64,000 nucleotides of DNA, from positions 29,337,401 through 29,401,400 of the forward strand of contig CM028326.1 in NCBI GenBank assembly GCA_016647705.1, in the 5' to 3' direction. This DNA comes from Eucommia ulmoides. Lineage: Eukaryota; Streptophyta; Magnoliopsida; Garryales; Eucommiaceae. Shown piece after piece: positions 1-64,000 of this stretch; the stretch's first letter is position 1; each line of letters begins with the position of its first letter. The notes beneath the pieces are model-generated. The model saw nothing but the letters and a program-made list of their open reading frames with translations. It was not told where the DNA came from and did not search any database. A program made the translations under genes and the position numbers.

Positions 1-116
1 AAGTAGTGTAATATAAAAATTAATATGCAAGTGGATTTTATTTTAGAGTTTATCTCATTAACAAGTTCATACACAGTTCTTTTTTCTCCCTTTTTTTTTT
101 TTTTTTTTTTTTGGAC
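1..116 (-). other. DXR: Start of DXR intron 2
   Basis: Immediately after the exon 2 donor the minus strand carries a run of about 20 A residues and then AT-rich sequence with no continuation of the DXR reading frame. This fits the beginning of intron 2. Its acceptor lies outside the window. Confidence 0.6.
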
Positions 117-1176
117 CTGAGTTCCAATGGAGCCAGTTGATCCAACAACCGAAATAGGTTTCGGGCCGTCCCAGGGCTTACGACCAGGCTCCACAACAGC
201 TCGTCCGGGCCAGGCTGGAGGAGGTGGCTGTGCCAAGCAATAAACCCTCTTTGATGTTGATACTCCATACTCCTTTCTTCTAAAAGCAAGCCCACCTATA
301 TTATCAAAAATTAGAAAAATAATCCCTTTTGTCTAATGATCAGAAATTGAGATTCAGGTTGCGTTTGGCGGCACAAAATTCAAACCTCGGAATTGAAAAT
401 GGAAATGAACCTATGTAATATTTTGTAGCAACTAATGGGCCTAATCATTTTGAAAAGACGACTTGTAAGACGAGAATTGCCCTAGACTTTATATATAGAT
501 CTGGTAACACAAAGGAAGTGGGATTCAACATGCCACCTAATGCGTAGGTTGGACTCTTGACAAACCACTACGAATGGATATGGAGGGAAATTGCCCAACA
601 TCGATGTGGTATTCAACATATTTTAGATTTTTAGATGCGTTCATTTTTAATTTCAATTACGGGACTCTAATTTTATGAAACCGAAAGCTACCTTAGAGTT
701 TTCTCAAAATTGAACTTGTGGAATCAGATAAAATCAGTATAATGTGCAAAATTATATGTTAAATTGAGCCCATTTCAACTCAATTAAACCCCCCAAAAGA
801 TGTGCTGTGATCCCTAAGAAGTCAAGAACATGGAGAAATGAAGAAACTATTTAATCTTTGAATCGCGTGGAAAAACCCATTATTCAAGAACTCAATTTAG
901 CTCATAAAAAAATCAAAAATAGTATATTACCCGCTTCAAATCTAAGTCAATTGATTCCAATTTCTGACCAGTTAAGCTTTCGCACAACACCAGACCATGT
1001 TAGGCGCACAAGTATACAGAGCTATAAAGATGTTAAGTATAGAACGTTTAACAAGGGAATGCTAATGAGAGAGAGAGAGAGAGACCTTGAAGCTTGAGAG
1101 GGTGGTGGGATGATTTAGAGGCGTCGAAGAAGTAGACAGACTTGATTTCGGTTGGAGAGATCAAATTCAGAGCCAT
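117..1176 (-). CDS. DXR: DXR, 1-deoxy-D-xylulose 5-phosphate reductoisomerase, 5' part (exons 1-2, partial)
   Basis: DXR converts 1-deoxy-D-xylulose 5-phosphate to 2-C-methyl-D-erythritol 4-phosphate with NADPH, the committed step of the plastid MEP isoprenoid pathway. Exon 1 (1176 down to 1086) starts [20 protein letters not shown], the conserved plant DXR transit-peptide start. Exon 2 (295 down to 117) reads on in phase through [20 protein letters not shown], then [20 protein letters not shown], and ends in the NADPH-binding motif GSTGSIGTQ. The exons total 270 nt, exactly 90 codons, and exon 2 ends at a codon boundary after GTQ. The acceptor of intron 1 is TATAG; both donors are GT but with unusual next bases (GTCTCT, GTCCAA). 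The retained intron with correct phase argues against a processed copy. Residues after about 90 lie beyond base 1. Family assignment is firm; whether the whole gene is functional cannot be seen. Confidence 0.9.
296..1085 (-). other. DXR: DXR intron 1
   Basis: This 790-base AT-rich interval lies between the two DXR coding exons, with GT at its 5' end (1085-1084) and AG at its 3' end (297-296). A (CT)n tract (GA on the plus strand, about 1067-1083) follows the donor directly. No other coding sequence was recognised inside it. Confidence 0.8.
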
Positions 1177-1560
1177 ATTTCACGAACCAACTTTTGAATG
1201 AATCCTCGTTTTCTCCCAAATATTCAAATGGACGAAAAACAGGTGATTGGAGAATTTAGAGAGAGAGAGAGAGGGAGGACCAGTATTTGTGGTTGGAGTA
1301 CGGGAGGAGGTATCTTTATAGGAACCAAGAAAGTGAGAGAGACAACGAACGAATTAATGAACTGTTGTTATTGTTGGAGAGAGGGGTTAGTGGGAGAAAA
1401 GGACGAATGAAGGATAAGACGAGTGGGGAATAACGCATAATCTCGTGGACTGCGTGCGGTATTTTTCTTCTATGCGTATGCTCCTTGTGCTTCACGCTGT
1501 TCTTTTTCTTCCTCTCTTTTTCGGCTTATTTTTCTTTCACACTTTTTATCCAAGAGCCCG
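1177..1560 (-). promoter_or_regulatory. DXR: Probable DXR 5' UTR and proximal promoter
   Basis: Upstream of the DXR start codon the minus strand is pyrimidine-rich, with a CT tract opposite the GA run at about 1258-1275, as is common in plant 5' leaders. GC content is higher here than in the flanking DNA. I see no convincing TATA box; GGATAAAAAG at about 1544 is only a weak candidate. The transcription start cannot be fixed from sequence alone. Confidence 0.45.
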
Positions 1561-2500
1561 AAAAATAAAAATGACCTTTTTCTTTTGAAATATGACTATA
1601 TTAATCTTCGGATCACTCAGTTGGCCTCCTAATGTTTCAAATTTTATTAAGACTCAAATTATCAATTAATACGAATTATTAAACCAACTAATATTGTTCA
1701 CTTGATTTTTTTAACTGTTTAATCACAATTTAAAAGGACAAAAAAATTCATGACTAAAATACCCCAAAAAGATATGTGGAATCCTTATTAAATGTTGTTA
1801 AAAAAAAAAAAAAAACAAACAGTTTTCACAAATAACAAGCGTCTTAACCAACGAATGTTATATTCAACATCCAAATAAACACGAGGATTATGATTGTGTA
1901 CTTTACGGAAGACATATAGTTTACCAACAGTTCATGTTATATGTAATAATGTATTTTTCCGTCTTTGCAATGTGTATCGTGTTGAATATAATATTAATTT
2001 CTATCCAATACTTCAAAACAGAAAAACGCATGTTATATTCAATATCCAAACAAAATACAAAGGTTATACTTGTATACTTCGCAGAAAATATATACTCTAT
2101 TTTACAAACAGTTCATATTATATGTTAGACCAACAGACAAATATAATATATATTTTTTCATTATGTAACAAATATCATATTCAATATAACATGGATTTAT
2201 ATCCAATGCTCTAAAAAATGATTAACATCTCATTTCAAAGCCAATAAAACGAATATTATTTTTATATAATTTGAAGGTGAAAATCTAATAATTTAAAAGT
2301 GTTTTTCGTGCAAACACATATGTTGATTGCTCTGCAAATTAAGGTGTAATGTTGATTGATCAAGAATGGAAAGTAATGACATTTTAACATAAGTAAATCA
2401 GATTATTTATTTTAAAAAGATCGCTGGGTGCATTGAAAAATCATTGGATTCATTTGGTAATTTGGATACCCAAACGGGATTGGATGATAAGCGCCACTTT
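1561..2500. other. AT-rich intergenic DNA with an imprecise duplication
   Basis: No gene recognised. Two loosely similar blocks at about 1894-2030 and 2075-2215 share an order of short motifs (a GTRTACTT start, ACAGTTCATRTTATATG, an ATTCAATAT-like part and TATCCAATRCT near the end). They look like an old tandem duplication. The open frames crossing them are AT-rich and have no recognisable protein. Confidence 0.4.
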
Positions 2501-2504
2501 AAAT

Positions 2505-2705
2505 CTTCAATGTTGCTCCTAAAGTTTTTAAGTTTCTAATAAATTTTACTAATAATAAAATTAAAGGTTAATTTCAATGTCGCTCCTAAAACTTAGGAGC
2601 AATGTTGCTCCTAAGTTTACTAATAATAAAATTAAAGGTTAATTTTCAATGTTGCTCCTACGTTTTTAAGTTTCTAATAAATTTTACTACTAATAATAAA
2701 ATTTT
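2505..2705. repeat. Local tandem repeat with GTTGCTCCTA motif
   Basis: Three imperfect units repeat the order TTAATTTTCAATGTTGCTCC, AAGTTTCTAATAAATTTTAC and a TAATAATAAAATT tail. The middle unit is rearranged, with a small inverted copy of the GCTCCTAA motif. Non-coding. Confidence 0.6.
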
Positions 2706-2830
2706 AAAAACCAAAAAAAAAAAAAATGGAAAAAACAACTTAATTGTTACTTACCAATAATATTTGTTTTCAGGGTGTGAAGTGTTAAACTTTTGATAAT
2801 TCTATGTGGTCGTTGAATGAAAAATTAAAG

Positions 2831-3125
2831 ATTAATTTCACTTTGTACCCCCATGTGGTTAAACCGAAATGTATTTTGCACCTTTGTAGTATTTTCATTA
2901 CCATTTACACCCTATGTGCTTAAGACTTAAATGCAACAGATAAGTTTTCCATTAACTTCAAGTTTCAAAGGGTGAAAATCATTAAAAAGCTGTTAGTTGA
3001 TATTAAATAACATTTATACCCTTCAAATATTTTAATTGAAATTATTTTAATTCTATTCTAAAACTTAAGGGCCCATAGTGTATTTTTTTTCATCTTCTCC
3101 TTCTTCCTTCCACCACTGATCAAGC
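2831..3125 (+). repeat. Dispersed repeat family 1, copy A
   Basis: The block starts near CACTTTGTACCCCCATGTGG and runs through TATTCTAAAACTTAAG into a C/T-rich stretch. It matches 6748-7050 over its full length in the same orientation, with the same order of motifs (TGTACTTTGCACCCATGTGG in the other copy). I cannot see clear terminal repeats, so the class is unknown; a non-autonomous DNA transposon is possible. Confidence 0.5.
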
Positions 3126-3678
3126 AAGCTATCTCCGGCAATGGCTCTCTCTCTGGCGAAGTCACTTTCTCTCTCCCCCTCTCTTCTTCTAATATATTTA
3201 AAACTGGCAGTATGTTTGGTTGGAGGTAATGGAATCGCAATCCAATAAAATAGAATTGAATTTTGAATGGACGTCTATTTAAATTTTGAATGGAATAGTA
3301 TGTAGTTAGTTTTAAATATTCTAATATACTATACACATATATGTTTGATAATGACCAGAGTCTCAACGGATCTGCAACTCCGTTGCGGCGACGGAGCTGC
3401 AGATTAGTTGTGGCGACATATTTGCGACAACGGCGAAGATCATAATCATCTTCATTGCATTTTTTTCTTCTCATTATGCTGGTGGATTGAGGAAATGACA
3501 CATGTACAAGGGTGTAAGGTCACATTCTTAGCACGTGACTCATTTTGGTTAACATTGTTATGATTGTGACAAATTGAAACAAAATTCAATTATAAGGGAC
3601 CAAATGTGTCAAACCCTAAATAGTGGGAGCCACTTGAACACCGCCCCAATTTATGAGGGACCTAAAAAGTCATTATCC
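3126..3678. other. Intergenic DNA, nothing recognised
   Basis: C/T-rich at the left and then unremarkable AT-rich sequence. A 147-codon open frame on the minus strand spans most of it but has no recognisable domain and overlaps repeat copy A. Confidence 0.4.
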
Positions 3679-3686
3679 CAAAGAAG

Positions 3687-4410
3687 CAGGGTTCTAAGTA
3701 TCGACTGTTACGTACTGTAACGGCTGATACATAATGGAAAATTCGAGTACCGTTATGGTTACGGAATGATTACTTCGTGCTTGGCCCGATTCATATCGTA
3801 ACAAGCCGTTAGGGGTTGATATGGACCCGTAACGGTGTTACATCCCGTTACGGGGAGGCATAATGGCCGTTACAGGCCATTATGCTGATACAAGTTGTAC
3901 TTTTAGCCTTCGCCAGCAAGCCCCTCCCATTGGCAGACAACAACGGGAATTTCAACCTTTTTTCAAGCCTTCCCATCAGTTAAATGCTATAATATGATGT
4001 ACAAATATAATTTATTGTTTAATTATGTTTGTGAAATATATTTTTATTAAATGTTGTGCATCATTTTATTTTTCTAAGATTGTTCAGTTCAACGGTTTTC
4101 GTCTTTTTTCATATCTTTATTACGTTGTATTTGTATATGTAGTTAAATGGACGATTTTTTAGTTTTTTTTCATATCTATATTGGGTTGTATATATAGTTA
4201 AATGATATGATATCTATTAGAATGTATTTATTAAGGGTTAAATGAGTAAAACAATTAATATTATTGAGTTTTTTGGGGATGTTCTAATGATTTTAAAAAT
4301 TTCACGACCGTTATGGTTGATTCCCGTTACGGACAGGTCAATACTTCCCCGATAACATTACACCGCGACCATTACCGTTACGTAACCCGATATTGCGATT
4401 TAAAACCTTA
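3687..4410. mobile_element. hAT-like non-autonomous DNA transposon
   Basis: The 724-base block starts CAGGGTTCTAAG and ends with the near-inverse CTTAAAACC-type sequence (inverted: TAAGGTTTTAAATCG). It is bordered by an 8-base near-duplication, CAAAGAAG at 3679-3686 and CAAACAAG at 4411-4418. Both ends are rich in the subterminal motif CCGTTACG/CGTAACGG, in both orientations, which is typical of hAT elements. There is no transposase frame, so it would depend on an enzyme supplied in trans. The one mismatch in the target duplication and unequal termini suggest some age. Confidence 0.6.
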
Positions 4411-4418
4411 CAAACAAG

Positions 4419-5072
4419 AAACGCGTTTGCTTGCAACATTTGTTCCTTTTTTCTTTTTCTTTTTTTTCAAATGTAAGGTGGCCGGCAGGTGGTGGTGGTA
4501 ACCGTCTGAATGATAGCGGGAATAGTTTTGTAAGAGCGAATAAAAATTAATATTTTTTTGTTTCTCAAATTCTTAAAAAAATCAAAATATATTATGAAAT
4601 TACTCTCAAAATTTATATTGATAACAGGAACGTTTATCTCTATTAATCTCAAAATTTTGAAAGTAGGAAGAATAAGGAAACAGAAACTGACTTGTAAAAG
4701 AGCATGAAATCTTGGGAAAAAAAAGAAAGTAAAAAAGAGAGCATCCATAAAAGAAAAGTTGAGAAGATCCCTTATGTCCGTATCGTCGGGGGGAATACTC
4801 GGTTCCTTTGCTGCTGACTCATCCATTTTATTCTTTTTTTAATTATTAACAAAAATATTTTTTCGCTTCATCTGTTCGGTCTTCCACAAATCAATATGGA
4901 TTCCTCAAAACGCGTATTACCCATTAAGAGTTCCTTATAGGGCTTGTTTGGGAGAGTTCAACGCGATTTGAGCAGTCTGAAAATAGGCGTTTGCTATAGA
5001 AGTTCCTTCAATTTTGATCCTGAAAATGATCCTTAATTCACATTTCAATCGTCATAATTTTAAAATTTTGTA
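4419..5072. other. Intergenic DNA with a weak candidate first exon on the minus strand
   Basis: From about 4826 down to 4740 the minus strand reads MDESAAKEPSIPPDDTDIRD and then a Phe-rich stretch. The acidic, non-repetitive start looks more protein-like than its surroundings and is preceded by a plausible A-rich leader. I do not recognise the protein and see no following exon, so this is only a candidate. The rest is featureless. Confidence 0.2.
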
Positions 5073-5584
5073 TTAGGCCGGTTTGATAACACAATTAAAC
5101 ATTTAAAATTAAATACATTATCAAATTAAGAGTATTTGATAACAAAATTAAATAATCACTTAAAAAATAAATATCACTTAAAAAATTATTTAAAATTTTA
5201 ATTGAGGTGTGATTCACTTAATTTTTTAGCACTTATCACTTAATATTATAGAATATCTAATTATCATAACCAACATTTTACACTAATACGGTAAAATCTC
5301 ACAAAAAAAAATTATATACAAAAAATTATAGATGGAGAAAATATTAAATCAAGAAAAAAAAAAAAAAAAAAAAAGGAGAGAAAGTTATAGAGAGTGAATA
5401 TTTTAGAAAAATAAAGTTGTAAAAAATATTTTAGAAATAAAAGTTTGTACAAAAATAATTTTTTTGAAGTTAAAATTATTAAAAAATTGAATATTTAATA
5501 TAATTTAGCATTTATAATTTCAACATTTAAAGTTTAGAATTTTCGGCATTTAAAATTTAAGTGATTAACAAATATGAGCTTAGT
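5073..5584. mobile_element. Candidate MITE, hAT-type
   Basis: The block is very AT-rich with many copies of CACTTAA/TTAAGTG. It begins TAGGCCGGTTTGATAAC and ends with TTAACAAATATGAGCTTA, whose inverse has the same GCYNRTWTTTGWTAA layout. That 'GTTTGATAA' terminus is common in plant hAT MITEs. I could not find a matching target duplication, so the boundaries are approximate. Confidence 0.35.
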
Positions 5585-6747
5585 CCAAAAGAATTAAACC
5601 TGGCAAATTAATTTTCGGCAGTCTATTTTTAAGAAATTTCACTGTGTTTGTTAATTTCTTATTTAGATTTACTATCACAATTTATTCATTTATGTTTTAT
5701 TTTGCAACATTTTACCATAAACATTTATTTTTAGTTAGTTTAGACTAACAATATGTAGGTTGATTTCGTTGGAAATTATTGAAATTAACAATTAAATACT
5801 CATTTAATCATGGTATTAAACTATTATGAAATTAATACTTGACAATTAAACAATTAATTAATCATGTCTAGTTAACAATTATTAGGCATGCAAGACCCAA
5901 TAAATACGGATTCATGAAATCATCTTAAACTAAACACATATTATGTAGATTCATGATATGAAAATATAGTGAACGTTAACAGAGCATAAATTATGTAGAT
6001 TCAGCATATGCAGATTTATTGAACATTAACTAAGTATAGATTATACAGATTCAGGATATACAGATTTAGCAAATCTTAACTATAAACTTACAAGGTATTG
6101 TCGGAAAATAACGTTGAAGTTGGTTCATACTAAAGTTGAACTCTATGCTCTCAAAACACAATCGCTCCTCACACACTGGTGTTAATAGTTGAATGGACAT
6201 TCGCCTTTCCGGATACAACGATCTCAAATTTCTAGTATAAGTACTCAAAACTAAAAAATTTCAGAGAATTGAACTCATATTTTAACTCTCACAAACATAA
6301 TTTATATTTGTATATATGTATTGTGATTCCGGAAATGTACGAAATTAATTATGTAATTCATTTGGTAATAATACAACGATTGAAATGAGAACAAAGTCCC
6401 ATGTTTATAGACAACCAAGAGACACAATAGAGTAGATGCACACATTTTAGGAATGTAATAAGGCACCGATTCGGGAATGTCATAAGACACCAATATTACT
6501 CAAGTTTTTTCCCCATAAATAATGTAGGATTGCTTTTCTATTTCATTTTCAACCATCAAGTGAGTATTTCAAGAATTAAATTTTCATTCAAAACGTAATA
6601 ATTTTTTGTCATGTAAATATATTATATTAATCTCCATTCGAAGAGGAAGGCATTAAAACTCTAACCCAGTTAATTTAATTAATAAATTTTACTTTAATTA
6701 ATTATTAAAGTTGTTGAAAACTATACTTGATTCGAATAGGGGTTTTA
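5585..6747. other. Intergenic DNA, no gene seen
   Basis: AT-rich. A short motif (ATTATGTAGATTCA...) recurs about three times between 5935 and 6065 at intervals of roughly 60 bases, suggesting a small decayed tandem repeat. The open frames are short and unrecognised. Confidence 0.4.
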
Positions 6748-7050
6748 GTGTTAATTATACTTTGCATTCTTGTGGTCATACTTTATTGTACTTTGCACCC
6801 ATGTGGTATTTCTCTCAACACTTATACTCCATATACTTAAAATTTAAGTGCAATGGTTAAGTATTCTGTTAACTTTAATAGTCAAAAGGTAAAAGTCAAT
6901 GAAAATTTGTTAATTAATATTAAATGAAATTTATATCATTTAAAGATTTCAATAGGGACTATTTTAATACTATTCTAAAACTTAAGATTCCATTGTTTTT
7001 TATTATATGTTTTAATCTTCTTTTTCTTCCTTGCACGATCATCACCACTC
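6748..7050 (+). repeat. Dispersed repeat family 1, copy B
   Basis: Matches 2831-3125: the same run of TGTACTTTGCACCCATGTGG, ACTTAAAATTTAAGTGCAA and TATTCTAAAACTTAAG. After the shared part both copies pass into different C/T-rich sequence. That implies a common mobile element whose interior differs, or two insertions of a family with variable interiors. Confidence 0.5.
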
Positions 7051-7535
7051 CACCTTCTACCTCTATGGCCGAACCAACCAACCACCGCCACCACACTTAT
7101 GGAGAACAACACCTCCACTACCAACTAACCAACTACCACCACATACGGCCACCACCAACCCACATTATCTCTTAATTTCTCTCTATCTCTTATCCCATCG
7201 CTTTTCTCTCCCTATAACACACACACACACACACCTTTCAATTTATAGATACTTGCTTTCAATACTTGCTCATATTTGTAGATCTGAGCAAGGATCTATA
7301 CATCCGAGCGTGGATGCTTAGGATATATAGATCCAAAGGTTGGATCTATATGTATGTATGTATGTATGTCAGAGAGAACAAATAAGAGAAGAGAGAGAGA
7401 TAGGAAGGAACAAAGAGACAAGTGGTGGTAGGGCTAGTTGTGTTGTTCGCAGGAGATGAACAGATGAATGAAGAATTCACTGGAGATAAATAGCGGAAGA
7501 AAGAAATAAAAATTAAAACGAAATTTATATTTTGA
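7051..7535. repeat. Simple-sequence-rich interval
   Basis: Contains CCACCA-rich sequence, (CA)n near 7220, (TATG)n near 7351-7370 and a GA-rich tract near 7390. The histidine/proline-rich open frames here come from the CCACCA repeats and are not credible genes. Confidence 0.5.
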
Positions 7536-7539
7536 CCCT

Positions 7540-7800
7540 TAAATATTAAAAGTGTAAATATCTAAAAGTCTAAACAATCTCATCCGTATAATAGTTATTT
7601 CAAAAGTATATAAGATGATAAATGTAAATAACATACAGGGTTAAAAGTTTAAATACGTGAAAGTCTAAACTATCTTCCGTATAATAGCTATTTTCAAAAA
7701 TATATGAGATAGTAAATATAATAACTTAAAGGGTTAAGAGTCTAAATACCTAAAAGTCTAAAGAATGCAAATAAAATATCCTCATTTTCATAACCTATTT
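7540..7800. repeat. Tandem duplication, roughly 105-base unit
   Basis: The motif order AAATAYCTAAAAGTCTAAA, CCGTATAATAGYTATTT, TATATGAGATRRTAAATRT and GGGTTAARAGT occurs twice, with a partial third start near 7745. Non-coding. Confidence 0.55.
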
Positions 7801-8239
7801 TCGAAACAATCTCATCTGATTTTTGATTTTTGATTTTTTTTATTTTTTTTAGGGTTTTGATAAGAGGAATAAAATAAACAAAAATAAAAAAAATGCAAGA
7901 AAATAAAAAAAATCAAATTTAACAACATAAATAATAAAACATCATTCACCTTATGCTCGGGGTTAAGAGAAACCCGTGCTAGTGTTTTCATCGGATTATT
8001 GGACAACTTTTATTTTATTTTATTTTTTTATTTGTAAACAAAACAAAAAATACATAAATAAAATAAATAAAAAACAGCGGGTGTCCTCATCTAAAACTCT
8101 TAAAGGTTCAGATTGAGAATGGGGAACCTCGTCCTAGCGTTTTTCATCAAGTCATCGGACGACAATAAATAAATAAAATTTGCAAGAATTTAAATTATTG
8201 AGATATTTAAATAAACAGAAAAAAATAAATAAATAAAAA
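7801..8239. other. A-rich DNA with two copies of a GGGGAACC motif block
   Basis: Two blocks, near 7955-8010 and 8110-8165, share GGGGWWMMYYCGTSCTAGYG followed by TTTTCATC and TCATCGGACGAC-like sequence, separated by poly-A-rich DNA. They may belong to the copia interior on the right, read on the minus strand, but I cannot tie them to a coding domain. Confidence 0.35.
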
Positions 8240-8492
8240 CATACATGTTCTAAGCCAAGAATCTTGACGTTCGGGCTTTTTCTCACGCGGACAACTTCCC
8301 GAAAAGGTAGTCATACATTGTAATTTGTAACTTGAAGAAAGGCTATAATCTTGTCTTTCCAAAATAAGTAACTTTCACATGCAAACAAATGTGGTCGGTG
8401 CATAGACTGCCCCTCAGCTAGTGTGACTATTATGTGCACCATGTGATATTTGTTAACTAAAAATATAAAGCTAAACCAGCTCTGATACCAAT
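8240..8492 (-). mobile_element. Copia (SIRE/Maximus-like) primer-binding site and gag-start remnant
   Basis: Reading the minus strand from the LTR edge, TGGTATCAGAGC at 8490-8479 is the initiator-Met tRNA primer-binding site used by Ty1/copia elements. It is followed by an open stretch containing RPHLFACESYLFWKDKIIAF, the Rx(L/F)xxxxYxxWK pattern of copia Gag starts. Nothing further of the polyprotein was recognised to the left, so this is the fossil 5' end of a broken element. Confidence 0.65.
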
Positions 8493-10216
8493 TGTTGGCC
8501 TAGTGGAATACGCAAGAGAGGGGGGGTGAATTGGGTAATTAAAAATTTATCATAATAATACTTTAATCAATCAAATAATTAATTTTATTCCTAAATTAAT
8601 TATTATCTTTATATTACAGCGGAATTAAATAATCAATTAAGTACACACTAAATAACAAAAACAAACAAAGTAAATATTGCAGTACACCAAAGATTTATAC
8701 TGGTTTACCAAGTTACTCTTGGCTAATCTAGTCCCCCTAACCCTACGGAAAGTCGCACCCACTAATACTCAAGATCCCTTTAAAGGTAGGAACAAAACCC
8801 TCACAACGATTCTTTTACAATTTCAGAATCAATCTTTACAAAATCTTTTTCACAGGCTAAGAAATAATCTCTACTTTTTACAAGATAAAGAATAGCCAAT
8901 TTTTTTTTTTTTAATACTAAGCCAAAAGAATCAAAACCTCACCAACACTCCAAATATCCTTTTACTATGTAAGGATTGAACTGTTACAAAATTCACTCAA
9001 ATACAATTCTATCCAGGAAGAATTACTACATCAATCTCTTTACAAGAAGAGACTGAAAATCGGCTACCCTTTGATTAAATACCCTTAACAGTATTTAATC
9101 CGTCACACTACTCACCAATACAAATTGATAAGCAAATAATCTCACTCGGAGCTTCTACCACCCCAGATAAATTAAAACTTGATTAATATCCCAAATCTAG
9201 TGATAGAAAAGTGTGAGATTGAAAATCTGATTTTGAACAAAATATAGGTAGCAAATAATTGAGCACGTAATCAGATTCAAGAAATTGTTTATAAAATATC
9301 TTCTTTAACAAAGAATCAAAAATAATTTCTAAAAATCAATTTTCAAATTTAAACAAGCAATTCACAAATAGAAAATAATTGGAAAGATCTCACCTGAAAT
9401 TCACAAAAAGAATAAACAGCGCGATGTTACTTCAGATCCGGTAGCAGCAAAGATTAATAGCCAATGATTCAAGATTGTTCCTCAGAATAGCTCACAAACT
9501 CAGTATGATAACTTTTAGAACAACTCAATATAATTTCTTAATCTTTTAGCTCACTTATCTTGATTAATGATATATAAAATTTGAAGGTTTATATATATAG
9601 GAAATAAATCAGCTCTCTAATGGCTAGTTCCTATGTATTATGACACTTAAATGCTCTCTTAGACCCCCTATATCATTATGACTTCATTTTGGTTCAATAT
9701 ACTTAATTATAGCTTTTAAAACTTTCAATTAAATCTCTCCAAATATTTCTCAATCTCAATTAGAATATAATAGAAACAATTTCATGTTCCAAATTGAGAA
9801 ATATTAAAACTTAATGAACTAACTTAATAGGATTTAAACAATAGATGAAACATATCTTAAATATCAATAAATCCCTTTAATTTCTCTCAAATCCCAACAA
9901 AAAATAACTACTTTTAGATATGATTTCGGAATACACAGAATCCTGAAACAGCGCTCTCAGTCGACCGACCAATCGACTTCTAGATTCAGGATCAAAGATG
10001 TTACGTTCATCGGTCGACCTAGTTGTCGACTTGGAGATTTAGAGAGTTTGATTTACCTTCACCGGTCGACCTACCTATCAACTTAGACGTACAGAGAGTT
10101 CAGCTTCTCTTCACCAGTCGACCTGCCTGTCGACTTAGAGATATAGAGAGTTCATTATGCTTTGTCCAGTTGACTGACCAGTCGACTTATATATGCTGGA
10201 TCTCTTTTCTGAACTC
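8493..10216 (-). mobile_element. Copia-type 5' LTR, part 1 (interrupted by the Ogre element)
   Basis: On the minus strand this is the 3' portion of a roughly 2.13 kb LTR ending GGCCAACA next to the primer-binding site. It is homologous to the solo LTR at 28695-31162 and to 56436-58545. A TATA-like CCTATATATATAAACC lies near 9590 on the minus strand. A cluster of GTCGAC-centred repeats occupies 9955-10200. The rest of the LTR lies beyond the Ogre insertion, at 24699-25108. Confidence 0.75.
9955..10205 (-). repeat. GTCGAC palindrome cluster in the copia LTR
   Basis: About five imperfect units of 60-70 bases repeat a core of CGGTCGACCTxxxxGTCGAC followed by TTAGAGATATAGAGAGTTC. The cluster lies upstream of the LTR's TATA-like box in the direction of transcription. 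Confidence 0.7.
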
Positions 10217-10519
10217 TGTAGACACGACATTTTGACCGCCTCGCAAAAAATCATATTTCATTTTATAGTTACCTTTATTTTATTTTTCTATTTATTTTGT
10301 TTTGATTGTACTGTATTTGTGCGATTTAATACTGCTAAATTAAGTTTTATTAATCTTTTAAGTAAATTAAATATTAGTAATTGATTTATTTATTTTTATT
10401 TTGTTTTGTAGATTTTTCGAAGTGGAATAAAAACGCGTTAATTCAGAATAAAATGGACTAGAAACAGACGAGAACGAGAGAGGCCTGAACCGAACGGGGG
10501 TGGGGGGGTGCATTAAGGT

Positions 10520-10690
10520 CGCACGTGCGACCAAGGGCTGGTCGCACGTGCAACCAGGCTAGTCGCTACAGCGACCAGTGCTGCTGGCCGCATGTGCGGC
10601 CAGCATGGGCTTTGCCTATGTTTTGGGTGCACCGAAATTCGGTGCACCCAAAAGCTGGTGGGTGCACCGAATTTCGGTGCACCTACCCCC
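10520..10690 (+). repeat. Palindrome cluster in the Ogre 5' LTR
   Basis: Perfect or near-perfect palindromes follow one another: GGTCGCACGTGCGACC, a GTCGCTACAGCGACC unit, GGCCGCATGTGCGGCC, and GGTGCACCGAATTTCGGTGCACC-type arms in more than one copy. They lie about 60-220 bases upstream of the TATA box. Confidence 0.85.
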
Positions 10691-10742
10691 TTTTTTTAAT
10701 ATTTCCTTACCTTTTTCGCACGCGGGAGAGTTTTCAGAAATT

Positions 10743-10756
10743 TCCTATAAATAGAA
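10743..10756 (+). promoter_or_regulatory. Ogre LTR TATA box
   Basis: TTTCCTATAAATAGAAGAGG is a near-perfect plant TATA box, repeated in the same setting in the 3' LTR at about 22964. It follows the palindrome cluster and probably drives the element's transcript. Confidence 0.7.
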
Positions 10757-11107
10757 GAGGGCTCAGACAACTCAGGGAGAGAATTTTGGGGGGGGGGAGA
10801 AATTTTTTGAGAGGAATTTTTGTAAGGGAGAGGGGAAATCTGGAGAAAAATTTTGAAGAAAATAATATTATTTTCATTTTATTGTAATTTTGAAGAAGAA
10901 AAATCTCCAAGAAGGTGGTAAATTTTCATCTGTTGTAAATCTTACTCTTATTTTTTTTAAGTTGTTATTATACTAATTTTTTTATTTTTTGTAAATTAGA
11001 TTTTTTTTTTCTTCTTCCTTTATTATTTATTTATTTATTTATTTATTACTTTTTATTTTCTTTTTATTTTTATTTTTTTATTTTTTTTATTTTTTTTTTA
11101 GTAAAAA

Positions 11108-12060
11108 ATATGAGGTGGAAAATTCCCAACCTTCAATTTGAAAGGCATAAATTTAGAAGGGAATTACTCCCCTCGATGCGTGTGTGTGGGTGTTTTATTT
11201 AATTTGTATTAAATATAATGTACTAATAATATGAGGTGGAAAATTCCCAACCTTCAATTTGAATGACATAAATTTAGAAGGGAATTACTTCCCTCGATGC
11301 GTGTGTACGGGTGTTTTATTTAATTTGTATTAAATATAATGTGCTAACAATACGAGGCGGAAAATTCCCAACCTTCAATTTGAATGGCTAAAATTTAGAA
11401 GGGAATTACTCTCCTCGATGTGTGTGTGCGGGTGTTTTATTTAATTTGTATTAAATATAATGTGCTAACAATACGAGGTGGAAAATTCCCAACCTTCAAT
11501 TTGAATGGCTAAATTTAGAAGGGAATTACTCTCCTCGATGCGTGTGTGCGGGTGTTTTATTTAATTTGTATTAAATATAATGTGCTAACAATACGAGGTG
11601 GAAAATTCCCAACCTTCAATTTGAATGGCTAAATTTAGAAGGGAATTACTCTCCTCGATGCGTGTGTGCGGGTGTTTATTTAAATTGTATTAAATATAAT
11701 GTGCTAACAATACGAGGTGAAAAATTCCCAACCTTCAATTTGAATGGCTTAAATTTAGAAGGGAATTACTTCCCTCGATGCGTGGGTGCGGGTGTTTCAT
11801 TTAATTTGTATTAAATATAATGTCCTAACGATACGAGGTGGAAAATTTCCAACCTTCCATTTGAACGGTTTAAATTTAGAAGGGAAATTATTCCCCTAAA
11901 TGTGTGCGTGCGTGTGGGTGCGTGTGTTTTCTTTAACTCATATTAAATATAATGTGTTAACAAGATGAGGTGGAAAATTCCCAGCCTTCCATCAGAACGG
12001 TCTAGGTTTAGAAGGGAGATCACTTCCCTCAATGTGTGTGTATGTGTATATGTGTATATA
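11108..12060 (+). repeat. Eight-copy, roughly 120-base tandem repeat in the Ogre 5' LTR
   Basis: Units begin ATACGAGGTGGAAAATTCCC at about 11108, 11229, 11350, 11472, 11592, 11711, 11832 and 11964. Each carries AGAAGGGAATTACTCYCCTC and a GTGTGTGCGGGTGTTTTATT stretch. The last two units are the most diverged. Confidence 0.9.
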
Positions 12061-12469
12061 AGGAGGATTTAAAAATAAAATAAAAATATTCGGATTTAAA
12101 TTCTAATTGGACTTAATCGGATAAGGTACCATCTTTGGACGGGCGTCTTGGGGTGCTTGACACCTTCCCCGAGCGTAACTGACCCCCGAACTCTTTAAAC
12201 GAATCTCTAGTTAGACCATATTATTTTTGGAGTCAAATTTTACTTAAGCGATTTTTTTTTAAAATTATTTTCAAAAAAGAAAAATATGGTGACCTAGCAC
12301 ATCATTTAAACCCAATGCTAGGTGGCGACTCCTTTTTCTAAAACAGGCTTAAGTATATTTTAATGAGAAAATCGACGTTTTTAAAAACCTTTCTCGTTTT
12401 ACCAGCGCCAAGCATATAAACATATATCTATTTTTTTCTGATTTTCTCTGGAAAATCGGGGTGCGTTCA

Positions 12470-12493
12470 GCTGGCGACTCCGCTGGGGAACGG
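12470..12493 (+). other. Ogre primer-binding site
   Basis: TGGCGACTCCGCTGGGGA directly follows the 5' LTR. It has the form used by Tat/Ogre elements, which prime from an Arg tRNA. Confidence 0.8.
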
Positions 12494-12593
12494 CTGAGGG
12501 TCGAGCCCAATATGTCTGAATAAGTCCAATTAATCTAAAATTCGAATGTTAAATTTTATTTTATTTTTTTCCCTCAATTCAGTAAATAAGTTG

Positions 12594-12633
<40 letters not shown>

Positions 12634-12646
12634 TATCATTTATTTT

Positions 12647-12701
<55 letters not shown>

Positions 12702-12859
12702 TTTCTTTTTCCTTATTTCCTCTCAGGCCCTTATATCGTTGTAAATCCTCTGACAAAAACAAAACTGTCTTGTATCCATATTATCCCCTCAGGATTCTAT
12801 GATATAAGACGAGAAAGGGGTTTTTTGTACTTGATGGATTTATGATGTCTGGAGAAGTC

Positions 12860-12913
<54 letters not shown>

Positions 12914-13105
12914 AAGAAAGAAAGACACACCAAACAAGTTCAAAGTTTTCAATATCGGTAGGGAACGACAAAAAAAAATTAAAAAAAAATAAATTAAAAA
13001 AAAATAAATAAATAAAATTTTTTTTGTTTTAATTAGTCGTTATTGAAATTGAAATCTTCGAATTAGAAAGGGCTTTAAGGCCACCTAAGACCCACGTGAA
13101 CTAAA
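12494..13105 (+). repeat. Low-complexity leader of the Ogre element
   Basis: Between the primer-binding site and gag lie long T runs (about 12597-12630), an (AT)n tract (12653-12683), and a run of about 50 A (12861-12911) followed by (AAAG)n. No coding region was recognised. Confidence 0.75.
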
Positions 13106-13108
13106 AAA

Positions 13109-15450
13109 ATGAATTTTTTTTTTGTAGGTGAAAAAGAAAAAGACAAGACAAAGAAAATTGGTCCCAGAAAAGCAAATCCAGTTCCCCCCTTTCGAAGTCC
13201 GATCTTTACACGCAGTCGAGCACAGACTCATTCCAGGATGACATTAGAAAGTAATTCTGAATCTCCCCGAACGACCCAGATAGCTCAGATGCAGGAAACT
13301 ATTGACAGGTTGATGGAAAGGATCAACGAACTTAGCCGACCTCAGGAGGTGCCTATTCCTCCGTCCAACGGGACTCCTGTGACTGAATCCCCAAATGGAA
13401 ACCCTGCAAGTATTGGGATGGAGAACTCAGGGCCGAATCCGAACCACGTCGGCCCGAACTTTGCAGTACCGGTCTACTATGGACCTCAGATGGGCCCTCA
13501 TCCTTTCGCCTATGGAGCTCCGACATATCCCATCCAGGGGCATGTCTATTAGGCCTCGCCAGAGGGCTCGGCCCCCGCCGCCCCGCAGATCCTCATTCAC
13601 CCGGAGAGGGTCGTTGCTCCACCAAACAATTCAAATGATAGCCAACCGGCCCCGGCCATTGAAACTGAAAACAAAGAAGAGAATGGCCCTCCACCGGCTT
13701 GGCTTCTAAAAATGGAGAAATTGGAAAAAACTATGGAAGAATGGCAAAAGGAGAAGCCGTCCAGGAAAGCTACGTACAAGGAGTTGTCAGCACCACCCGG
13801 GATTGTGTACCCGAAAAATTTCGTGGTTCCAGAGTTCACAAAATATGATGGCACTGGCCCTCCAGAATGGCATGTCAGTATTTACAAAGAGGAGTTAGGA
13901 ATTCATGCTCGGAACGAAGAGCTTTGCCTAAAGATGTTTCGGAGATCGTTGAAAGGATCGGCTCTCAACTGGTACATGACCCTGGAGCTATCACAGATTA
14001 AAACATTTGAAGATCTGGTAGAGGCCTTCTGTGAGCAATATGTGTACAATAGGGATGCCGCTCCAGACCGCAATACCCTCTATCAGATACTGAAAAATAA
14101 AGACGAAAGTTTCCGGAGGTATACTGCTCGTTGGAGGGAAGAGGCTGCCAAAGTTGTCCCTAAGCTGAGCGAGGAGGCTCAGTTAGAGATATTCAAGTCA
14201 ATTCAGTCACCGCCGTTCTATCGAGATCTCTCAAGCATAGCAGTGGTTTCTTTCGGCGATGTGATCAAACAGGCCGAGGTGACGGAAGAAGGAATAAGGA
14301 GCGGAAAAATTGAAGGGGCCCAATCCAATCTGACGAAAAGGTCAGCCCCGCCAAAGATGAAAGAAAATGAAGTAGCTGTTGTCGTTTCCCCTCGGCAAAC
14401 CCATTACCAGAACTACCCCCAAACTTCTTGTCCCCAGAACTACCCGAACCAGAACAACCAATATCACAACTACCCTCCTCAAAATTGCCAAAACCAAAAT
14501 TATCCTCAAAACCAACCCTATTCCCAAAGCCGCCCCCGCTATTACCAAAATGTACCTCCCCCTTATCAAAACCACATTCCCCAATATTACCCTCAAGCCT
14601 ACCCAACACCCTCTTACCATACCTATCAACCACGCCTGAACACCCCACATCAAATTCCTAACCGCACTCCAAGGTCAGGAACCCAATACCACCAAGACCT
14701 TCTACCTCATGCTACTGGGGGAAATTTTCAGAACGAGAACAGAGAACTACAAGACCTTCCGGTTTCGATCACCGAGTTGTACCGGAATTGTTTGAAGCAG
14801 GGGATGCTGACGCCCCTTCCATTCTACGAAGTTAAACCTGGGAGTAAAACAGCTTCTTCAAATGCTTTCTGTGAATACCACTCGGGAACCAGAGGACATG
14901 CGACTGAGCAATGCTTTCAGCTAAAAGACAAAATCCGGGAGTTTATACGAATCGGAGCCATCACGTTTCCTAAAAAACCTGAGGCTGGTACGCCAAATTG
15001 TCAGCAAAATCCGTTGCCCGAACACGCCTCCTCAGGAAGTGGCGTCAATCTAATTTTCACAGAGGAAGTCGAAGAAGAAGTTGATGTGATCGATATCGGT
15101 GGTGTTTATTTACACCTGGAGGTTCTCTACGGAGGGTTCGAATTACATCTAGAAAGGGTAGCCCAAAAACTAGAGAAATCTCTAGTTTTGTCTTTCCCAA
15201 TCCAAAAAATGGTGGAAAATCTCAATAAGGTTCCGTGGAATTATGAGAACATCGCTAAAACAGGAGAAGGAGAAGAATTGCCAATCTCCGTAGGAGAAAC
15301 CGGTGGAATCACTCGGTCTGGAAGAGTGTATACGCCACAGGATTTGATCAGGATTCCTGTAAGGGAACCAAGAGGGGCCCTGAAAAAGCCAGTGTCAGAA
15401 CTGGAGGCTCACGACTTCCTAAAGGCAATGAAGAATTCAGAATACAAGAT
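13109..15450 (+). pseudogene. Ogre gag region (fossil)
   Basis: The capsid-like core (about 13820-14330) has the Tat Gag pattern: PEFTKYDGTGPPEWHV, a W-Y pair in LNWYMTLE, and a DESFRRYTARWREEAAKVVP helix. It is followed by a long Q/N/P/Y-rich low-complexity tail (14390-14700) and a C-x2-H-x6-H-x4-C knuckle in FCEYHSGTRGHATEQC near 14870. The layout matches Gag of the Tat/Ogre lineage, which packages RNA in virus-like particles. Part of a multiply interrupted fossil coding region. Confidence 0.85.
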
Positions 15451-15639
15451 AGTGGAGCAACTCAGCAAAGCACCGGCGCAAATCTCGATGCTCTCACTAC
15501 TCCTATCCTCAGAAGTACATAGACAGGCACTGCTGAAATTCCTAAATGAAGCCCACTTGCCTAGCACGATCTCTCCGGAGAAATTTGTCACTCTGGTCGA
15601 GCAGGTCCTAGGATCTAACACCATCACCTTCACAGATGA

Positions 15640-16640
15640 CGAGATGGACGACGATGGAACAGGTCACAACAAGCCTTTGAATATCACGGTCGAAAGCCAT
15701 GGAATGTTCATAGCTCGGGTGTTGATTGACAATGGATCGGTACTAAATATCTGTCCTTTGTCGACCCTGGAAGAAATGGGGATAGATCTATCACAGGTTC
15801 GATCGTCTAAGATGGTTATCCGAGCATTCGATGGGGCTAGGAGAGATAGCGTTGGAGAGATTGACCTGCCAATTGAAATTGGTCCAATATAGTTCAATGC
15901 GAAGTTTCAAGTGATCGACATACCTGCTTCGTACAACCTGTTGTTGGGGAGGCCATGGATCCATAACGCTGGGGCAGTGCCTTCATCTCTACATCAGAAG
16001 ATCAAGTTTATCATTAATGACACACTGTACGTGATCAGGGCTGATTCAGATATCATACCTTTCCATCAAGCGATAAGTCGGCATGTCCCGTTAACAGATG
16101 ACGGAAAGGAGAAGGAGAAGATTGAAGCCTCCTATCACGTGTTCGACGTTGCGAATGCTACCTTTGTGAAGGAAGGAGGGCACGAGATGACACCATCACT
16201 GTCTAACACTGTGGCCTTCGTTGCTAAAGAAATGAAGTCTCGGGGTTGCATTCCCGGGAAAGGTTTGGGCAAGAATCTAGACGGAATTACAGAACCGATA
16301 GAAGTCAAGGAGAAAAAGGGGAGATTCGGATTGGGATACGAGCCGACAAAAGCAGACAGAGCGAAGTTCTTCCGGAAGAAGAGGGATGGATCCCCAGACA
16401 ACCAGCCAATGAAAATTCCGCATATCCGGGTCACTTTCCCCTATCCAGCAGAAACCCTCAACAAAGGGAAGGAGACCGCAGGATTCAAGTTGCACCCTGA
16501 GAGAGTAATGATCAAGGAAGCTGTGAATGTAATCATGAGAGACGAGGCAGGGCCAAGTCATGGGTCTGGTATTCGAACCAAGGGAAAAGAAAAGCTGCAG
16601 AATTGGGATTCTTGTTCTCTCCCAATTCGCCAGGCGTTTC
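15640..16640 (+). pseudogene. Ogre protease and G-patch region (fossil)
   Basis: An aspartic-protease active-site region reads IARVLIDNGSVLNICPLSTL (about 15705-15765). The D-x-G-S pattern and preceding hydrophobic strand fit retroviral-type proteases that process Gag-Pol. Downstream (about 16230-16390) GCIPGKGLGKNLDGITEPIE and RFGLGYEPT form a G-patch, a glycine-rich RNA-binding module known at this position in Tat-lineage elements. Fossil; not read as one intact frame. Confidence 0.8.
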
Positions 16641-16641
16641 G

Positions 16642-16795
16642 GTAAACTTAGGGAGATTTTCTGTTGGTCATCCCTCCATCCACCTTGCCTTCTAGATGGA
16701 AAGGGATTTTGCTTTGTAATGGTTTTTTATATTTAATGAATGCAATTCTGTTTTATCCGACATATGGTTTAAATGTTTAAATTTTATGCTTTCAG
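16642..16795 (+). other. Candidate intron between the protease and RT regions of the Ogre element
   Basis: GGTAAACTTAGG and TTTTATGCTTTCAGG border a 154-base AT-rich gap just before the RT region. Ogre elements are known to remove a short intron at this place to express Pol. The match is by position and splice-site form only. Confidence 0.5.
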
Positions 16796-16796
16796 G

Positions 16797-18450
16797 ATGT
16801 CTAAAACACCAGTATATGATGCATGCGATATAACTGAGCCAGAGTGCGATAAGTATGATTTCAATGCAGAACCAGACCATAACCCGATGGGAGTGGAAGC
16901 AGAAGACGACTCTTACCAGCCAGACGATGGTGAGATCCGAAAAGCTTTCACGGAGTTCGAGAACAAGCCGATTCCCAGTAATGATGAGACCGAGTTGATA
17001 AACTTGGGGACCTCGGAAGAGTTGAAGGAAGTAAAGATTGGATCAGCCCTCATGACTCTAGAAAAGAAAGAGTTGACAACGCTCTTAATTTCCTACCAAG
17101 ATATCTTTGCCTGGTCCTACGATGACATGGTAGGACTGGACAAGAGTATCGTGGCCCATAAGCTGCCGCTAAAGCCGGGGAGTGTACCAGTTAAACAAAA
17201 GTTGAGGAAACTGAGGCCCGCTGTCAGCCTCGAGGTCAAGGAGGAGATCGTGAAGCAATTCAATGCCCGAATTATTGAAGTCTGTAACTACAGTGAATGG
17301 CTCTCAAATGTCGTTCCCGTGCCAAAGTCCTCAGGAAAAATCATAGTCTGCGTGGACTATCGTGATCTCAACCGGGCGAGTCCAAAAGATGATTTTTCAC
17401 TGCCAAACATTCACATCATCATCGACAATACTGCGGGGCGAAAGCTCTATTCTTTCGCCGATGGGTTCTCTAGCTATAATCAGATTCTGATGGATGAGAA
17501 AGATCGAGAAAAGACAGCCTTCACTACACCATGGGGAGTATTTTGCTATAGGGCGATGCCTTTCGGTCTCAAAAACGCCGGGGCAACATACCAAAGAGCA
17601 ATGACGACCCTCTTTCATGATATGATGCACAAGGAGATGGAGGTATATGTTGATGACATGATCGTTAAATCACAAGAGAACGAGGATCATCTCTGCCATT
17701 TGAAAAAGGTGTTCGACAGACTTCGAAAGTACCAGCTCAAGCTCAATCCAGCAAAATGCGTGTTTGGGGTGGCTTACAGAAAACTTCTTGGTTTCATGGT
17801 AAATCGCCATGGAATCGAGATTGATCCTGCAAAGACGAAGGCCATTCGTGAGATGCCGCCGCCGAGAAATGAGAAAGAAATCCGAGGTTTTCTGGGGCGA
17901 TTAAATTTCATAGCCCGATTCATCTTCCAACTTACTTCCACTTGTGAGCCAATCTTCAAGCTACTTCGAAAAGAAAGTGACGGGCGATGGAATGCAGATT
18001 GCCAGAATGCCTTGGAGAAAATTAAAGTCTATCTAACGAACCCTCCCGTTCTAGTGCCGCCTCGGGAGAAGGTTCCGTTATTACTATATTTGTCAGTTCT
18101 CGACTCCTCTATGGGAGTTATTCTTAGGCAACTCGATAAATCTGGAAAGAAGGAGCAAGCCATCTACTACCTCAGCAAGCGCTTCACAAAGTATGAGAAA
18201 AATTATACCTTGCTGGAGAGGACCTGTTGTGCATTGGCTTGGTCCGCTCAAAGACTGCGCCATTATATGCTCCCACTGACTACCTACTTGATAGCCAGTA
18301 TGGATCCCTTAAAATACATATTTGAGAAGCCGATTCTGTCAGGAAAAGTTGCAAAATGGCAGATGCTGCTGACGGAGTTCGATATCATCTACAAGACCCA
18401 AAAGTCAGTGAAGGGTCAGGCGATAGCAGATCAGTTGGCTAGTTGTCCAG
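16797..18450 (+). pseudogene. Ogre reverse transcriptase-RNase H region (fossil)
   Basis: The region carries the ordered RT motifs of gypsy elements: VPVPKSSGKIIVCVDYRDLN (near 17310), MPFGLKNAGATYQRAM (near 17556) and the catalytic YVDD (near 17648). A 'LGFMVNRHGIEIDPAKTKAI' connection follows, and then the RNase H start LLYLSVLDSSMGVILRQ and the SKRFTKYEKNYTLLER helix. These enzymes copy the element RNA into DNA and degrade the template. Part of the same fossil coding region. Confidence 0.92.
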
Positions 18451-18529
18451 CTCAAACGGATAACCAGCCTCTTGAGACGCTATTCCCTGACGAGTCGATT
18501 CATGCGGTGGATGAAGAAAATGAGGAAAC

Positions 18530-18940
18530 AGTCTGGAAAATGTATTTTGATGGAGCAGTGAACTCTCGAGGGGCAGGAATCGGAGCCGTTCTGGTTTCTC
18601 CGGGCAAACAGCATTATCCAGTGGCTTCCAAGTTGAAGTTCCAGAGCACAAATAATCGAGCTGAGTACGAAGTCTGTATTCTGGGACTCCAGCTGGCTGT
18701 CGATATGAAAATCAAAGAATTGCTAGTGTTCGAAGATTCTGAGCTGATAATCAATCAGGTGACGGATAAATATGCCACGAGAGATCCGACCTTGATAGCC
18801 TATAACAATCACCTCCTGGAGTTGTGCGAGCAATTTACAATAATAGAATTTGAAAGCATACCGAGGCTAAAAAATGACTTCACCGATGCCTTAGCTACCT
18901 TGGCATCTATGATATCTATTACTCGAGAGGATGATGATAT
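18530..18940 (+). pseudogene. Second (archaeal-type) RNase H region of the Ogre element (fossil)
   Basis: WKMYFDGAVNSRGAGIGAVL, NNRAEYEVCILGLQLAVDMK and EDSELIINQV are the D/E/D-bearing motifs of an archaeal/plant-type RNase H. A second RNase H placed after the usual gypsy one is a diagnostic trait of the Tat clade that includes Ogre. Confidence 0.88.
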
Positions 18941-19099
18941 CATTCCGGTGGTGATCCGAGTTCAACGCCGACCGGCCCACTGCTGCCAGCTTGAATCTAA
19001 GCTAGCCAAAGACCCGTGGTACCATGACATAAAGAACTTTCTAAAAAATCAGGAGTATCCGGAAGGGGCATCAAGTGTTGATCGGAAAACTCTCCGGAG

Positions 19100-20257
19100 G
19101 TTAGCAGGCCAATTCTTCCTAAGCGGGGAGACACTGTACAAACGCTCCCCTGACATGGGCCTGTTGAGATGTGTTGGAGTCGAAGAGGCCATCCAGTTGA
19201 TGAAAGAGGTCCATGGTGGCATATGTGGACCTCACATGAGCGGCTTCATGCTTGCCAAGAAGATCCTGAGGACCGGTCATTTTTGGCTAACGATGGAAAG
19301 CGACTGCGTGCAGTTTGTTCAAAGATGCCATAAGTGTCAGATTCATGGTGATCAAATCCATGTCCCACCTTCGCACCTTCATTGCTTGGCGGCCCCATGG
19401 CCCTTCTCAATGTGGGGTATGGACGTTATTGGGGAAGTTACCACTAAGGCGCCGAGTGGTCATCGCTTTATCCTGGTGGCGATTGATTATTTTTCCAAGA
19501 AGCCGTTTCCTTAACCCGAGTGACTCAAAAGATAGTAGCTCAATTCATCAAAGAAAATATTGTGTCAAGATACGATTTGCCGCAAACATTGATAACCGAC
19601 AATGCTAAAAACCTGAAGGGTTCAGAAATACAGAAAATATGTCAGCAGTTCAAGATCGAGCACAGAAACTCAGCGCCTTACCGTCCAAAAATGAATGGAG
19701 CAGTGGAAGCTGCCAACAAAAATATAAAGAAAATTCTCCGGAAGATGATTGACAATTATAAAGAGTGGGATGATATGCTGCCATATGCTTTGATGGCTTA
19801 CCGAACCTCGGTTCAAACCTCGACAGGGGCGACCCCCTATTCTCTGGTCTATGGCACAGAAGCGGTGATACCAGCCGAGGTGGAAATTCCATCTCTACGA
19901 GTGCTCATAGAGGCCGAGCTTGATGAAACTGAATGGGTACAACAACGGTTGGACCAACTTTGTTTAATCGATGAAAAGCGGCTAACAGCGATATTCCACA
20001 GACAGTGTTACAGACAAAGGATTACTAGAGCTCATGATAAACAGGTATACCCTAGAGTCTTCAAGGTTGGTGAGTTAGTATTGAAGAAAATCTTTCCTTT
20101 CCAAGATGAAGCTAAGGATAAGTTCGCGCCAAATTGGGAAGGTCCTTTTGTTGTTCATAAGGCTTTGAGCGGTGGAGCGTTGATTCTCCAGAAAATGGAT
20201 GGTGATGTATTTCCCGGGCCCCTAAACTCGGATTCTGTAAAGAAATACTTTGCCTAA
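19100..20257 (+). pseudogene. Ogre integrase region (fossil)
   Basis: The N-terminal H-H-C-C zinc site is visible (VHGGICGPHMSG, then CVQFVQRCHKCQ). The catalytic core follows with WGMDVIGEV and LITDNAKNL. The C-terminal part has the PNWEGPFVV motif common to gypsy integrases. No chromodomain was seen, as expected for Tat elements. Integrase inserts the cDNA; here it belongs to a broken copy. Confidence 0.88.
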
Positions 20258-20309
20258 TAAATGTCCTTATTTTCTAAGTAAGTTTATTTCAATTTGTGAT
20301 TATCTGTTG

Positions 20310-20348
<39 letters not shown>

Positions 20349-20990
20349 GGCTCGAACATGGTGAAAACTCGAAAGAGCGCTATGAGAAAAATGTAGAGAC
20401 CGTGTCGCCAAAAAAAAAAAAAAAAAAAAAAAAGAAGAAGAAGAAGGAAGAACAGTTAGATCACTCCTAGGGGCATTTTTGGAATTTCCACTACGGCTGA
20501 CTTCCATTGACCGTAAGACTTTTCTGTGTTCGGAACTTGATGGATTTGAGCAAGAGTTGGAATCTGTGAAAAGGAACATCGAATATGGCTCAAATTTGCA
20601 TTGAAATCATACTTGTCAGACAATCCGGCTTGAAATCTCGCAGTCAATATATCTGGTGATAAAGATACCTGTTTGGGGTAAGGTTTTACATGTTTTTCCC
20701 ATATTTGGTTAAATCAGTTTTGCAGGATTTGAAAAATACAAAGCAAGCAGGAGTATGTGATTCTCCTGAGTACTGAGGATGCCTAGTAGAAAAGAGAAAG
20801 TGAGAATCGGCGGGTGCAGAGAAATAAAGGCTGATAGGGATGTTGTCCAAAAAACCAGACCCTGCCAATAACCCGGAGAAAACCTCCAGAAAGTACATCT
20901 CTAAGATTGACGGAAGGACGAGACGGAAAAATCTCCCGATACTGTCCCGTGACTCGAGTAAGTCAAGCGCCATCAAATGAGGGATTGCGA
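20258..20990 (+). other. Start of the Ogre 3' non-coding region
   Basis: Contains two A-rich runs (about 20312-20346 and 20411-20434) and otherwise unrecognised sequence. No domain is visible on either strand. Long 3' non-coding regions are usual in Ogre elements. Confidence 0.6.
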
Positions 20991-21001
20991 CGGAAAAGGG
21001 G

Positions 21002-21286
21002 GGACGGAATTGCAAGTCGTAAAGAGTGACAAGTTTTTCAAACTAAATCTTCGTGTTACATGTGTTTTTTTGTTCAATTACAGGGTTTTCAAAGGATATG
21101 GAAGCATGGATTTCTCTCTCACAAAGACTTCTTACCTTCCGGTTGGACGGAATTGTGAGTCGTAAAGAATGACAAGTTTTTCAAACTAAATTTTCGTGTT
21201 ACATGTGTTTTTGTTCAATTACAGGCTTTTCAAAGGACATGGAAGCATGGATTTCTCTCTCACAAAGACTTCTTACCTTCCGGTTC
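21002..21286 (+). repeat. Tandem duplication of about 142 bases in the Ogre 3' region
   Basis: Two adjacent copies share GTGACAAGTTTTTCAAACTA, TTCGTGTTACATGTGTTTTT and CTTACCTTCCGGTT with only a few differences, at about 21025-21143 and 21168-21286 plus flanks. Confidence 0.8.
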
Positions 21287-21566
21287 AAATTAGAAACTTT
21301 TATTGCTGAAAGTTCCAAAGCTCTAAATAAGCGTCCAGGTATGCGTTTTGCCCTGAAAAGGGCGAAAAGTGAACTACGCTAAACTTGATCCTCGGCATAA
21401 TACTAAGGTACGCAGGCAATCTATAAATGTTCGGTCATCTGAGAGTTCGGCTGGGGCACATTTATATCTTTGCTCTCTCATTCTGGCTCAGTCACAAGTT
21501 AGGGCATATTTTATACTCTTGAACTTTCTTTAGGCCCCTGGTCAAGAGGGTTGGGGCACGAATAAT

Positions 21567-22300
21567 TTTTATTACTCTAAACAATCCTCTAAACAGACAC
21601 GTGTTCGTCATGAGTATTGTCAGGAGTCATTTTTTTATTACTCTAAACAATCCTCTAAACAGACACGTGGTCGTCATGAGTATCGTCAGGAGTCATTTTT
21701 TATTACTCTAAACAATCCTCTAAACAGACACTTGTCCGTCATGAGTATCGTCATGAGTCATTTTTTTATTACTCTAAACAATCCTCTAAACGGACACATG
21801 TTCGTCATGAGTATCGTCATGAGTCATTTTTTTATTACTCTAAACAATCCTCTAAACGGACACATGTTCGTCATGAGTACCGTCATGAATCATTTTATTA
21901 CTCTAAACAATCATCTTAACAGATGCTTATTCGTCATGAGTATCGTCAGGAGTAATTTTTGTTTTACTTTAAATAATCCTCTAAACAGACACGTGTTCGT
22001 CATGAGCATTGTCAGGAGTCATTTTTTTATTACTCTAAACGATCCTCTAAATGGACACGTGTTCGTCATGAGTATCGTCAGGAGTTATTTTTTTTTACTC
22101 TAAACAATCCTCTAAACAGACACGTGTTCGCCATGAGTATTGTCAGGAGTCATTTTTTTATTACTCTAAACGATCCTCTAAACGGACATTTGTTTATCAT
22201 GAACATCGTCATGAGTCATTCTTTTATTTTTTAAATGGACACTTGTTCGTCATGAGTCTTCTTTTATTACTCTAAACGTACACTTGTTCGTCATGAGTCA
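21567..22300 (+). repeat. Minisatellite in the Ogre 3' region, about 65-base unit
   Basis: About eleven imperfect units repeat ATTACTCTAAACAATCCTCT, AAACAGACACGTGTTCGTC and ATGAGTATCGTCAGGAGTCA. Units decay toward the right. Tandem arrays in this position are a known Ogre trait and have been a source of satellite DNA in some plants. Confidence 0.88.
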
Positions 22301-22404
22301 TTTTATTTTATTTATTGAAAATACAAAAAATAAAATAAAATAAAATAAAATTGGACGATCGAAATGACGTGGTCTTTTATCTTTGTCAAGCAAGTGAGAC
22401 TTGC

Positions 22405-22422
22405 AAGACAAAGAGGGGCAGC
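22405..22422 (+). other. Ogre polypurine tract
   Basis: GACAAAGAGGGGCAGC lies immediately before the 3' LTR, the expected place for the plus-strand primer. Confidence 0.65.
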
Positions 22423-24693
22423 TGTAGACATGGCATTTTGACCGCCTCGCAAAAAATCATACTTCATTTTATAGTTACCTTTATTTTATTTTCCTATTTA
22501 TTTTGTTTTGATTGTACCGTATTTGTGCGATTTAATACTGCTAAATTAAGTTTTATTAATCTTTTAAGTAAATTAAATATTAGTAATTGATTTATTTATT
22601 TTTATTTTGTTTTGTAGATTTTTCGAAGTGGAATAAAAACGCGTTAATTCGGAACAAAATGGACCAGAAACAGACGAGAACGAGAGAGGCCTGAACCGAA
22701 CAGGGGTGGGGGGTGCATTAAGGTCGCACGTGCGACCAAGGGCTGGTCGCACGTGCAACCAAGCTAGTCGCTACAGCGACCAGTTGCACTGGTCGCTGTA
22801 GCAACCAGTGCTGCTGGCCGCATGTGCGGCCAGCATGGGCTTTGCCTATGTTTTCGGTGCACCCAAAAGCTGGTGGGTGCACCGAATTTCGGTGCACCCA
22901 CCCCTTTTTTTTTTTTTAATATTTCCTTACCTTTTTCGCACGCGGGAGAGTTTTCAGAAATTTCCTATAAATAGAAGAGGGCTCAGACAACTCAGGGAGA
23001 GAATTTTGGGGGGGGGGAGAAATTTTTTGAGAGGAATTTTTGTAAGGGAGAGGGGAAATCTGGAGAAATTTTTTGAAGAAAATAATATTATTTTCATTTT
23101 ATTGTAATTTTGAAGAAGAAAAATCTCCAAGAAGGTGGTAAATTTTCATCTGTTGTAAATCTTACTCTTATTTTTTTTAAGTTGTTATTATACTAATTTT
23201 TTTTTTTTGTAAATTAGATTTTTTTTTTCTTCTTCCTTTATTATTTATTTATTTATTACTTTTTATTTTATTTTTATTTTTTTATTTTTCTTTTTATTTT
23301 TTTATTTTTTTTATTTTTTTTTTGAGTAAAAAATATGAGGTGGAAAATTCCCAACCTTCAATTTGAACGGCATAAATTTAGAAGGGAATTACTCCCCTTG
23401 ATGCGTGTGTGCGGGTGTTTTATTTAATTTGTATTAAATATAATGTACTAACAATATGAGGTGGAAAATTCTCAACCTTCAATTTGAATGGCATAAATTT
23501 AGAAGGGAATTACTCCCCTCGATGCGTGTGTGCGGGTGTTTTATTTAATTTGTATTAAATATAATGTGCTAACAATACGAGGTGGAAAATTCCCAACCTT
23601 CAATTTGAATGGCTAAAATTTAGAAGGGAATTACTCTCCTCGATGCGTGTGTGCGGGTGTTTTATTTAATTTGTATTAAATATAATGTGCTAACAATACG
23701 AGGTGGAAAATTCCCAACCTTCAATTTGAATGGCTAAATTTAGAAGGGAATTACTCTCCTCGATGCGTGTGTGCGGGTGTTTTATTTAATTTGTATTAAA
23801 TATAATGTGCTAACAATACGAGGTGGAAAATTCCCAACCTTCAATTTGAATGGCTAAATTTAGAAGGGAATTACTCTCCTCGATGCGTGTGTGCGGGTGT
23901 TTATTTAAATTGTATTAAATATAATGTGTTAACAATACGAGGTGGAAAATTCCCAACCTTCAATTTGAACGGCTTAAATTTAGAAGGGAATTACTTCCCT
24001 CGATGCGTGGGTGCGGGTGTTTCATTTAATTTGTATTAAATATAATGTGCTAACGATATGAGGTGAAAAATTTTCAACCTTCCATTTGAACGGTTTAAAT
24101 TTAGAAGGGAAATTATTCCCCTAAATGTGTGGGTGCGTGTGGGTGCGTGTGTTTTCTTTAACTCATATTAAATATAATGTGTTAACAAGATGAGGTGGAA
24201 AATTCCCAGCCTTCCATCAGAACGGTCTAGGTTTAGAAGGGAGATTACTTCCCTTAATGTGTGTGTATGTGTATATGTGTATATAAGGAGGATTTAAAAA
24301 TAAAATAAAAACATTCGGATTTAAATTCTAATTGGACTTAATCGGATAAGGTACCGTCTTTGGACGGGCGTCTTGGGGTGCTTGACACCTTCCCCGAGCG
24401 TAACTGACCCCCGAACTCTTTAAATGAATCTCTGGTTAGACCATATTATTTTTGGAGTCAAATTTTACTTAAGCGATTTTTTTTAAAATTATTTTCAAAA
24501 AAGAAAAATATGGTGACCTAGCACATCATTTAAACCCAATGCTAGGTGGCGACTCATTTTTCTAAAACAGGCTTAAGTATATTTTAATGAGAAAATCGAC
24601 GTTTTTAAAAACCCTTCTCGTTTTACCAGCGCCAAGCATATAAACATATATCTATTTTTTTCTGATTTTCTCTAGAAAATCGGGGTGCGTTCA
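22423..24693 (+). repeat. Ogre 3' LTR
   Basis: Mirrors the 5' LTR from TGTAGACATGGCATTTTGAC to GGGGTGCGTTCA, with the same TATA box and an eight-copy 120-base array (about 23331-24285). It differs from the 5' LTR in the palindrome cluster (about 22725-22905), where whole units are gained or lost. It is followed by the target duplication AACTC. Confidence 0.92.
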
Positions 24694-24698
24694 AACTC

Positions 24699-25108
24699 GT
24701 TTTTAACTCATTCTCTTTTACGTTTTCGTCCTTTTAATCATTTTTTTTTTCTAAATAAGCTTTACTAATTTCTTAAATTCCATTTTAGTCAATTATAAAT
24801 ATTTCTTTTTAAATACACATATGAGCAAATAATTTCATCTTATCAAAACACACATAAACAATAATTTTTTTTGTGCCGTGTGTATTCCTAATTGGGATAT
24901 TAAGAGTTGAAATTCATCTGAGTTGTTTTTCCTAATTTCTTCAAACTCTTAATTTTTCATCATCTTTGACATCATCATTTAGTATCCATTTATAAATTTG
25001 TTGTTGCATCTTCGTCATAGGAACTTAATTAACTGAAACACTTGAACAAACCATTAGTTATACCAAAACATCAACACTTAATTGGTCATCAAAATCTTAG
25101 GATCAACA
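24699..25108 (-). mobile_element. Copia-type 5' LTR, part 2
   Basis: This resumes the copia LTR cut by the Ogre insertion and runs to its minus-strand start TGTTGATCC at 25108. With part 1 the LTR is about 2.13 kb, close to the 2.1-2.5 kb of the other copies here. Confidence 0.75.
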
Positions 25109-25694
25109 ATAACGATGGAATCATCACAATTCACACAATTCAATTTAGGAAGAATTACAACCTAATTCTTTTAAAGGAAAAATAATAACCTAATATTTTT
25201 ATTCCTTAGGCAAAGATAAAAAATCAACCTTTTTTGAGGAAAATAAATAAATTAAGAGTTCCTTCCCACTCGAAGTTTCTACTACCTCAAAACAGTTATA
25301 CTCAATTAATGTCTCCAAATTTATTGCGTTATAGAATTTAATTGAGGCAAATTAATATTTGATTAATAACAAGTGTGGGTAGTACGAAATTAAACATGTA
25401 ATTAGATAATATCACAAAATCATTTTAAAAAAGATTTCCATACTCTTAAATTTGAAAACGATCTTAACAACCAAGCATATATAATAATATGAAATCAAAA
25501 TAATTAATAATGTCTTAGAATGATCTTACCGGGAAAACACCAAAGATTGAAAAAAAATCGCAATATAGCACAAGTTGATGACACTAAATCAATAGCGCTT
25601 TAGATCAAGAACTTATATATAATATCTCACAAAAATATCAACATAAATATCATTCTTAAAATAGCTCAAAGGTGATGTTCTTGATGTAATTAAC
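25109..25694 (-). mobile_element. Second copia LTR remnant, left piece
   Basis: The sequence resembles the middle of the neighbouring copia LTRs (GGAAGAATTACAACC, AACTTCTACCACCTC-like parts) in the same orientation. It abuts the start of the first LTR at 25108, so the first copia element probably inserted into this older one. Decayed. Confidence 0.55.
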
Positions 25695-27125
25695 TGGTAG
25701 CGCGTAAAATATACGCCACTACTTACTCTCGCAAGTGTACGAGGTCAAAGTTTTAGAATAGTGGATTGCTTAAGATCGAGTATTGTGTCCACAGGGAAAG
25801 TGTGAATAATTGAGTACTGCAATTTACGTAGTCTCATGCTATCCTGACGATTCAATTTAATATTTAAATTAAACTAAGCTAAACTACAATTAGTGGGTTA
25901 ATCCTAACTAAGTTGATTAACTAGGGATTGATTTCCTTCACTTAATACATATTTGATTTTATTTAGTTAACAATAACAGAGTTTAGGTATCCGACAATGT
26001 CGGTTCGTAAACGCCTCTGCCACCTCTTCCGAGTGTAAGACGGGGGAATACGCGACTTTGTGTCAATGCCGAAGTCCCCCTCAACGTCTTAACGACCCTA
26101 GGCCAAGTGATTCTCTCCCCAACGTCATCGATTGCACAGTAACTAACGTCCTCTCGGGTCATTAGATCGTAACAATGTGTTTATCCTAGTCCGAATCCAG
26201 GATTATCTCTTTCGAGCGTCAAAACCTAGATTCTCAAATCCAACCCCAATACCTTAACAAGCATATTGAAGTTGTCATAAAATGAAAAACACAATCGAAT
26301 TTAAAAGTAAACAACCGTTAATGAAACATATATTAAACCAAACGAGTATTTACATAATTACATCGATCCATAGCTAATATTTATCTCATCTAACATGATC
26401 TTGGCCATTAGAACTACAAACCAAGAGGTATTCATTATCATTTACAATAAAACATGAAATTACAAAGAGAGAAAGAAAGAGAGAAAGATCAAATCTTAAA
26501 GTGGAGTGATCCACTGTCGCCAAAGACCGATCCACCGATGTTCCCTCTTCTCCGAATGATGAATATCTTCCCTAAGAATGGCCAAGGATCAATCTCCTAG
26601 GGTTAGGGACGTTCCATGCTCCAAGAAGTATTAAGGGAAGTGGGAGAATAGGTATTGATAAGCACAATGTTTCAAAATATATAAAAAATATCTATTTGTT
26701 GTGCAGAGGTCAGGGCCGCGGCGATGGGATCACGGCCACGACGGTGGGGGTAAGTTGGTTAGTTTCCATATATTTTACCGCCATGGTTGTGGACTTGCAC
26801 TGCGGTGGTAGACTCTCTGAATTTTCATCGCCGCAACGGTGGGTTTTTCGCCGCGACGGTGGGCCTTCATGCATTTTAGCCCTTTTCTGCAATCTCACCG
26901 CCGCGGTGCTGGCTTCCTTGCCACAGCGGTGGCTCTTGTGATTTTGAAACTTTGTTTCTTCGTCATTTCTTCACCATTTTCCCTCCGTTTTCGCTCTTTT
27001 ATCGCTTGTTTGTGTCCCTACACCTGAATTACATAAAAATTAACAAAAACACAATTAAATATAACTAATTCACTCGAAAACTATCAAATCCGATTTAGAA
27101 GTAGATATGTATTTTACACCTATCA
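25695..27125 (-). mobile_element. Solo LTR, Athila-type gypsy
   Basis: A 1431-base LTR reads on the minus strand from TGATAGGTGTAAAATAC to CGCGCTACCA and is flanked by a perfect duplication TTAAC (25690-25694, 27126-27130). Ends and interior (ACTCGCAAGTGTACGAGGTC, CACCTCTTCCGAGTGTAAGA) match the other Athila LTRs in the window. A palindrome-rich cluster with CCGCGRCGGTGG motifs lies at 26705-26935. Only one LTR remains, so the interior was lost, presumably by LTR-LTR recombination. Confidence 0.85.
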
Positions 27126-27130
27126 TTAAC

Positions 27131-28340
27131 CTTAATCCCGCAGGTCTAATTATATAGATTGATATCAAGCCCTCCAATGACTACTTTTCAAAAGATATAC
27201 CTATAAAAGACACTCTTAAACCGCATATAACATAATCATTTAATTCTAGGGTATTCCACATTAAAATAACTTTCTAAATCTCTCAAATAAACCCATAAAA
27301 TATTTCTCAATTAACAATCATAAAGATAGGAAGTAGTTAACTATTTAAATTGAGAGAATCTTGAATTATGTGGACCAAATTAAAAGGAATATATAAATAT
27401 ATATACTATATCTTCAATAGATTCAAATCCCCCAAATCTTTCCTTTGGAATTATAAAAAATGGCTAGTTTTTTACCAAGAAATCAAGTCCCTCGAAATCT
27501 CAATCGAAACAGTCAGTTGATCGATCCCTGTATTCAATTGACTGATTGTGGTTATAGGTACAACAACTTCACTAATTTTTACCGCAATACAATCTAATTT
27601 TGGAAATGCTAAAAATACAAAAGTTGCAGCTCTCTTTCTAAGTTTTTCCAATTCATCTTGAATTACATCAATCAGAGTTTATACAACAAAGTTATGGCCA
27701 AAATATGAATAGGTTCACAAGCCCAGTCGGTTAACCGAATTCCCATTCGGTTGACCGATCGATACAACCCCGAAACCAAGACAAAACGTAATACGCCCGT
27801 CAGTTGATCAATTCTCCTTGGTCGGTTAATCGATTGGTTTAGGGAGTTCTAGTTTTTCACCCTTAAGCCCATCGGTTGACCAATCACCTTTGGTCGGTTG
27901 ACCCATTGCTTCAAAAACTTGACATTTTGCTCCGAAAATCTTACTGTTTTAAACGATTGACTGATCCTTTCGAATCAGTTGACCTACTGATGTTGGTTGG
28001 CCAATTCTTCACCAATTTCTACTCCACAACTCAACGTTTGGTCCCGTTAACCGACTGTTTTTCTCGGTTAACTAAATTCCCTAAACTTCAACTTTAAACA
28101 TATTTTAAAATTAGATCAACTTTTATTTTTCAATTTCACATTGGAGCACATCTTTAATCACTAATTAAAATCCTAAAATTCATCAAATCAAACACCCAAA
28201 AATACAATTTATTAATTAGTGTCGTGTGTGATCCTAATCTGGGTTGCATTAAGAGTATAAGAGTAGTGAATTATTTTCACCTAATTGCTTCAGGATCTTC
28301 AATAATTTTTATTTCTTTTGTTGATCCTAATAAGGGTAAA
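27131..28340 (-). mobile_element. Second copia LTR remnant, right piece
   Basis: Continues the copia LTR beyond the solo Athila LTR. It carries a cluster of CGGTTGACCGATCG-type units (27490-28080) and the GTCGTGTGTGATCCTAATC motif found near the start of the other copies. The right boundary fades out near 28340. Confidence 0.6.
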
Positions 28341-28694
28341 ATGGTCAAACCATATATTTTTTTTTACTTTGAAAAAGGTTGAGCGCCTTTAGTAAAAAAA
28401 AAAAAAAAAGCCAGTGGGTGTTTGCTGAATTTTTAACTTAATTTTTCAGCTAACTTAATTAATTAAGTAATTTTAAATATATTTGTCAAACACACTTAAT
28501 TAATTAAGTGCTTAATCTACTTAGTTTTAAGTGCTTATTTTTTTAAAATCAAACATGTCCTAACTAAATATGATGTAAGAAATGATTTTCTCTATATAAA
28601 GTTATTTATGCCATTAAAATCCATTTCAAATACATTTAAAACCTAATATATTAAATATTAGAAGAAAAACTCCACAATGCAAGAAAATACAGTG
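28341..28694. other. AT-rich DNA with TTAATTAAGTGCTTA motifs
   Basis: GGGTGTTTGCTGAATTTTTA near 28424 and the inverse-like AAAATCAAACATGTCC near 28555 border a CTTAATTAATTAAG-rich block. This resembles the MITE candidate at 5073-5584. No gene seen. Confidence 0.35.
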
Positions 28695-29101
28695 TGTTGG
28701 CCCAATGATCTACCTAAGAGGGGAGGTGAATTTAGTAGTTATAAAAATTTAAGCAAATATTTATCTTCCAACACTTAAAAATTTAAATAATTAATTTAAT
28801 CCTAAATTAATTATTATCTTTATATGGCAGCGGATAAGTGTTATATAAACTAGGTACACACCCAAATAATAGAAAATAAATAAAGTAAAAATGTAGCATA
28901 CCACGATATATATCGATTTACCAAGGTACTCTTGACTAATCTAGTTTTTTGAGCCTCACGGAGAGTCCCACCCACTAAACTATTAAGATTCCTTTAAACA
29001 GGTAGGAACTAAACATTTACACAATAATTCTTTTCACAAACTTAGAATCAACCTTTACAATTTTCTTTTCTTAAGCTCAGGAATAACCTCATCTTTTCTT
29101 T

Positions 29102-29146
<45 letters not shown>

Positions 29147-31162
29147 GCTCAAGACTAACCTAATCATTTCACAAGCTAAGGATCAAACCTAATTATTTTA
29201 TACCTTAGGATAAGAATCAAACCTCACAAAAACTACTCCAAGTATCTTTTTCACCGGTAAAGGTGAAACTGTTACAATTCACACAAATTCAATTCTAATC
29301 AGGAAGAATTACGCCTATCTCTTTTCACGGGAAAAGAGTAACATAATCTTTTCATACTTCAAGAAAAAAATCAATCCTCAATCTCTTTACCAGAAGAGAT
29401 TTAAACTCAATTACCCCTGATTAGATATTTTCAATAATATCTAATCCGCACACAACTCACCAATTACAAAAATTGATAAGTTTTCCTACTCGGAACTTCT
29501 ACCACCTCAAATTAATTTAAACTCGATTAATGTCCCGATAAATACTAATGATAGAATTTTACGTGAGAAATTTAAAATCTGATTATAAAATAAATGGGTA
29601 GCACACAATTGAGCATGTAATCATATTATCACCAAAATCATTTTAAAATAATTTTTATGCACTTTAAAGTTAAAAAACAATTTCACAATATCTAAAAATC
29701 CAAGCAAGCAAAATAATATTTAATCACAACAAAGAATTAAAGATTGGAACAATCTCATCAAGATATCACCAAAAGAATAAAAATTGAATCACGACAAAAC
29801 TTAAATCGGTGACGCCAAAATTCACAACACTTATTCTCAAGATTTTTTTCTTAAGAAAATCTCACGATAATCGCTTAATATAATCTCAGAATGATAACTC
29901 TAAGAAAGCTTACGAACTCAAGGTTTTTAATAGAATGATAACTATCAGAAAGCTTACGAACAATTAGTTCTTGATTGATTGGGATATATTACAAGTGAAA
30001 AACGCATGTTTATAAATACTAATTTGAAACATGCCATTCAACGACTAGTTTCCACATGTCATAACATTTAATTGCTCATATAGACCCTATACATTTATAT
30101 GACTCAATTCTAGTTTAATTTACTTAATTATAACTTTCAAAACAATTCAATTTGGTCTCTCAAAATTTTTTCAAACTCAAATCGATAAGATAAGAAGTAT
30201 TAAAAAGACCAATTTGAGAGACACTTAAAATAAATGTATCATATTTTTAGGGATATCAAAATAACAACCATATATCTATTATATTATCAAATCCTTAGAA
30301 TATCTCTTAGATTTCAACCAAAAAACACTAGTAATGACTATTTTTTGATCAAATCCATGAAATCTTCAAATCCTGAAACAACACCATCGGTTGACCGATC
30401 AAAACTCACCAGTCGACTGATCGATTCAGGTTGTAACCCAAGCCAAAATTATTCTCCAGTCGATCGACTAATCCTCCATGTGTCGGTTGATCGATCAAAT
30501 TATGATGCTCTCTATATCATTTTTTGACCATGGTCTGTCGACCAATCATTGATGATCTGTCAATCGATTGATTTAGAGAGTTCAGGTATCTATCATAGGT
30601 TGACCGATCTCCCCTCGGTTGGTTGACCGATCGATCCAGAGACCATTCAATTTCTCAGCTACTTCCCTTCGATTGATCGATCCTCCTAGATCAGTTAACT
30701 GATCCTTGTTGGAACACTTCTTCCTTAATTAATTTTAACTCCAATCTTCGACCTTTTTGTCCCTTTTAACCGATGTCTTTTCTCGATTAACTTAATTGAT
30801 ACTATTAATCAATTTTAAACACTAATCTTTCTTAGATCAATATTTCTTCTTCAATTTCATATTGGAACAAATATGTTTAACTAATTAGGATCCTAATAAA
30901 AACACACATAAATATAAATTTATTTTATGTCGTGTGTGATCCTAATCGGGATACATTAATAGTAAAAATTAACCTGAGTTGTTTTCGTTTAGATTTATCA
31001 AAATCTTCAGTCTCTTAATGTCCAATTAAAAGTCTCTTAGCATCTTTAACAATTTCTTCATAATATCATCAATGAAACTTTTACACTGAAACACTCAAAC
31101 AACTCGTTAGTTCCACAAAAAATATCAATACTTAGTTGTCCATTAACATCTTAGGATCAACA
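28695..31162 (-). mobile_element. Solo LTR, copia (SIRE/Maximus-like)
   Basis: A 2468-base LTR starts TGTTGATCC and ends GGGCCAACA on the minus strand, flanked by CAGTG (28690-28694) and CAATG (31163-31167), a target duplication with one mismatch. It contains a T run of about 40 bases near 29105-29143 and a GTTGACC/GTCGAC cluster at 30385-30720. No coding sequence. Confidence 0.75.
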
Positions 31163-31167
31163 CAATG

Positions 31168-32972
31168 GAGAGCTCTATTGTTTCGCCATTTGAGCTTCAG
31201 TTTTAGTTTCAGTATTAAATTAAAATTTCAACCAACTTTAAGTACTTTGAGAATTAAAATTTCATTCAAAACATAATAATTTTCAACCAACCTCAAGTTG
31301 GGGTTTGTAAAATGTCATTTTGTACCCTTAAACTTTAAATAAGTTTCTAAATCATATCTCCTAAAATAAATTGAATGTCAATTGTTTAATATGGAGGGTA
31401 TAAATATCATCTAACATTAAATAATTTATATTTGTTGACTATTAATGTTTGATCATTAAAGTTAATGAAATTTTTAACTATTACTCTTAAATTAGAAATA
31501 TAGAAGGTGTAATTGCTAGCCAAAATAATAAAAGTAACGAAAAAAATTCAATGTTTAGACGGTCTTCGTTGTCTAAATGGCCTTTAGGATAGCTCAGAAC
31601 ATGTAATAAGCACTTGAAAACGGTCGGCTAAAAGTCAACACTTTCTTTTAACCAAAAAAGAGAAAAGGGAAATATTTTTCGTCCATTTGCTTGTGATTAT
31701 CCCAATTATAAAACACAGTACAAACACAACGATGTTATGCGTTGTCAAACAGCCATTGGTATTATTGTGCATGTGGACTGTGAGTGTGCTTTCTTTTCAC
31801 TAAATTATTGTTCAATCTTAGAACTAATTTTTCAAAGAGAAGCATGAGACACGAGCACCTACCCCAAAAGAATCGACTCACTTGTACCAAACTTCATCTT
31901 GGATTTTTCTTCTTTTTCATTTTCTTTAAATCTGAATTTAAAGAACAATTTATCCACGTTATTACATTATTAAAAAATTAATTAAAATCACCTAATAAAA
32001 AAATTACTCTTATAAATCTCTTATAGGAATCACAATTTTAGATAACTTTGATTTTATATTTAAATTTTATTTTTATGTAATATATTTTCAATTAATTAAT
32101 TTTTATTACTTTTAAGATCAAGGTTGTTATATCTTTTTTTAGTATTTAAATAGTACGATGCTAAATGTTTTAAATTTAAAAGTATTTTAAGAATTAAATA
32201 CTATTGATTTATGTAACACATTTTTCAGTTTTGCGAAATTTAATTTGAGTTTGATAGAAAACCTTTATGTTTTGAGATTTTGTTATTGTTTTAATGGTAA
32301 GAATATAATTGATTAAGATGACCGAGTAAAGAAATTCAAACAAAGAAAATTCAATTAAGAAATTAACATATATTCATTAATTACTAAAATTATCTCCTAG
32401 TTTGTCCACATAAATCTTCATTGAGAAGGAAAAGAATATTGTGAATAATCAGGAGGAAATTGAGGACTATCCAATTCACTAAGTTAGGCATGTAATTCGG
32501 TCAGCTAGTTATAACAAAAAAGATCTAAAATTGAATTTTAGTTGAAAATGGTTGATTGGATAACCCAAGAGGTCGATTGCTTTAGAAAGAAAATCAATAT
32601 ATTAATGACCGTACAAAAATAGTCGATCGGGTGACCCATTTGGTAGACTTCCCCAGCTAGTATCTCAAAGGATTAAAAACTGTACAAGTTCGATTGACTA
32701 AATTGAAACGGTCGGCCTACTTAATCAAGAAGTGATTCCTTTTGAACAAATGATCAAAAATAGCGACCGAATATGGATTGTAGTGAATCTTTTTAACTAG
32801 TGGATTCATTATTTTTTTACATTTTTACTCAAATCTTCAAACTGCTTTTCGTGGTTATTAATTTTAAATTATTTTTAAATATATCTAAATGATTTATGAT
32901 GAGAATGATTTTTAGAGAGTTTTTATGTGTGGGGTGTGTGCGTGTTTATCAATCATATTTTTAAGGAGTAAA
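31168..32972. other. Intergenic DNA with an old repeat fragment
   Basis: At about 31290-31530 the minus strand loosely resembles dispersed repeat family 1 (TTGGTGTAC-like start, TTAATGAAATTTTTAACTAT). Between 32480 and 32780 several GGTCGAYY/GGTGACCC motifs suggest a much-decayed copia LTR. No gene seen. Confidence 0.35.
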
Positions 32973-33972
32973 CTAGTTTTATGCCCGTGCTAAGCACGGG
33001 ACTTTAAGTAACTTATGTACATATTTTATTTTTTATTTATATTTATTTGTGTAGGAGAAAATATTTCGTCTTCGTTAATGAGGGTGGTTTTTAATTTTTG
33101 GATTAATTTTGTCGGTGAATTATGTATTATTATCAATTTTGGAAATATGTGAATGTGTTTTTTTTTTTTTTTAACTTTTTTTTTCAATTAATGTAAAGAA
33201 ATAAAAAAGGCGTGCATTTGTGATTTCATTTTTGTATTCATAATCTACTAAGAAAAAAGTCATGTTATAATATAATAATTTTAATCTAATTTTGTAATTT
33301 TTTTAAACATAAGTATTTTTTTTGGGCTATTTTCTTTTAAGTAATATTATTATAAAGTGTTTGAAAAATGTATTACTGTAATGTTAAATAGTGGTATGAT
33401 GTTGAATTTGTAATAAAAATTACCTAAATTTCTCGTGAAGATTTTTTTTTTTTTTTTTACTTTGAATGTTATGTCTTCGTAGTTAGGTCATTATTCGGTA
33501 GACAACTTAAACAATAGAATGGCGAAATGTGAGCACATTATTATTTTTAGAATTTGGACATGAAAATAGAACAGTAAACAAAAAAAGAATTATGACTTTG
33601 GAATAACAAATAAAGTTACAACTTTCGATCATTCTCATTTGCTTTTACACTTCAAAAATAAGCAAGTAGGTGTTAAAGACACCGTGTATATATAAACTCA
33701 TAAAAAGAGGTATATGAAGAGAGATTCAATTTTTAATTATTGTACTTTTAATTTTTCGACTGTGTTTCAATAGTAAGCAATGTGTGTGTTTTTCAGAATA
33801 GTGGCACAATCCCAAAATAACAAAATGGGTGTGAGGAAAAATATTTCTTTTCTCCTTACATGTTTGCTTTAGCTCAAAGGTTTCTAAGACCAAAAATTGA
33901 AATATGGTAATAGTGATACAAAACTAATGGGCCTAAAATAAACCTTAGGTTGAACATTCCAATAATAATAGA
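32973..33972 (-). mobile_element. Candidate non-autonomous Helitron
   Basis: On the minus strand a perfect hairpin CCCGTGCTTAGCACGGG (about 33000-32984) is followed by CATAAAACTAG and then T. This is the classic plant Helitron 3' end: hairpin, short spacer, CTAG, insertion before T. The matching 5' end should start with TC after an A; TCTATTATTATTGG at 33972 fits but is weak evidence. No helicase or Rep frame is present. The 3' end is convincing; the length is not. Confidence 0.5.
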
Positions 33973-35735
33973 TACCTAAAAAATATTCAAAAGAAACCTA
34001 TGAAATGATGAAAAATATTTTTATGGAAGATAACCATAATTTCCTCCCCATTAATCTAGAATTCGAAGTTTGACATGAATATTGAGTTTTGGCTAAAACC
34101 AATTCCATACCCCAACTCTAAAGTAGTTTTCGGTTTCAATGAAGCTCACAAACTGGAAACAGTTAACAAAATACAATGAAAATAACATATTTATTGATTA
34201 GATAGAAATAAGTCAAAAAAATACGTATTTGATTCTTTTACAAAAAATTACTTTTAAATCTAAGAGAATCGTAAGTGCGTGTTTGTCCTTGTGCCAAAGT
34301 TAGGGAGAACACTGAAATATGTTGTTAGGTCTCTTTATTTTCTTAAAAATGATTTGATTCTTTAGTCATAATCTATCAAAACACAGTACACTTGCCGGAT
34401 CAATGATTTTGCTTACTATGTCTCAAAGGAGTTGAGTAATAGTGTTCGTATCTCTTGCTTCAAATAATTATGTTCATTCAATTATGATCCTTTTGTTGTT
34501 GAGGAAGATGAGTGTGATTTCTAAAATATAACTTGTGTGATATGTAGCGATGAAGGAGTCGGATGACCTCTAATTTTCCAGAGTAGTATTTAGGTCAATT
34601 TTTCGTTTTTTTAGGTCCCACAACATGATAAGTTGGAAATTATGAATTGGGGATTGACAAAATGGAATAGAGGTACAAATGACGGATAGATCTCTAAAAC
34701 TGGTACAAACAATCTGAATCCTTCTATTTACTTCCATCAAAAAATTAAAATTTAATTGTTTGTTTTGCCTTTTAAAGTTAACCTAGTTTTAGGTAAAAAA
34801 CTAAAAAATATTTTTTATTGGAAATTGTAGAGGGAAACATTCTATGGTATTTTTCACGTTTAGTAAAAAAAAATAAAACACAAAAAAAACATACAAAATA
34901 GATTGGAGGAAACAACCATCTCTTCTGCAACTGGCCACAGTGGCTGATCTCTCTCCTCCTCTCTTTCTCTTACTCTAGTCTATCCAAATGCCGTCATGAC
35001 CACAAAAGCCGAAGCCATGCACCATCGGCAACCTACAAATCTGATCACTTGCCATTGCTGCAGCCTGTTAGTATCGTAGCTCTTCGTCGCCGCTGGTCTC
35101 GGCAGTAGGCGGAGAGAGAGAGAGGAAAAAAGAACTAAACGCATATGCAACACCATCTCCATCTAAATTGATCAATTTATTACTCAAAAATATATCACAA
35201 TCTATCATCACTATCATTCAGATTTCAGAATAGATCTGAAATCTCAAAATGAGGATGTAGATGAAGTGGAAAGAGACTGAAAATGGTGCTATTTTTGTCT
35301 TTTCATATCCAAATTCATTTTTGGTTCATGCATTTAGAATTCCAAACCTAAAATTCACAATTTTACCAGCATAATTTTTCATCCATAAATTAAAAGTAAT
35401 GGAAAATAAGAAAATATGGGAGTGGAATTTTTCAAAATGAAAAGGGTTGTAGATGAGAGTTGGAGCTATGTTATTCTTTCTTCATCCATCTCTAGCTTAA
35501 GTAGGTCTACATTAGCACCATCATCTGCCAAGTAATCAATAAAGCTGCATCTCCAACAATTCCTCAAAGAACTGCATTTCCAACAAAACAATTCCTCAAG
35601 CCATGTTAATCAACAGTTTCATACTTCTATAATTCAATGATCTTTATAATTTTTTCTCACACAAATTAAATGAAGAGAAGATTTGTTCAATTTTAAAAGA
35701 AACTCTTCTAAGTAACCTTTAAAAAAATGATACCA
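33973..35735. other. Intergenic DNA, no gene recognised
   Basis: AT-rich with GA/CT tracts near 34950-35130. The short open frames, including a 60-codon one on the minus strand near 35000, have no recognisable domain. Confidence 0.35.
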
Positions 35736-35737
35736 CC

Positions 35738-35938
35738 TTTTTTGGATCGGATGTCAAGAATTTCCTGAATAGCTATGGTCGTAATCACACCGGTAAGAGC
35801 ACCAACCAAACCAACCATATATGCAACCGGTGTAGTTTGTATTGCGACCCCAGCTAGCTCACACCTTGTTGGAAGAACATCCACAATTTCATGGTAGATC
35901 AATTTGACATAGGGAGTGATATAAAAACCCCCAATGTC
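35738..35938 (-). pseudogene. Unrecognised exon-like fragment with one membrane helix
   Basis: The minus strand is open across this block and reads GGFYITPYVKLIYHEIVDVL followed by a hydrophobic segment (VAYMVGLVGALTGVITTIAI), which looks like a transmembrane helix. Residue composition is protein-like, unlike the neighbouring AT-rich frames. An AG precedes it at 35940-35939 and candidate GT donors follow near 35735. I do not recognise the protein. It may be an exon of a host gene, a relic, or a captured fragment. Confidence 0.3.
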
Positions 35939-36218
35939 CTCAGTGCAAAGAACAATATAATTACATTCACTGTAGCAAGCGGTGAGTGTTTGCAAAGTCG
36001 GCAGGCTAAAGGGTTCAAAGATTTATCGTGTTTCTTGTTGTGATCATGTCTGTAGTTGGGACGATAGTCAGATACGGCTAAAGAGTTGGAAATAAAGAAG
36101 CTTGTATAAGACCTTGTAAACTTTTCGAGAATTTTACACATATTGATTATAAATTCCAATTCCACACAACCAAACATAGGACAACTAGGAAAAAAAAAAT
36201 ACTATTGTTCTTTTGCAG

Positions 36219-36291
36219 ATTTCTAGAACAAATTTTGGGATCAAAATTTAAATTAAAAAAAAAACACCTTCCAGAAGAAGATGCCGAGCAG
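36219..36291 (+). other. Unrecognised exon-like fragment, plus strand
   Basis: A 73-base open block lies between a good acceptor (TTCTTTTGCAG) and donor (CAG then GTAATA). It encodes FLEQILGSKFKLKKK then HLPEEDAEQ, a basic-then-acidic peptide. It has no neighbouring exon I can link to it. It lies on the opposite strand from the fragment at 35738-35938, so the two do not form one gene. Confidence 0.3.
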
Positions 36292-36934
36292 GTAATATTT
36301 ATGGGTTACATTGTCTACATACTGAAGTTTTCCTTTGTTGGCAATAGCCACTACTGCTCTACACATGACTATCTCAGGAACAAATGAAAGTAAAGCCTAC
36401 TAAGTTGGTGTTGAAATCTATAAGCCTGCACAATTGCTAAAAAAACACATATGGAATTGAAAAAAATAGTCATGCTAAATTAAATGATCACTTGGCCAAT
36501 TAAACTTTTTTTTTTTTTTTTTTTGTAACTAATGTAATAAACAACATATTCAAGATTTGTAAATTCATGGAGCAACTTGCGATGGTACATCCATGTACAT
36601 GGAAACATAGATACAGTAAAACGGAAACAATGTAAATAGCAGCTCAGCATTCAAAGAAAATGTGAGCCAAAAAGAATTTGGATATTTCTTTCAGCAGTAA
36701 GAAAGGGAAGATGATGAAGAATTTGGTAAAATTGATCGATGAAGAAAACTAACTAAAAGTTGTTATATATTTATATGCTTAGAATTGAAAGAGGGGGAAG
36801 AGGTAGAAGCAAAACTAGCAATAATTAGTTCATAACTCCTCCATTCATTGCATTGTGAATTTGAAGGAAGCTCTTGTCGTGGAAAGAAGTCATTATTAAC
36901 CATCATGGATTTGTGTAACTGAAGAAACCCTAAG
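36292..36934. other. Intergenic DNA, nothing recognised
   Basis: AT-rich. A minus-strand open frame near 36763-36930 has a serine-rich end but no recognisable domain. Confidence 0.35.
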
Positions 36935-36939
36935 ATGAG

Positions 36940-38550
36940 TGATAGGTGTGATCTACCTATATATTTCCAAACCAATTTTGTTAGTTTTAGAGTATTTTTT
37001 TATAGTATTTTATTACGTTTTAATTAGTTGTTATTCTTTTTGTATAAATTAGGTGTGTGGGGCAAAAATATAGAAAAATAGAGCGTAAACGATGAGATTG
37101 AACCAAGAACGGTAGAAAAACGAGCAAGGCGACAATATTCTGAAAGAAGCCCACCGCCGTGACGTCTAGACCTCCGCCGTGACGGCAAAAATGCAGAGAA
37201 TGACTTATTATTGCTGAACATCCACTGCCGCGGCTGTGAAAATGTAGGATGTCACTAAAATCCACCGATGTCTTCACCGCCTAGGCGATCAACCAATTGA
37301 CCTACTCACTGCCGCGGCGGTGACCTCTGCACAGACTTATGTTATTTTTTAGATATTTTTGAGATCTTTTCCCTATTTAAGCCATCATTCTCCCTAATTT
37401 TTGGCATCTCTTGGAATGCTACCACCCTTAGAACATATCTAGGGTGAGGTAGAGGAGTTTTAGAGGGAGAGCTCATATCCCAATGGAGAGAAAGACGGCG
37501 AAGCGATCGTTGAATGTTCTTAGTGGCTAAACTTCGGACGAGGCTAAGTTCTTCGATTTCTTCCCTTATTTCTTTAACTTAGAATTTTGTGAGCATGTTT
37601 AGCTCGTGCTTTCTTATAAATACTTTTATGGCCATTTGTTAAACGTAGATTGCATAGGGATTTAACAATATATTTATAAATATGTGATTCGTATGATTTC
37701 GATGTTGCGTTTAGGTTTGTTCTTCTTAGTTTGATTGTGTTTTTCGTATTGTTTGTTTATTATGCTTAGAATGATATTTGGAGAATACGGGGTTTGACTT
37801 TCGGAAGAGGTGACCCAGGATTCGAACTAGGGTAAACGAACGCCACGATCCAATAACCTGTGAGGGAGTTGGATTGTGTACAATAGATAACGTTGGGGTA
37901 AGACTCACGTGACGTAAGGTCATTAAGACGTTGAAGGGGATTTCTTCATTGACATGAAGTCGCGTATTCCCTCGTCTTACACTCGGGAGAGGTGGCGGGA
38001 GAGTTTACGAACTGAGATTGTCGATAGGGTAAACACAACGCGACGATCCAATAACCCGGTCGGGAGTTGGATTGTGTGAAATCAATGACGTCGGGGTGAG
38101 ACTCATGTGACCTAGGGTCGTTAAGACGTTGAGGGGGACTTATTCGTTGACACAAAGTCATGTATTCCCCCGTCTTACACTCGGGAGAGGTGGCGGGGGA
38201 GTTTACGAACTGAGATTGTCAAATAAGTCGAACACCGTAAACGGAAGTCAATCGAGATCGAACACGTATTTGTAAACCGAGTTAATCCCTAGACAATTCT
38301 TTCCCCTAAAAAATCTCATTATATTAGTATAGTTAATTTAGGTTATATTAGTATTAGTATTAATTAATTAAATACATTTGTTTTTAGCCTAAATAAAGTT
38401 AGGTCATGATAAATGCGGTACTCAATAATAACGACAACCAATCCCTGTGGATATGATACTCGATCTTAAAAGATCCATCATACTAAAACTTTGACCTCGT
38501 ACACTTGCGACTAGTCAATACGCGAGCGTGTAAAAGACGCTCGTCGTACA
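36940..38550 (+). mobile_element. Solo LTR, Athila-type gypsy
   Basis: A 1611-base LTR runs from TGATAGGTGTG to CGTCGTACA, bordered by a perfect ATGAG duplication (36935-36939, 38551-38555). Its order matches the other Athila LTRs: CTATATATTTCCAA near the start, a GC palindrome cluster (37140-37330, for example CACTGCCGCGGCGGTGA), a TATA-like CCCTATTTAAG near 37371, and the ACTCGGGAGAGGTGGCGG segment. That last segment occurs twice (about 37925-38045 and 38118-38225) as an internal duplication. Confidence 0.87.
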
Positions 38551-38555
38551 ATGAG

Positions 38556-38821
38556 AATCATTGAAAACTAATAAAAATTAAATATAACACAGTAATTGAA
38601 TTAGAAATGAAATTATTCCAAACCGATGACAAATTTACATAAATAAAGAATTGAATTTAGAAATTGGCATGCATTTGTTAAAGATTAGAATGCCAAACTA
38701 GTGAGAAGTTTGAAACGAAAGTTTGCTTCAGCTATGTGGTGTTTGTAACTGAAAAATTAAGTGAACCATTGGAAACGGTAGATTGAGCATCCATGAACAT
38801 ACCATTAATGAAGGTGGAGAT
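38556..38821. other. Spacer between two Athila LTRs
   Basis: AT-rich host DNA between the solo LTR and the 5' LTR of the large Athila element. No feature recognised. Confidence 0.5.
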
Positions 38822-40142
38822 TGATAGATTGATTTTATCTATATATTTCCAAGTCGAATTTGGTAGTTTTCAAGTGTTCTTGTAATGTTTTAATTCATTT
38901 TTATTTGTTTTTTTTTTTTTAATATATATCTAAATCAGGTATTATGGGTGAAAACGGTTGAAATTCAAGCTTGTCGGTAGGACGTCAGTGAAGAAACGTG
39001 TGAAAAAAGAGCAAAAAATGGTTTATATATGCTACTTGCTGCAGCGCCCAAAGGCAAGGGCCACTGGCCCTTGCTCGCTGCAGCGAGCAATAACTAGTGG
39101 TTGTTTTGCCTACAACTCGTTACAACTAGCTTTTGTTCGTTGCAGTGCCCAAACACCAGTTGACACGCATTTTTCAGATATTTTTAGGATATTGTACTAT
39201 TCTATTTATATCCTTTCATTCCTACATTTCCACGAACGTTTTTTGGAGCCCTAGATCAGACCAAGCAGGAGGAACACATCATTAGAGAAGAAGAAACGAT
39301 CTTGGAGCGAATTTTGAGGAAGTGGAACCATCCACTTTACATATTTGACTTTCCTTTCTTGTTTCTCTCTTTTATTCTAAACTTTTGTTGGTTGTTTGAT
39401 GATGTATATCTCATGTGTAGTTGAATATTTGGTTATGGCCATATGTAGCTAAACGTTTATTATCTAGGGATTGATGTAGTTCACGAATATTATGTTTGAG
39501 TAAATCTTTGTTTCGTTAACGGTTGTTCATCCCTACTTGATCGTGTTTACCATTTTATTACTTCCATAGTATGCTTGTTATGATATTGTGGTTGATTTGA
39601 GAATACGGGATTTGACACTCGGGAGAGGTAACTCCGGATTCAGACTAGGGTTTAAAACACAACACAACGTTCTAATGTTTTGGGAGATTATTAGAACGTG
39701 TGCAATCCGTGAGGTTGAGGCAAGACTCATGTAATCATTTAGATGCTTGATAAGGATATCAGTGTTGATGTGGTTGCATATTCACTCACTTTACACTCGG
39801 GAGAGGTAGTGAGCGAGTTTTAGACACCTAGATTGTTGAATAGATTGATAACCGTTAATGTAAATTAGACTAAATCAAGCACATTTAAGTGAATGAAGTT
39901 AATACCTAAATAATCCATTCTCATAGAACTTATTCCAAGCATTTTAGTTTAATTAGTTTTCATATAGCGAACACCTTTCAAATCTTTAATCGTCTAGATA
40001 AAATTGAGTTATGTCAATTGTAGTACTTAGCTTGTTCTAACGATAAATCCCAATAGACGATATTCGATCATCGGATCACTTTATTACTTGTTGACCTCAT
40101 GCACTTGCAAGTAATTTAAAGCGCATTAAAATAATTGTAACA
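38822..40142 (+). repeat. 5' LTR of the large Athila element
   Basis: Begins TGATAGATTGATTTTATC, parallel to the solo LTR start at 36940, and ends near AATAATTGTAACA. A palindrome cluster built on GCTCGCTGCAGCGAGC lies at 39045-39170, with a TATA-like CTATTTATATCC near 39200. Confidence 0.8.
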
Positions 40143-40146
40143 AGTT

Positions 40147-40168
40147 TTTGCCGCCATTGCTTGGGATT
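40147..40168 (+). other. Athila primer-binding site
   Basis: TTTTTGCCGCCATTGCTTGG lies just after the LTR and has the TTGGCGCCGTTGCC form used by Athila elements, with a few changes. Confidence 0.6.
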
Positions 40169-40479
40169 TTCAGTTAGTAATTAAGTTGATATTACTACAA
40201 AGTCGCTCAATATTGATTTAGATACTCTTTTGTTTCATTAATTTTTGTTTAATCATTTTCATTAGTTGTGGTGACTGATAGTGTATGCAACTTAGCTGTA
40301 GTTTGGAATTCCTTGCTCTTGATCTAGAAATTGAACGTACATTAAGGAGGCTAAGGAGAGAAATGAGAAGCCAAGCTCGAGAAATGGCCGACGGTGGTGA
40401 TGACCATGTACTATGACAACCGTCGGTGCCTCAAGCGCTACCACAACAACCATCAGAACATGAAGTTCAAAAACAGTTT

Positions 40480-41690
40480 ACTATAGACCTATTATGTTTG
40501 ACAACTATTCAGGGATCCGGAGGCAGCCGATCCAAGCCAATAACTTTGAGTTGAAACCCGCCTTGATCAACGTGGTTCAACAGAACCAATATGGAGGGAA
40601 TCTTCATGAGGATCCAAATATCCATTTAGCAACATTCTTGGAGATATGTGACACCATGAAGATCAATGGAGTTGTGGAGGATGTCATTCGGCTAAGGTTA
40701 TTCCCATTCTCCCTTCGAGACAGAGCCAAGGATTGGTTTCAATCCGTCCAACCGGGGAGTATCTCAACTTGGGAGGAACTAGCTCAATGGTTCCTCACTA
40801 AGTTCTTTCCCCCATCGAAGAAGTCACAGTTGGGATGGGAGATTACTCAATTTCGCTAAAGGGATTATGAACCACTCTTCGAGGCATGGGAGCGATTCAA
40901 GGATTTATTGAGAAAATGCCCCCAACAAGGGTATCAAGATTGGTTTAAAACCCAAATTTTCTATAATGGATTGGGTGGACTAAAGAGAACAATTGTGGAC
41001 GCTGTATCTAGAGGTTCTCTGTTATCCAAAACTCCGAACGAGGCTCAAGTGCTCTTGGAGGAGATGGCGGCAAATAACTATCAATGGCCCAGTGAGCGAA
41101 ATATGGGATGAAAGGTAGCCTCTATTCATGAGGCCAATCCTCTTGCTACTTGTCAGCCTAAGTGTCGAAACTCACGGAACAGCTCGTTGCTTTCTCTACC
41201 AGAGATATCTTTTCAAGTCGAGAAACGGAAAATGTGGTAAGTACTTCACAACCGGGGGTTGATAGTGAGTTTGAGGAATAGCACTTCGCCAACAATCGGG
41301 CCTACACCTTTAGGCCTGCCAACAACATCCCAACTCATTACTACCCCGGGATTCGGAATCACAAAAATTTCTCTTATGCGAATAACCAGAATACTTTGCG
41401 ACCTCCTCCCGGATACTCTTCGCAATCACAAGGATTTTAGCCGCATTAGCAAAGTCGTCCTTTGCAACAACAACCAGTGGAAAGAAATAAGCCACCATTG
41501 GAAGATTTGCTCGGCTCGTTTATGAAAGAGATACAAAACATTATGCGAGAAACGCGGCATAATCATCTCAACAAGCATGAGACGCAGCTTGACAACATTA
41601 AGACAACGTGCACCAATACAAATTCAATCGTAAAGTCGCTGGAAACTCAAATTGGTCAGTTCGCTAGTGCTATAAAAGGGTAAACCTCAG
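40480..41690 (+). pseudogene. Athila gag region (fossil)
   Basis: The stretch from about 40500 has the strongly conserved Athila Gag core: IRRQPIQANNFELKP, HLATFLEICDTMKINGV, RLRLFPFSLRDRAKDWFQS and ELAQWFLTKFFPPSK. A later segment near 41640 (KSLETQIGQFASAIKG) matches the Gag C-terminal helix. It encodes the particle protein in intact relatives; here it is broken. Confidence 0.88.
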
Positions 41691-42149
41691 GGAAGTTTCC
41701 AAGTGATACGAAAACTAACCCAAGGGATGGCAAAGCCATCACCTTGAGGAGCGAAAAGGAAATTGAAGCAACAATACCAAAGGAGGATGAGCTAAATGAG
41801 ATAATTGATGTTGAAAAAGAACCCATTCTGGATGAGGAGAAGAAGGAAGCTCAAAGGGTAAATCTGGGTTCCATATCTTTTCCGACCAATCAACCAATGA
41901 TCACTCTACCTTTTCCATATCCACAATGGTTTCAAAAGAAGAAATTGGATTCTCAATTTGCAAAATTTCTTAAAATTTTCAAGAAAATCCATATCAATAT
42001 ACCGTTTGCCGATGCACTAGAGAAAATACCCAATTATGGGAAATTCTTGAAGGACATAATGACCAAGAAGAAGAAATTGGAAGAATATGAGGCCGTCAAG
42101 CTCACAGAGGAATGTAGTGAAATCTTTCAACGAAAGTTGCGTTAAAAGT

Positions 42150-42470
42150 TAAAAGATCCCAAAAGTTTCACTATTCCGTGCACGATAGGAAAATCTCATT
42201 TTGATAAGGTGATTTGCGATCTTGGAGTAAGTATCAATCTCATGTCGTCATCCGTTTTTCGGAAATTGGGGCTTGGAGATGCAAAGCCCACTACTATTTC
42301 TCTAAAAATGACGGATCGTTCATTAACCTATCTGAAAGGAATCATTGAAGATGTGCTTGTACAGGTGGACAAATTCATCTTTTCGGTGGATTTTGTCGTG
42401 TTGGAGATGGAGGAAGACTGATAGATTCCAATTATATTTGGGAGTCTTTTCTCACATCCAGGAAGGCATT
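42150..42470 (+). pseudogene. Athila protease region (fossil)
   Basis: ICDLGVSINLMSSSVFRKLG is the Athila-type aspartic-protease active-site region (normally CDLGASINLMPLS), followed by the typical KPTTISLKMTDRSLTYLKGI stretch. Part of the fossil. Confidence 0.8.
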
Positions 42471-42919
42471 GATTGATGTTCATAATGAGAACTTGACTTT
42501 AAGGGTCAATGACAACGAAGTGAAGTTCAACATTTTTAATACAATGAGGTTTCTGGAAGAGTGTCCAACTTTCAATCGAGAGGAAGTGGCAGACTTGTGC
42601 ATTAGGGAGTTCTTTTATGAAAATTACGTCCTATCTCTCGAAGCTGTTCCTAAAGAAATAGTGAATTTGGTTTAAATGGAGACCCTTGATAAAGAAGATA
42701 GTTAAAAAAATATCTCAAATCCATCTCATGGTGGGTTGATTCTCAAGCGATTACTGGATCACCTTCAGTATATATTCTTGGGGGAGAACTCTACCGAGCT
42801 GGTCATTATTTCATCGTCTTTGACTCAAGAAGAAGAATCAAAACTTCTCATTATCCTGAACACAAGTTCGCATTCGCGTGGTTTATTTTCGACATAAAGG
42901 GAATAAGACCGACTATATG

Positions 42920-44260
42920 CATGCATAAAATTATGATGGAGGACTTATTTAAGCCCTCAATTGAGTATCAAAGAAGGCTAAACCCTGTGATGAAGGAGGT
43001 GGTCCATGCCAAAGTGTTAAAGTTGTTGCATGCCGGAATTATCTATGCGATATCAGACAGTGAGTTGGTGAACCCGATTCAAGTGGTTCCGAAGAAAGAT
43101 GGTATGACTGTTGTGAAAAACGAGAGGAATGATCTAATTCTCACATAAAACATCATGGGATGGAGAGTGTGCATTGGCTATAGAAAGTTAAACATGATCT
43201 CTTTCTTCTCCCGTTCATCGACCAAATGTTGGATCGTCTCTCCGGTTATGACCATTATTGATTTCTTGATGGATATTCAGGCTATAATCAAATAGTCATT
43301 CGACCAAAAGATCAAGAAAAGACAACATTCACTTGCCCATCTGACACTTTTGCATACCATCGTATGCCGTTTGGTTTATGCAATGCTCCGATAACTTTTC
43401 AATGGTGTATGATGGCGATTTTTTTTGACATGGTGGAAGATATAATGAAAGTGTTTTTGGATGATTTCTCAGTCTTCAGTTCATCCTTTGACCATTGCCT
43501 CTACAATCTATCACTTGTTCTCAACCGATGTGAAGAGAAAAAGTTAGTTTTAAATTGGGAGAAGTGTTATTTCATGGTCAAGGAGGGAATCCTCTTAGAC
43601 CATTGGGTCTCTTCCAAGGGGCTTGAGGTAGATCGGGCAAAGAATGAGACAATCTGGAAACTTCCCCCACCGATCAATGTAAATAGAGTAAGAAGTTTCC
43701 TAGGCCACACCGGCTTCTACCGAAGATTCATCAAAGACTTTTCGAAAACGGTAAAGCCATTGTGCCATTTGCTTGAAAATGACTTCCTATTCATATTTTA
43801 TGATTCTTGTAGGGGAGCGTTTAATGCCAGGAATGAGAAATTGATCTCGGCTTCGATTATAGTCGCACCGGATTGGAATGAGCCATTTGAGATCATGTGT
43901 GACGTGAGTGATTATTCAGTTGGAGTTGTTTTAGGCCAACGCAAGGAGAAAATTTTTCGGTCAATATACTATGCAAGCAAAATTCTCAATGATGCATATG
44001 AGAATTACACCACTACGAAAAATGAGATGTTGGTGGTGGTCTTTGCTTGTGATAAGTTCCGTTCATATATTATAGGGTCCAGGGTGATCATCTATATGGA
44101 CTATGCCACCATCCAATACTTATTTGCAAAGAAGGACTCTAAGCCTTATCTAATCCGATGGATTCTCTTGCTTCAGGAATTTGATGTTGAGATTCGGAAC
44201 AAGAAGGGGAGTGAAAATGTAGTAGCTGATCATCTCTCACAGCTTGTGTTAGAAGATGTT
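42920..44260 (+). pseudogene. Athila reverse transcriptase-RNase H region (fossil)
   Basis: Visible RT landmarks are a VVPKKDGMTVV segment near 43085, MPFGLCNAPITFQWCMM near 43364 and the catalytic FLDDFSVF near 43456. The LGHTGFYRRFIKDFSK connection follows, then RNase H with EIMCDVSDYSVGVVLGQ and YTTTKNEMLVVVFA. Order and wording fit Athila Pol. Broken copy. Confidence 0.87.
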
Positions 44261-44479
44261 GGTGATGATTCTTGTATCACAGAAATTTTCCCGAATGAGC
44301 AATTATTCAATATCGAAGTTAAACTTTGGTGGTTCGCAGATATAATCAATTATTTCACATGCAAGATGTTGCCCCCAGACCTATCTAGTGCCCAAAGGAA
44401 GAAATTCCTATTTGATGTGAAATATTATATGTGGGATAACCCTATGTTGTTTAAGAAATGCGCCAATCAAGTCATTCGG

Positions 44480-45253
44480 CGATGTGTTCCAAAAGCGAAA
44501 ATTGCATGCATTCTATATCATTGCCACTCATCACCGTGTGGAGGTAATTTTGGTGCAACACGAACAGCTACTAAGGTGCTTCAATTAGGTTTTTACTAGT
44601 CGACTTTTTTCCATGACTCATATACTTTTGTAAAAACCTGTGATCAATGCCAGAAGGTCAACAACATCCCGAGGTGACATAAGTTGCCCTTAACATCCAT
44701 TCTTGAGTTGGAACTCTTTGACGTTTGGGGAATTGATTTCATGGGACCGTTTTCTCTGTCCTTTGGTCAGGAGTATATCTTGCTGGTGGTGGACTATGTG
44801 TCAAAATGGGTAGTGGCTGTGGCCACGCCGATCAACGATGCTAAAGTGGTTCTAAAATTTCTTCAAAAGAACATAATGACAAGGTTCATAACTCCTCTAG
44901 CCATCATTAGCGATGAAAGAAACCTAATTCTGCAACAAAATTTTCAATACTCTACTGACAAAGTATGGAGTCCGGCACAAAATGGCGCTTCCTTACCATC
45001 CCCAACCAAACGGCCAAGTTGAAGTGTCCAATCAAGAAATCAAACAGATCTTGGAGAAGACGGTTCACTCCAACCATGAAACTAGACGATGTATTATGGG
45101 CATACCGCATGGCTTTTAAAACATCGATCAGAATGTCTATATCGGTTGGTATTCAGGAAAGCGTGCCATTTTCTGGTTAAATTGGAGCACTGTGGCTATT
45201 GGGCGATAAATAAGCTTAATTTTGATCTCAATGCTTTAGGGAAACAACGTCTC
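44480..45253 (+). pseudogene. Athila integrase region, left part (fossil)
   Basis: The zinc-site region (YHCHSSPCGGNFGATRTATK, then CDQCQK) and core motif FDVWGIDFMGPF are visible, as is YILLVVDYVSKWV. The chromovirus LTR begins within this region at 45259, after the target duplication CTACA. Confidence 0.82.
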
Positions 45254-45258
45254 CTACA

Positions 45259-47748
45259 TGTAAGACTTCAATTGTAGCATGTGCGTCATTTCAGTGGTAT
45301 TTTTGAGTAATTGTGAAAATTCGGGGTGAAATTGGGACAATTAAAAATTCAAATAAAAAGTCTTGGGGTCAAATTGAAAATATGGAAACAAGTAAATCCC
45401 AATTTAGAAAGGTAAATTGACATTTGACTTAAAATTAAAACTTTTAGCGGTGCAACTGCAATTTAAGGGAAAAATCTTAAAAGTGTACCTAAACTAAAAT
45501 GAAGCTTTTAAGGAGTTAAGGGGAGGAGAGTGTAATTTATTTATTTTTTCTATATATATATGGGCACAAACACCCGGCACACCGACGGCAACCCACCGGC
45601 CAAGGAGCGACGATCGAGGGGCAACGTGGCAGGCTCAAATCGGTTTAAAACCACTAGTTTCATGCATCAAATTGCCCCCTTCGTGTGCTGAGGTGAGAAA
45701 TCAGGGAAGAAGAAAAAGGGAAATTTGAAAAAAATCTAGAGAGAGAGAGAGAGAAGGAAAATGTCAGGCCTCCGTGATCGACGTGCCACCGGCGAGAAGG
45801 CAGAGTGTGTGTCCCGTGGCTGCCTGGGTATGTTCCTGTGGCCACTACTGTGAGAACGATCGAGTGGAATTCCCGGTGGTTTGCTCGGCGGCCGTGGGAA
45901 GGGGTGAGTTCATCAACGGCGTGACCGACCGCCATTCGGTTCCATCATTCGGTAAGTCCTTATGAGTATTCTGTTTCTATTTTTCTATTCGGTAGGTGAT
46001 CGGCCATTGGTTGCCGGTCGACGGAGGTTAAGGGGGTAGGGGATGCACGGGTCATTAGGTGGGTAGACATGTAGGGTCGTCGGCGGCACTGTTGGGTCGC
46101 CGGCGGAGTATGTGTGTGCATGAGGGGACTGTGTGTGCGTGTCTGTTCAGATCGCCGGCGACAGCTGTAGATGATAGCGGTGGCCGGAGCTGCTGCGATG
46201 TCATTTTGACGAAACTGTGTGCGCGTGTGTGCGCATGTCGGTGGTTTGGCCGTTCGCCGTTGGTGTAGGGGCTGCGGGTGTGTGGGCCGTCCACTGTTCG
46301 TGGGTGGTGAGTCGCTGGCGAAGGAGGCTGGTGAAGAATGAGAGGTGTCGTCGGCGGCGGGAACAGGAGGAATAGGAGCAAGAAACAAAAAAAAAAAAAA
46401 AAAAAGAACGAAGAAGAAGAGAGAAGAGAAAAAAAAAAAAGAAAAAAAAAAAGGAAAAAAAAAAAACTAACTAATTACACTAATGACCCCAACAGAAAAA
46501 TCAAAAATCCAATTAGGGACGGTGCAGTTACGGTAGCACAAGAAGAGAGGTGAGTGTACTATCTTCTTACCAAACTATTTTTCTATGTATATACATGATG
46601 AAATATGTGTTTGCTTAAATTGTATGAATTTATAAATGATATGGATCAAGCAGGATTTGGGTGAGTTGGTAAACTGGGTTTTTAAGAGATTTCGACGGTT
46701 TCCCATATGAAATTGAAAATGAATTTTTGTTGAAATTGGTAAAATCAGACGGTGTTTTTAAAAGGAAATAGAAAACATCTGTTTTCCTAAAAATGTCTGG
46801 TTTTCAAAAGGAAAATAAAGGGTGGAAAAGTAGTTTTGAAAGAATCAGATGTTTTCTCTAAAAAGAAAAGTGTGAAATATGCCTTTGGACTTAAAAAGTT
46901 GGTTTTGAGGAAAAGAGATAGATGTGGTGATTTGACGATATTTATTGAGCTGTGATTTGATGATGCTGTAGTTGATTTGACGATGCCCTAGTATTTATCT
47001 ATTTTGGTAGAGTGAGATTATCCGCTTCGGCGGAGTGATATCATCCACTACGGCGGAGTGATGTTTATCTGCTTCGGCAGAGTGATGTTAGACGTTTATA
47101 CTGCACAGTGATTATCAGCTTCGGCGGAGTGATGGGTGTTTGTAGGAAGGCATATCCTATGGATGGTACGGAACCGTTGCAAACTCCCAATCGTGAGATT
47201 AAAACGATCACTAGGACTGGCCAGTGTGTGTGTGTTGGAGGTGTGTGTTTGAGATTGGTGCTTAAGATATGGTGTTTCACATATAATGGTTGATTTGATA
47301 TAATTTATTATGATGATTGGTATGATTTTATACTAGATGGAACTTATCTATATTGCTTTATTGTCATTACTTATATACTTATGCTTGATCCGTACTAGAT
47401 TGTGGAAATATTTAGAAAGTATTAATATTCTTGAAATGTTATACTAAGAAGGCAGTACACTCGCAGGTACAACAGCTAGGAGTTAGTCCTCTACTGGCAC
47501 TAGGTAGAGCTATGTGATGAAGTCATGTGGACGATTGAAAGCAGCTGTCAAAGGCGAACCTAAGAAGGTTCATGGATAAATACTTTTAGTTAGGAAAACT
47601 TCGGGCCGGGTGCGCCCCCATTGTAGATGTACGTAGTATACAGTGGGTGTATATTGTCATTTACTATTAGGTTATTTGGGATTTTGATGATGTCATGTTG
47701 TAATCACGCCAGCCCTGGGATGATAGGTGTCCGGGACGGGTTGTGACA
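45259..47748 (+). repeat. Chromovirus 5' LTR
   Basis: Runs from TGTAAGACTTCAATTG to CGGGTTGTGACA. It contains (GA)n near 45738, A-rich purine runs (46387-46467), and about five copies of a roughly 32-base unit with CTTCGGCGGAGTGATG at 46990-47135. It is about 310 bases shorter than the 3' LTR. Confidence 0.9.
46985..47135 (+). repeat. CGGCGGAGTGATG tandem repeat in the chromovirus LTR
   Basis: Units with the form TTATCYGCTTCGGCGGAGTG recur about five times at roughly 30-base spacing. The 3' LTR has the same array at about 53725-53860 with single-base differences. Confidence 0.8.
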
Positions 47749-47764
47749 ATTTTGGTATCAGAGC

Positions 47765-50700
47765 CTAGGTTATAGGTTCTGTAGACTTGTCAGGAGGTGT
47801 GTCGGTAGAAGACCATGAGATAGGAAGATGTGCCAGTCGTCTAGTCAGTAGGGGACATGAGCTAGGGTGTCAATAGGTGAGCTTGGTATGTGAGTGTTAG
47901 GTCTTTTATTTCCTTAGGTTGTGCAGTGACATGATGCATGGAGGGTTGTCTTTTTAATAAGCAACGATATAACCACGTGGTGATTTTGCTAGGAGGGATG
48001 TCTTCCACGAGATGAGAAGGCCAAGTTAGACAAACAACAAATTACGTCGTTATCAATATACTAGACGATATAGCAGAACACACGTAAGTCGGAAAAAATA
48101 ATAATAAACAAATAAATAAATAAATAAATAATAATAATAATATTCAAATGGAGTAAATCGCTTTCTGGGCAATCTGGAAGGAAACTAGGATGTTACTGAA
48201 CAAGAATTTAAGTGGGTAACACTTTTTAGACGGAGTAACAGTTGTGGCATGTAGCAAGGTAATAGGAAATGATATATAAGAAGTAGTCGAGGATTGTGGA
48301 TCTAGGGGGATAGTAGGTATGTGTAAATATAATCCACTAGGATGAGTAATATAGAGTTGCGGGTGGAGTCAATTTATGATAAATAAAAGTAAGATTGGGA
48401 ATTATAATCTTGGGACTTTAAAGGCGATTGCTATGGTATAGGAAAAATTGCGTGGATTAATTTAAGTCGATGATTGATTGTATTCAGTTGAATTTGAATA
48501 ATTTTGGTAGTGTATGAAAATAATGATAATAAGAATTGATATTGGGAATTAGAATAAGTTTAGGGAGTTTTAATAAAAGAAGAATTCGTCACAATAAATC
48601 AGAATATCAACTAATGCAGACCTAGTGGTTCTCTCCGTGAAGATCCAGTATTGGTAACTCATCAATTAAAATGGACGGTTACTTTAATCAATTTCGAAAG
48701 ATCAGGATGTTAGATTTTGAGTAGGATATTATCAGTTGGAGGTCAAGGACTATGACATGGTAAAAATGGTAACCCGGTCGAAGGTAGAGAGGAGCATGTC
48801 GAACATCTCCCGAATGTGTTACTGAGGCGATGACTAGTGTAGTAAATATGATTAGTGCTCTTAAGACATAGCATTCAAGTGCATCCAAAAGAAGTCAAAG
48901 TGGTGGATTGACGGAATATGGGGAAGGCCAAGAACATGTGACTGGAATTCGAAACATGTTGGAATTAGTAGAGATTGTATTTGTTCTAATGTTTAGTGAC
49001 ATCTCCTGTATGACGGGATTTGTGCTTTAAGTCGAAAATTGGAAAAAGCGTGGTTGCGCATATTTGGGTTATTTATATTAATGTATGTGTCAAGTTGAGA
49101 TCTTTGTAAGTCTATTAGGCGATTGGTTGGATGACGACTCTAATTGAGCTTATAAATACGAAGTTGATATTCATCGATTGTATGGTAGAAGCGTAGAAGT
49201 TAGAGGTCCAATTGGAAACGATAAGAGTAGAAGGGAATGATGATGGTCAGTACTGACTATAGCAAATATTTCGGATAAAAATAAAATAAAATTGGTGAGT
49301 TGATTGTTCATATTAACTTATGGGTAAGTTAAGGCCCTTGTAGGTATAGTGGGCGGCTGGTCAGATGGTAAGACTGTTCGGTATTAATTTTTACCGTGGG
49401 TGTAGGCATGTAAAGGTCGGATGTCTAGCTAAGAAGGTTTAGCGAGGCAGTGAAAATTGACTGTAGAACTGATCGGCGTGTATGAAGGAACGGTAAAGTT
49501 AGGAAATTTGAATTAAAATGCATAGGGTTGATAATACCAATTTATAGATAAGATCTTGGAAAAAATACATGGAATAAGATATGCAATACCCCAATAATAT
49601 TAACTATACGGTAATGGCATGGGCATGATTAGTAGATTGAGAATGGAAATAGGGAATCACGACATTTGTTACCCGGTGATTTGTTCGTCAAGTTAAGGTC
49701 AAGAAGTAACGAAATCTCTAGGCGGGCTATTGTAGCCTTGACCTATACCAGAAAAGAAAAGGGAGAGGAGTTCGAAGAGTGTTATCCTGATACGTAAGCC
49801 CAATATATATATATATATATATTGATAGGATTGCTCGTTGGTGTGATGCACCAATTTAATGCAAATATTAAAAATTAAGTTGGGACAAAATATTTAAAAA
49901 AAAAAAAAGGGGACAAGGATTAGTAATTCTAGGAATTTTATTAATTGGTTATTCGAAATCTTGGAACTGAAATTCTGAAATCATAGATGTTATCGTCGCA
50001 TGGTGGCCTGAATAATAATTGTTATCAAAATAAAATAAGTCGTCAGCATATGAACAACCCGCGAGGGGAAACTGCAGTGTTAGGAGCTGATGATTATTTG
50101 AACATGCGGGTTAAAATTTTCCATACTTCTTTAGTTGCCCAAGTGGAAGTTAATACCTTGTAAATGCGATTCAGATATTGGACGATGTGTTGAGCGATTG
50201 TGTCGTGGCAATTTTTGGTAAGGGAGATGATGGTGCAATGTTAATAAAGTCTGTTTATGCTAATAATTATCCTGTCGTTAATTATGGTGGCATCGCATAA
50301 AGTGTTATATGAAAAGGATACAGGATTCCGATCTGATAAACTGAACTGAGACAGGGTATCGAAACTTATGCGGAATTCAGAATAGCCGATGTTACTACTT
50401 TCTTTTATTGGAAATTAGGAATTATTGAAATGTTACGGGACAAGGAGAATTTAAAATATCCTTGAGCTGATAGGTATGCATGGTATAATATTTTACAGTA
50501 GTAGCTAATAATTATCAGAAGGTATCGATTTCGTTGTGACTAGGGTGCACTTATGTACTTCAAGTTGTATACATATGTGGATATATGTTTGAAGTATGTT
50601 AGGCTGGTGGAAACGAACCTGAAACGCGTGACCATATCAGGGACTTGGTAAAATGTGGGAGCATGAAGGGATTCCTTATAGGTTGGTTGTTTGATATATT

Positions 50701-51640
50701 GGAGTTGCAGTTATGAGAGTTGGTTATATTTAGGTATTAGGAAAGATATCGATATAAGTATTAAAGGGTTGAGATAGGTATCGAGGTTGATGATAGTTGA
50801 GTTATCTGCGCCTATAAGACTGGTGGCAATTATTATTAGGTTAAATGTGGAATGGGAAATATTGTTGCGACAAGCGACTAGGAAATGTCGGATGAAATGG
50901 ATAAGTGCCGGTTACAACGGGTTGAAATAGACTCACCGTACCGAAATATTTTTTGCATATAGTGTTGTTACTGATTTTGATTTTATCAGAGTAGCGCAGT
51001 GGAAGCTGTTAGGAACATAAGATCTTTTGACGGAGAGTTATCCGTGTTAAGGGTAACCGACCAAGTGCACTTTGATTGTTGGATGGTTATGATTTGACGA
51101 AAAGTTGTTGGTTGTAAATTCTTGGGTGATTTGGGGTGATGAGACCATATATGGGAAACAATTGTTCTAGAATCACATGAGACGAGTATAACTTTGTGAT
51201 GCAACTTTGATATATTAGTAGCCTGACGAAAATTAATGACGTTTAGGAAGAAAGGGAAGTTAAGTCCAAGTATATCAGACCATATGAAATTTTGGATCGG
51301 GTGGGCACGACCGTGTATGGACTTGTGTTACCGCCGGAATTATCTCGGCTACATGACGATCTCGGTAAATCTATGCTCCGGAAATACGTGTCAGACCCTT
51401 CTCATGTGTTGATTTCGCAGCCGATCGAGTTGGGAACAGATTTGACCTACGGGGAAGAGTTAGTTCAAATCATAAGCTATAAAGGTCAGGTGTGCGAATG
51501 AAAATGATTATGTTAGTCGAGGTGTTATGGCGCAATCGTGCAGCAGAAAATACAACATAATAGCGAGAAGACGAGATGAGGAACCAATACCCACACTCTT
51601 TCGACTGAGGTAATAAAAATTTCGGGACGAAATATCTTTT
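47765..51640 (+). mobile_element. Chromovirus interior, mostly unrecognisable
   Basis: A short (AATA)n tract (48105-48142) and (TA)n (49806-49822) are present. The only protein-like segment is near the right end (51270-51500), where VGTTVYGLVLPPELSRLHDD and LRKYVSDPSHVL match the integrase C-terminus of Tekay/Del elements. No gag, protease or RT motif stands out on either strand. Confidence 0.7.
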
Positions 51641-51653
51641 AGGAGGGAAGAGT

Positions 51654-54469
51654 TGTAAGACCTCAATTATAGCATGTGTGTTATTTCAGTGGTATTTTAG
51701 AGTAATTGTGAAAATTCAGGGTGAAATTGGGACAATTAAAAATTCAAATAAAAAGTCTTGGGGTCAAATTGAAAATATGGAAACAAGTAAATCCCAATTT
51801 AGAAAGGTAAATTGACATTTGACTTAAAATTAAAACTTTTAGGGGTGCAACTGCAATTTAAGGAAAAAATCTTAAAAGTGTACCTAAACTAAAATGAAGC
51901 TTTTAAGGAGTTAAGGGGAGGAGAGTGTAATTTATTTATTTTTTCTATATATATATATATGTGCACAAACACCCGGCACACCGACGGAAACCCACCGGCT
52001 AAGGAGCAACGATCGAGGGGCAACGTGGCAGGCTCAAATCGGTTTAAAACCACTAGTTTCATGTGTTAAATCGCCCCTTTCATGTGCTGAGGTGAGAAAT
52101 CAGGGAAGAAGGAAAAGGGAAAGTTGAAAAAAATCTGGAGAGAGAGAGAGAGAGAAGGAAAATATCGGGCCTCCGTGATTGACGTGCCGCCGGCGAGAAG
52201 GCAGAGCGTGTGTCCTGTGGCTGCCTGGGTATGTTCCTGTGGCCACTACTGTGAGAACGATCGAGTGGAATTCCCGGTGGTTTGCTCGGCGGCCGTGGGA
52301 AGGGGAGAGTTTATCAACGGCGTGATCGACCGCCATTCGATTCCATCATTCGGTAAGTCCTTATGAGTATTCTGTTTCTATTTTTCTATTCGGTAGGTGA
52401 TCGACCATTGGTTGCCGGTCGACGGAGGTTAAGGGGGTAGGGGATGCACGGGTCATTAGGTGGGTAGACATGTAGGGTCGTCGGCGGCACTGTTTGGTCG
52501 CCGGCGGAGTGTGTGTGTGCATGAGGGGTCTGTGTGTGCGTGTCTGTTCAGATCGCCGGCGACAACTGTAGATGATAGTTGTGGCCGGAGCTGCTGCGAC
52601 GTCATGTTGAGGAAATTGTGTGTGCGTGTGTGTGCATGTCGGTGGTTTGGCCGTTCGCCGTTGGTGTAGGGGCTACGGGTGTGTGGGCCGTCCACTGTTC
52701 GTGGGTGGTGAGTCGCTGGCGAAGGAGGCTGGTGAGGAATGAGAGGTATCATCGGCGGCGGGAACAGGAGGAACAGGAGCAGGAAACAAAAAAAAAAAAA
52801 AAAGAACAAAGAAGAAGAGAGAAGAGAAAAAAAAAAAAAAGAAAAAAACAAAAGGAAAAAAAAAAAAAAAACTAACTAATTACACTAACAACCCCAACAG
52901 AAAAATCAAAAATCCAATTAGGGACCGGTGAGTGATTCGGAATAAATAATGACCTAGTGGACTAATATTTTAAATCATTAATTACTATTCCCATCTGGTT
53001 AAATTGCTAGCATTAAATTATATACTCGTTACGATGATTTCGTAATCACTAATCTTAGTAATATCGTACAGTTAATATGGACACAAGAAAGGGGTATAGA
53101 TAACAATTTGGTATAATTAACTCGGGGAATGAGAAATATGGGAATAATAGCCTGCATTGTATGTTAGGTTATTTTAAAATATTAATTTAGACCCTATCAT
53201 TACTAGGTTCGCAAACTCCAGCATCCCGGTAGGCTTTGGACGGTGCAGTTACGGTAGCACAAGAAGAGAGGTGAGTGTACTGTCTTCTTACCAAACTATT
53301 TTTCTATGTATATACATGATGAAATATGTGTTTGCTTAAATTGTATGAATTTATAAATGATATGGATCAAGCAGGATTTGGGTGAGTTGGTAAACTGGGT
53401 TTTTAAGAGATTTCGACGGTTTCCAATATGAAATTGAAAATGAATTTTTGTTGAAATTGGTAAAATCAGACGGTGTTTTTAAAAGGAAATAGAAAACATC
53501 TGTTTTCCTAAAAATGTCTGGTTTTCAAAAGGAAAATAAAGGGTGGAAAAGTAGTTTTGAAAGAATCATATGTTTTCTCTAAAAAGAAAAGTGTGAAATA
53601 TGCCTTTGGACTTAAAAAGTTGGTTTTGAGGAAAAGAGATAGATGTGGTGATTTGACGATATTTATTGAGCTGTGATTTGATGATGCTGTAGTTGATTTG
53701 ACGATGCCCTAGTATTTATCTGTTTTGGTAGAGTGAGATTATCCGCTTCGGCGGAGTGATGTTATCCGCTACGGCGGAGTGATATTTATCTGCTTCGGCA
53801 GAGTGATGTTAGACGTTTATACTGCGCAGTGATTATCCGCTTCAGCGGGGTGATGGGTGTTCGTAGGAAGGCATATCCTACGGATGGTATGGTACCGTTG
53901 CAAACTCCCGATCGTGAGGTTAAAACGATCACTAGGACTGACCAGTGTGTGTGTGTTGGAGGTGTGTGTTTGAGATTGGTGCTTAAGATATGGTGTTTCA
54001 CATATAATGGTTGATTTGATATTATTTATTATGATGATTGGTAGGGTTTTATACTAGATGGAACTTATCTATATTGCTTTATTGTCATTACTTATATACT
54101 TATGCTTGATCCATACTAGATTGTGGAAATATTTAGAAAGTATTAATATTCTTGAAATATTTTACTAAGAAGGCAGTATACTCGTAGGTACAACAGCTAG
54201 GAGTCGGTCCACTACTGGTACTAGGTAGAGCTATATGATGAAGTCGTGTGGACGATCGAAAGCAGCTGTCAAAGGCGAACCTAAGAAGGTTCATGGATAA
54301 ATACTTTTAGTTAGGAAAACTTCGGGCCGGGTGCGCCCCCATAGTAGATGTACGTAGTATAGAGTGGGTGTATATTGTCATTTATTATTAGGTTATTTGG
54401 GATTTTGATGATGTCATGTTGTAATCACGCCAGCCCCGGGATGATGGGTGTCCGGGACGGGTTGTGACA
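51654..54469 (+). repeat. Chromovirus 3' LTR
   Basis: Matches the 5' LTR end to end except for an additional block of about 310 bases (about 52926-53236) that the 5' LTR does not have. Ends TTGTGACA, followed by CTACA. Confidence 0.9.
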
Positions 54470-54474
54470 CTACA

Positions 54475-54790
54475 GCTTAATGAGATGGACGAATTTCGGA
54501 ACGAAATGCCAAATTGTACAAGGAGAAAACCAAAATATGGCACGACAAGTACATTGTCAAGAGAGAGTTCAGTTTGAGACAGCAAGTGTTACTTTTCAAT
54601 TATCGACTGAGGCTCTTTCCTGGAAAACTGAAGTCTAGGTGGTCTCGACCATTTCGAATCAAACAAGTATTTCCATTCGGTTTTGTTGAATTGGAAGGTG
54701 ACGATGGGTGGATTTTCTGAGTCAACAGGAAGAGAATCAAGCATTACTATGGAAACAAAGAATGAGTCGTGGAGAGTATCTCCCTCGTTG
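54475..54790 (+). pseudogene. Athila integrase region, right part (fossil)
   Basis: Beyond the chromovirus the sequence carries the Athila integrase C-terminal motifs LYKEKTKIWHDKYIVKREF, RLRLFPGKLKSRWSRPF and VFPFGFVELE. It belongs to the same element as the left part by orientation and by the shared CTACA at the insert's borders. Confidence 0.8.
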
Positions 54791-55549
54791 ACGACTGATG
54801 TGGATCATTGCTAAGTCCAGCTAGGGACATTAAATTTAGCATTTTTTTTGAAATACAACCCACGGGAATAATTCTCGCCATATTTTTGCTAAATTAATTT
54901 TTTTTAGAGGTTGAAGTGATCACGATACGTGTTTGTTGAGTAAGTGGAGAAGCTTGGATGTTCAGGGATGTTAAATGAATCTTGAACGAGGAGAAATAGT
55001 GGAACGACAACGAAACGGTGGTTGACCATTGGAAAAAGTTCAGAAAAACAAGAGTAAGGCCTGCAGGCCTAAGCTCCCTACAGTGCCCAAATAAAAGAAA
55101 CATTTTGCCTTTTTTTTTTTTGCTGTAGCGAGAAAGACTACTCGCTACAGTGATAACGCCCCTGTTTTGATAAATAGGGGCACCGCCTCATTTTCTCCCC
55201 ATTTCAAAACCCTAAACACCCGATTTTCTCTTCTATTTTCTCCCAAACCATTTTCTTCCCTAAAAATCATCTCTCCCATCCTACAAAACCTAAATCCCCA
55301 CTACAAATAAATCGCAAAATCTCCATTCACAACCCTAACTTCGGTGGTTTTTTGGGTTGGAGTTCAACTGGAGAGATCTTCATTTCACATGATTTGGGCA
55401 CTCAAAAATTCTTCAAGTAAGTTGTTTCAAATGCAATTCCACTTGTGTGCTACCATTTTGTTGTTGTTGCTTGTTGGATTAGGTTTGAATGTGGAATTGA
55501 AGATTTGGTTTGAAACCCTTGAGTTGCCTTTCACAATTTTTGTTCTAAT
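54791..55549 (+). promoter_or_regulatory. Promoter-like spacer between Athila pol and the env-like region
   Basis: No coding domain is visible. An inverted motif pair GCTGTAGCGAG / CTCGCTACAG (about 55122-55148) is followed at 55168 by TTTGATAAATAGGGGC, a TATA-like box, and then by a C/T-rich leader with repeated AAACCCTAAA-type motifs. The order imitates the LTR promoters in the window. Confidence 0.4.
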
Positions 55550-55554
55550 GTGAT

Positions 55555-56435
55555 TGGTAGCGAGTGAATACGTCACTACTTTCACCGCAAGTGTACGAGT
55601 CAAGTTTTAGTAGAGTGGGAAGAGTAAGGGTTGTCGTATCCATAGGGATTGGTGTAGATTATCGTTAAGTACCGTAATGGTCATAACCTAACTTTATTTA
55701 GGTGATAGAAATTTAGTTTTTATAATAAAATATACTAATACTAAGTTAATTAAACTAATTATTCTAATATACTAGTATGACGCTTAAGGAAAATTATTGC
55801 CTAGGGATTAACTTCGTCCACTTAAACGTGTTCATTTCAATTTAGTTTACATTAATGACGTTCATCTTATCTGATAATCTCGGTATCGAAATCTCATTCA
55901 CTATCTCTCCCGAGCGTAAAGTGAATGAATATGTGACTTTACATCAACGCCGACGTCCCCCTCGAGCATCTATACGACACTTGGTCACATGAGTTTTTCC
56001 CCAACGTCATGGATTACACACTTTCTAACTCTCTCCTGGGTTATTAGATCGTCGCATTGTGTTTAAACTCTAGTCCGAATCCAGGGTTACCTCTCCTGAG
56101 TGTCAAATCCCGTATTCTTAGTATATCATAACAAGCATATAAACATTGCAAAATGGTAAACACAATCAGATAAACACGAACAACCATTAATGAAACTTAG
56201 ATTTTATATAAACAACATTTTCATGGAGTTAGTTGTTCCCTAGACAATATATGTTTAGCTATACATGACCCTAACCAAATATGTAACTAGAAACAAGCTG
56301 AAAATATACAAACATTCAACCAAATCTAAGAGAGAAAGAGAGAAATGAGGAGACGAGCTGTTATCTGAAGATCCATCGCTAAAACCGCTCTGAGAACGCT
56401 TTCTCATTCTTCGCGTTGTGATCTTGTATTGGTCG
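55555..56435 (-). repeat. 3' LTR of the short Athila relative (partial)
   Basis: Starts TGGTAGCGAGTGAATACG and aligns with 61698-62566 up to CTTGTATTGGTCG, where the copia LTR begins. The remainder of this LTR was not found on the other side of the copia insertion. Confidence 0.8.
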
Positions 56436-58545
56436 TGTTGATCCTAAGATTTTGATTAACAATTAAGTATTAATGTTTTGGTGGAACTAATGTTTAATTG
56501 AGTGCTTCAGAGATTTAAAGTTCTAATGATGAAGACGTCAAATTGAATTGATGCTAAAAGAAGATATCAAGATGATGAAGAGGAATTAAGAGTTTAAAGA
56601 AATTAGAGAAAACATCCCAGGTAAATCCTAACTCTTAATATCCCATTTAGGAACACACACGTGGCACAAAATGAATTTTATCTTTTATGTGTGTTTTGGT
56701 TAAGTGTAATTAATTACTCCTATGTGAATTGAAAAGAAATAATATTGAATGACTAAAATGAAATATAAGAATATAAGTGGAGCTTATTTAAGAGAGAAAA
56801 TGGATAAAGGGGTGATATCGTAAAAGAAAGTGAGTAAAAAACAAGATCAGAGAAAAGATCCAAAAGAGAGCAGTTGATTGAGGAGTCGACTGGACAGTGG
56901 TGGCTGAACTTTCTGAATCGAAGAGTCGACCGATAGGTCAACTGATGAAAATAACCAAACTCTTTGAATCGAAGAGTCGACCGATAGGTCGATTGGTAAA
57001 GTAGTACTAAACTCTTTAAATCTATGAGTCGACTGGGCAGTCGACCTATGCACGCCGCGGTGATGGTTTGGCTGCAAGCTGAATTGGGCAGTCGACTGGG
57101 TAGTCGACCGAATGCGCTGTTTTAGGATATGGTTTGATCCGAGATTATATCCAAAAGTAACCGTTTTTTGTTAGGATTTAAGAGAGATTTAAGCGATATT
57201 CTCTATATTTAAGATATGGTTCATATACTAATTAAATCTTTTTAATATGGTTCATTAAATATTAATATTTCTCAATTTGGTACTTGAAATATTTTCTATA
57301 CTTATTTATTTTGATTAAGAAAAACTTTGGGGGGGTTTAATTGAGAGATTCAAAAGATGTTTTTAAGTGAAATTGAACATAAATGAAGTCCTTATATTAT
57401 AAGGGGTCTATAAGAGCTTTTTATTGTCATGACACTTGTAAACTCGCCATTAGAAGGCTGATTACATGTTCCTTTAAATAGACCTGTGAATTTTATTAGA
57501 AGAAAAAATAATTTTAAGAGTTAATCATTCTATATCATTTTGAGAGAGGTTTTATAAGAGTCAGTATTTTTTGTTATTATGAGTTATTCTAAAAGTGATT
57601 ATGATAATCAATTGCGATCTATTCTTGTTGATACTGGATTTGAAGCTATATTGTTCTAATAATTATTTCTATGGATTCCAGGTGAGATCTTTCCATATTG
57701 TTTATTATTTATTATTTTATATTTTGAAAATTGATCTTAGAAATTATTTTTGATTTTTTGAAGAAAATATTATTTCAAACAATTTCTTGAATCTGATTAC
57801 GTGCTCCAATTTGCTACTCATATTCTTGTTAAAATCAGATTTCTGTATCTCACATATTTTTATCACTAGTTGGGATATTAATTGAGTTTTTATATATCTG
57901 GGGTGGTAGAAGCTCCAAGTGAGATTTACTACTTATCAATTTTTTATTGGTGAGTTGTGATGAGTTAAATATCATTGGGGATATTTAATCAAGAGTAGCT
58001 GGGTTTCAGTCTCTTCCTGTAAAGAGATTGAGGTATTAATTCTTCCTGAATCAAATTAGTGAGAGTGATTCATAAAGGTTCCATCCTTACCTACTAAAAG
58101 GATAGTTGGAGTGTTTGTGAGAGATTTTGATTCTTGAGCCTTAGTGTTAAAAAGAATTAGGTTATTCTTTAACCTGTAAAAAGTAGAGGTTCTTCCTTAG
58201 CTTGAGAAAAGAATATTGTAAACGTTGATTCTGAGCCTGTAAAAGAATCGGTGTGTGGGTTTGGTTCCTACCTTTAAAGAGATCTTGATTTTAGTGGGTG
58301 CTACCTTCGTGGAGCTCGGGGGACTGGATTAGCCAAGAGTAGCTTAGTGAACCAATATAAATCTTTTGTGTACTGTATTATTATTTTGCTACTTTTGTTG
58401 TTTGGGTGTACACTTAGATTGATCATATTATTCCACTGTGTTATAAAGATAATAATTAATTTAGGTTTAAAATTAATTATTTAATTTCTTAAGTTTTATT
58501 CTGATTATTTTTTAATTACCCAATTCACCCCCCTCTTGGGCATTG
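56436..58545 (+). mobile_element. Copia (SIRE/Maximus-like) LTR, plus orientation
   Basis: Starts TGTTGATCCTAAG and ends in the CAATTCACCCCCCTCTTGG region characteristic of these LTR ends, at about 58545. It is the same family as 8493-25108 and 28695-31162 but reads in the opposite direction. A GTCGAC cluster occupies 56865-57115. There is no matching GGTCG duplication on the right, so the right side seems to have been lost together with adjoining Athila sequence. Confidence 0.72.
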
Positions 58546-59323
58546 TCAAGCACACAGAACGCACATGAATGGACATTACCCTTGACCTCACAAACAACTA
58601 GGGGGTAATATCATCATCAGGTAATAGCCTAGATGAACGCAAAACTCAGCATGCAACAACATCAACACAAACATAAACACACTAAACAAACATGCAAACA
58701 ATAAACAATAAAACATACTAACATATTAACATACTACACATCACCCCCAAACTTAAAACAGACAGTGTCCATAATATCCCAATCATCAATCTCAATATTT
58801 AAAATAAAGCATGCTAATGAAGGAGGTTTAGAACACGTGCCGAATCAAGTCAGCAGTGGCGGATCTAATTTATTTTTGACTTGGGTTGCCTCCCAAGAAG
58901 TGCATGGTTTATTGTCCTCGGCCCAACATGGAGAAGTGCTCGTTAAAGAGCAGCTTTTGCCCATAATAAGTGTCGTACAACACCACATATGGGTCTTGAT
59001 TCAGTACGCCCTCAAGACTGGCGAGGTTCGGCAATATATGGCCTGAGCTTTCAACTCGACTCTTTGTCGGCTCATGTACTTGGTTGTCATGAATGAACGG
59101 AGCAAATGGCGGTGAAGGACAAGTGAGTCATATCGGATCCTCATATATGTGATCATCTGGGATTGACGGTGGTATCACAATGTGGATCTCTAATGGTGAA
59201 GAATCACAATTGTCAATCCATGCTTGGGTTCCCATCTCATTCGATTCATCGCTATTGAATTCACCCAAGCTCCTTCCGCTATTTTTTGGTTCCTCACGGT
59301 GGCTATTGCATGATATGGCTTGT
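58546..59323 (-). mobile_element. Athila 3' interior remnant
   Basis: On the minus strand the stretch contains GCACTTCTTGGGAGGCAACC and, further on, a sequence whose plus-strand form is CACCCCCAAACTTAAAACAG. Both are recurrent marks of the non-coding part downstream of pol in Athila elements. No intact protein. Confidence 0.55.
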
Positions 59324-61043
59324 TGGTAGCACGTGAAATGACACGCCGCTACTTACACTCGCAAGTATACGAGGTCTGAGTTTTAGTATAGTGTGATCGT
59401 TAAGATCGGGTTATCGTATCCACAGGGATTGTTGTCGTTACTATCGAATACCGCATTTGTTGTGACCTAAGTTTATCTAGGCGAAAAACAAATGTATTTA
59501 ATTAATTAAACTAATACTAATATATCCTAAATTAACTACACTATTATGTTAATATGTTTTAGGGTGAAGAATTGCATAGGGATTAACGTGTGTACAAATA
59601 CGTGTTCGATTCCAATTTAGTTACGTTTACGTTGTTCGACTTATTTGACAATCTCGGTACGTAAACTCCACCGCCACCTCTTCCGAGTGTAAGATGAGGG
59701 AATACATGATTTCGAGTCAACGGAGAAGTCCCCCTCAATGTCTTAATGACCCTAGGTCACGTGAGTCTCGCCCAGCGTTATTGATTGCACACAATCCAAC
59801 TCCTTCCCGTGTTATTGGATTGTCGCGTTGTATATACTCTATGGACAATCTCCGTTCTAAAACTCTCTCGCCACCTCTTTCGAGTGTAAGACGAGTGATA
59901 TAACGCAAGTTCGAGTCAACGAAGAGGTCCCCCTCAATGTCTTTACGACCCTAGGTAGCGTGTGTCTAGCCCCATGTCATCGATTGTCTATGATTCAAAC
60001 CCCGACCGGGTTATAGAATCTTGGCGTTTGTTTATCCTAATCCGAATCCGGGATTTTGGCAAAACCCTGTATTCTCCATTTATCAATCCAAGCATAATAA
60101 ACAAACAATACAATAAATATAATCAAACTATGAAGAACAATCATAAACAAAACACCGAAATCATCCAAACAACGTATTTATAAATTATATGTTAATCCCT
60201 ACTACAATCCATATTTAACTCGGGGCCATAGCCGCATATATAAGAAAATAATGAGCTAAACATTCTCACATACTCCTAAGATAAAGAAATAAGGAAAAAC
60301 GATCGAAGAACTTAGCCTCGTTCGAAGATAAACCGCTAAGAACGCTCAACAATCGATTCGCCGTCTTCTCCACTTCGGGATGCGAGCTCCACACCTAAAA
60401 TTCCTAACCCTTGGCTTAAATATAGCCTAAGGGGCTAAAAAATACAAGATATGGAAGAGAGTTCCGGCCAAGGGGGAGGAGATGGGATATTTATAGCAAA
60501 AATATCCTAAAACTATCTCAAGACTATGCAGGGAAAATCTACCTAGGCGGTGGAAATTGCGCCTAGGTGGAGTAAGGTCAGTTTGGTCTGATCGCCTAGG
60601 CGGTGAAGTAGGTGGTGGACTGGGAGAACATTCTGTTGGATTTTCGCCTAGGCAGTAGAATTTCGGCCTAGGCGAGCGGCTGTTAGTAGCCCATCTACGT
60701 CCTCTGCTGGATTTCCTCCTAGGCGATAGAATCTTCACCTAGGCGGTCGTCCGTTAGTAACATTTTACTCTTCTCTACATTTTCACCGCTTAGGCGGTGG
60801 TCTAGACGCCTAAGTGGTAGGCCTGTTTCATCTTTTAGCCTCCGAGCTTGTTTATCCACCGTAACTTCGAACCGCTTTGGTTCGATCTCATCATTTTAAC
60901 TCCAGTTTCCTATCTTTTTGCCCCACACACCTGAGTTATACAAAAAGTATGAAAACTAATTAAAACATAATAAAATACTATATAAACATATTCGAAAACT
61001 AACAAATTCGGATTGGAAATAGATAGGTTTTTCACACCTATCA
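59324..61043 (-). mobile_element. Solo LTR, Athila-type gypsy
   Basis: A 1720-base LTR reads on the minus strand from TGATAGGTGTGAAAAAC to CGTGCTACCA, with a perfect CTTGT duplication (59319-59323, 61044-61048). A palindrome cluster built on CCGCCTAGGCGG lies at 60540-60830. It is followed in the direction of transcription by GCTATAAATATCCC (about 60498-60485). The TCTTCCGAGTGTAAGA block is duplicated at about 59650-59770 and 59840-59960. Confidence 0.88.
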
Positions 61044-61048
61044 CTTGT

Positions 61049-61697
61049 GTATCTCTAAGAGCCACCGTGTCTGACTCAGCCTTAACATAGCAGATAAGCT
61101 GACCAATTTACGTCTGAAGAAACGTTATGGTCTCATCAATTTTGGTGCAGACCGTCTCAATATTATCAAGACGATCCTCATGCTCATTGAGTTGATCATT
61201 CGTTCCCCTCCAAAAAGCATGAGTCTCCCCCACAATAGTGGCAAACACTTTTTCTAGTGCAAAGGAAGACTCTACATCTTAGACCGGGGTGTCAATCCAT
61301 AGTGCCGTAGTATTGAAACAATCCCCCATGCTTTGGTGACTTGGTGAATAATTCCAACTGTGACAAACAAAGGCCACCAATTCCTCCCACCCACATTCTG
61401 GTTGTGACTTGTAACCCGTCGAGGAAATTCAGAAGTTGACACTCCCTCGGGAAACCATGATTCGGGAATCAGAATAGCAATTCCTTGTATCGATCCCAAG
61501 TATAATAAAACAACTTAGAATCCCATTGAAAGAAATGCATAAGCACTTGTTAATCTAACATCGTCAAGTATTCTACATGAAAAACAAAAAACTACAAACA
61601 AAAAATTATAAACAAAATAAATGCCTAAATTAAAATTAAGTTACTCACAATATGAACAACAATCTAATAACCAATCTCCGGCAATGGTGCCAAGAAC
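61049..61697 (-). mobile_element. Primer-binding site and gag remnant of the short Athila relative
   Basis: Just inside the 61698 LTR is the Athila primer-binding site. Further along the minus strand a segment reads NEHEDRLDNIETVCTKIDET, the coiled Gag C-terminal region of Athila. Only fragments remain. Confidence 0.6.
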
Positions 61698-63235
61698 TAG
61701 GTAGCGCGTGAATACGTTGCTACTTTCACTGCAAGTGTATGAGTCATATTTTAGTAGAGTAGGAAGAGTAAGGGTTATCGTATCCACAGGAATTGGTGTA
61801 GATTATCGTTGAGTACCGTAATTTTCATAATCTAACTTTATTTAGGCGATAAAAATGTAGTTTTTATAATAAAATATACTAATACTAAGTTAATTAAACT
61901 AATTATACTATTATACTAGTATGATGTTTAACGGAAATTATTGCCTAGAGATTAACTTCGTCCACTTAAACGTGTTTGTTCCAATCTAATTTACATTAAC
62001 GACGTTCATCCTATCCAATAATCTCGGTATCGAAATCTCATTCACTACTTCTCCCGAGTGTAAAGTGAATGAATATGTGACTTTGCGTCCCTCTCAAGCA
62101 TTTATACGATACTTGGTCACATGAGTCTTGCCCCAACATCACGGATTGCACACTTTCTAACTCCCTCCTGAGTTATTAGATTATCGTGTTGTATTTAAAC
62201 CCTAGTCCAAATCCGTGGTTACCTCTCCTGAGTGTTAAACTCCGTATTCTCAGTATATCATAACAAGCATATAAACATGGCAAAATGGTAAACACAATCG
62301 GATAAACACGAACAACCATTAACAAAACATAGATTTTATATAAACAACGTTTTCATGGAGTCAATCGCTCCCTAGACAATATATGTTTAGCTATACATGG
62401 ACCTAACCAAATATACATCTAGAAATGAGCTAAACATATACAAACATTCAACCAAATCTAAGAGAAAAAGAGAAAAACGCGAAAACTAGCCATTATCCGA
62501 AGATCCTTCGCTAAAATCGCTCCGAGAACTCTTCCTCCTTCGCGTTGTGATCTTCTATTGGTCGAATAGCCTTGGAGCTCTTAAGACTCCCGAAAACATC
62601 CACCTCGTGTTTGGTGAGAAAGAGGCGATATTTATAGGATTATAAATATATCAAAATATCCTAAAAATATCTTAACTATCTGTAGAGTGACCATTGTAGT
62701 GGTGGGTTCACTGCTGCAGTGGTGGGGATGGCGATAGGCTACTTTTTGATTGAGCACTGCAATGGTGGGCGATTAGAAACTTAGGGAACTCTTTGTATTT
62801 TGACCGCTGGAACTGTGGGTTCACTGTTGCAGCGGTGGGGAGTTTAGCCAACTCTCTACATTTTTACCTCTGTAGCGGTGGATGCAAATTTTTGAACTTT
62901 GTCTTTTTTCTCTTTTCTCACTGTTCTTCCACTGTTCTTGCTCTGATATGATTGTTTAAAGACCCACCGCTGCAGCGGTGGGGAGTTCAACCAACTCTTT
63001 GTATTTTCATCGTTATAGCGGTAGATGCAGGCTTCTGAACTTCGTCTTTTTGCTCTTTTCCCACTGTTCTTACTCTGATATGATTGTTTAAAGACCGTTT
63101 TCATCCTTTTTCGACCCAAACACCTAATTTGTAATAGGAAGAATAAAAACGTATTAAAACATAAAAAAACGCTATAAAAATACTCGAAAACTACCAAAAT
63201 TGGCTTGGGAATAAATAGATAAATGACACCTATCA
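61698..63235 (-). repeat. 5' LTR of the short Athila relative
   Basis: A 1.54 kb LTR reads on the minus strand from TGATAGGTGTCATTTATC to the CGCGCTACC end. A cluster built on CCACCGCTGCAGCGGTGG occupies 62690-63025, and two TATA-like ATAAATATC/TATAAAT sequences lie at about 62630-62655. Confidence 0.85.
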
Positions 63236-63240
63236 GTGAT

Positions 63241-64000
63241 CTAGGGTTAGTTTTTGTGAAGAAAAACTTTGTTTTGTGGTGGATTGATTGTGGGGTTGAA
63301 TTTTTGGTTGATAATCTTGTGGATCTTGTGTTCCCATTCTTGAGACCATTTGGGGATTTCTTTTGTTGTTGAGATTGTGATTAAAAGTTTGAATTGTGAA
63401 GACCACATTGTGATTAGTGAAGGGTTTTTGGTGTGTTGATTCGAAGAAAAATCATGCTGAAGAAATCCGTTACGAAACGATAAAAGAATGAGGGATCCGG
63501 TTCACAAACTAGCGATCCCACCTCGGATTACGATTCAAGTCGCTCCATTTCGAAACAAGCTGAGCAACATTTCAAAAGGTTTGAGAAAAAAAGAAATTGC
63601 ATTCGTTAATATGGCTTCACTGATATTTATGATCTTCCGGACGAAATTGTGGATGTGGTAAGAGATAGAGCTTAGAAGCGCTTCTGTAGGCAACTGGGCC
63701 CAAGTGACGTCACCTTGGTTTGTAAATTCTTCACAAACGCCGTAGAATATGATAACCACATGACCATAGTCCAGAATCATGTGGTTAAATTTGACATTGA
63801 AACGATCAACGAATACCTAAGGTTGCCTACTGATGAGTCCGATGAAGATTCGGATGAGGATGTGACGAAAGAGGATCTAGAAATGGTTATCAAGATGATA
63901 TGTTCCGGCAATGTGCGTTGGGTACCAACGAGGAATGATCTATCTATTTTCCCATCCAAGTACTTGAACAAATTCTTGAAAATCTGGTTCTACTTTATCT
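63241..64000 (+). pseudogene. Athila env-like (second ORF) region, partial fossil
   Basis: The plus strand resumes the large Athila element after the GTGAT duplication. From about 63715 it reads FFTNAVEYDNHMTIVQNHVV and KFDIETINEYLRLPTDES, matching the plant-transposon protein domain found in the second ORF of Athila elements. An acidic stretch (DESDEDSDED) follows. The region continues past the window and is broken. Confidence 0.65.

Follow-up and report, generated by a model that had tools for sequence, protein, structure and literature searches.

Palindrome cassettes upstream of the TATA-like box in Athila-type LTRs of Eucommia ulmoides look like an evolving docking array for a putative paired DNA-binding protein

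Results

LTRs and element remains in the window

The LTRs, cassettes and element remains found in the window, the whole 64,000-nucleotide stretch of Eucommia ulmoides DNA that was analysed, are collected in Table 1. The element with LTRs at 61693-63235 and 55556-56435 has ATCAC at both outer ends. Pfam matches in the broken coding pieces at 40464-45022 are PF03732, PF00078, PF17919 and PF17917, with PF13650 below cut-off and PF00665 just below it. Gag, protease, RT, RNaseH and then integrase are present in this order, the protease and integrase below the curated Pfam cut-offs, and the order is common to other Ty3/gypsy lineages too. A tRNA-Asp-type PBS adjoining the LTR is an Athila feature, and 40149 (+) and 61675 (-) are the only places in the window that match, with at most 4 mismatches, the 18-mer that we take to be of this type. 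The 5-bp target duplications (GTTAA, ATGAG, ACAAG and ATCAC) are common to other LTR elements and hence not Athila-specific, and no match named Athila occurs among the 120 RT matches listed. The Ty3-type coding pieces adjoin the 39-kb LTR, and the other four LTRs are assigned only through their similarity to it. The LTR flanks had been predicted to stay alignable; in BLAST comparisons this held for the portion downstream of the cassette, which matches in 5/5 LTRs, and the first 100-130 bases match among four LTRs but fail for the 26-kb one.

Table 1. Features of the window, with positions counted from its first letter.
Feature	Position	Strand	Remarks
Solo LTR	25695..27125	-	Starts TGATAGGTGT; perfect 5-bp target duplication GTTAA flanks both ends
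Decayed cassette, CACCGC-N4-GCGGTG type	26705..26935	-	Six fuzzy sites, at most 3 arm mismatches
Solo LTR	36940..38550	+	TGATAGGTGT...TACA; perfect 5-bp target duplication ATGAG at either side
Five-slot cassette	37152..37322	+	Slots 37152-37167, 37172-37187, 37223-37238, 37275-37290 (core CTAG), 37307-37322 (core CGCG)
LTR, related family	38822..40147	+	Begins TGATAGATTG; PBS-like sequence follows
Cassette with other arms	39045..39170	+	AAGGGCCACTGGCCCTT at 39056-39072; 20-bp perfect palindrome TTGCTCGCTGCAGCGAGCAA at 39071-39090
PBS-like sequence, tRNA-Asp type	40149..40166	+	Motif match to the presumed 18-mer
Broken gag - protease - RT/RNaseH - integrase pieces, Ty3/gypsy	40464..45022	+	Pfam
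Truncated 3' LTR, partner of 61693-63235 LTR	55556..56435	-	Without cassette; then ATCAC
Solo LTR between both LTRs of the 63-kb element	59324..61043	-	Perfect 5-bp target duplication ACAAG
CTAG-type-core cassette	60540..60830	-	Centre spacings 20, 33, 52, 20, 51, 20, 51, 20 (hand-read)
PBS-like sequence, tRNA-Asp type	61675..61692	-	Motif match to the presumed 18-mer
5' LTR, Athila-type element	61693..63235	-	3' LTR at 55556-56435
TATA-like box	62627..62639	-	Just downstream of the 62.7-kb cassette; read from sequence
TGCA-core cassette	62690..63025	-	Includes 20-bp perfect palindrome 62963-62982

Arms, cores and palindrome density in the window

The original prediction placed clusters of short palindromes at 26705-26935, 37140-37330, 39045-39170, 60540-60830 and 62690-63025, and all five can be read there; it also set them upstream of a TATA-like box, and TATA-like stretches do follow at least the 37, 39, 60.5 and 62.7 kb clusters. 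Its view that five different palindromes are involved has to be amended: the motif CACCGC-N4-GCGGTG is common to four of the five LTRs (26.7, 37.1, 60.5 and 62.7 kb), with varying four-base cores (CGCG, CTAG or TGCA), and the 39-kb LTR alone has different arms, GCTCGC-TGCA-GCGAGC. Position and symmetry were said to be kept while the sequence turns over; the place and the dyad arms are indeed kept and cores, linkers and copy number change, but the whole palindrome does not turn over.

The window copies are decayed. When even-centred palindromes of any kind were counted against 2000 dinucleotide shuffles, 37140-37330 was the only one of the five cassettes to be significant (12/2000), the others giving 1173/2000 (26.7 kb), 730/2000 (39.0 kb), 305/2000 (60.5 kb) and 640/2000 (62.7 kb). 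A scan that admitted longer arms and loops gives a score of at least 2 to 26 of the 638 windows of 300 bases; for each of them no more than 3 of 200 shuffles score as high (per-window figures, uncorrected for the number of windows). These 26 take in the 37, 39, 60.5 and 62.7 kb cassettes, not that at 26.7 kb. The same scan flags 2.4-2.8, 10.3-10.9, 22.5-23.1, 32.7-33.2 and 56.8-57.3 kb, which the original prediction had not listed. In copies of three families the generic count reached p<=0.05 in 16/28, 7/17 and 1/15 cases (three second-family copies with short cassette segments left out), so that single copies are weak evidence.

Genome-wide enrichment and spacer geometry

The decisive evidence for palindrome arrays is the genome-wide count: the genome has 11,873 copies of CACCGCNNNNGCGGTG and 8 of the reversed control. 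The predicted excess of palindromes over chance was thus borne out at the scale of the genome, although among the window copies only one in five passed the generic count against shuffles. Spacers of 0-3 bases are also enriched (2,685 versus 23 for the control), with a one-base spacer in 49 of the 50 places listed, and spacers of 5-12 bases are not (138 versus 646). A hairpin loop would be expected to tolerate 5-8 bases. For context, we hand-chose 20 regions, corresponding to 24 of the first 33 CACCGCNNNNGCGGTG places; in 14/20 a correctly oriented perfect site is preceded, at 201-408 bases, by the LTR start TGATAGGTGT (with no more than 1 mismatch).

Oriented counts of sites, for cores, halves and C>T versus G>A, used 18 of these 20 regions (L027 and L038 dropped). 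Of 284 sites, 146 have self-complementary cores, where independent halves would give 61, and in the TGCA family alone matching halves are not in excess (40 versus 39.1 expected). In one listing of 50 pairs, 32 lie 19 bp apart, and 22 of these 32 have the cores CTAA and TTAG (by eye); because one lineage keeps such non-palindromic cores, core symmetry is not essential everywhere.

Spacing of the sites

Linker lengths fall into classes near whole helical turns. The spacings of 181 adjacent sites give R=0.73 at 10.4-10.5 bp, a value found in 0/5000 jittered sets, and in a separate listing of 50 perfect-site pairs with a spacing of 47-77 bp none falls at 55-61 or at 64-69. A first group of 31 of these pairs holds 48-54 bp while its linkers form 8 groups at a similarity cut of 0.65, just above the 95% level of shuffled linkers (0.63). 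Because linkers inside one length class may share ancestry, we also tested the four modal length classes alone; the 10.5-bp fit then has P=0.023, and P=0.055 when the period is left free between 10 and 11. The spacings therefore favour multiples of about 10.5 bp suggestively, not decisively. A Tat-type LTR has the same array architecture with different arms, and its sites are spaced 21, 23 and 25 bp apart, off the 10.5-bp grid.

Divergence and core switching in aligned copies

Copies were taken from search listings (20 of 41 rows, the window itself apart; 30 of 40, one being the window's own LTR; and 15 of 40), a genome-wide family sampling that leaves out the family of the 26-kb LTR. The comparison of cassette and flank rates, set beforehand as a check, came out as predicted: in 30 aligned LTRs (30/31 rows; L073 dropped, its upstream part being unalignable) the cassette diverges faster, with a p-distance of 0.284 against 0.164 and 0.192 for the flanks. 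The gap fraction of the cassette is 0.20 (flanks 0.05 and 0.02), and in a second family it is 0.39 (flanks 0.08 and 0.01).

Five slots are in register across the 30 LTRs. In column frequencies from 29/31 rows (L073 and W60 dropped), the mean major-base frequency is 0.902 at non-CpG arm positions (n=40) and 0.791 in linkers (n=89; p=0.0014), against 0.910 in the upstream flank; in this one family the non-CpG arm bases are conserved like the flank, and linkers and cores are variable. With CpG positions included, the arms lose their advantage over linkers (p=0.21) and fall below the upstream flank in conservation (p=4e-5). Compensatory arm changes, sought in 6 pairs in three sets and in the pooled set, gave p=0.0498 in 1 of 24 tests (pair 3-12, one family) and none in the pooled set. 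With no clear compensation of arm changes, neutral decay following insertion seems to be the fate of most copies.

Switches between the cores CGCG and CTAG occur across several slots within the same rows, and linkers remain slot-specific though cores switch. Half-switched cores are CGAG in 9 cases and CTCG in 0, and in the aligned family they are confined to slot 4. On a flank tree without branch support values, slots 1, 2 and 5 track the tree (2, 2 and 3 changes), and slots 3 and 4 track it poorly (8 and 9 changes; shuffled means 10.3 and 8.2).

Discussion

What the cassette may be

The best explanation, to which we would give an even chance, is that the cassette acts as an enhancer in U3, with an array of sites for a putative dimeric DNA-binding protein, and that this array turns over as sites are duplicated or lost and as templates switch. 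This protein, most probably a transcription factor of the host, would bind several dyad sites (CACCGC-N4-GCGGTG, or GCTCGC-N4-GCGAGC in the related family) immediately before the TATA box and switch retrotransposon transcription on; dimer binding and activation are the parts of this model that we infer. The core would tune which protein binds, or how strongly. Turnover would come about as whole repeat units are gained or lost and as templates switch between co-packaged RNAs, and inserted copies would then undergo neutral CpG decay. Points in favour of this model are the genome-wide enrichment, the narrow choice of spacer lengths, the constant place behind the LTR start, the excess of self-complementary cores, the conserved non-CpG arm bases and the spacing classes, which persist although the linkers differ. 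LOB-domain proteins were considered as the binder and are kept as a lead only: GCGGCG and the palindrome discrimination by their dimers (PMC10118128; here and below, papers are cited for their accessible portions) mismatch CACCGC-N4-GCGGTG. Points that speak against an enhancer array are the ancestry that linkers of one length class may share, the arm conservation with CpG positions included, the Tat-type spacings, the lineage with non-palindromic cores, the halves of the TGCA family and RNA folding.

It is possible, but doubtful, that the core serves as an address: lineages would share arms for a common dimeric fold and switch the core over several slots, answering to a different paralogue or to an anti-silencing protein of their own and escaping a repressor or small RNAs fitted to the old core. 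On that reading, arrays of self-complementary sites would have arisen convergently in Ty1/copia, Athila and Tat elements, and if the core sets protein specificity, the cores would document an arms race in regulation.

Other explanations

Hairpins formed by U3 in the RNA of the 3' LTR might instead serve processing or dimerisation, or be diced into small RNAs, an idea put forward for maize Sireviruses that we consider unlikely for these cassettes. Of the two cassettes covered by RNA folding, 37140-37330 (z -4.24, 0/200) and 62690-63025 (z -3.34, 0/100) both fold better than their dinucleotide shuffles, but this is expected of any GC palindrome; in some lineages pairs of sites make a 16-bp stem with a 3-base loop, and an excess of small RNAs over palindrome clusters is reported in maize Sireviruses (PMC5311732, PMC10760457). 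The spacer is however strictly of four bases (or one), with no excess of longer loops, and the spacing classes are helical. On the sense strand, arm C>T changes are not in excess over G>A (152 versus 183), a weak test given neutral decay.

Slightly less probable again is a mutational by-product: in a minisatellite-like array, one core would spread to neighbouring slots without selection, through tandem duplication, through template switching and through repair of imperfect palindromes from a hairpin template. Unit gain and loss with the raised cassette gap fractions, the one-sided half-switched cores, the lack of clear compensation in the arms and the poor fit of slots 3 and 4 to the flank tree, which has no branch support values, would all suit it. 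Slot-specific linkers that persist while cores switch argue against it, as do non-CpG arm positions as conserved as the flanks and a Tat-type LTR that has the same architecture with other arms.

An anti-silencing array, targeted by a lineage's own or a recruited protein that binds its core and removes methylation, like VANC with its tandem motifs in VANDAL transposons, is improbable: lineage-specific motifs change across several repeat units together, as in VANC targets (PMC5735166), and LTR methylation differs between sunflower Athila clades (PMC12844716), but the scanned coding pieces, which come from broken elements only, show no DNA-binding regulator encoded by the element.

Comparison with known systems

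The enhancer array thus preferred has relatives among known elements. Other LTR elements also have tandem or palindromic cis-regulatory boxes, and to our knowledge Tnt1-like boxes come in few copies and form no system of fixed arms and variable core. The likeness to Tnt1 box I lies in repeated U3 boxes that differ between subfamilies (PMC2829016). VANC targets (Hosaka et al. 2017; PMC5735166) resemble the cassettes in their subfamily-specific tandem motifs, which are gained, lost and changed together; they differ in belonging to DNA transposons, in their non-palindromic 9-base motif and in having a cognate protein that is known and tested. Palindrome arrays in LTRs are not described in the accessible portions of PMC11302176, PMC5738225, PMC11963269, PMC12046899, PMC4977677 and PMC12477314, within a literature that is mostly non-subscription, and according to PMC4977677 the targets of DCL3-RdDM do not correlate with palindromes.

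The original prediction knew of no described system of this kind, but in Sireviruses the LTRs have palindromic repeated motifs clustered ahead of the TATA box, and their consensus differs from element to element (Bousios et al. 2010; PMC2829016), for example CACCGGACTGTCCGGTG and AGCGGTASTACCGCT. Both systems have clustered short dyad palindromes, CG-rich and in many copies, at this place. The Sirevirus motifs differ in belonging to Ty1/copia, in being reported as Sirevirus specific, in their CGG-CCG signature and in extra copies before env (PMC2829016), whereas the Eucommia cassettes lie in Ty3/gypsy elements and have arms CACCGC/GCGGTG around an N4 core, so that the arms read CCG...CGG; the maize Sirevirus motif CACCGGACNNNGTCCGGTG has 0 exact matches in the genome. 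The maize Sirevirus cis region (Bousios et al. 2016) is likewise a palindrome-rich regulatory part of the LTR, highly variable and with strong predicted structure, and small RNAs have been mapped there, whereas the cassettes are known from sequence alone (PMC5311732, PMC10760457).

What is likely new is the host, Athila-type and Tat-type Ty3/gypsy elements, together with fixed arms around a four-base core and core switching in register. With 11,873 exact sites, registered slots and a four-base variable core, the system is countable and lends itself to measuring binding-site turnover, template switching and escape from silencing. The cassettes look like evolving arrays of docking sites for a putative paired DNA-binding protein, akin to the Sirevirus arrays, and their presence in Athila-type and Tat-type elements of one genome suggests that LTR promoters with palindrome arrays are not confined to Sireviruses.

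LTRs of the window and their flanks

Of the five related LTRs in the window, three are solo and flanked by perfect 5-bp target duplications, the LTR at 59-61 kb is nested within an element that has its 5' LTR at 61.7-63.2 kb and a truncated 3' LTR at 55556-56435, and broken Ty3-type gag, protease, RT/RNaseH and integrase pieces adjoin the LTR at 38.8-40.1 kb. Among the best 120 of 7938 matches, the named relatives of the RT piece are plant proteins except for one bacterial record. The elements are provisionally labelled Athila from their PBS type and from features typical of this lineage. BLAST aligned the part 3' of the cassette in all five LTRs and matched the first 100-130 bases among four of them; the 26-kb LTR showed no upstream-part match to the other four.

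Positions of LTRs and of Tat-type palindrome cassettes in the window
Feature	Position	Strand	Remark
Related LTR	25695-27125	-	one of five
Related LTR	36940-38550	+	one of five
Related LTR	38822-40147	+	one of five
Related LTR	59324-61043	-	one of five
Related LTR	61693-63235	-	one of five
Tat-type cassette	10480-10720		arms GGTCGC-N4-GCGACC and longer ones; one per LTR
Tat-type cassette	22690-22930		arms GGTCGC-N4-GCGACC and longer ones; one per LTR

The downstream part of a solo LTR carries a tandem duplication (37839-38220), its two 184-b copies being 86% alike and 198 b apart. A direct-repeat pair with GC-rich stretches (45259-46816 and 51654-53537; 6.4-6.7 kb apart, 92-99% alike) is possibly another LTR pair, and a frame at 63676-63999, just beyond the 5' LTR (63235), matches Pfam PF20167 (Transposase_32, putative plant transposon protein).

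A common dyad with different cores

Arrays of the dyad CACCGC-N4-GCGGTG occupy four of the five window cassettes, with CGCG, CTAG or TGCA cores and their CpG-decay products, while the 39-kb family cassette has GCTCGC-TGCA-GCGAGC plus AAGGGCCACTGGCCCTT-like sites. The cassettes had been thought to use different palindromes; it is the cores that differ, one dyad being common to four cassettes and other arms being confined to 39 kb. Across the 947-Mb host genome, CACCGCNNNNGCGGTG occurs at 11,873 places versus 8 for the reversed pattern, and GCTCGCNNNNGCGAGC at 48 versus 2, with a TGCA core in 23 of the 48. Self-complementary cores were found in 19 of the first 50 CACCGCNNNNGCGGTG places listed (CTAG 6, TGCA 5, CGCG 4, TATA 2, CATG 2), against about 3 expected among 50 random four-mers. 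Among 20 regions taken around such places, 14 had the LTR start (TGATAGGTGT, one mismatch allowed) 201-408 b ahead of a perfect site, and a search of the remaining six found none. The spacer between arms is mostly four bases: N0-3 spacers gave 2,685 sites genome-wide versus 23 reversed, 49 of 50 listed having a one-base spacer, which may have arisen by slippage from CGCG and TGCA cores, and N5-12 spacers fell below the control (138 versus 646).

By a generic count of even-centred palindromes, the cassette at 37140-37330 exceeded its dinucleotide shuffles (reached by 12 of 2000) and the other four did not (305 to 1173 of 2000); single window copies are weak palindrome evidence. The excess expected over chance holds by this count in one window cassette, and genome-wide for CACCGCNNNNGCGGTG against the reversed pattern. 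Among further copies, p<=0.05 was reached by 16 of 28 in the 37-kb LTR family (cassette mean 2.43 versus 0.47 shuffled; both flanks pooled, 0.07 versus 0.28), 7 of 17 in the 62-kb family and 1 of 15 in the 39-kb family. A stricter scan of the whole window, allowing loops, flagged the 37, 39, 60.5 and 62.7 kb cassettes and left the 26.7 kb one unflagged; a few GC palindromes at 2401-2800 and 32701-33200 also rose above shuffles.

Divergence and core switching

The cassette evolves faster than its flanks, as predicted. In the first family (30 LTRs resembling the 37-kb one, 435 pairs), p-distance was 0.284 in the cassette, 0.164 upstream and 0.192 downstream, with gap fractions of 0.200, 0.050 and 0.023, and the cassette exceeded the upstream flank in 417 pairs and the downstream flank in 375. 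In the second family (62-kb type, 210 pairs), p-distances were 0.301, 0.254 and 0.154 and gap fractions 0.389, 0.085 and 0.009, so here the cassette surpasses the upstream flank chiefly in gaps. Five slots remain in register with slot-specific linkers in the first-family alignment. There, non-CpG arm positions match the upstream flank in conservation (mean major-base frequency 0.902 versus 0.910, p=0.058) and exceed linkers (0.791, p=0.0014), the variable positions being the cores (0.758) and the CpG sites of the arms (0.790); with CpG positions included, arms and linkers did not differ (p=0.21).

Core types were tallied by eye in the readable slots of these 30 rows. In thirteen rows, slots 1, 2, 3 and 5 are CG-type and slot 4 carries CTAG or CTAA; slot 1 is odd in three of these (CCAG, AGCT, GGCG). 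Five (L051, L054, L059, L063, L067) are CG-type in slots 1, 2 and 5, with CTAG or CTAA in slot 3, CGAG in slot 4 and, in L051, an odd slot 1. Two (L046, L065) have CTAG everywhere but slot 4 (TGTA or TGCG), six (L049, L058, L062, L070, L074, W60) show CTAG or a form one step away from it throughout, and four (L047, L052, L066, L069) lie outside all four patterns. Mapped onto the tree of the flanks, core states change 2, 2 and 3 times in slots 1, 2 and 5, and 8 and 9 times in slots 3 and 4, close to the numbers for shuffled labels (10.3 and 8.2), a pattern consistent with mosaicism through template switching. The two halves of the core agree at 146 of 284 sites versus 61 expected under independence, and half-switched cores comprise nine CGAG and no CTCG; the TGCA family alone showed no excess of matching halves (40 versus 39.1 expected), and compensation of arm changes on the opposite arm was not clear in the copies. 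We infer that copies decay neutrally after insertion and that symmetry is maintained in replicating lineages.

Spacing of sites

Adjacent spacings fall at 19-21, 32-33, 41-43, 50-53, 63-64 or 70-74 bp in 153 of 181 cases, with R=0.73 at 10.4-10.5 bp for all 181 and R=0.55 once similar linkers are collapsed to 52, neither reached by any of 5000 jittered sets. In the list of perfect-site pairs spaced 47-77 bp, the first 50 comprise 49 at 48-54, 62-63 or 70-73 and a single pair at 77; in the list for 16-46 bp, the first 50 comprise 39 with a spacing of 19-20 bp and 11 at 21, 32, 33 (2), 34, 39, 41, 43 (3) and 46 (R=0.61). Phasing near 10.5 bp is graded as suggestive because only four classes are left if same-length linkers are all homologous (P=0.023 to 0.055), and because some longer spacings contain a decayed site.

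Quasi-palindrome pairs 19 bp apart occurred in 32 of 50 listed places (e.g. G000:C1:6356555-6356589, on another contig of the assembly); in 22 of the 32 one member is the reverse complement of the other (CTAA and TTAG cores, linker of 3 bases), so that together they form a hairpin-like inverted repeat of 35 bp.

Palindrome arrays in other elements

An element with two RNaseH-type domains, which we take to be of the Tat lineage, has LTRs near 10.2-12.5 and 22.4-24.7 kb and a cassette directly upstream of its TATA-like box (GGTCGC-ACGT-GCGACC, GTCGC-TACA-GCGAC, GGCCGC-ATGT-GCGGCC, GGTGCACCGAAATTCGGTGCACC), the units differing between its two LTRs. GGTCGCNNNNGCGACC occurs at 1,825 places genome-wide versus 13 reversed, with self-complementary cores in 29 of the first 50 listed. 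Site spacings of 21, 23 and 25 bp in the Tat-type cassettes are off the 10.5-bp grid. All cassette types with an N4 core, Athila-type and Tat-type, have CGC-N4-GCG in common. Both Tat-type LTRs also contain tandem repeats of about 120 b (10977-11878 and 23202-24103). Arrays of GTCGAC / GGTTGACCGA-like palindromes lie at 27500-27950, 30350-30720 and 56880-57130, and resemble the grape Sirevirus motif CGGTCGACCG given in PMC2829016.

Possible function and precedent

From sequence features we favour a reading in which the dyads would be DNA sites for a dimeric protein, given how strict their geometry is, how well the arms and the linker lengths are conserved, and how close to the TATA-like box they lie. 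The cassettes may also work as RNA hairpins, with which the folding z of -4.24 and -3.34 for two cassettes is consistent. The original prediction knew of no described system of this behaviour, yet the repeated motif of Sireviruses, described as Sirevirus specific, shares the layout and a per-element consensus with the present arrays. It is the closest precedent (PMC2829016), and the present arrays vary a known arrangement.
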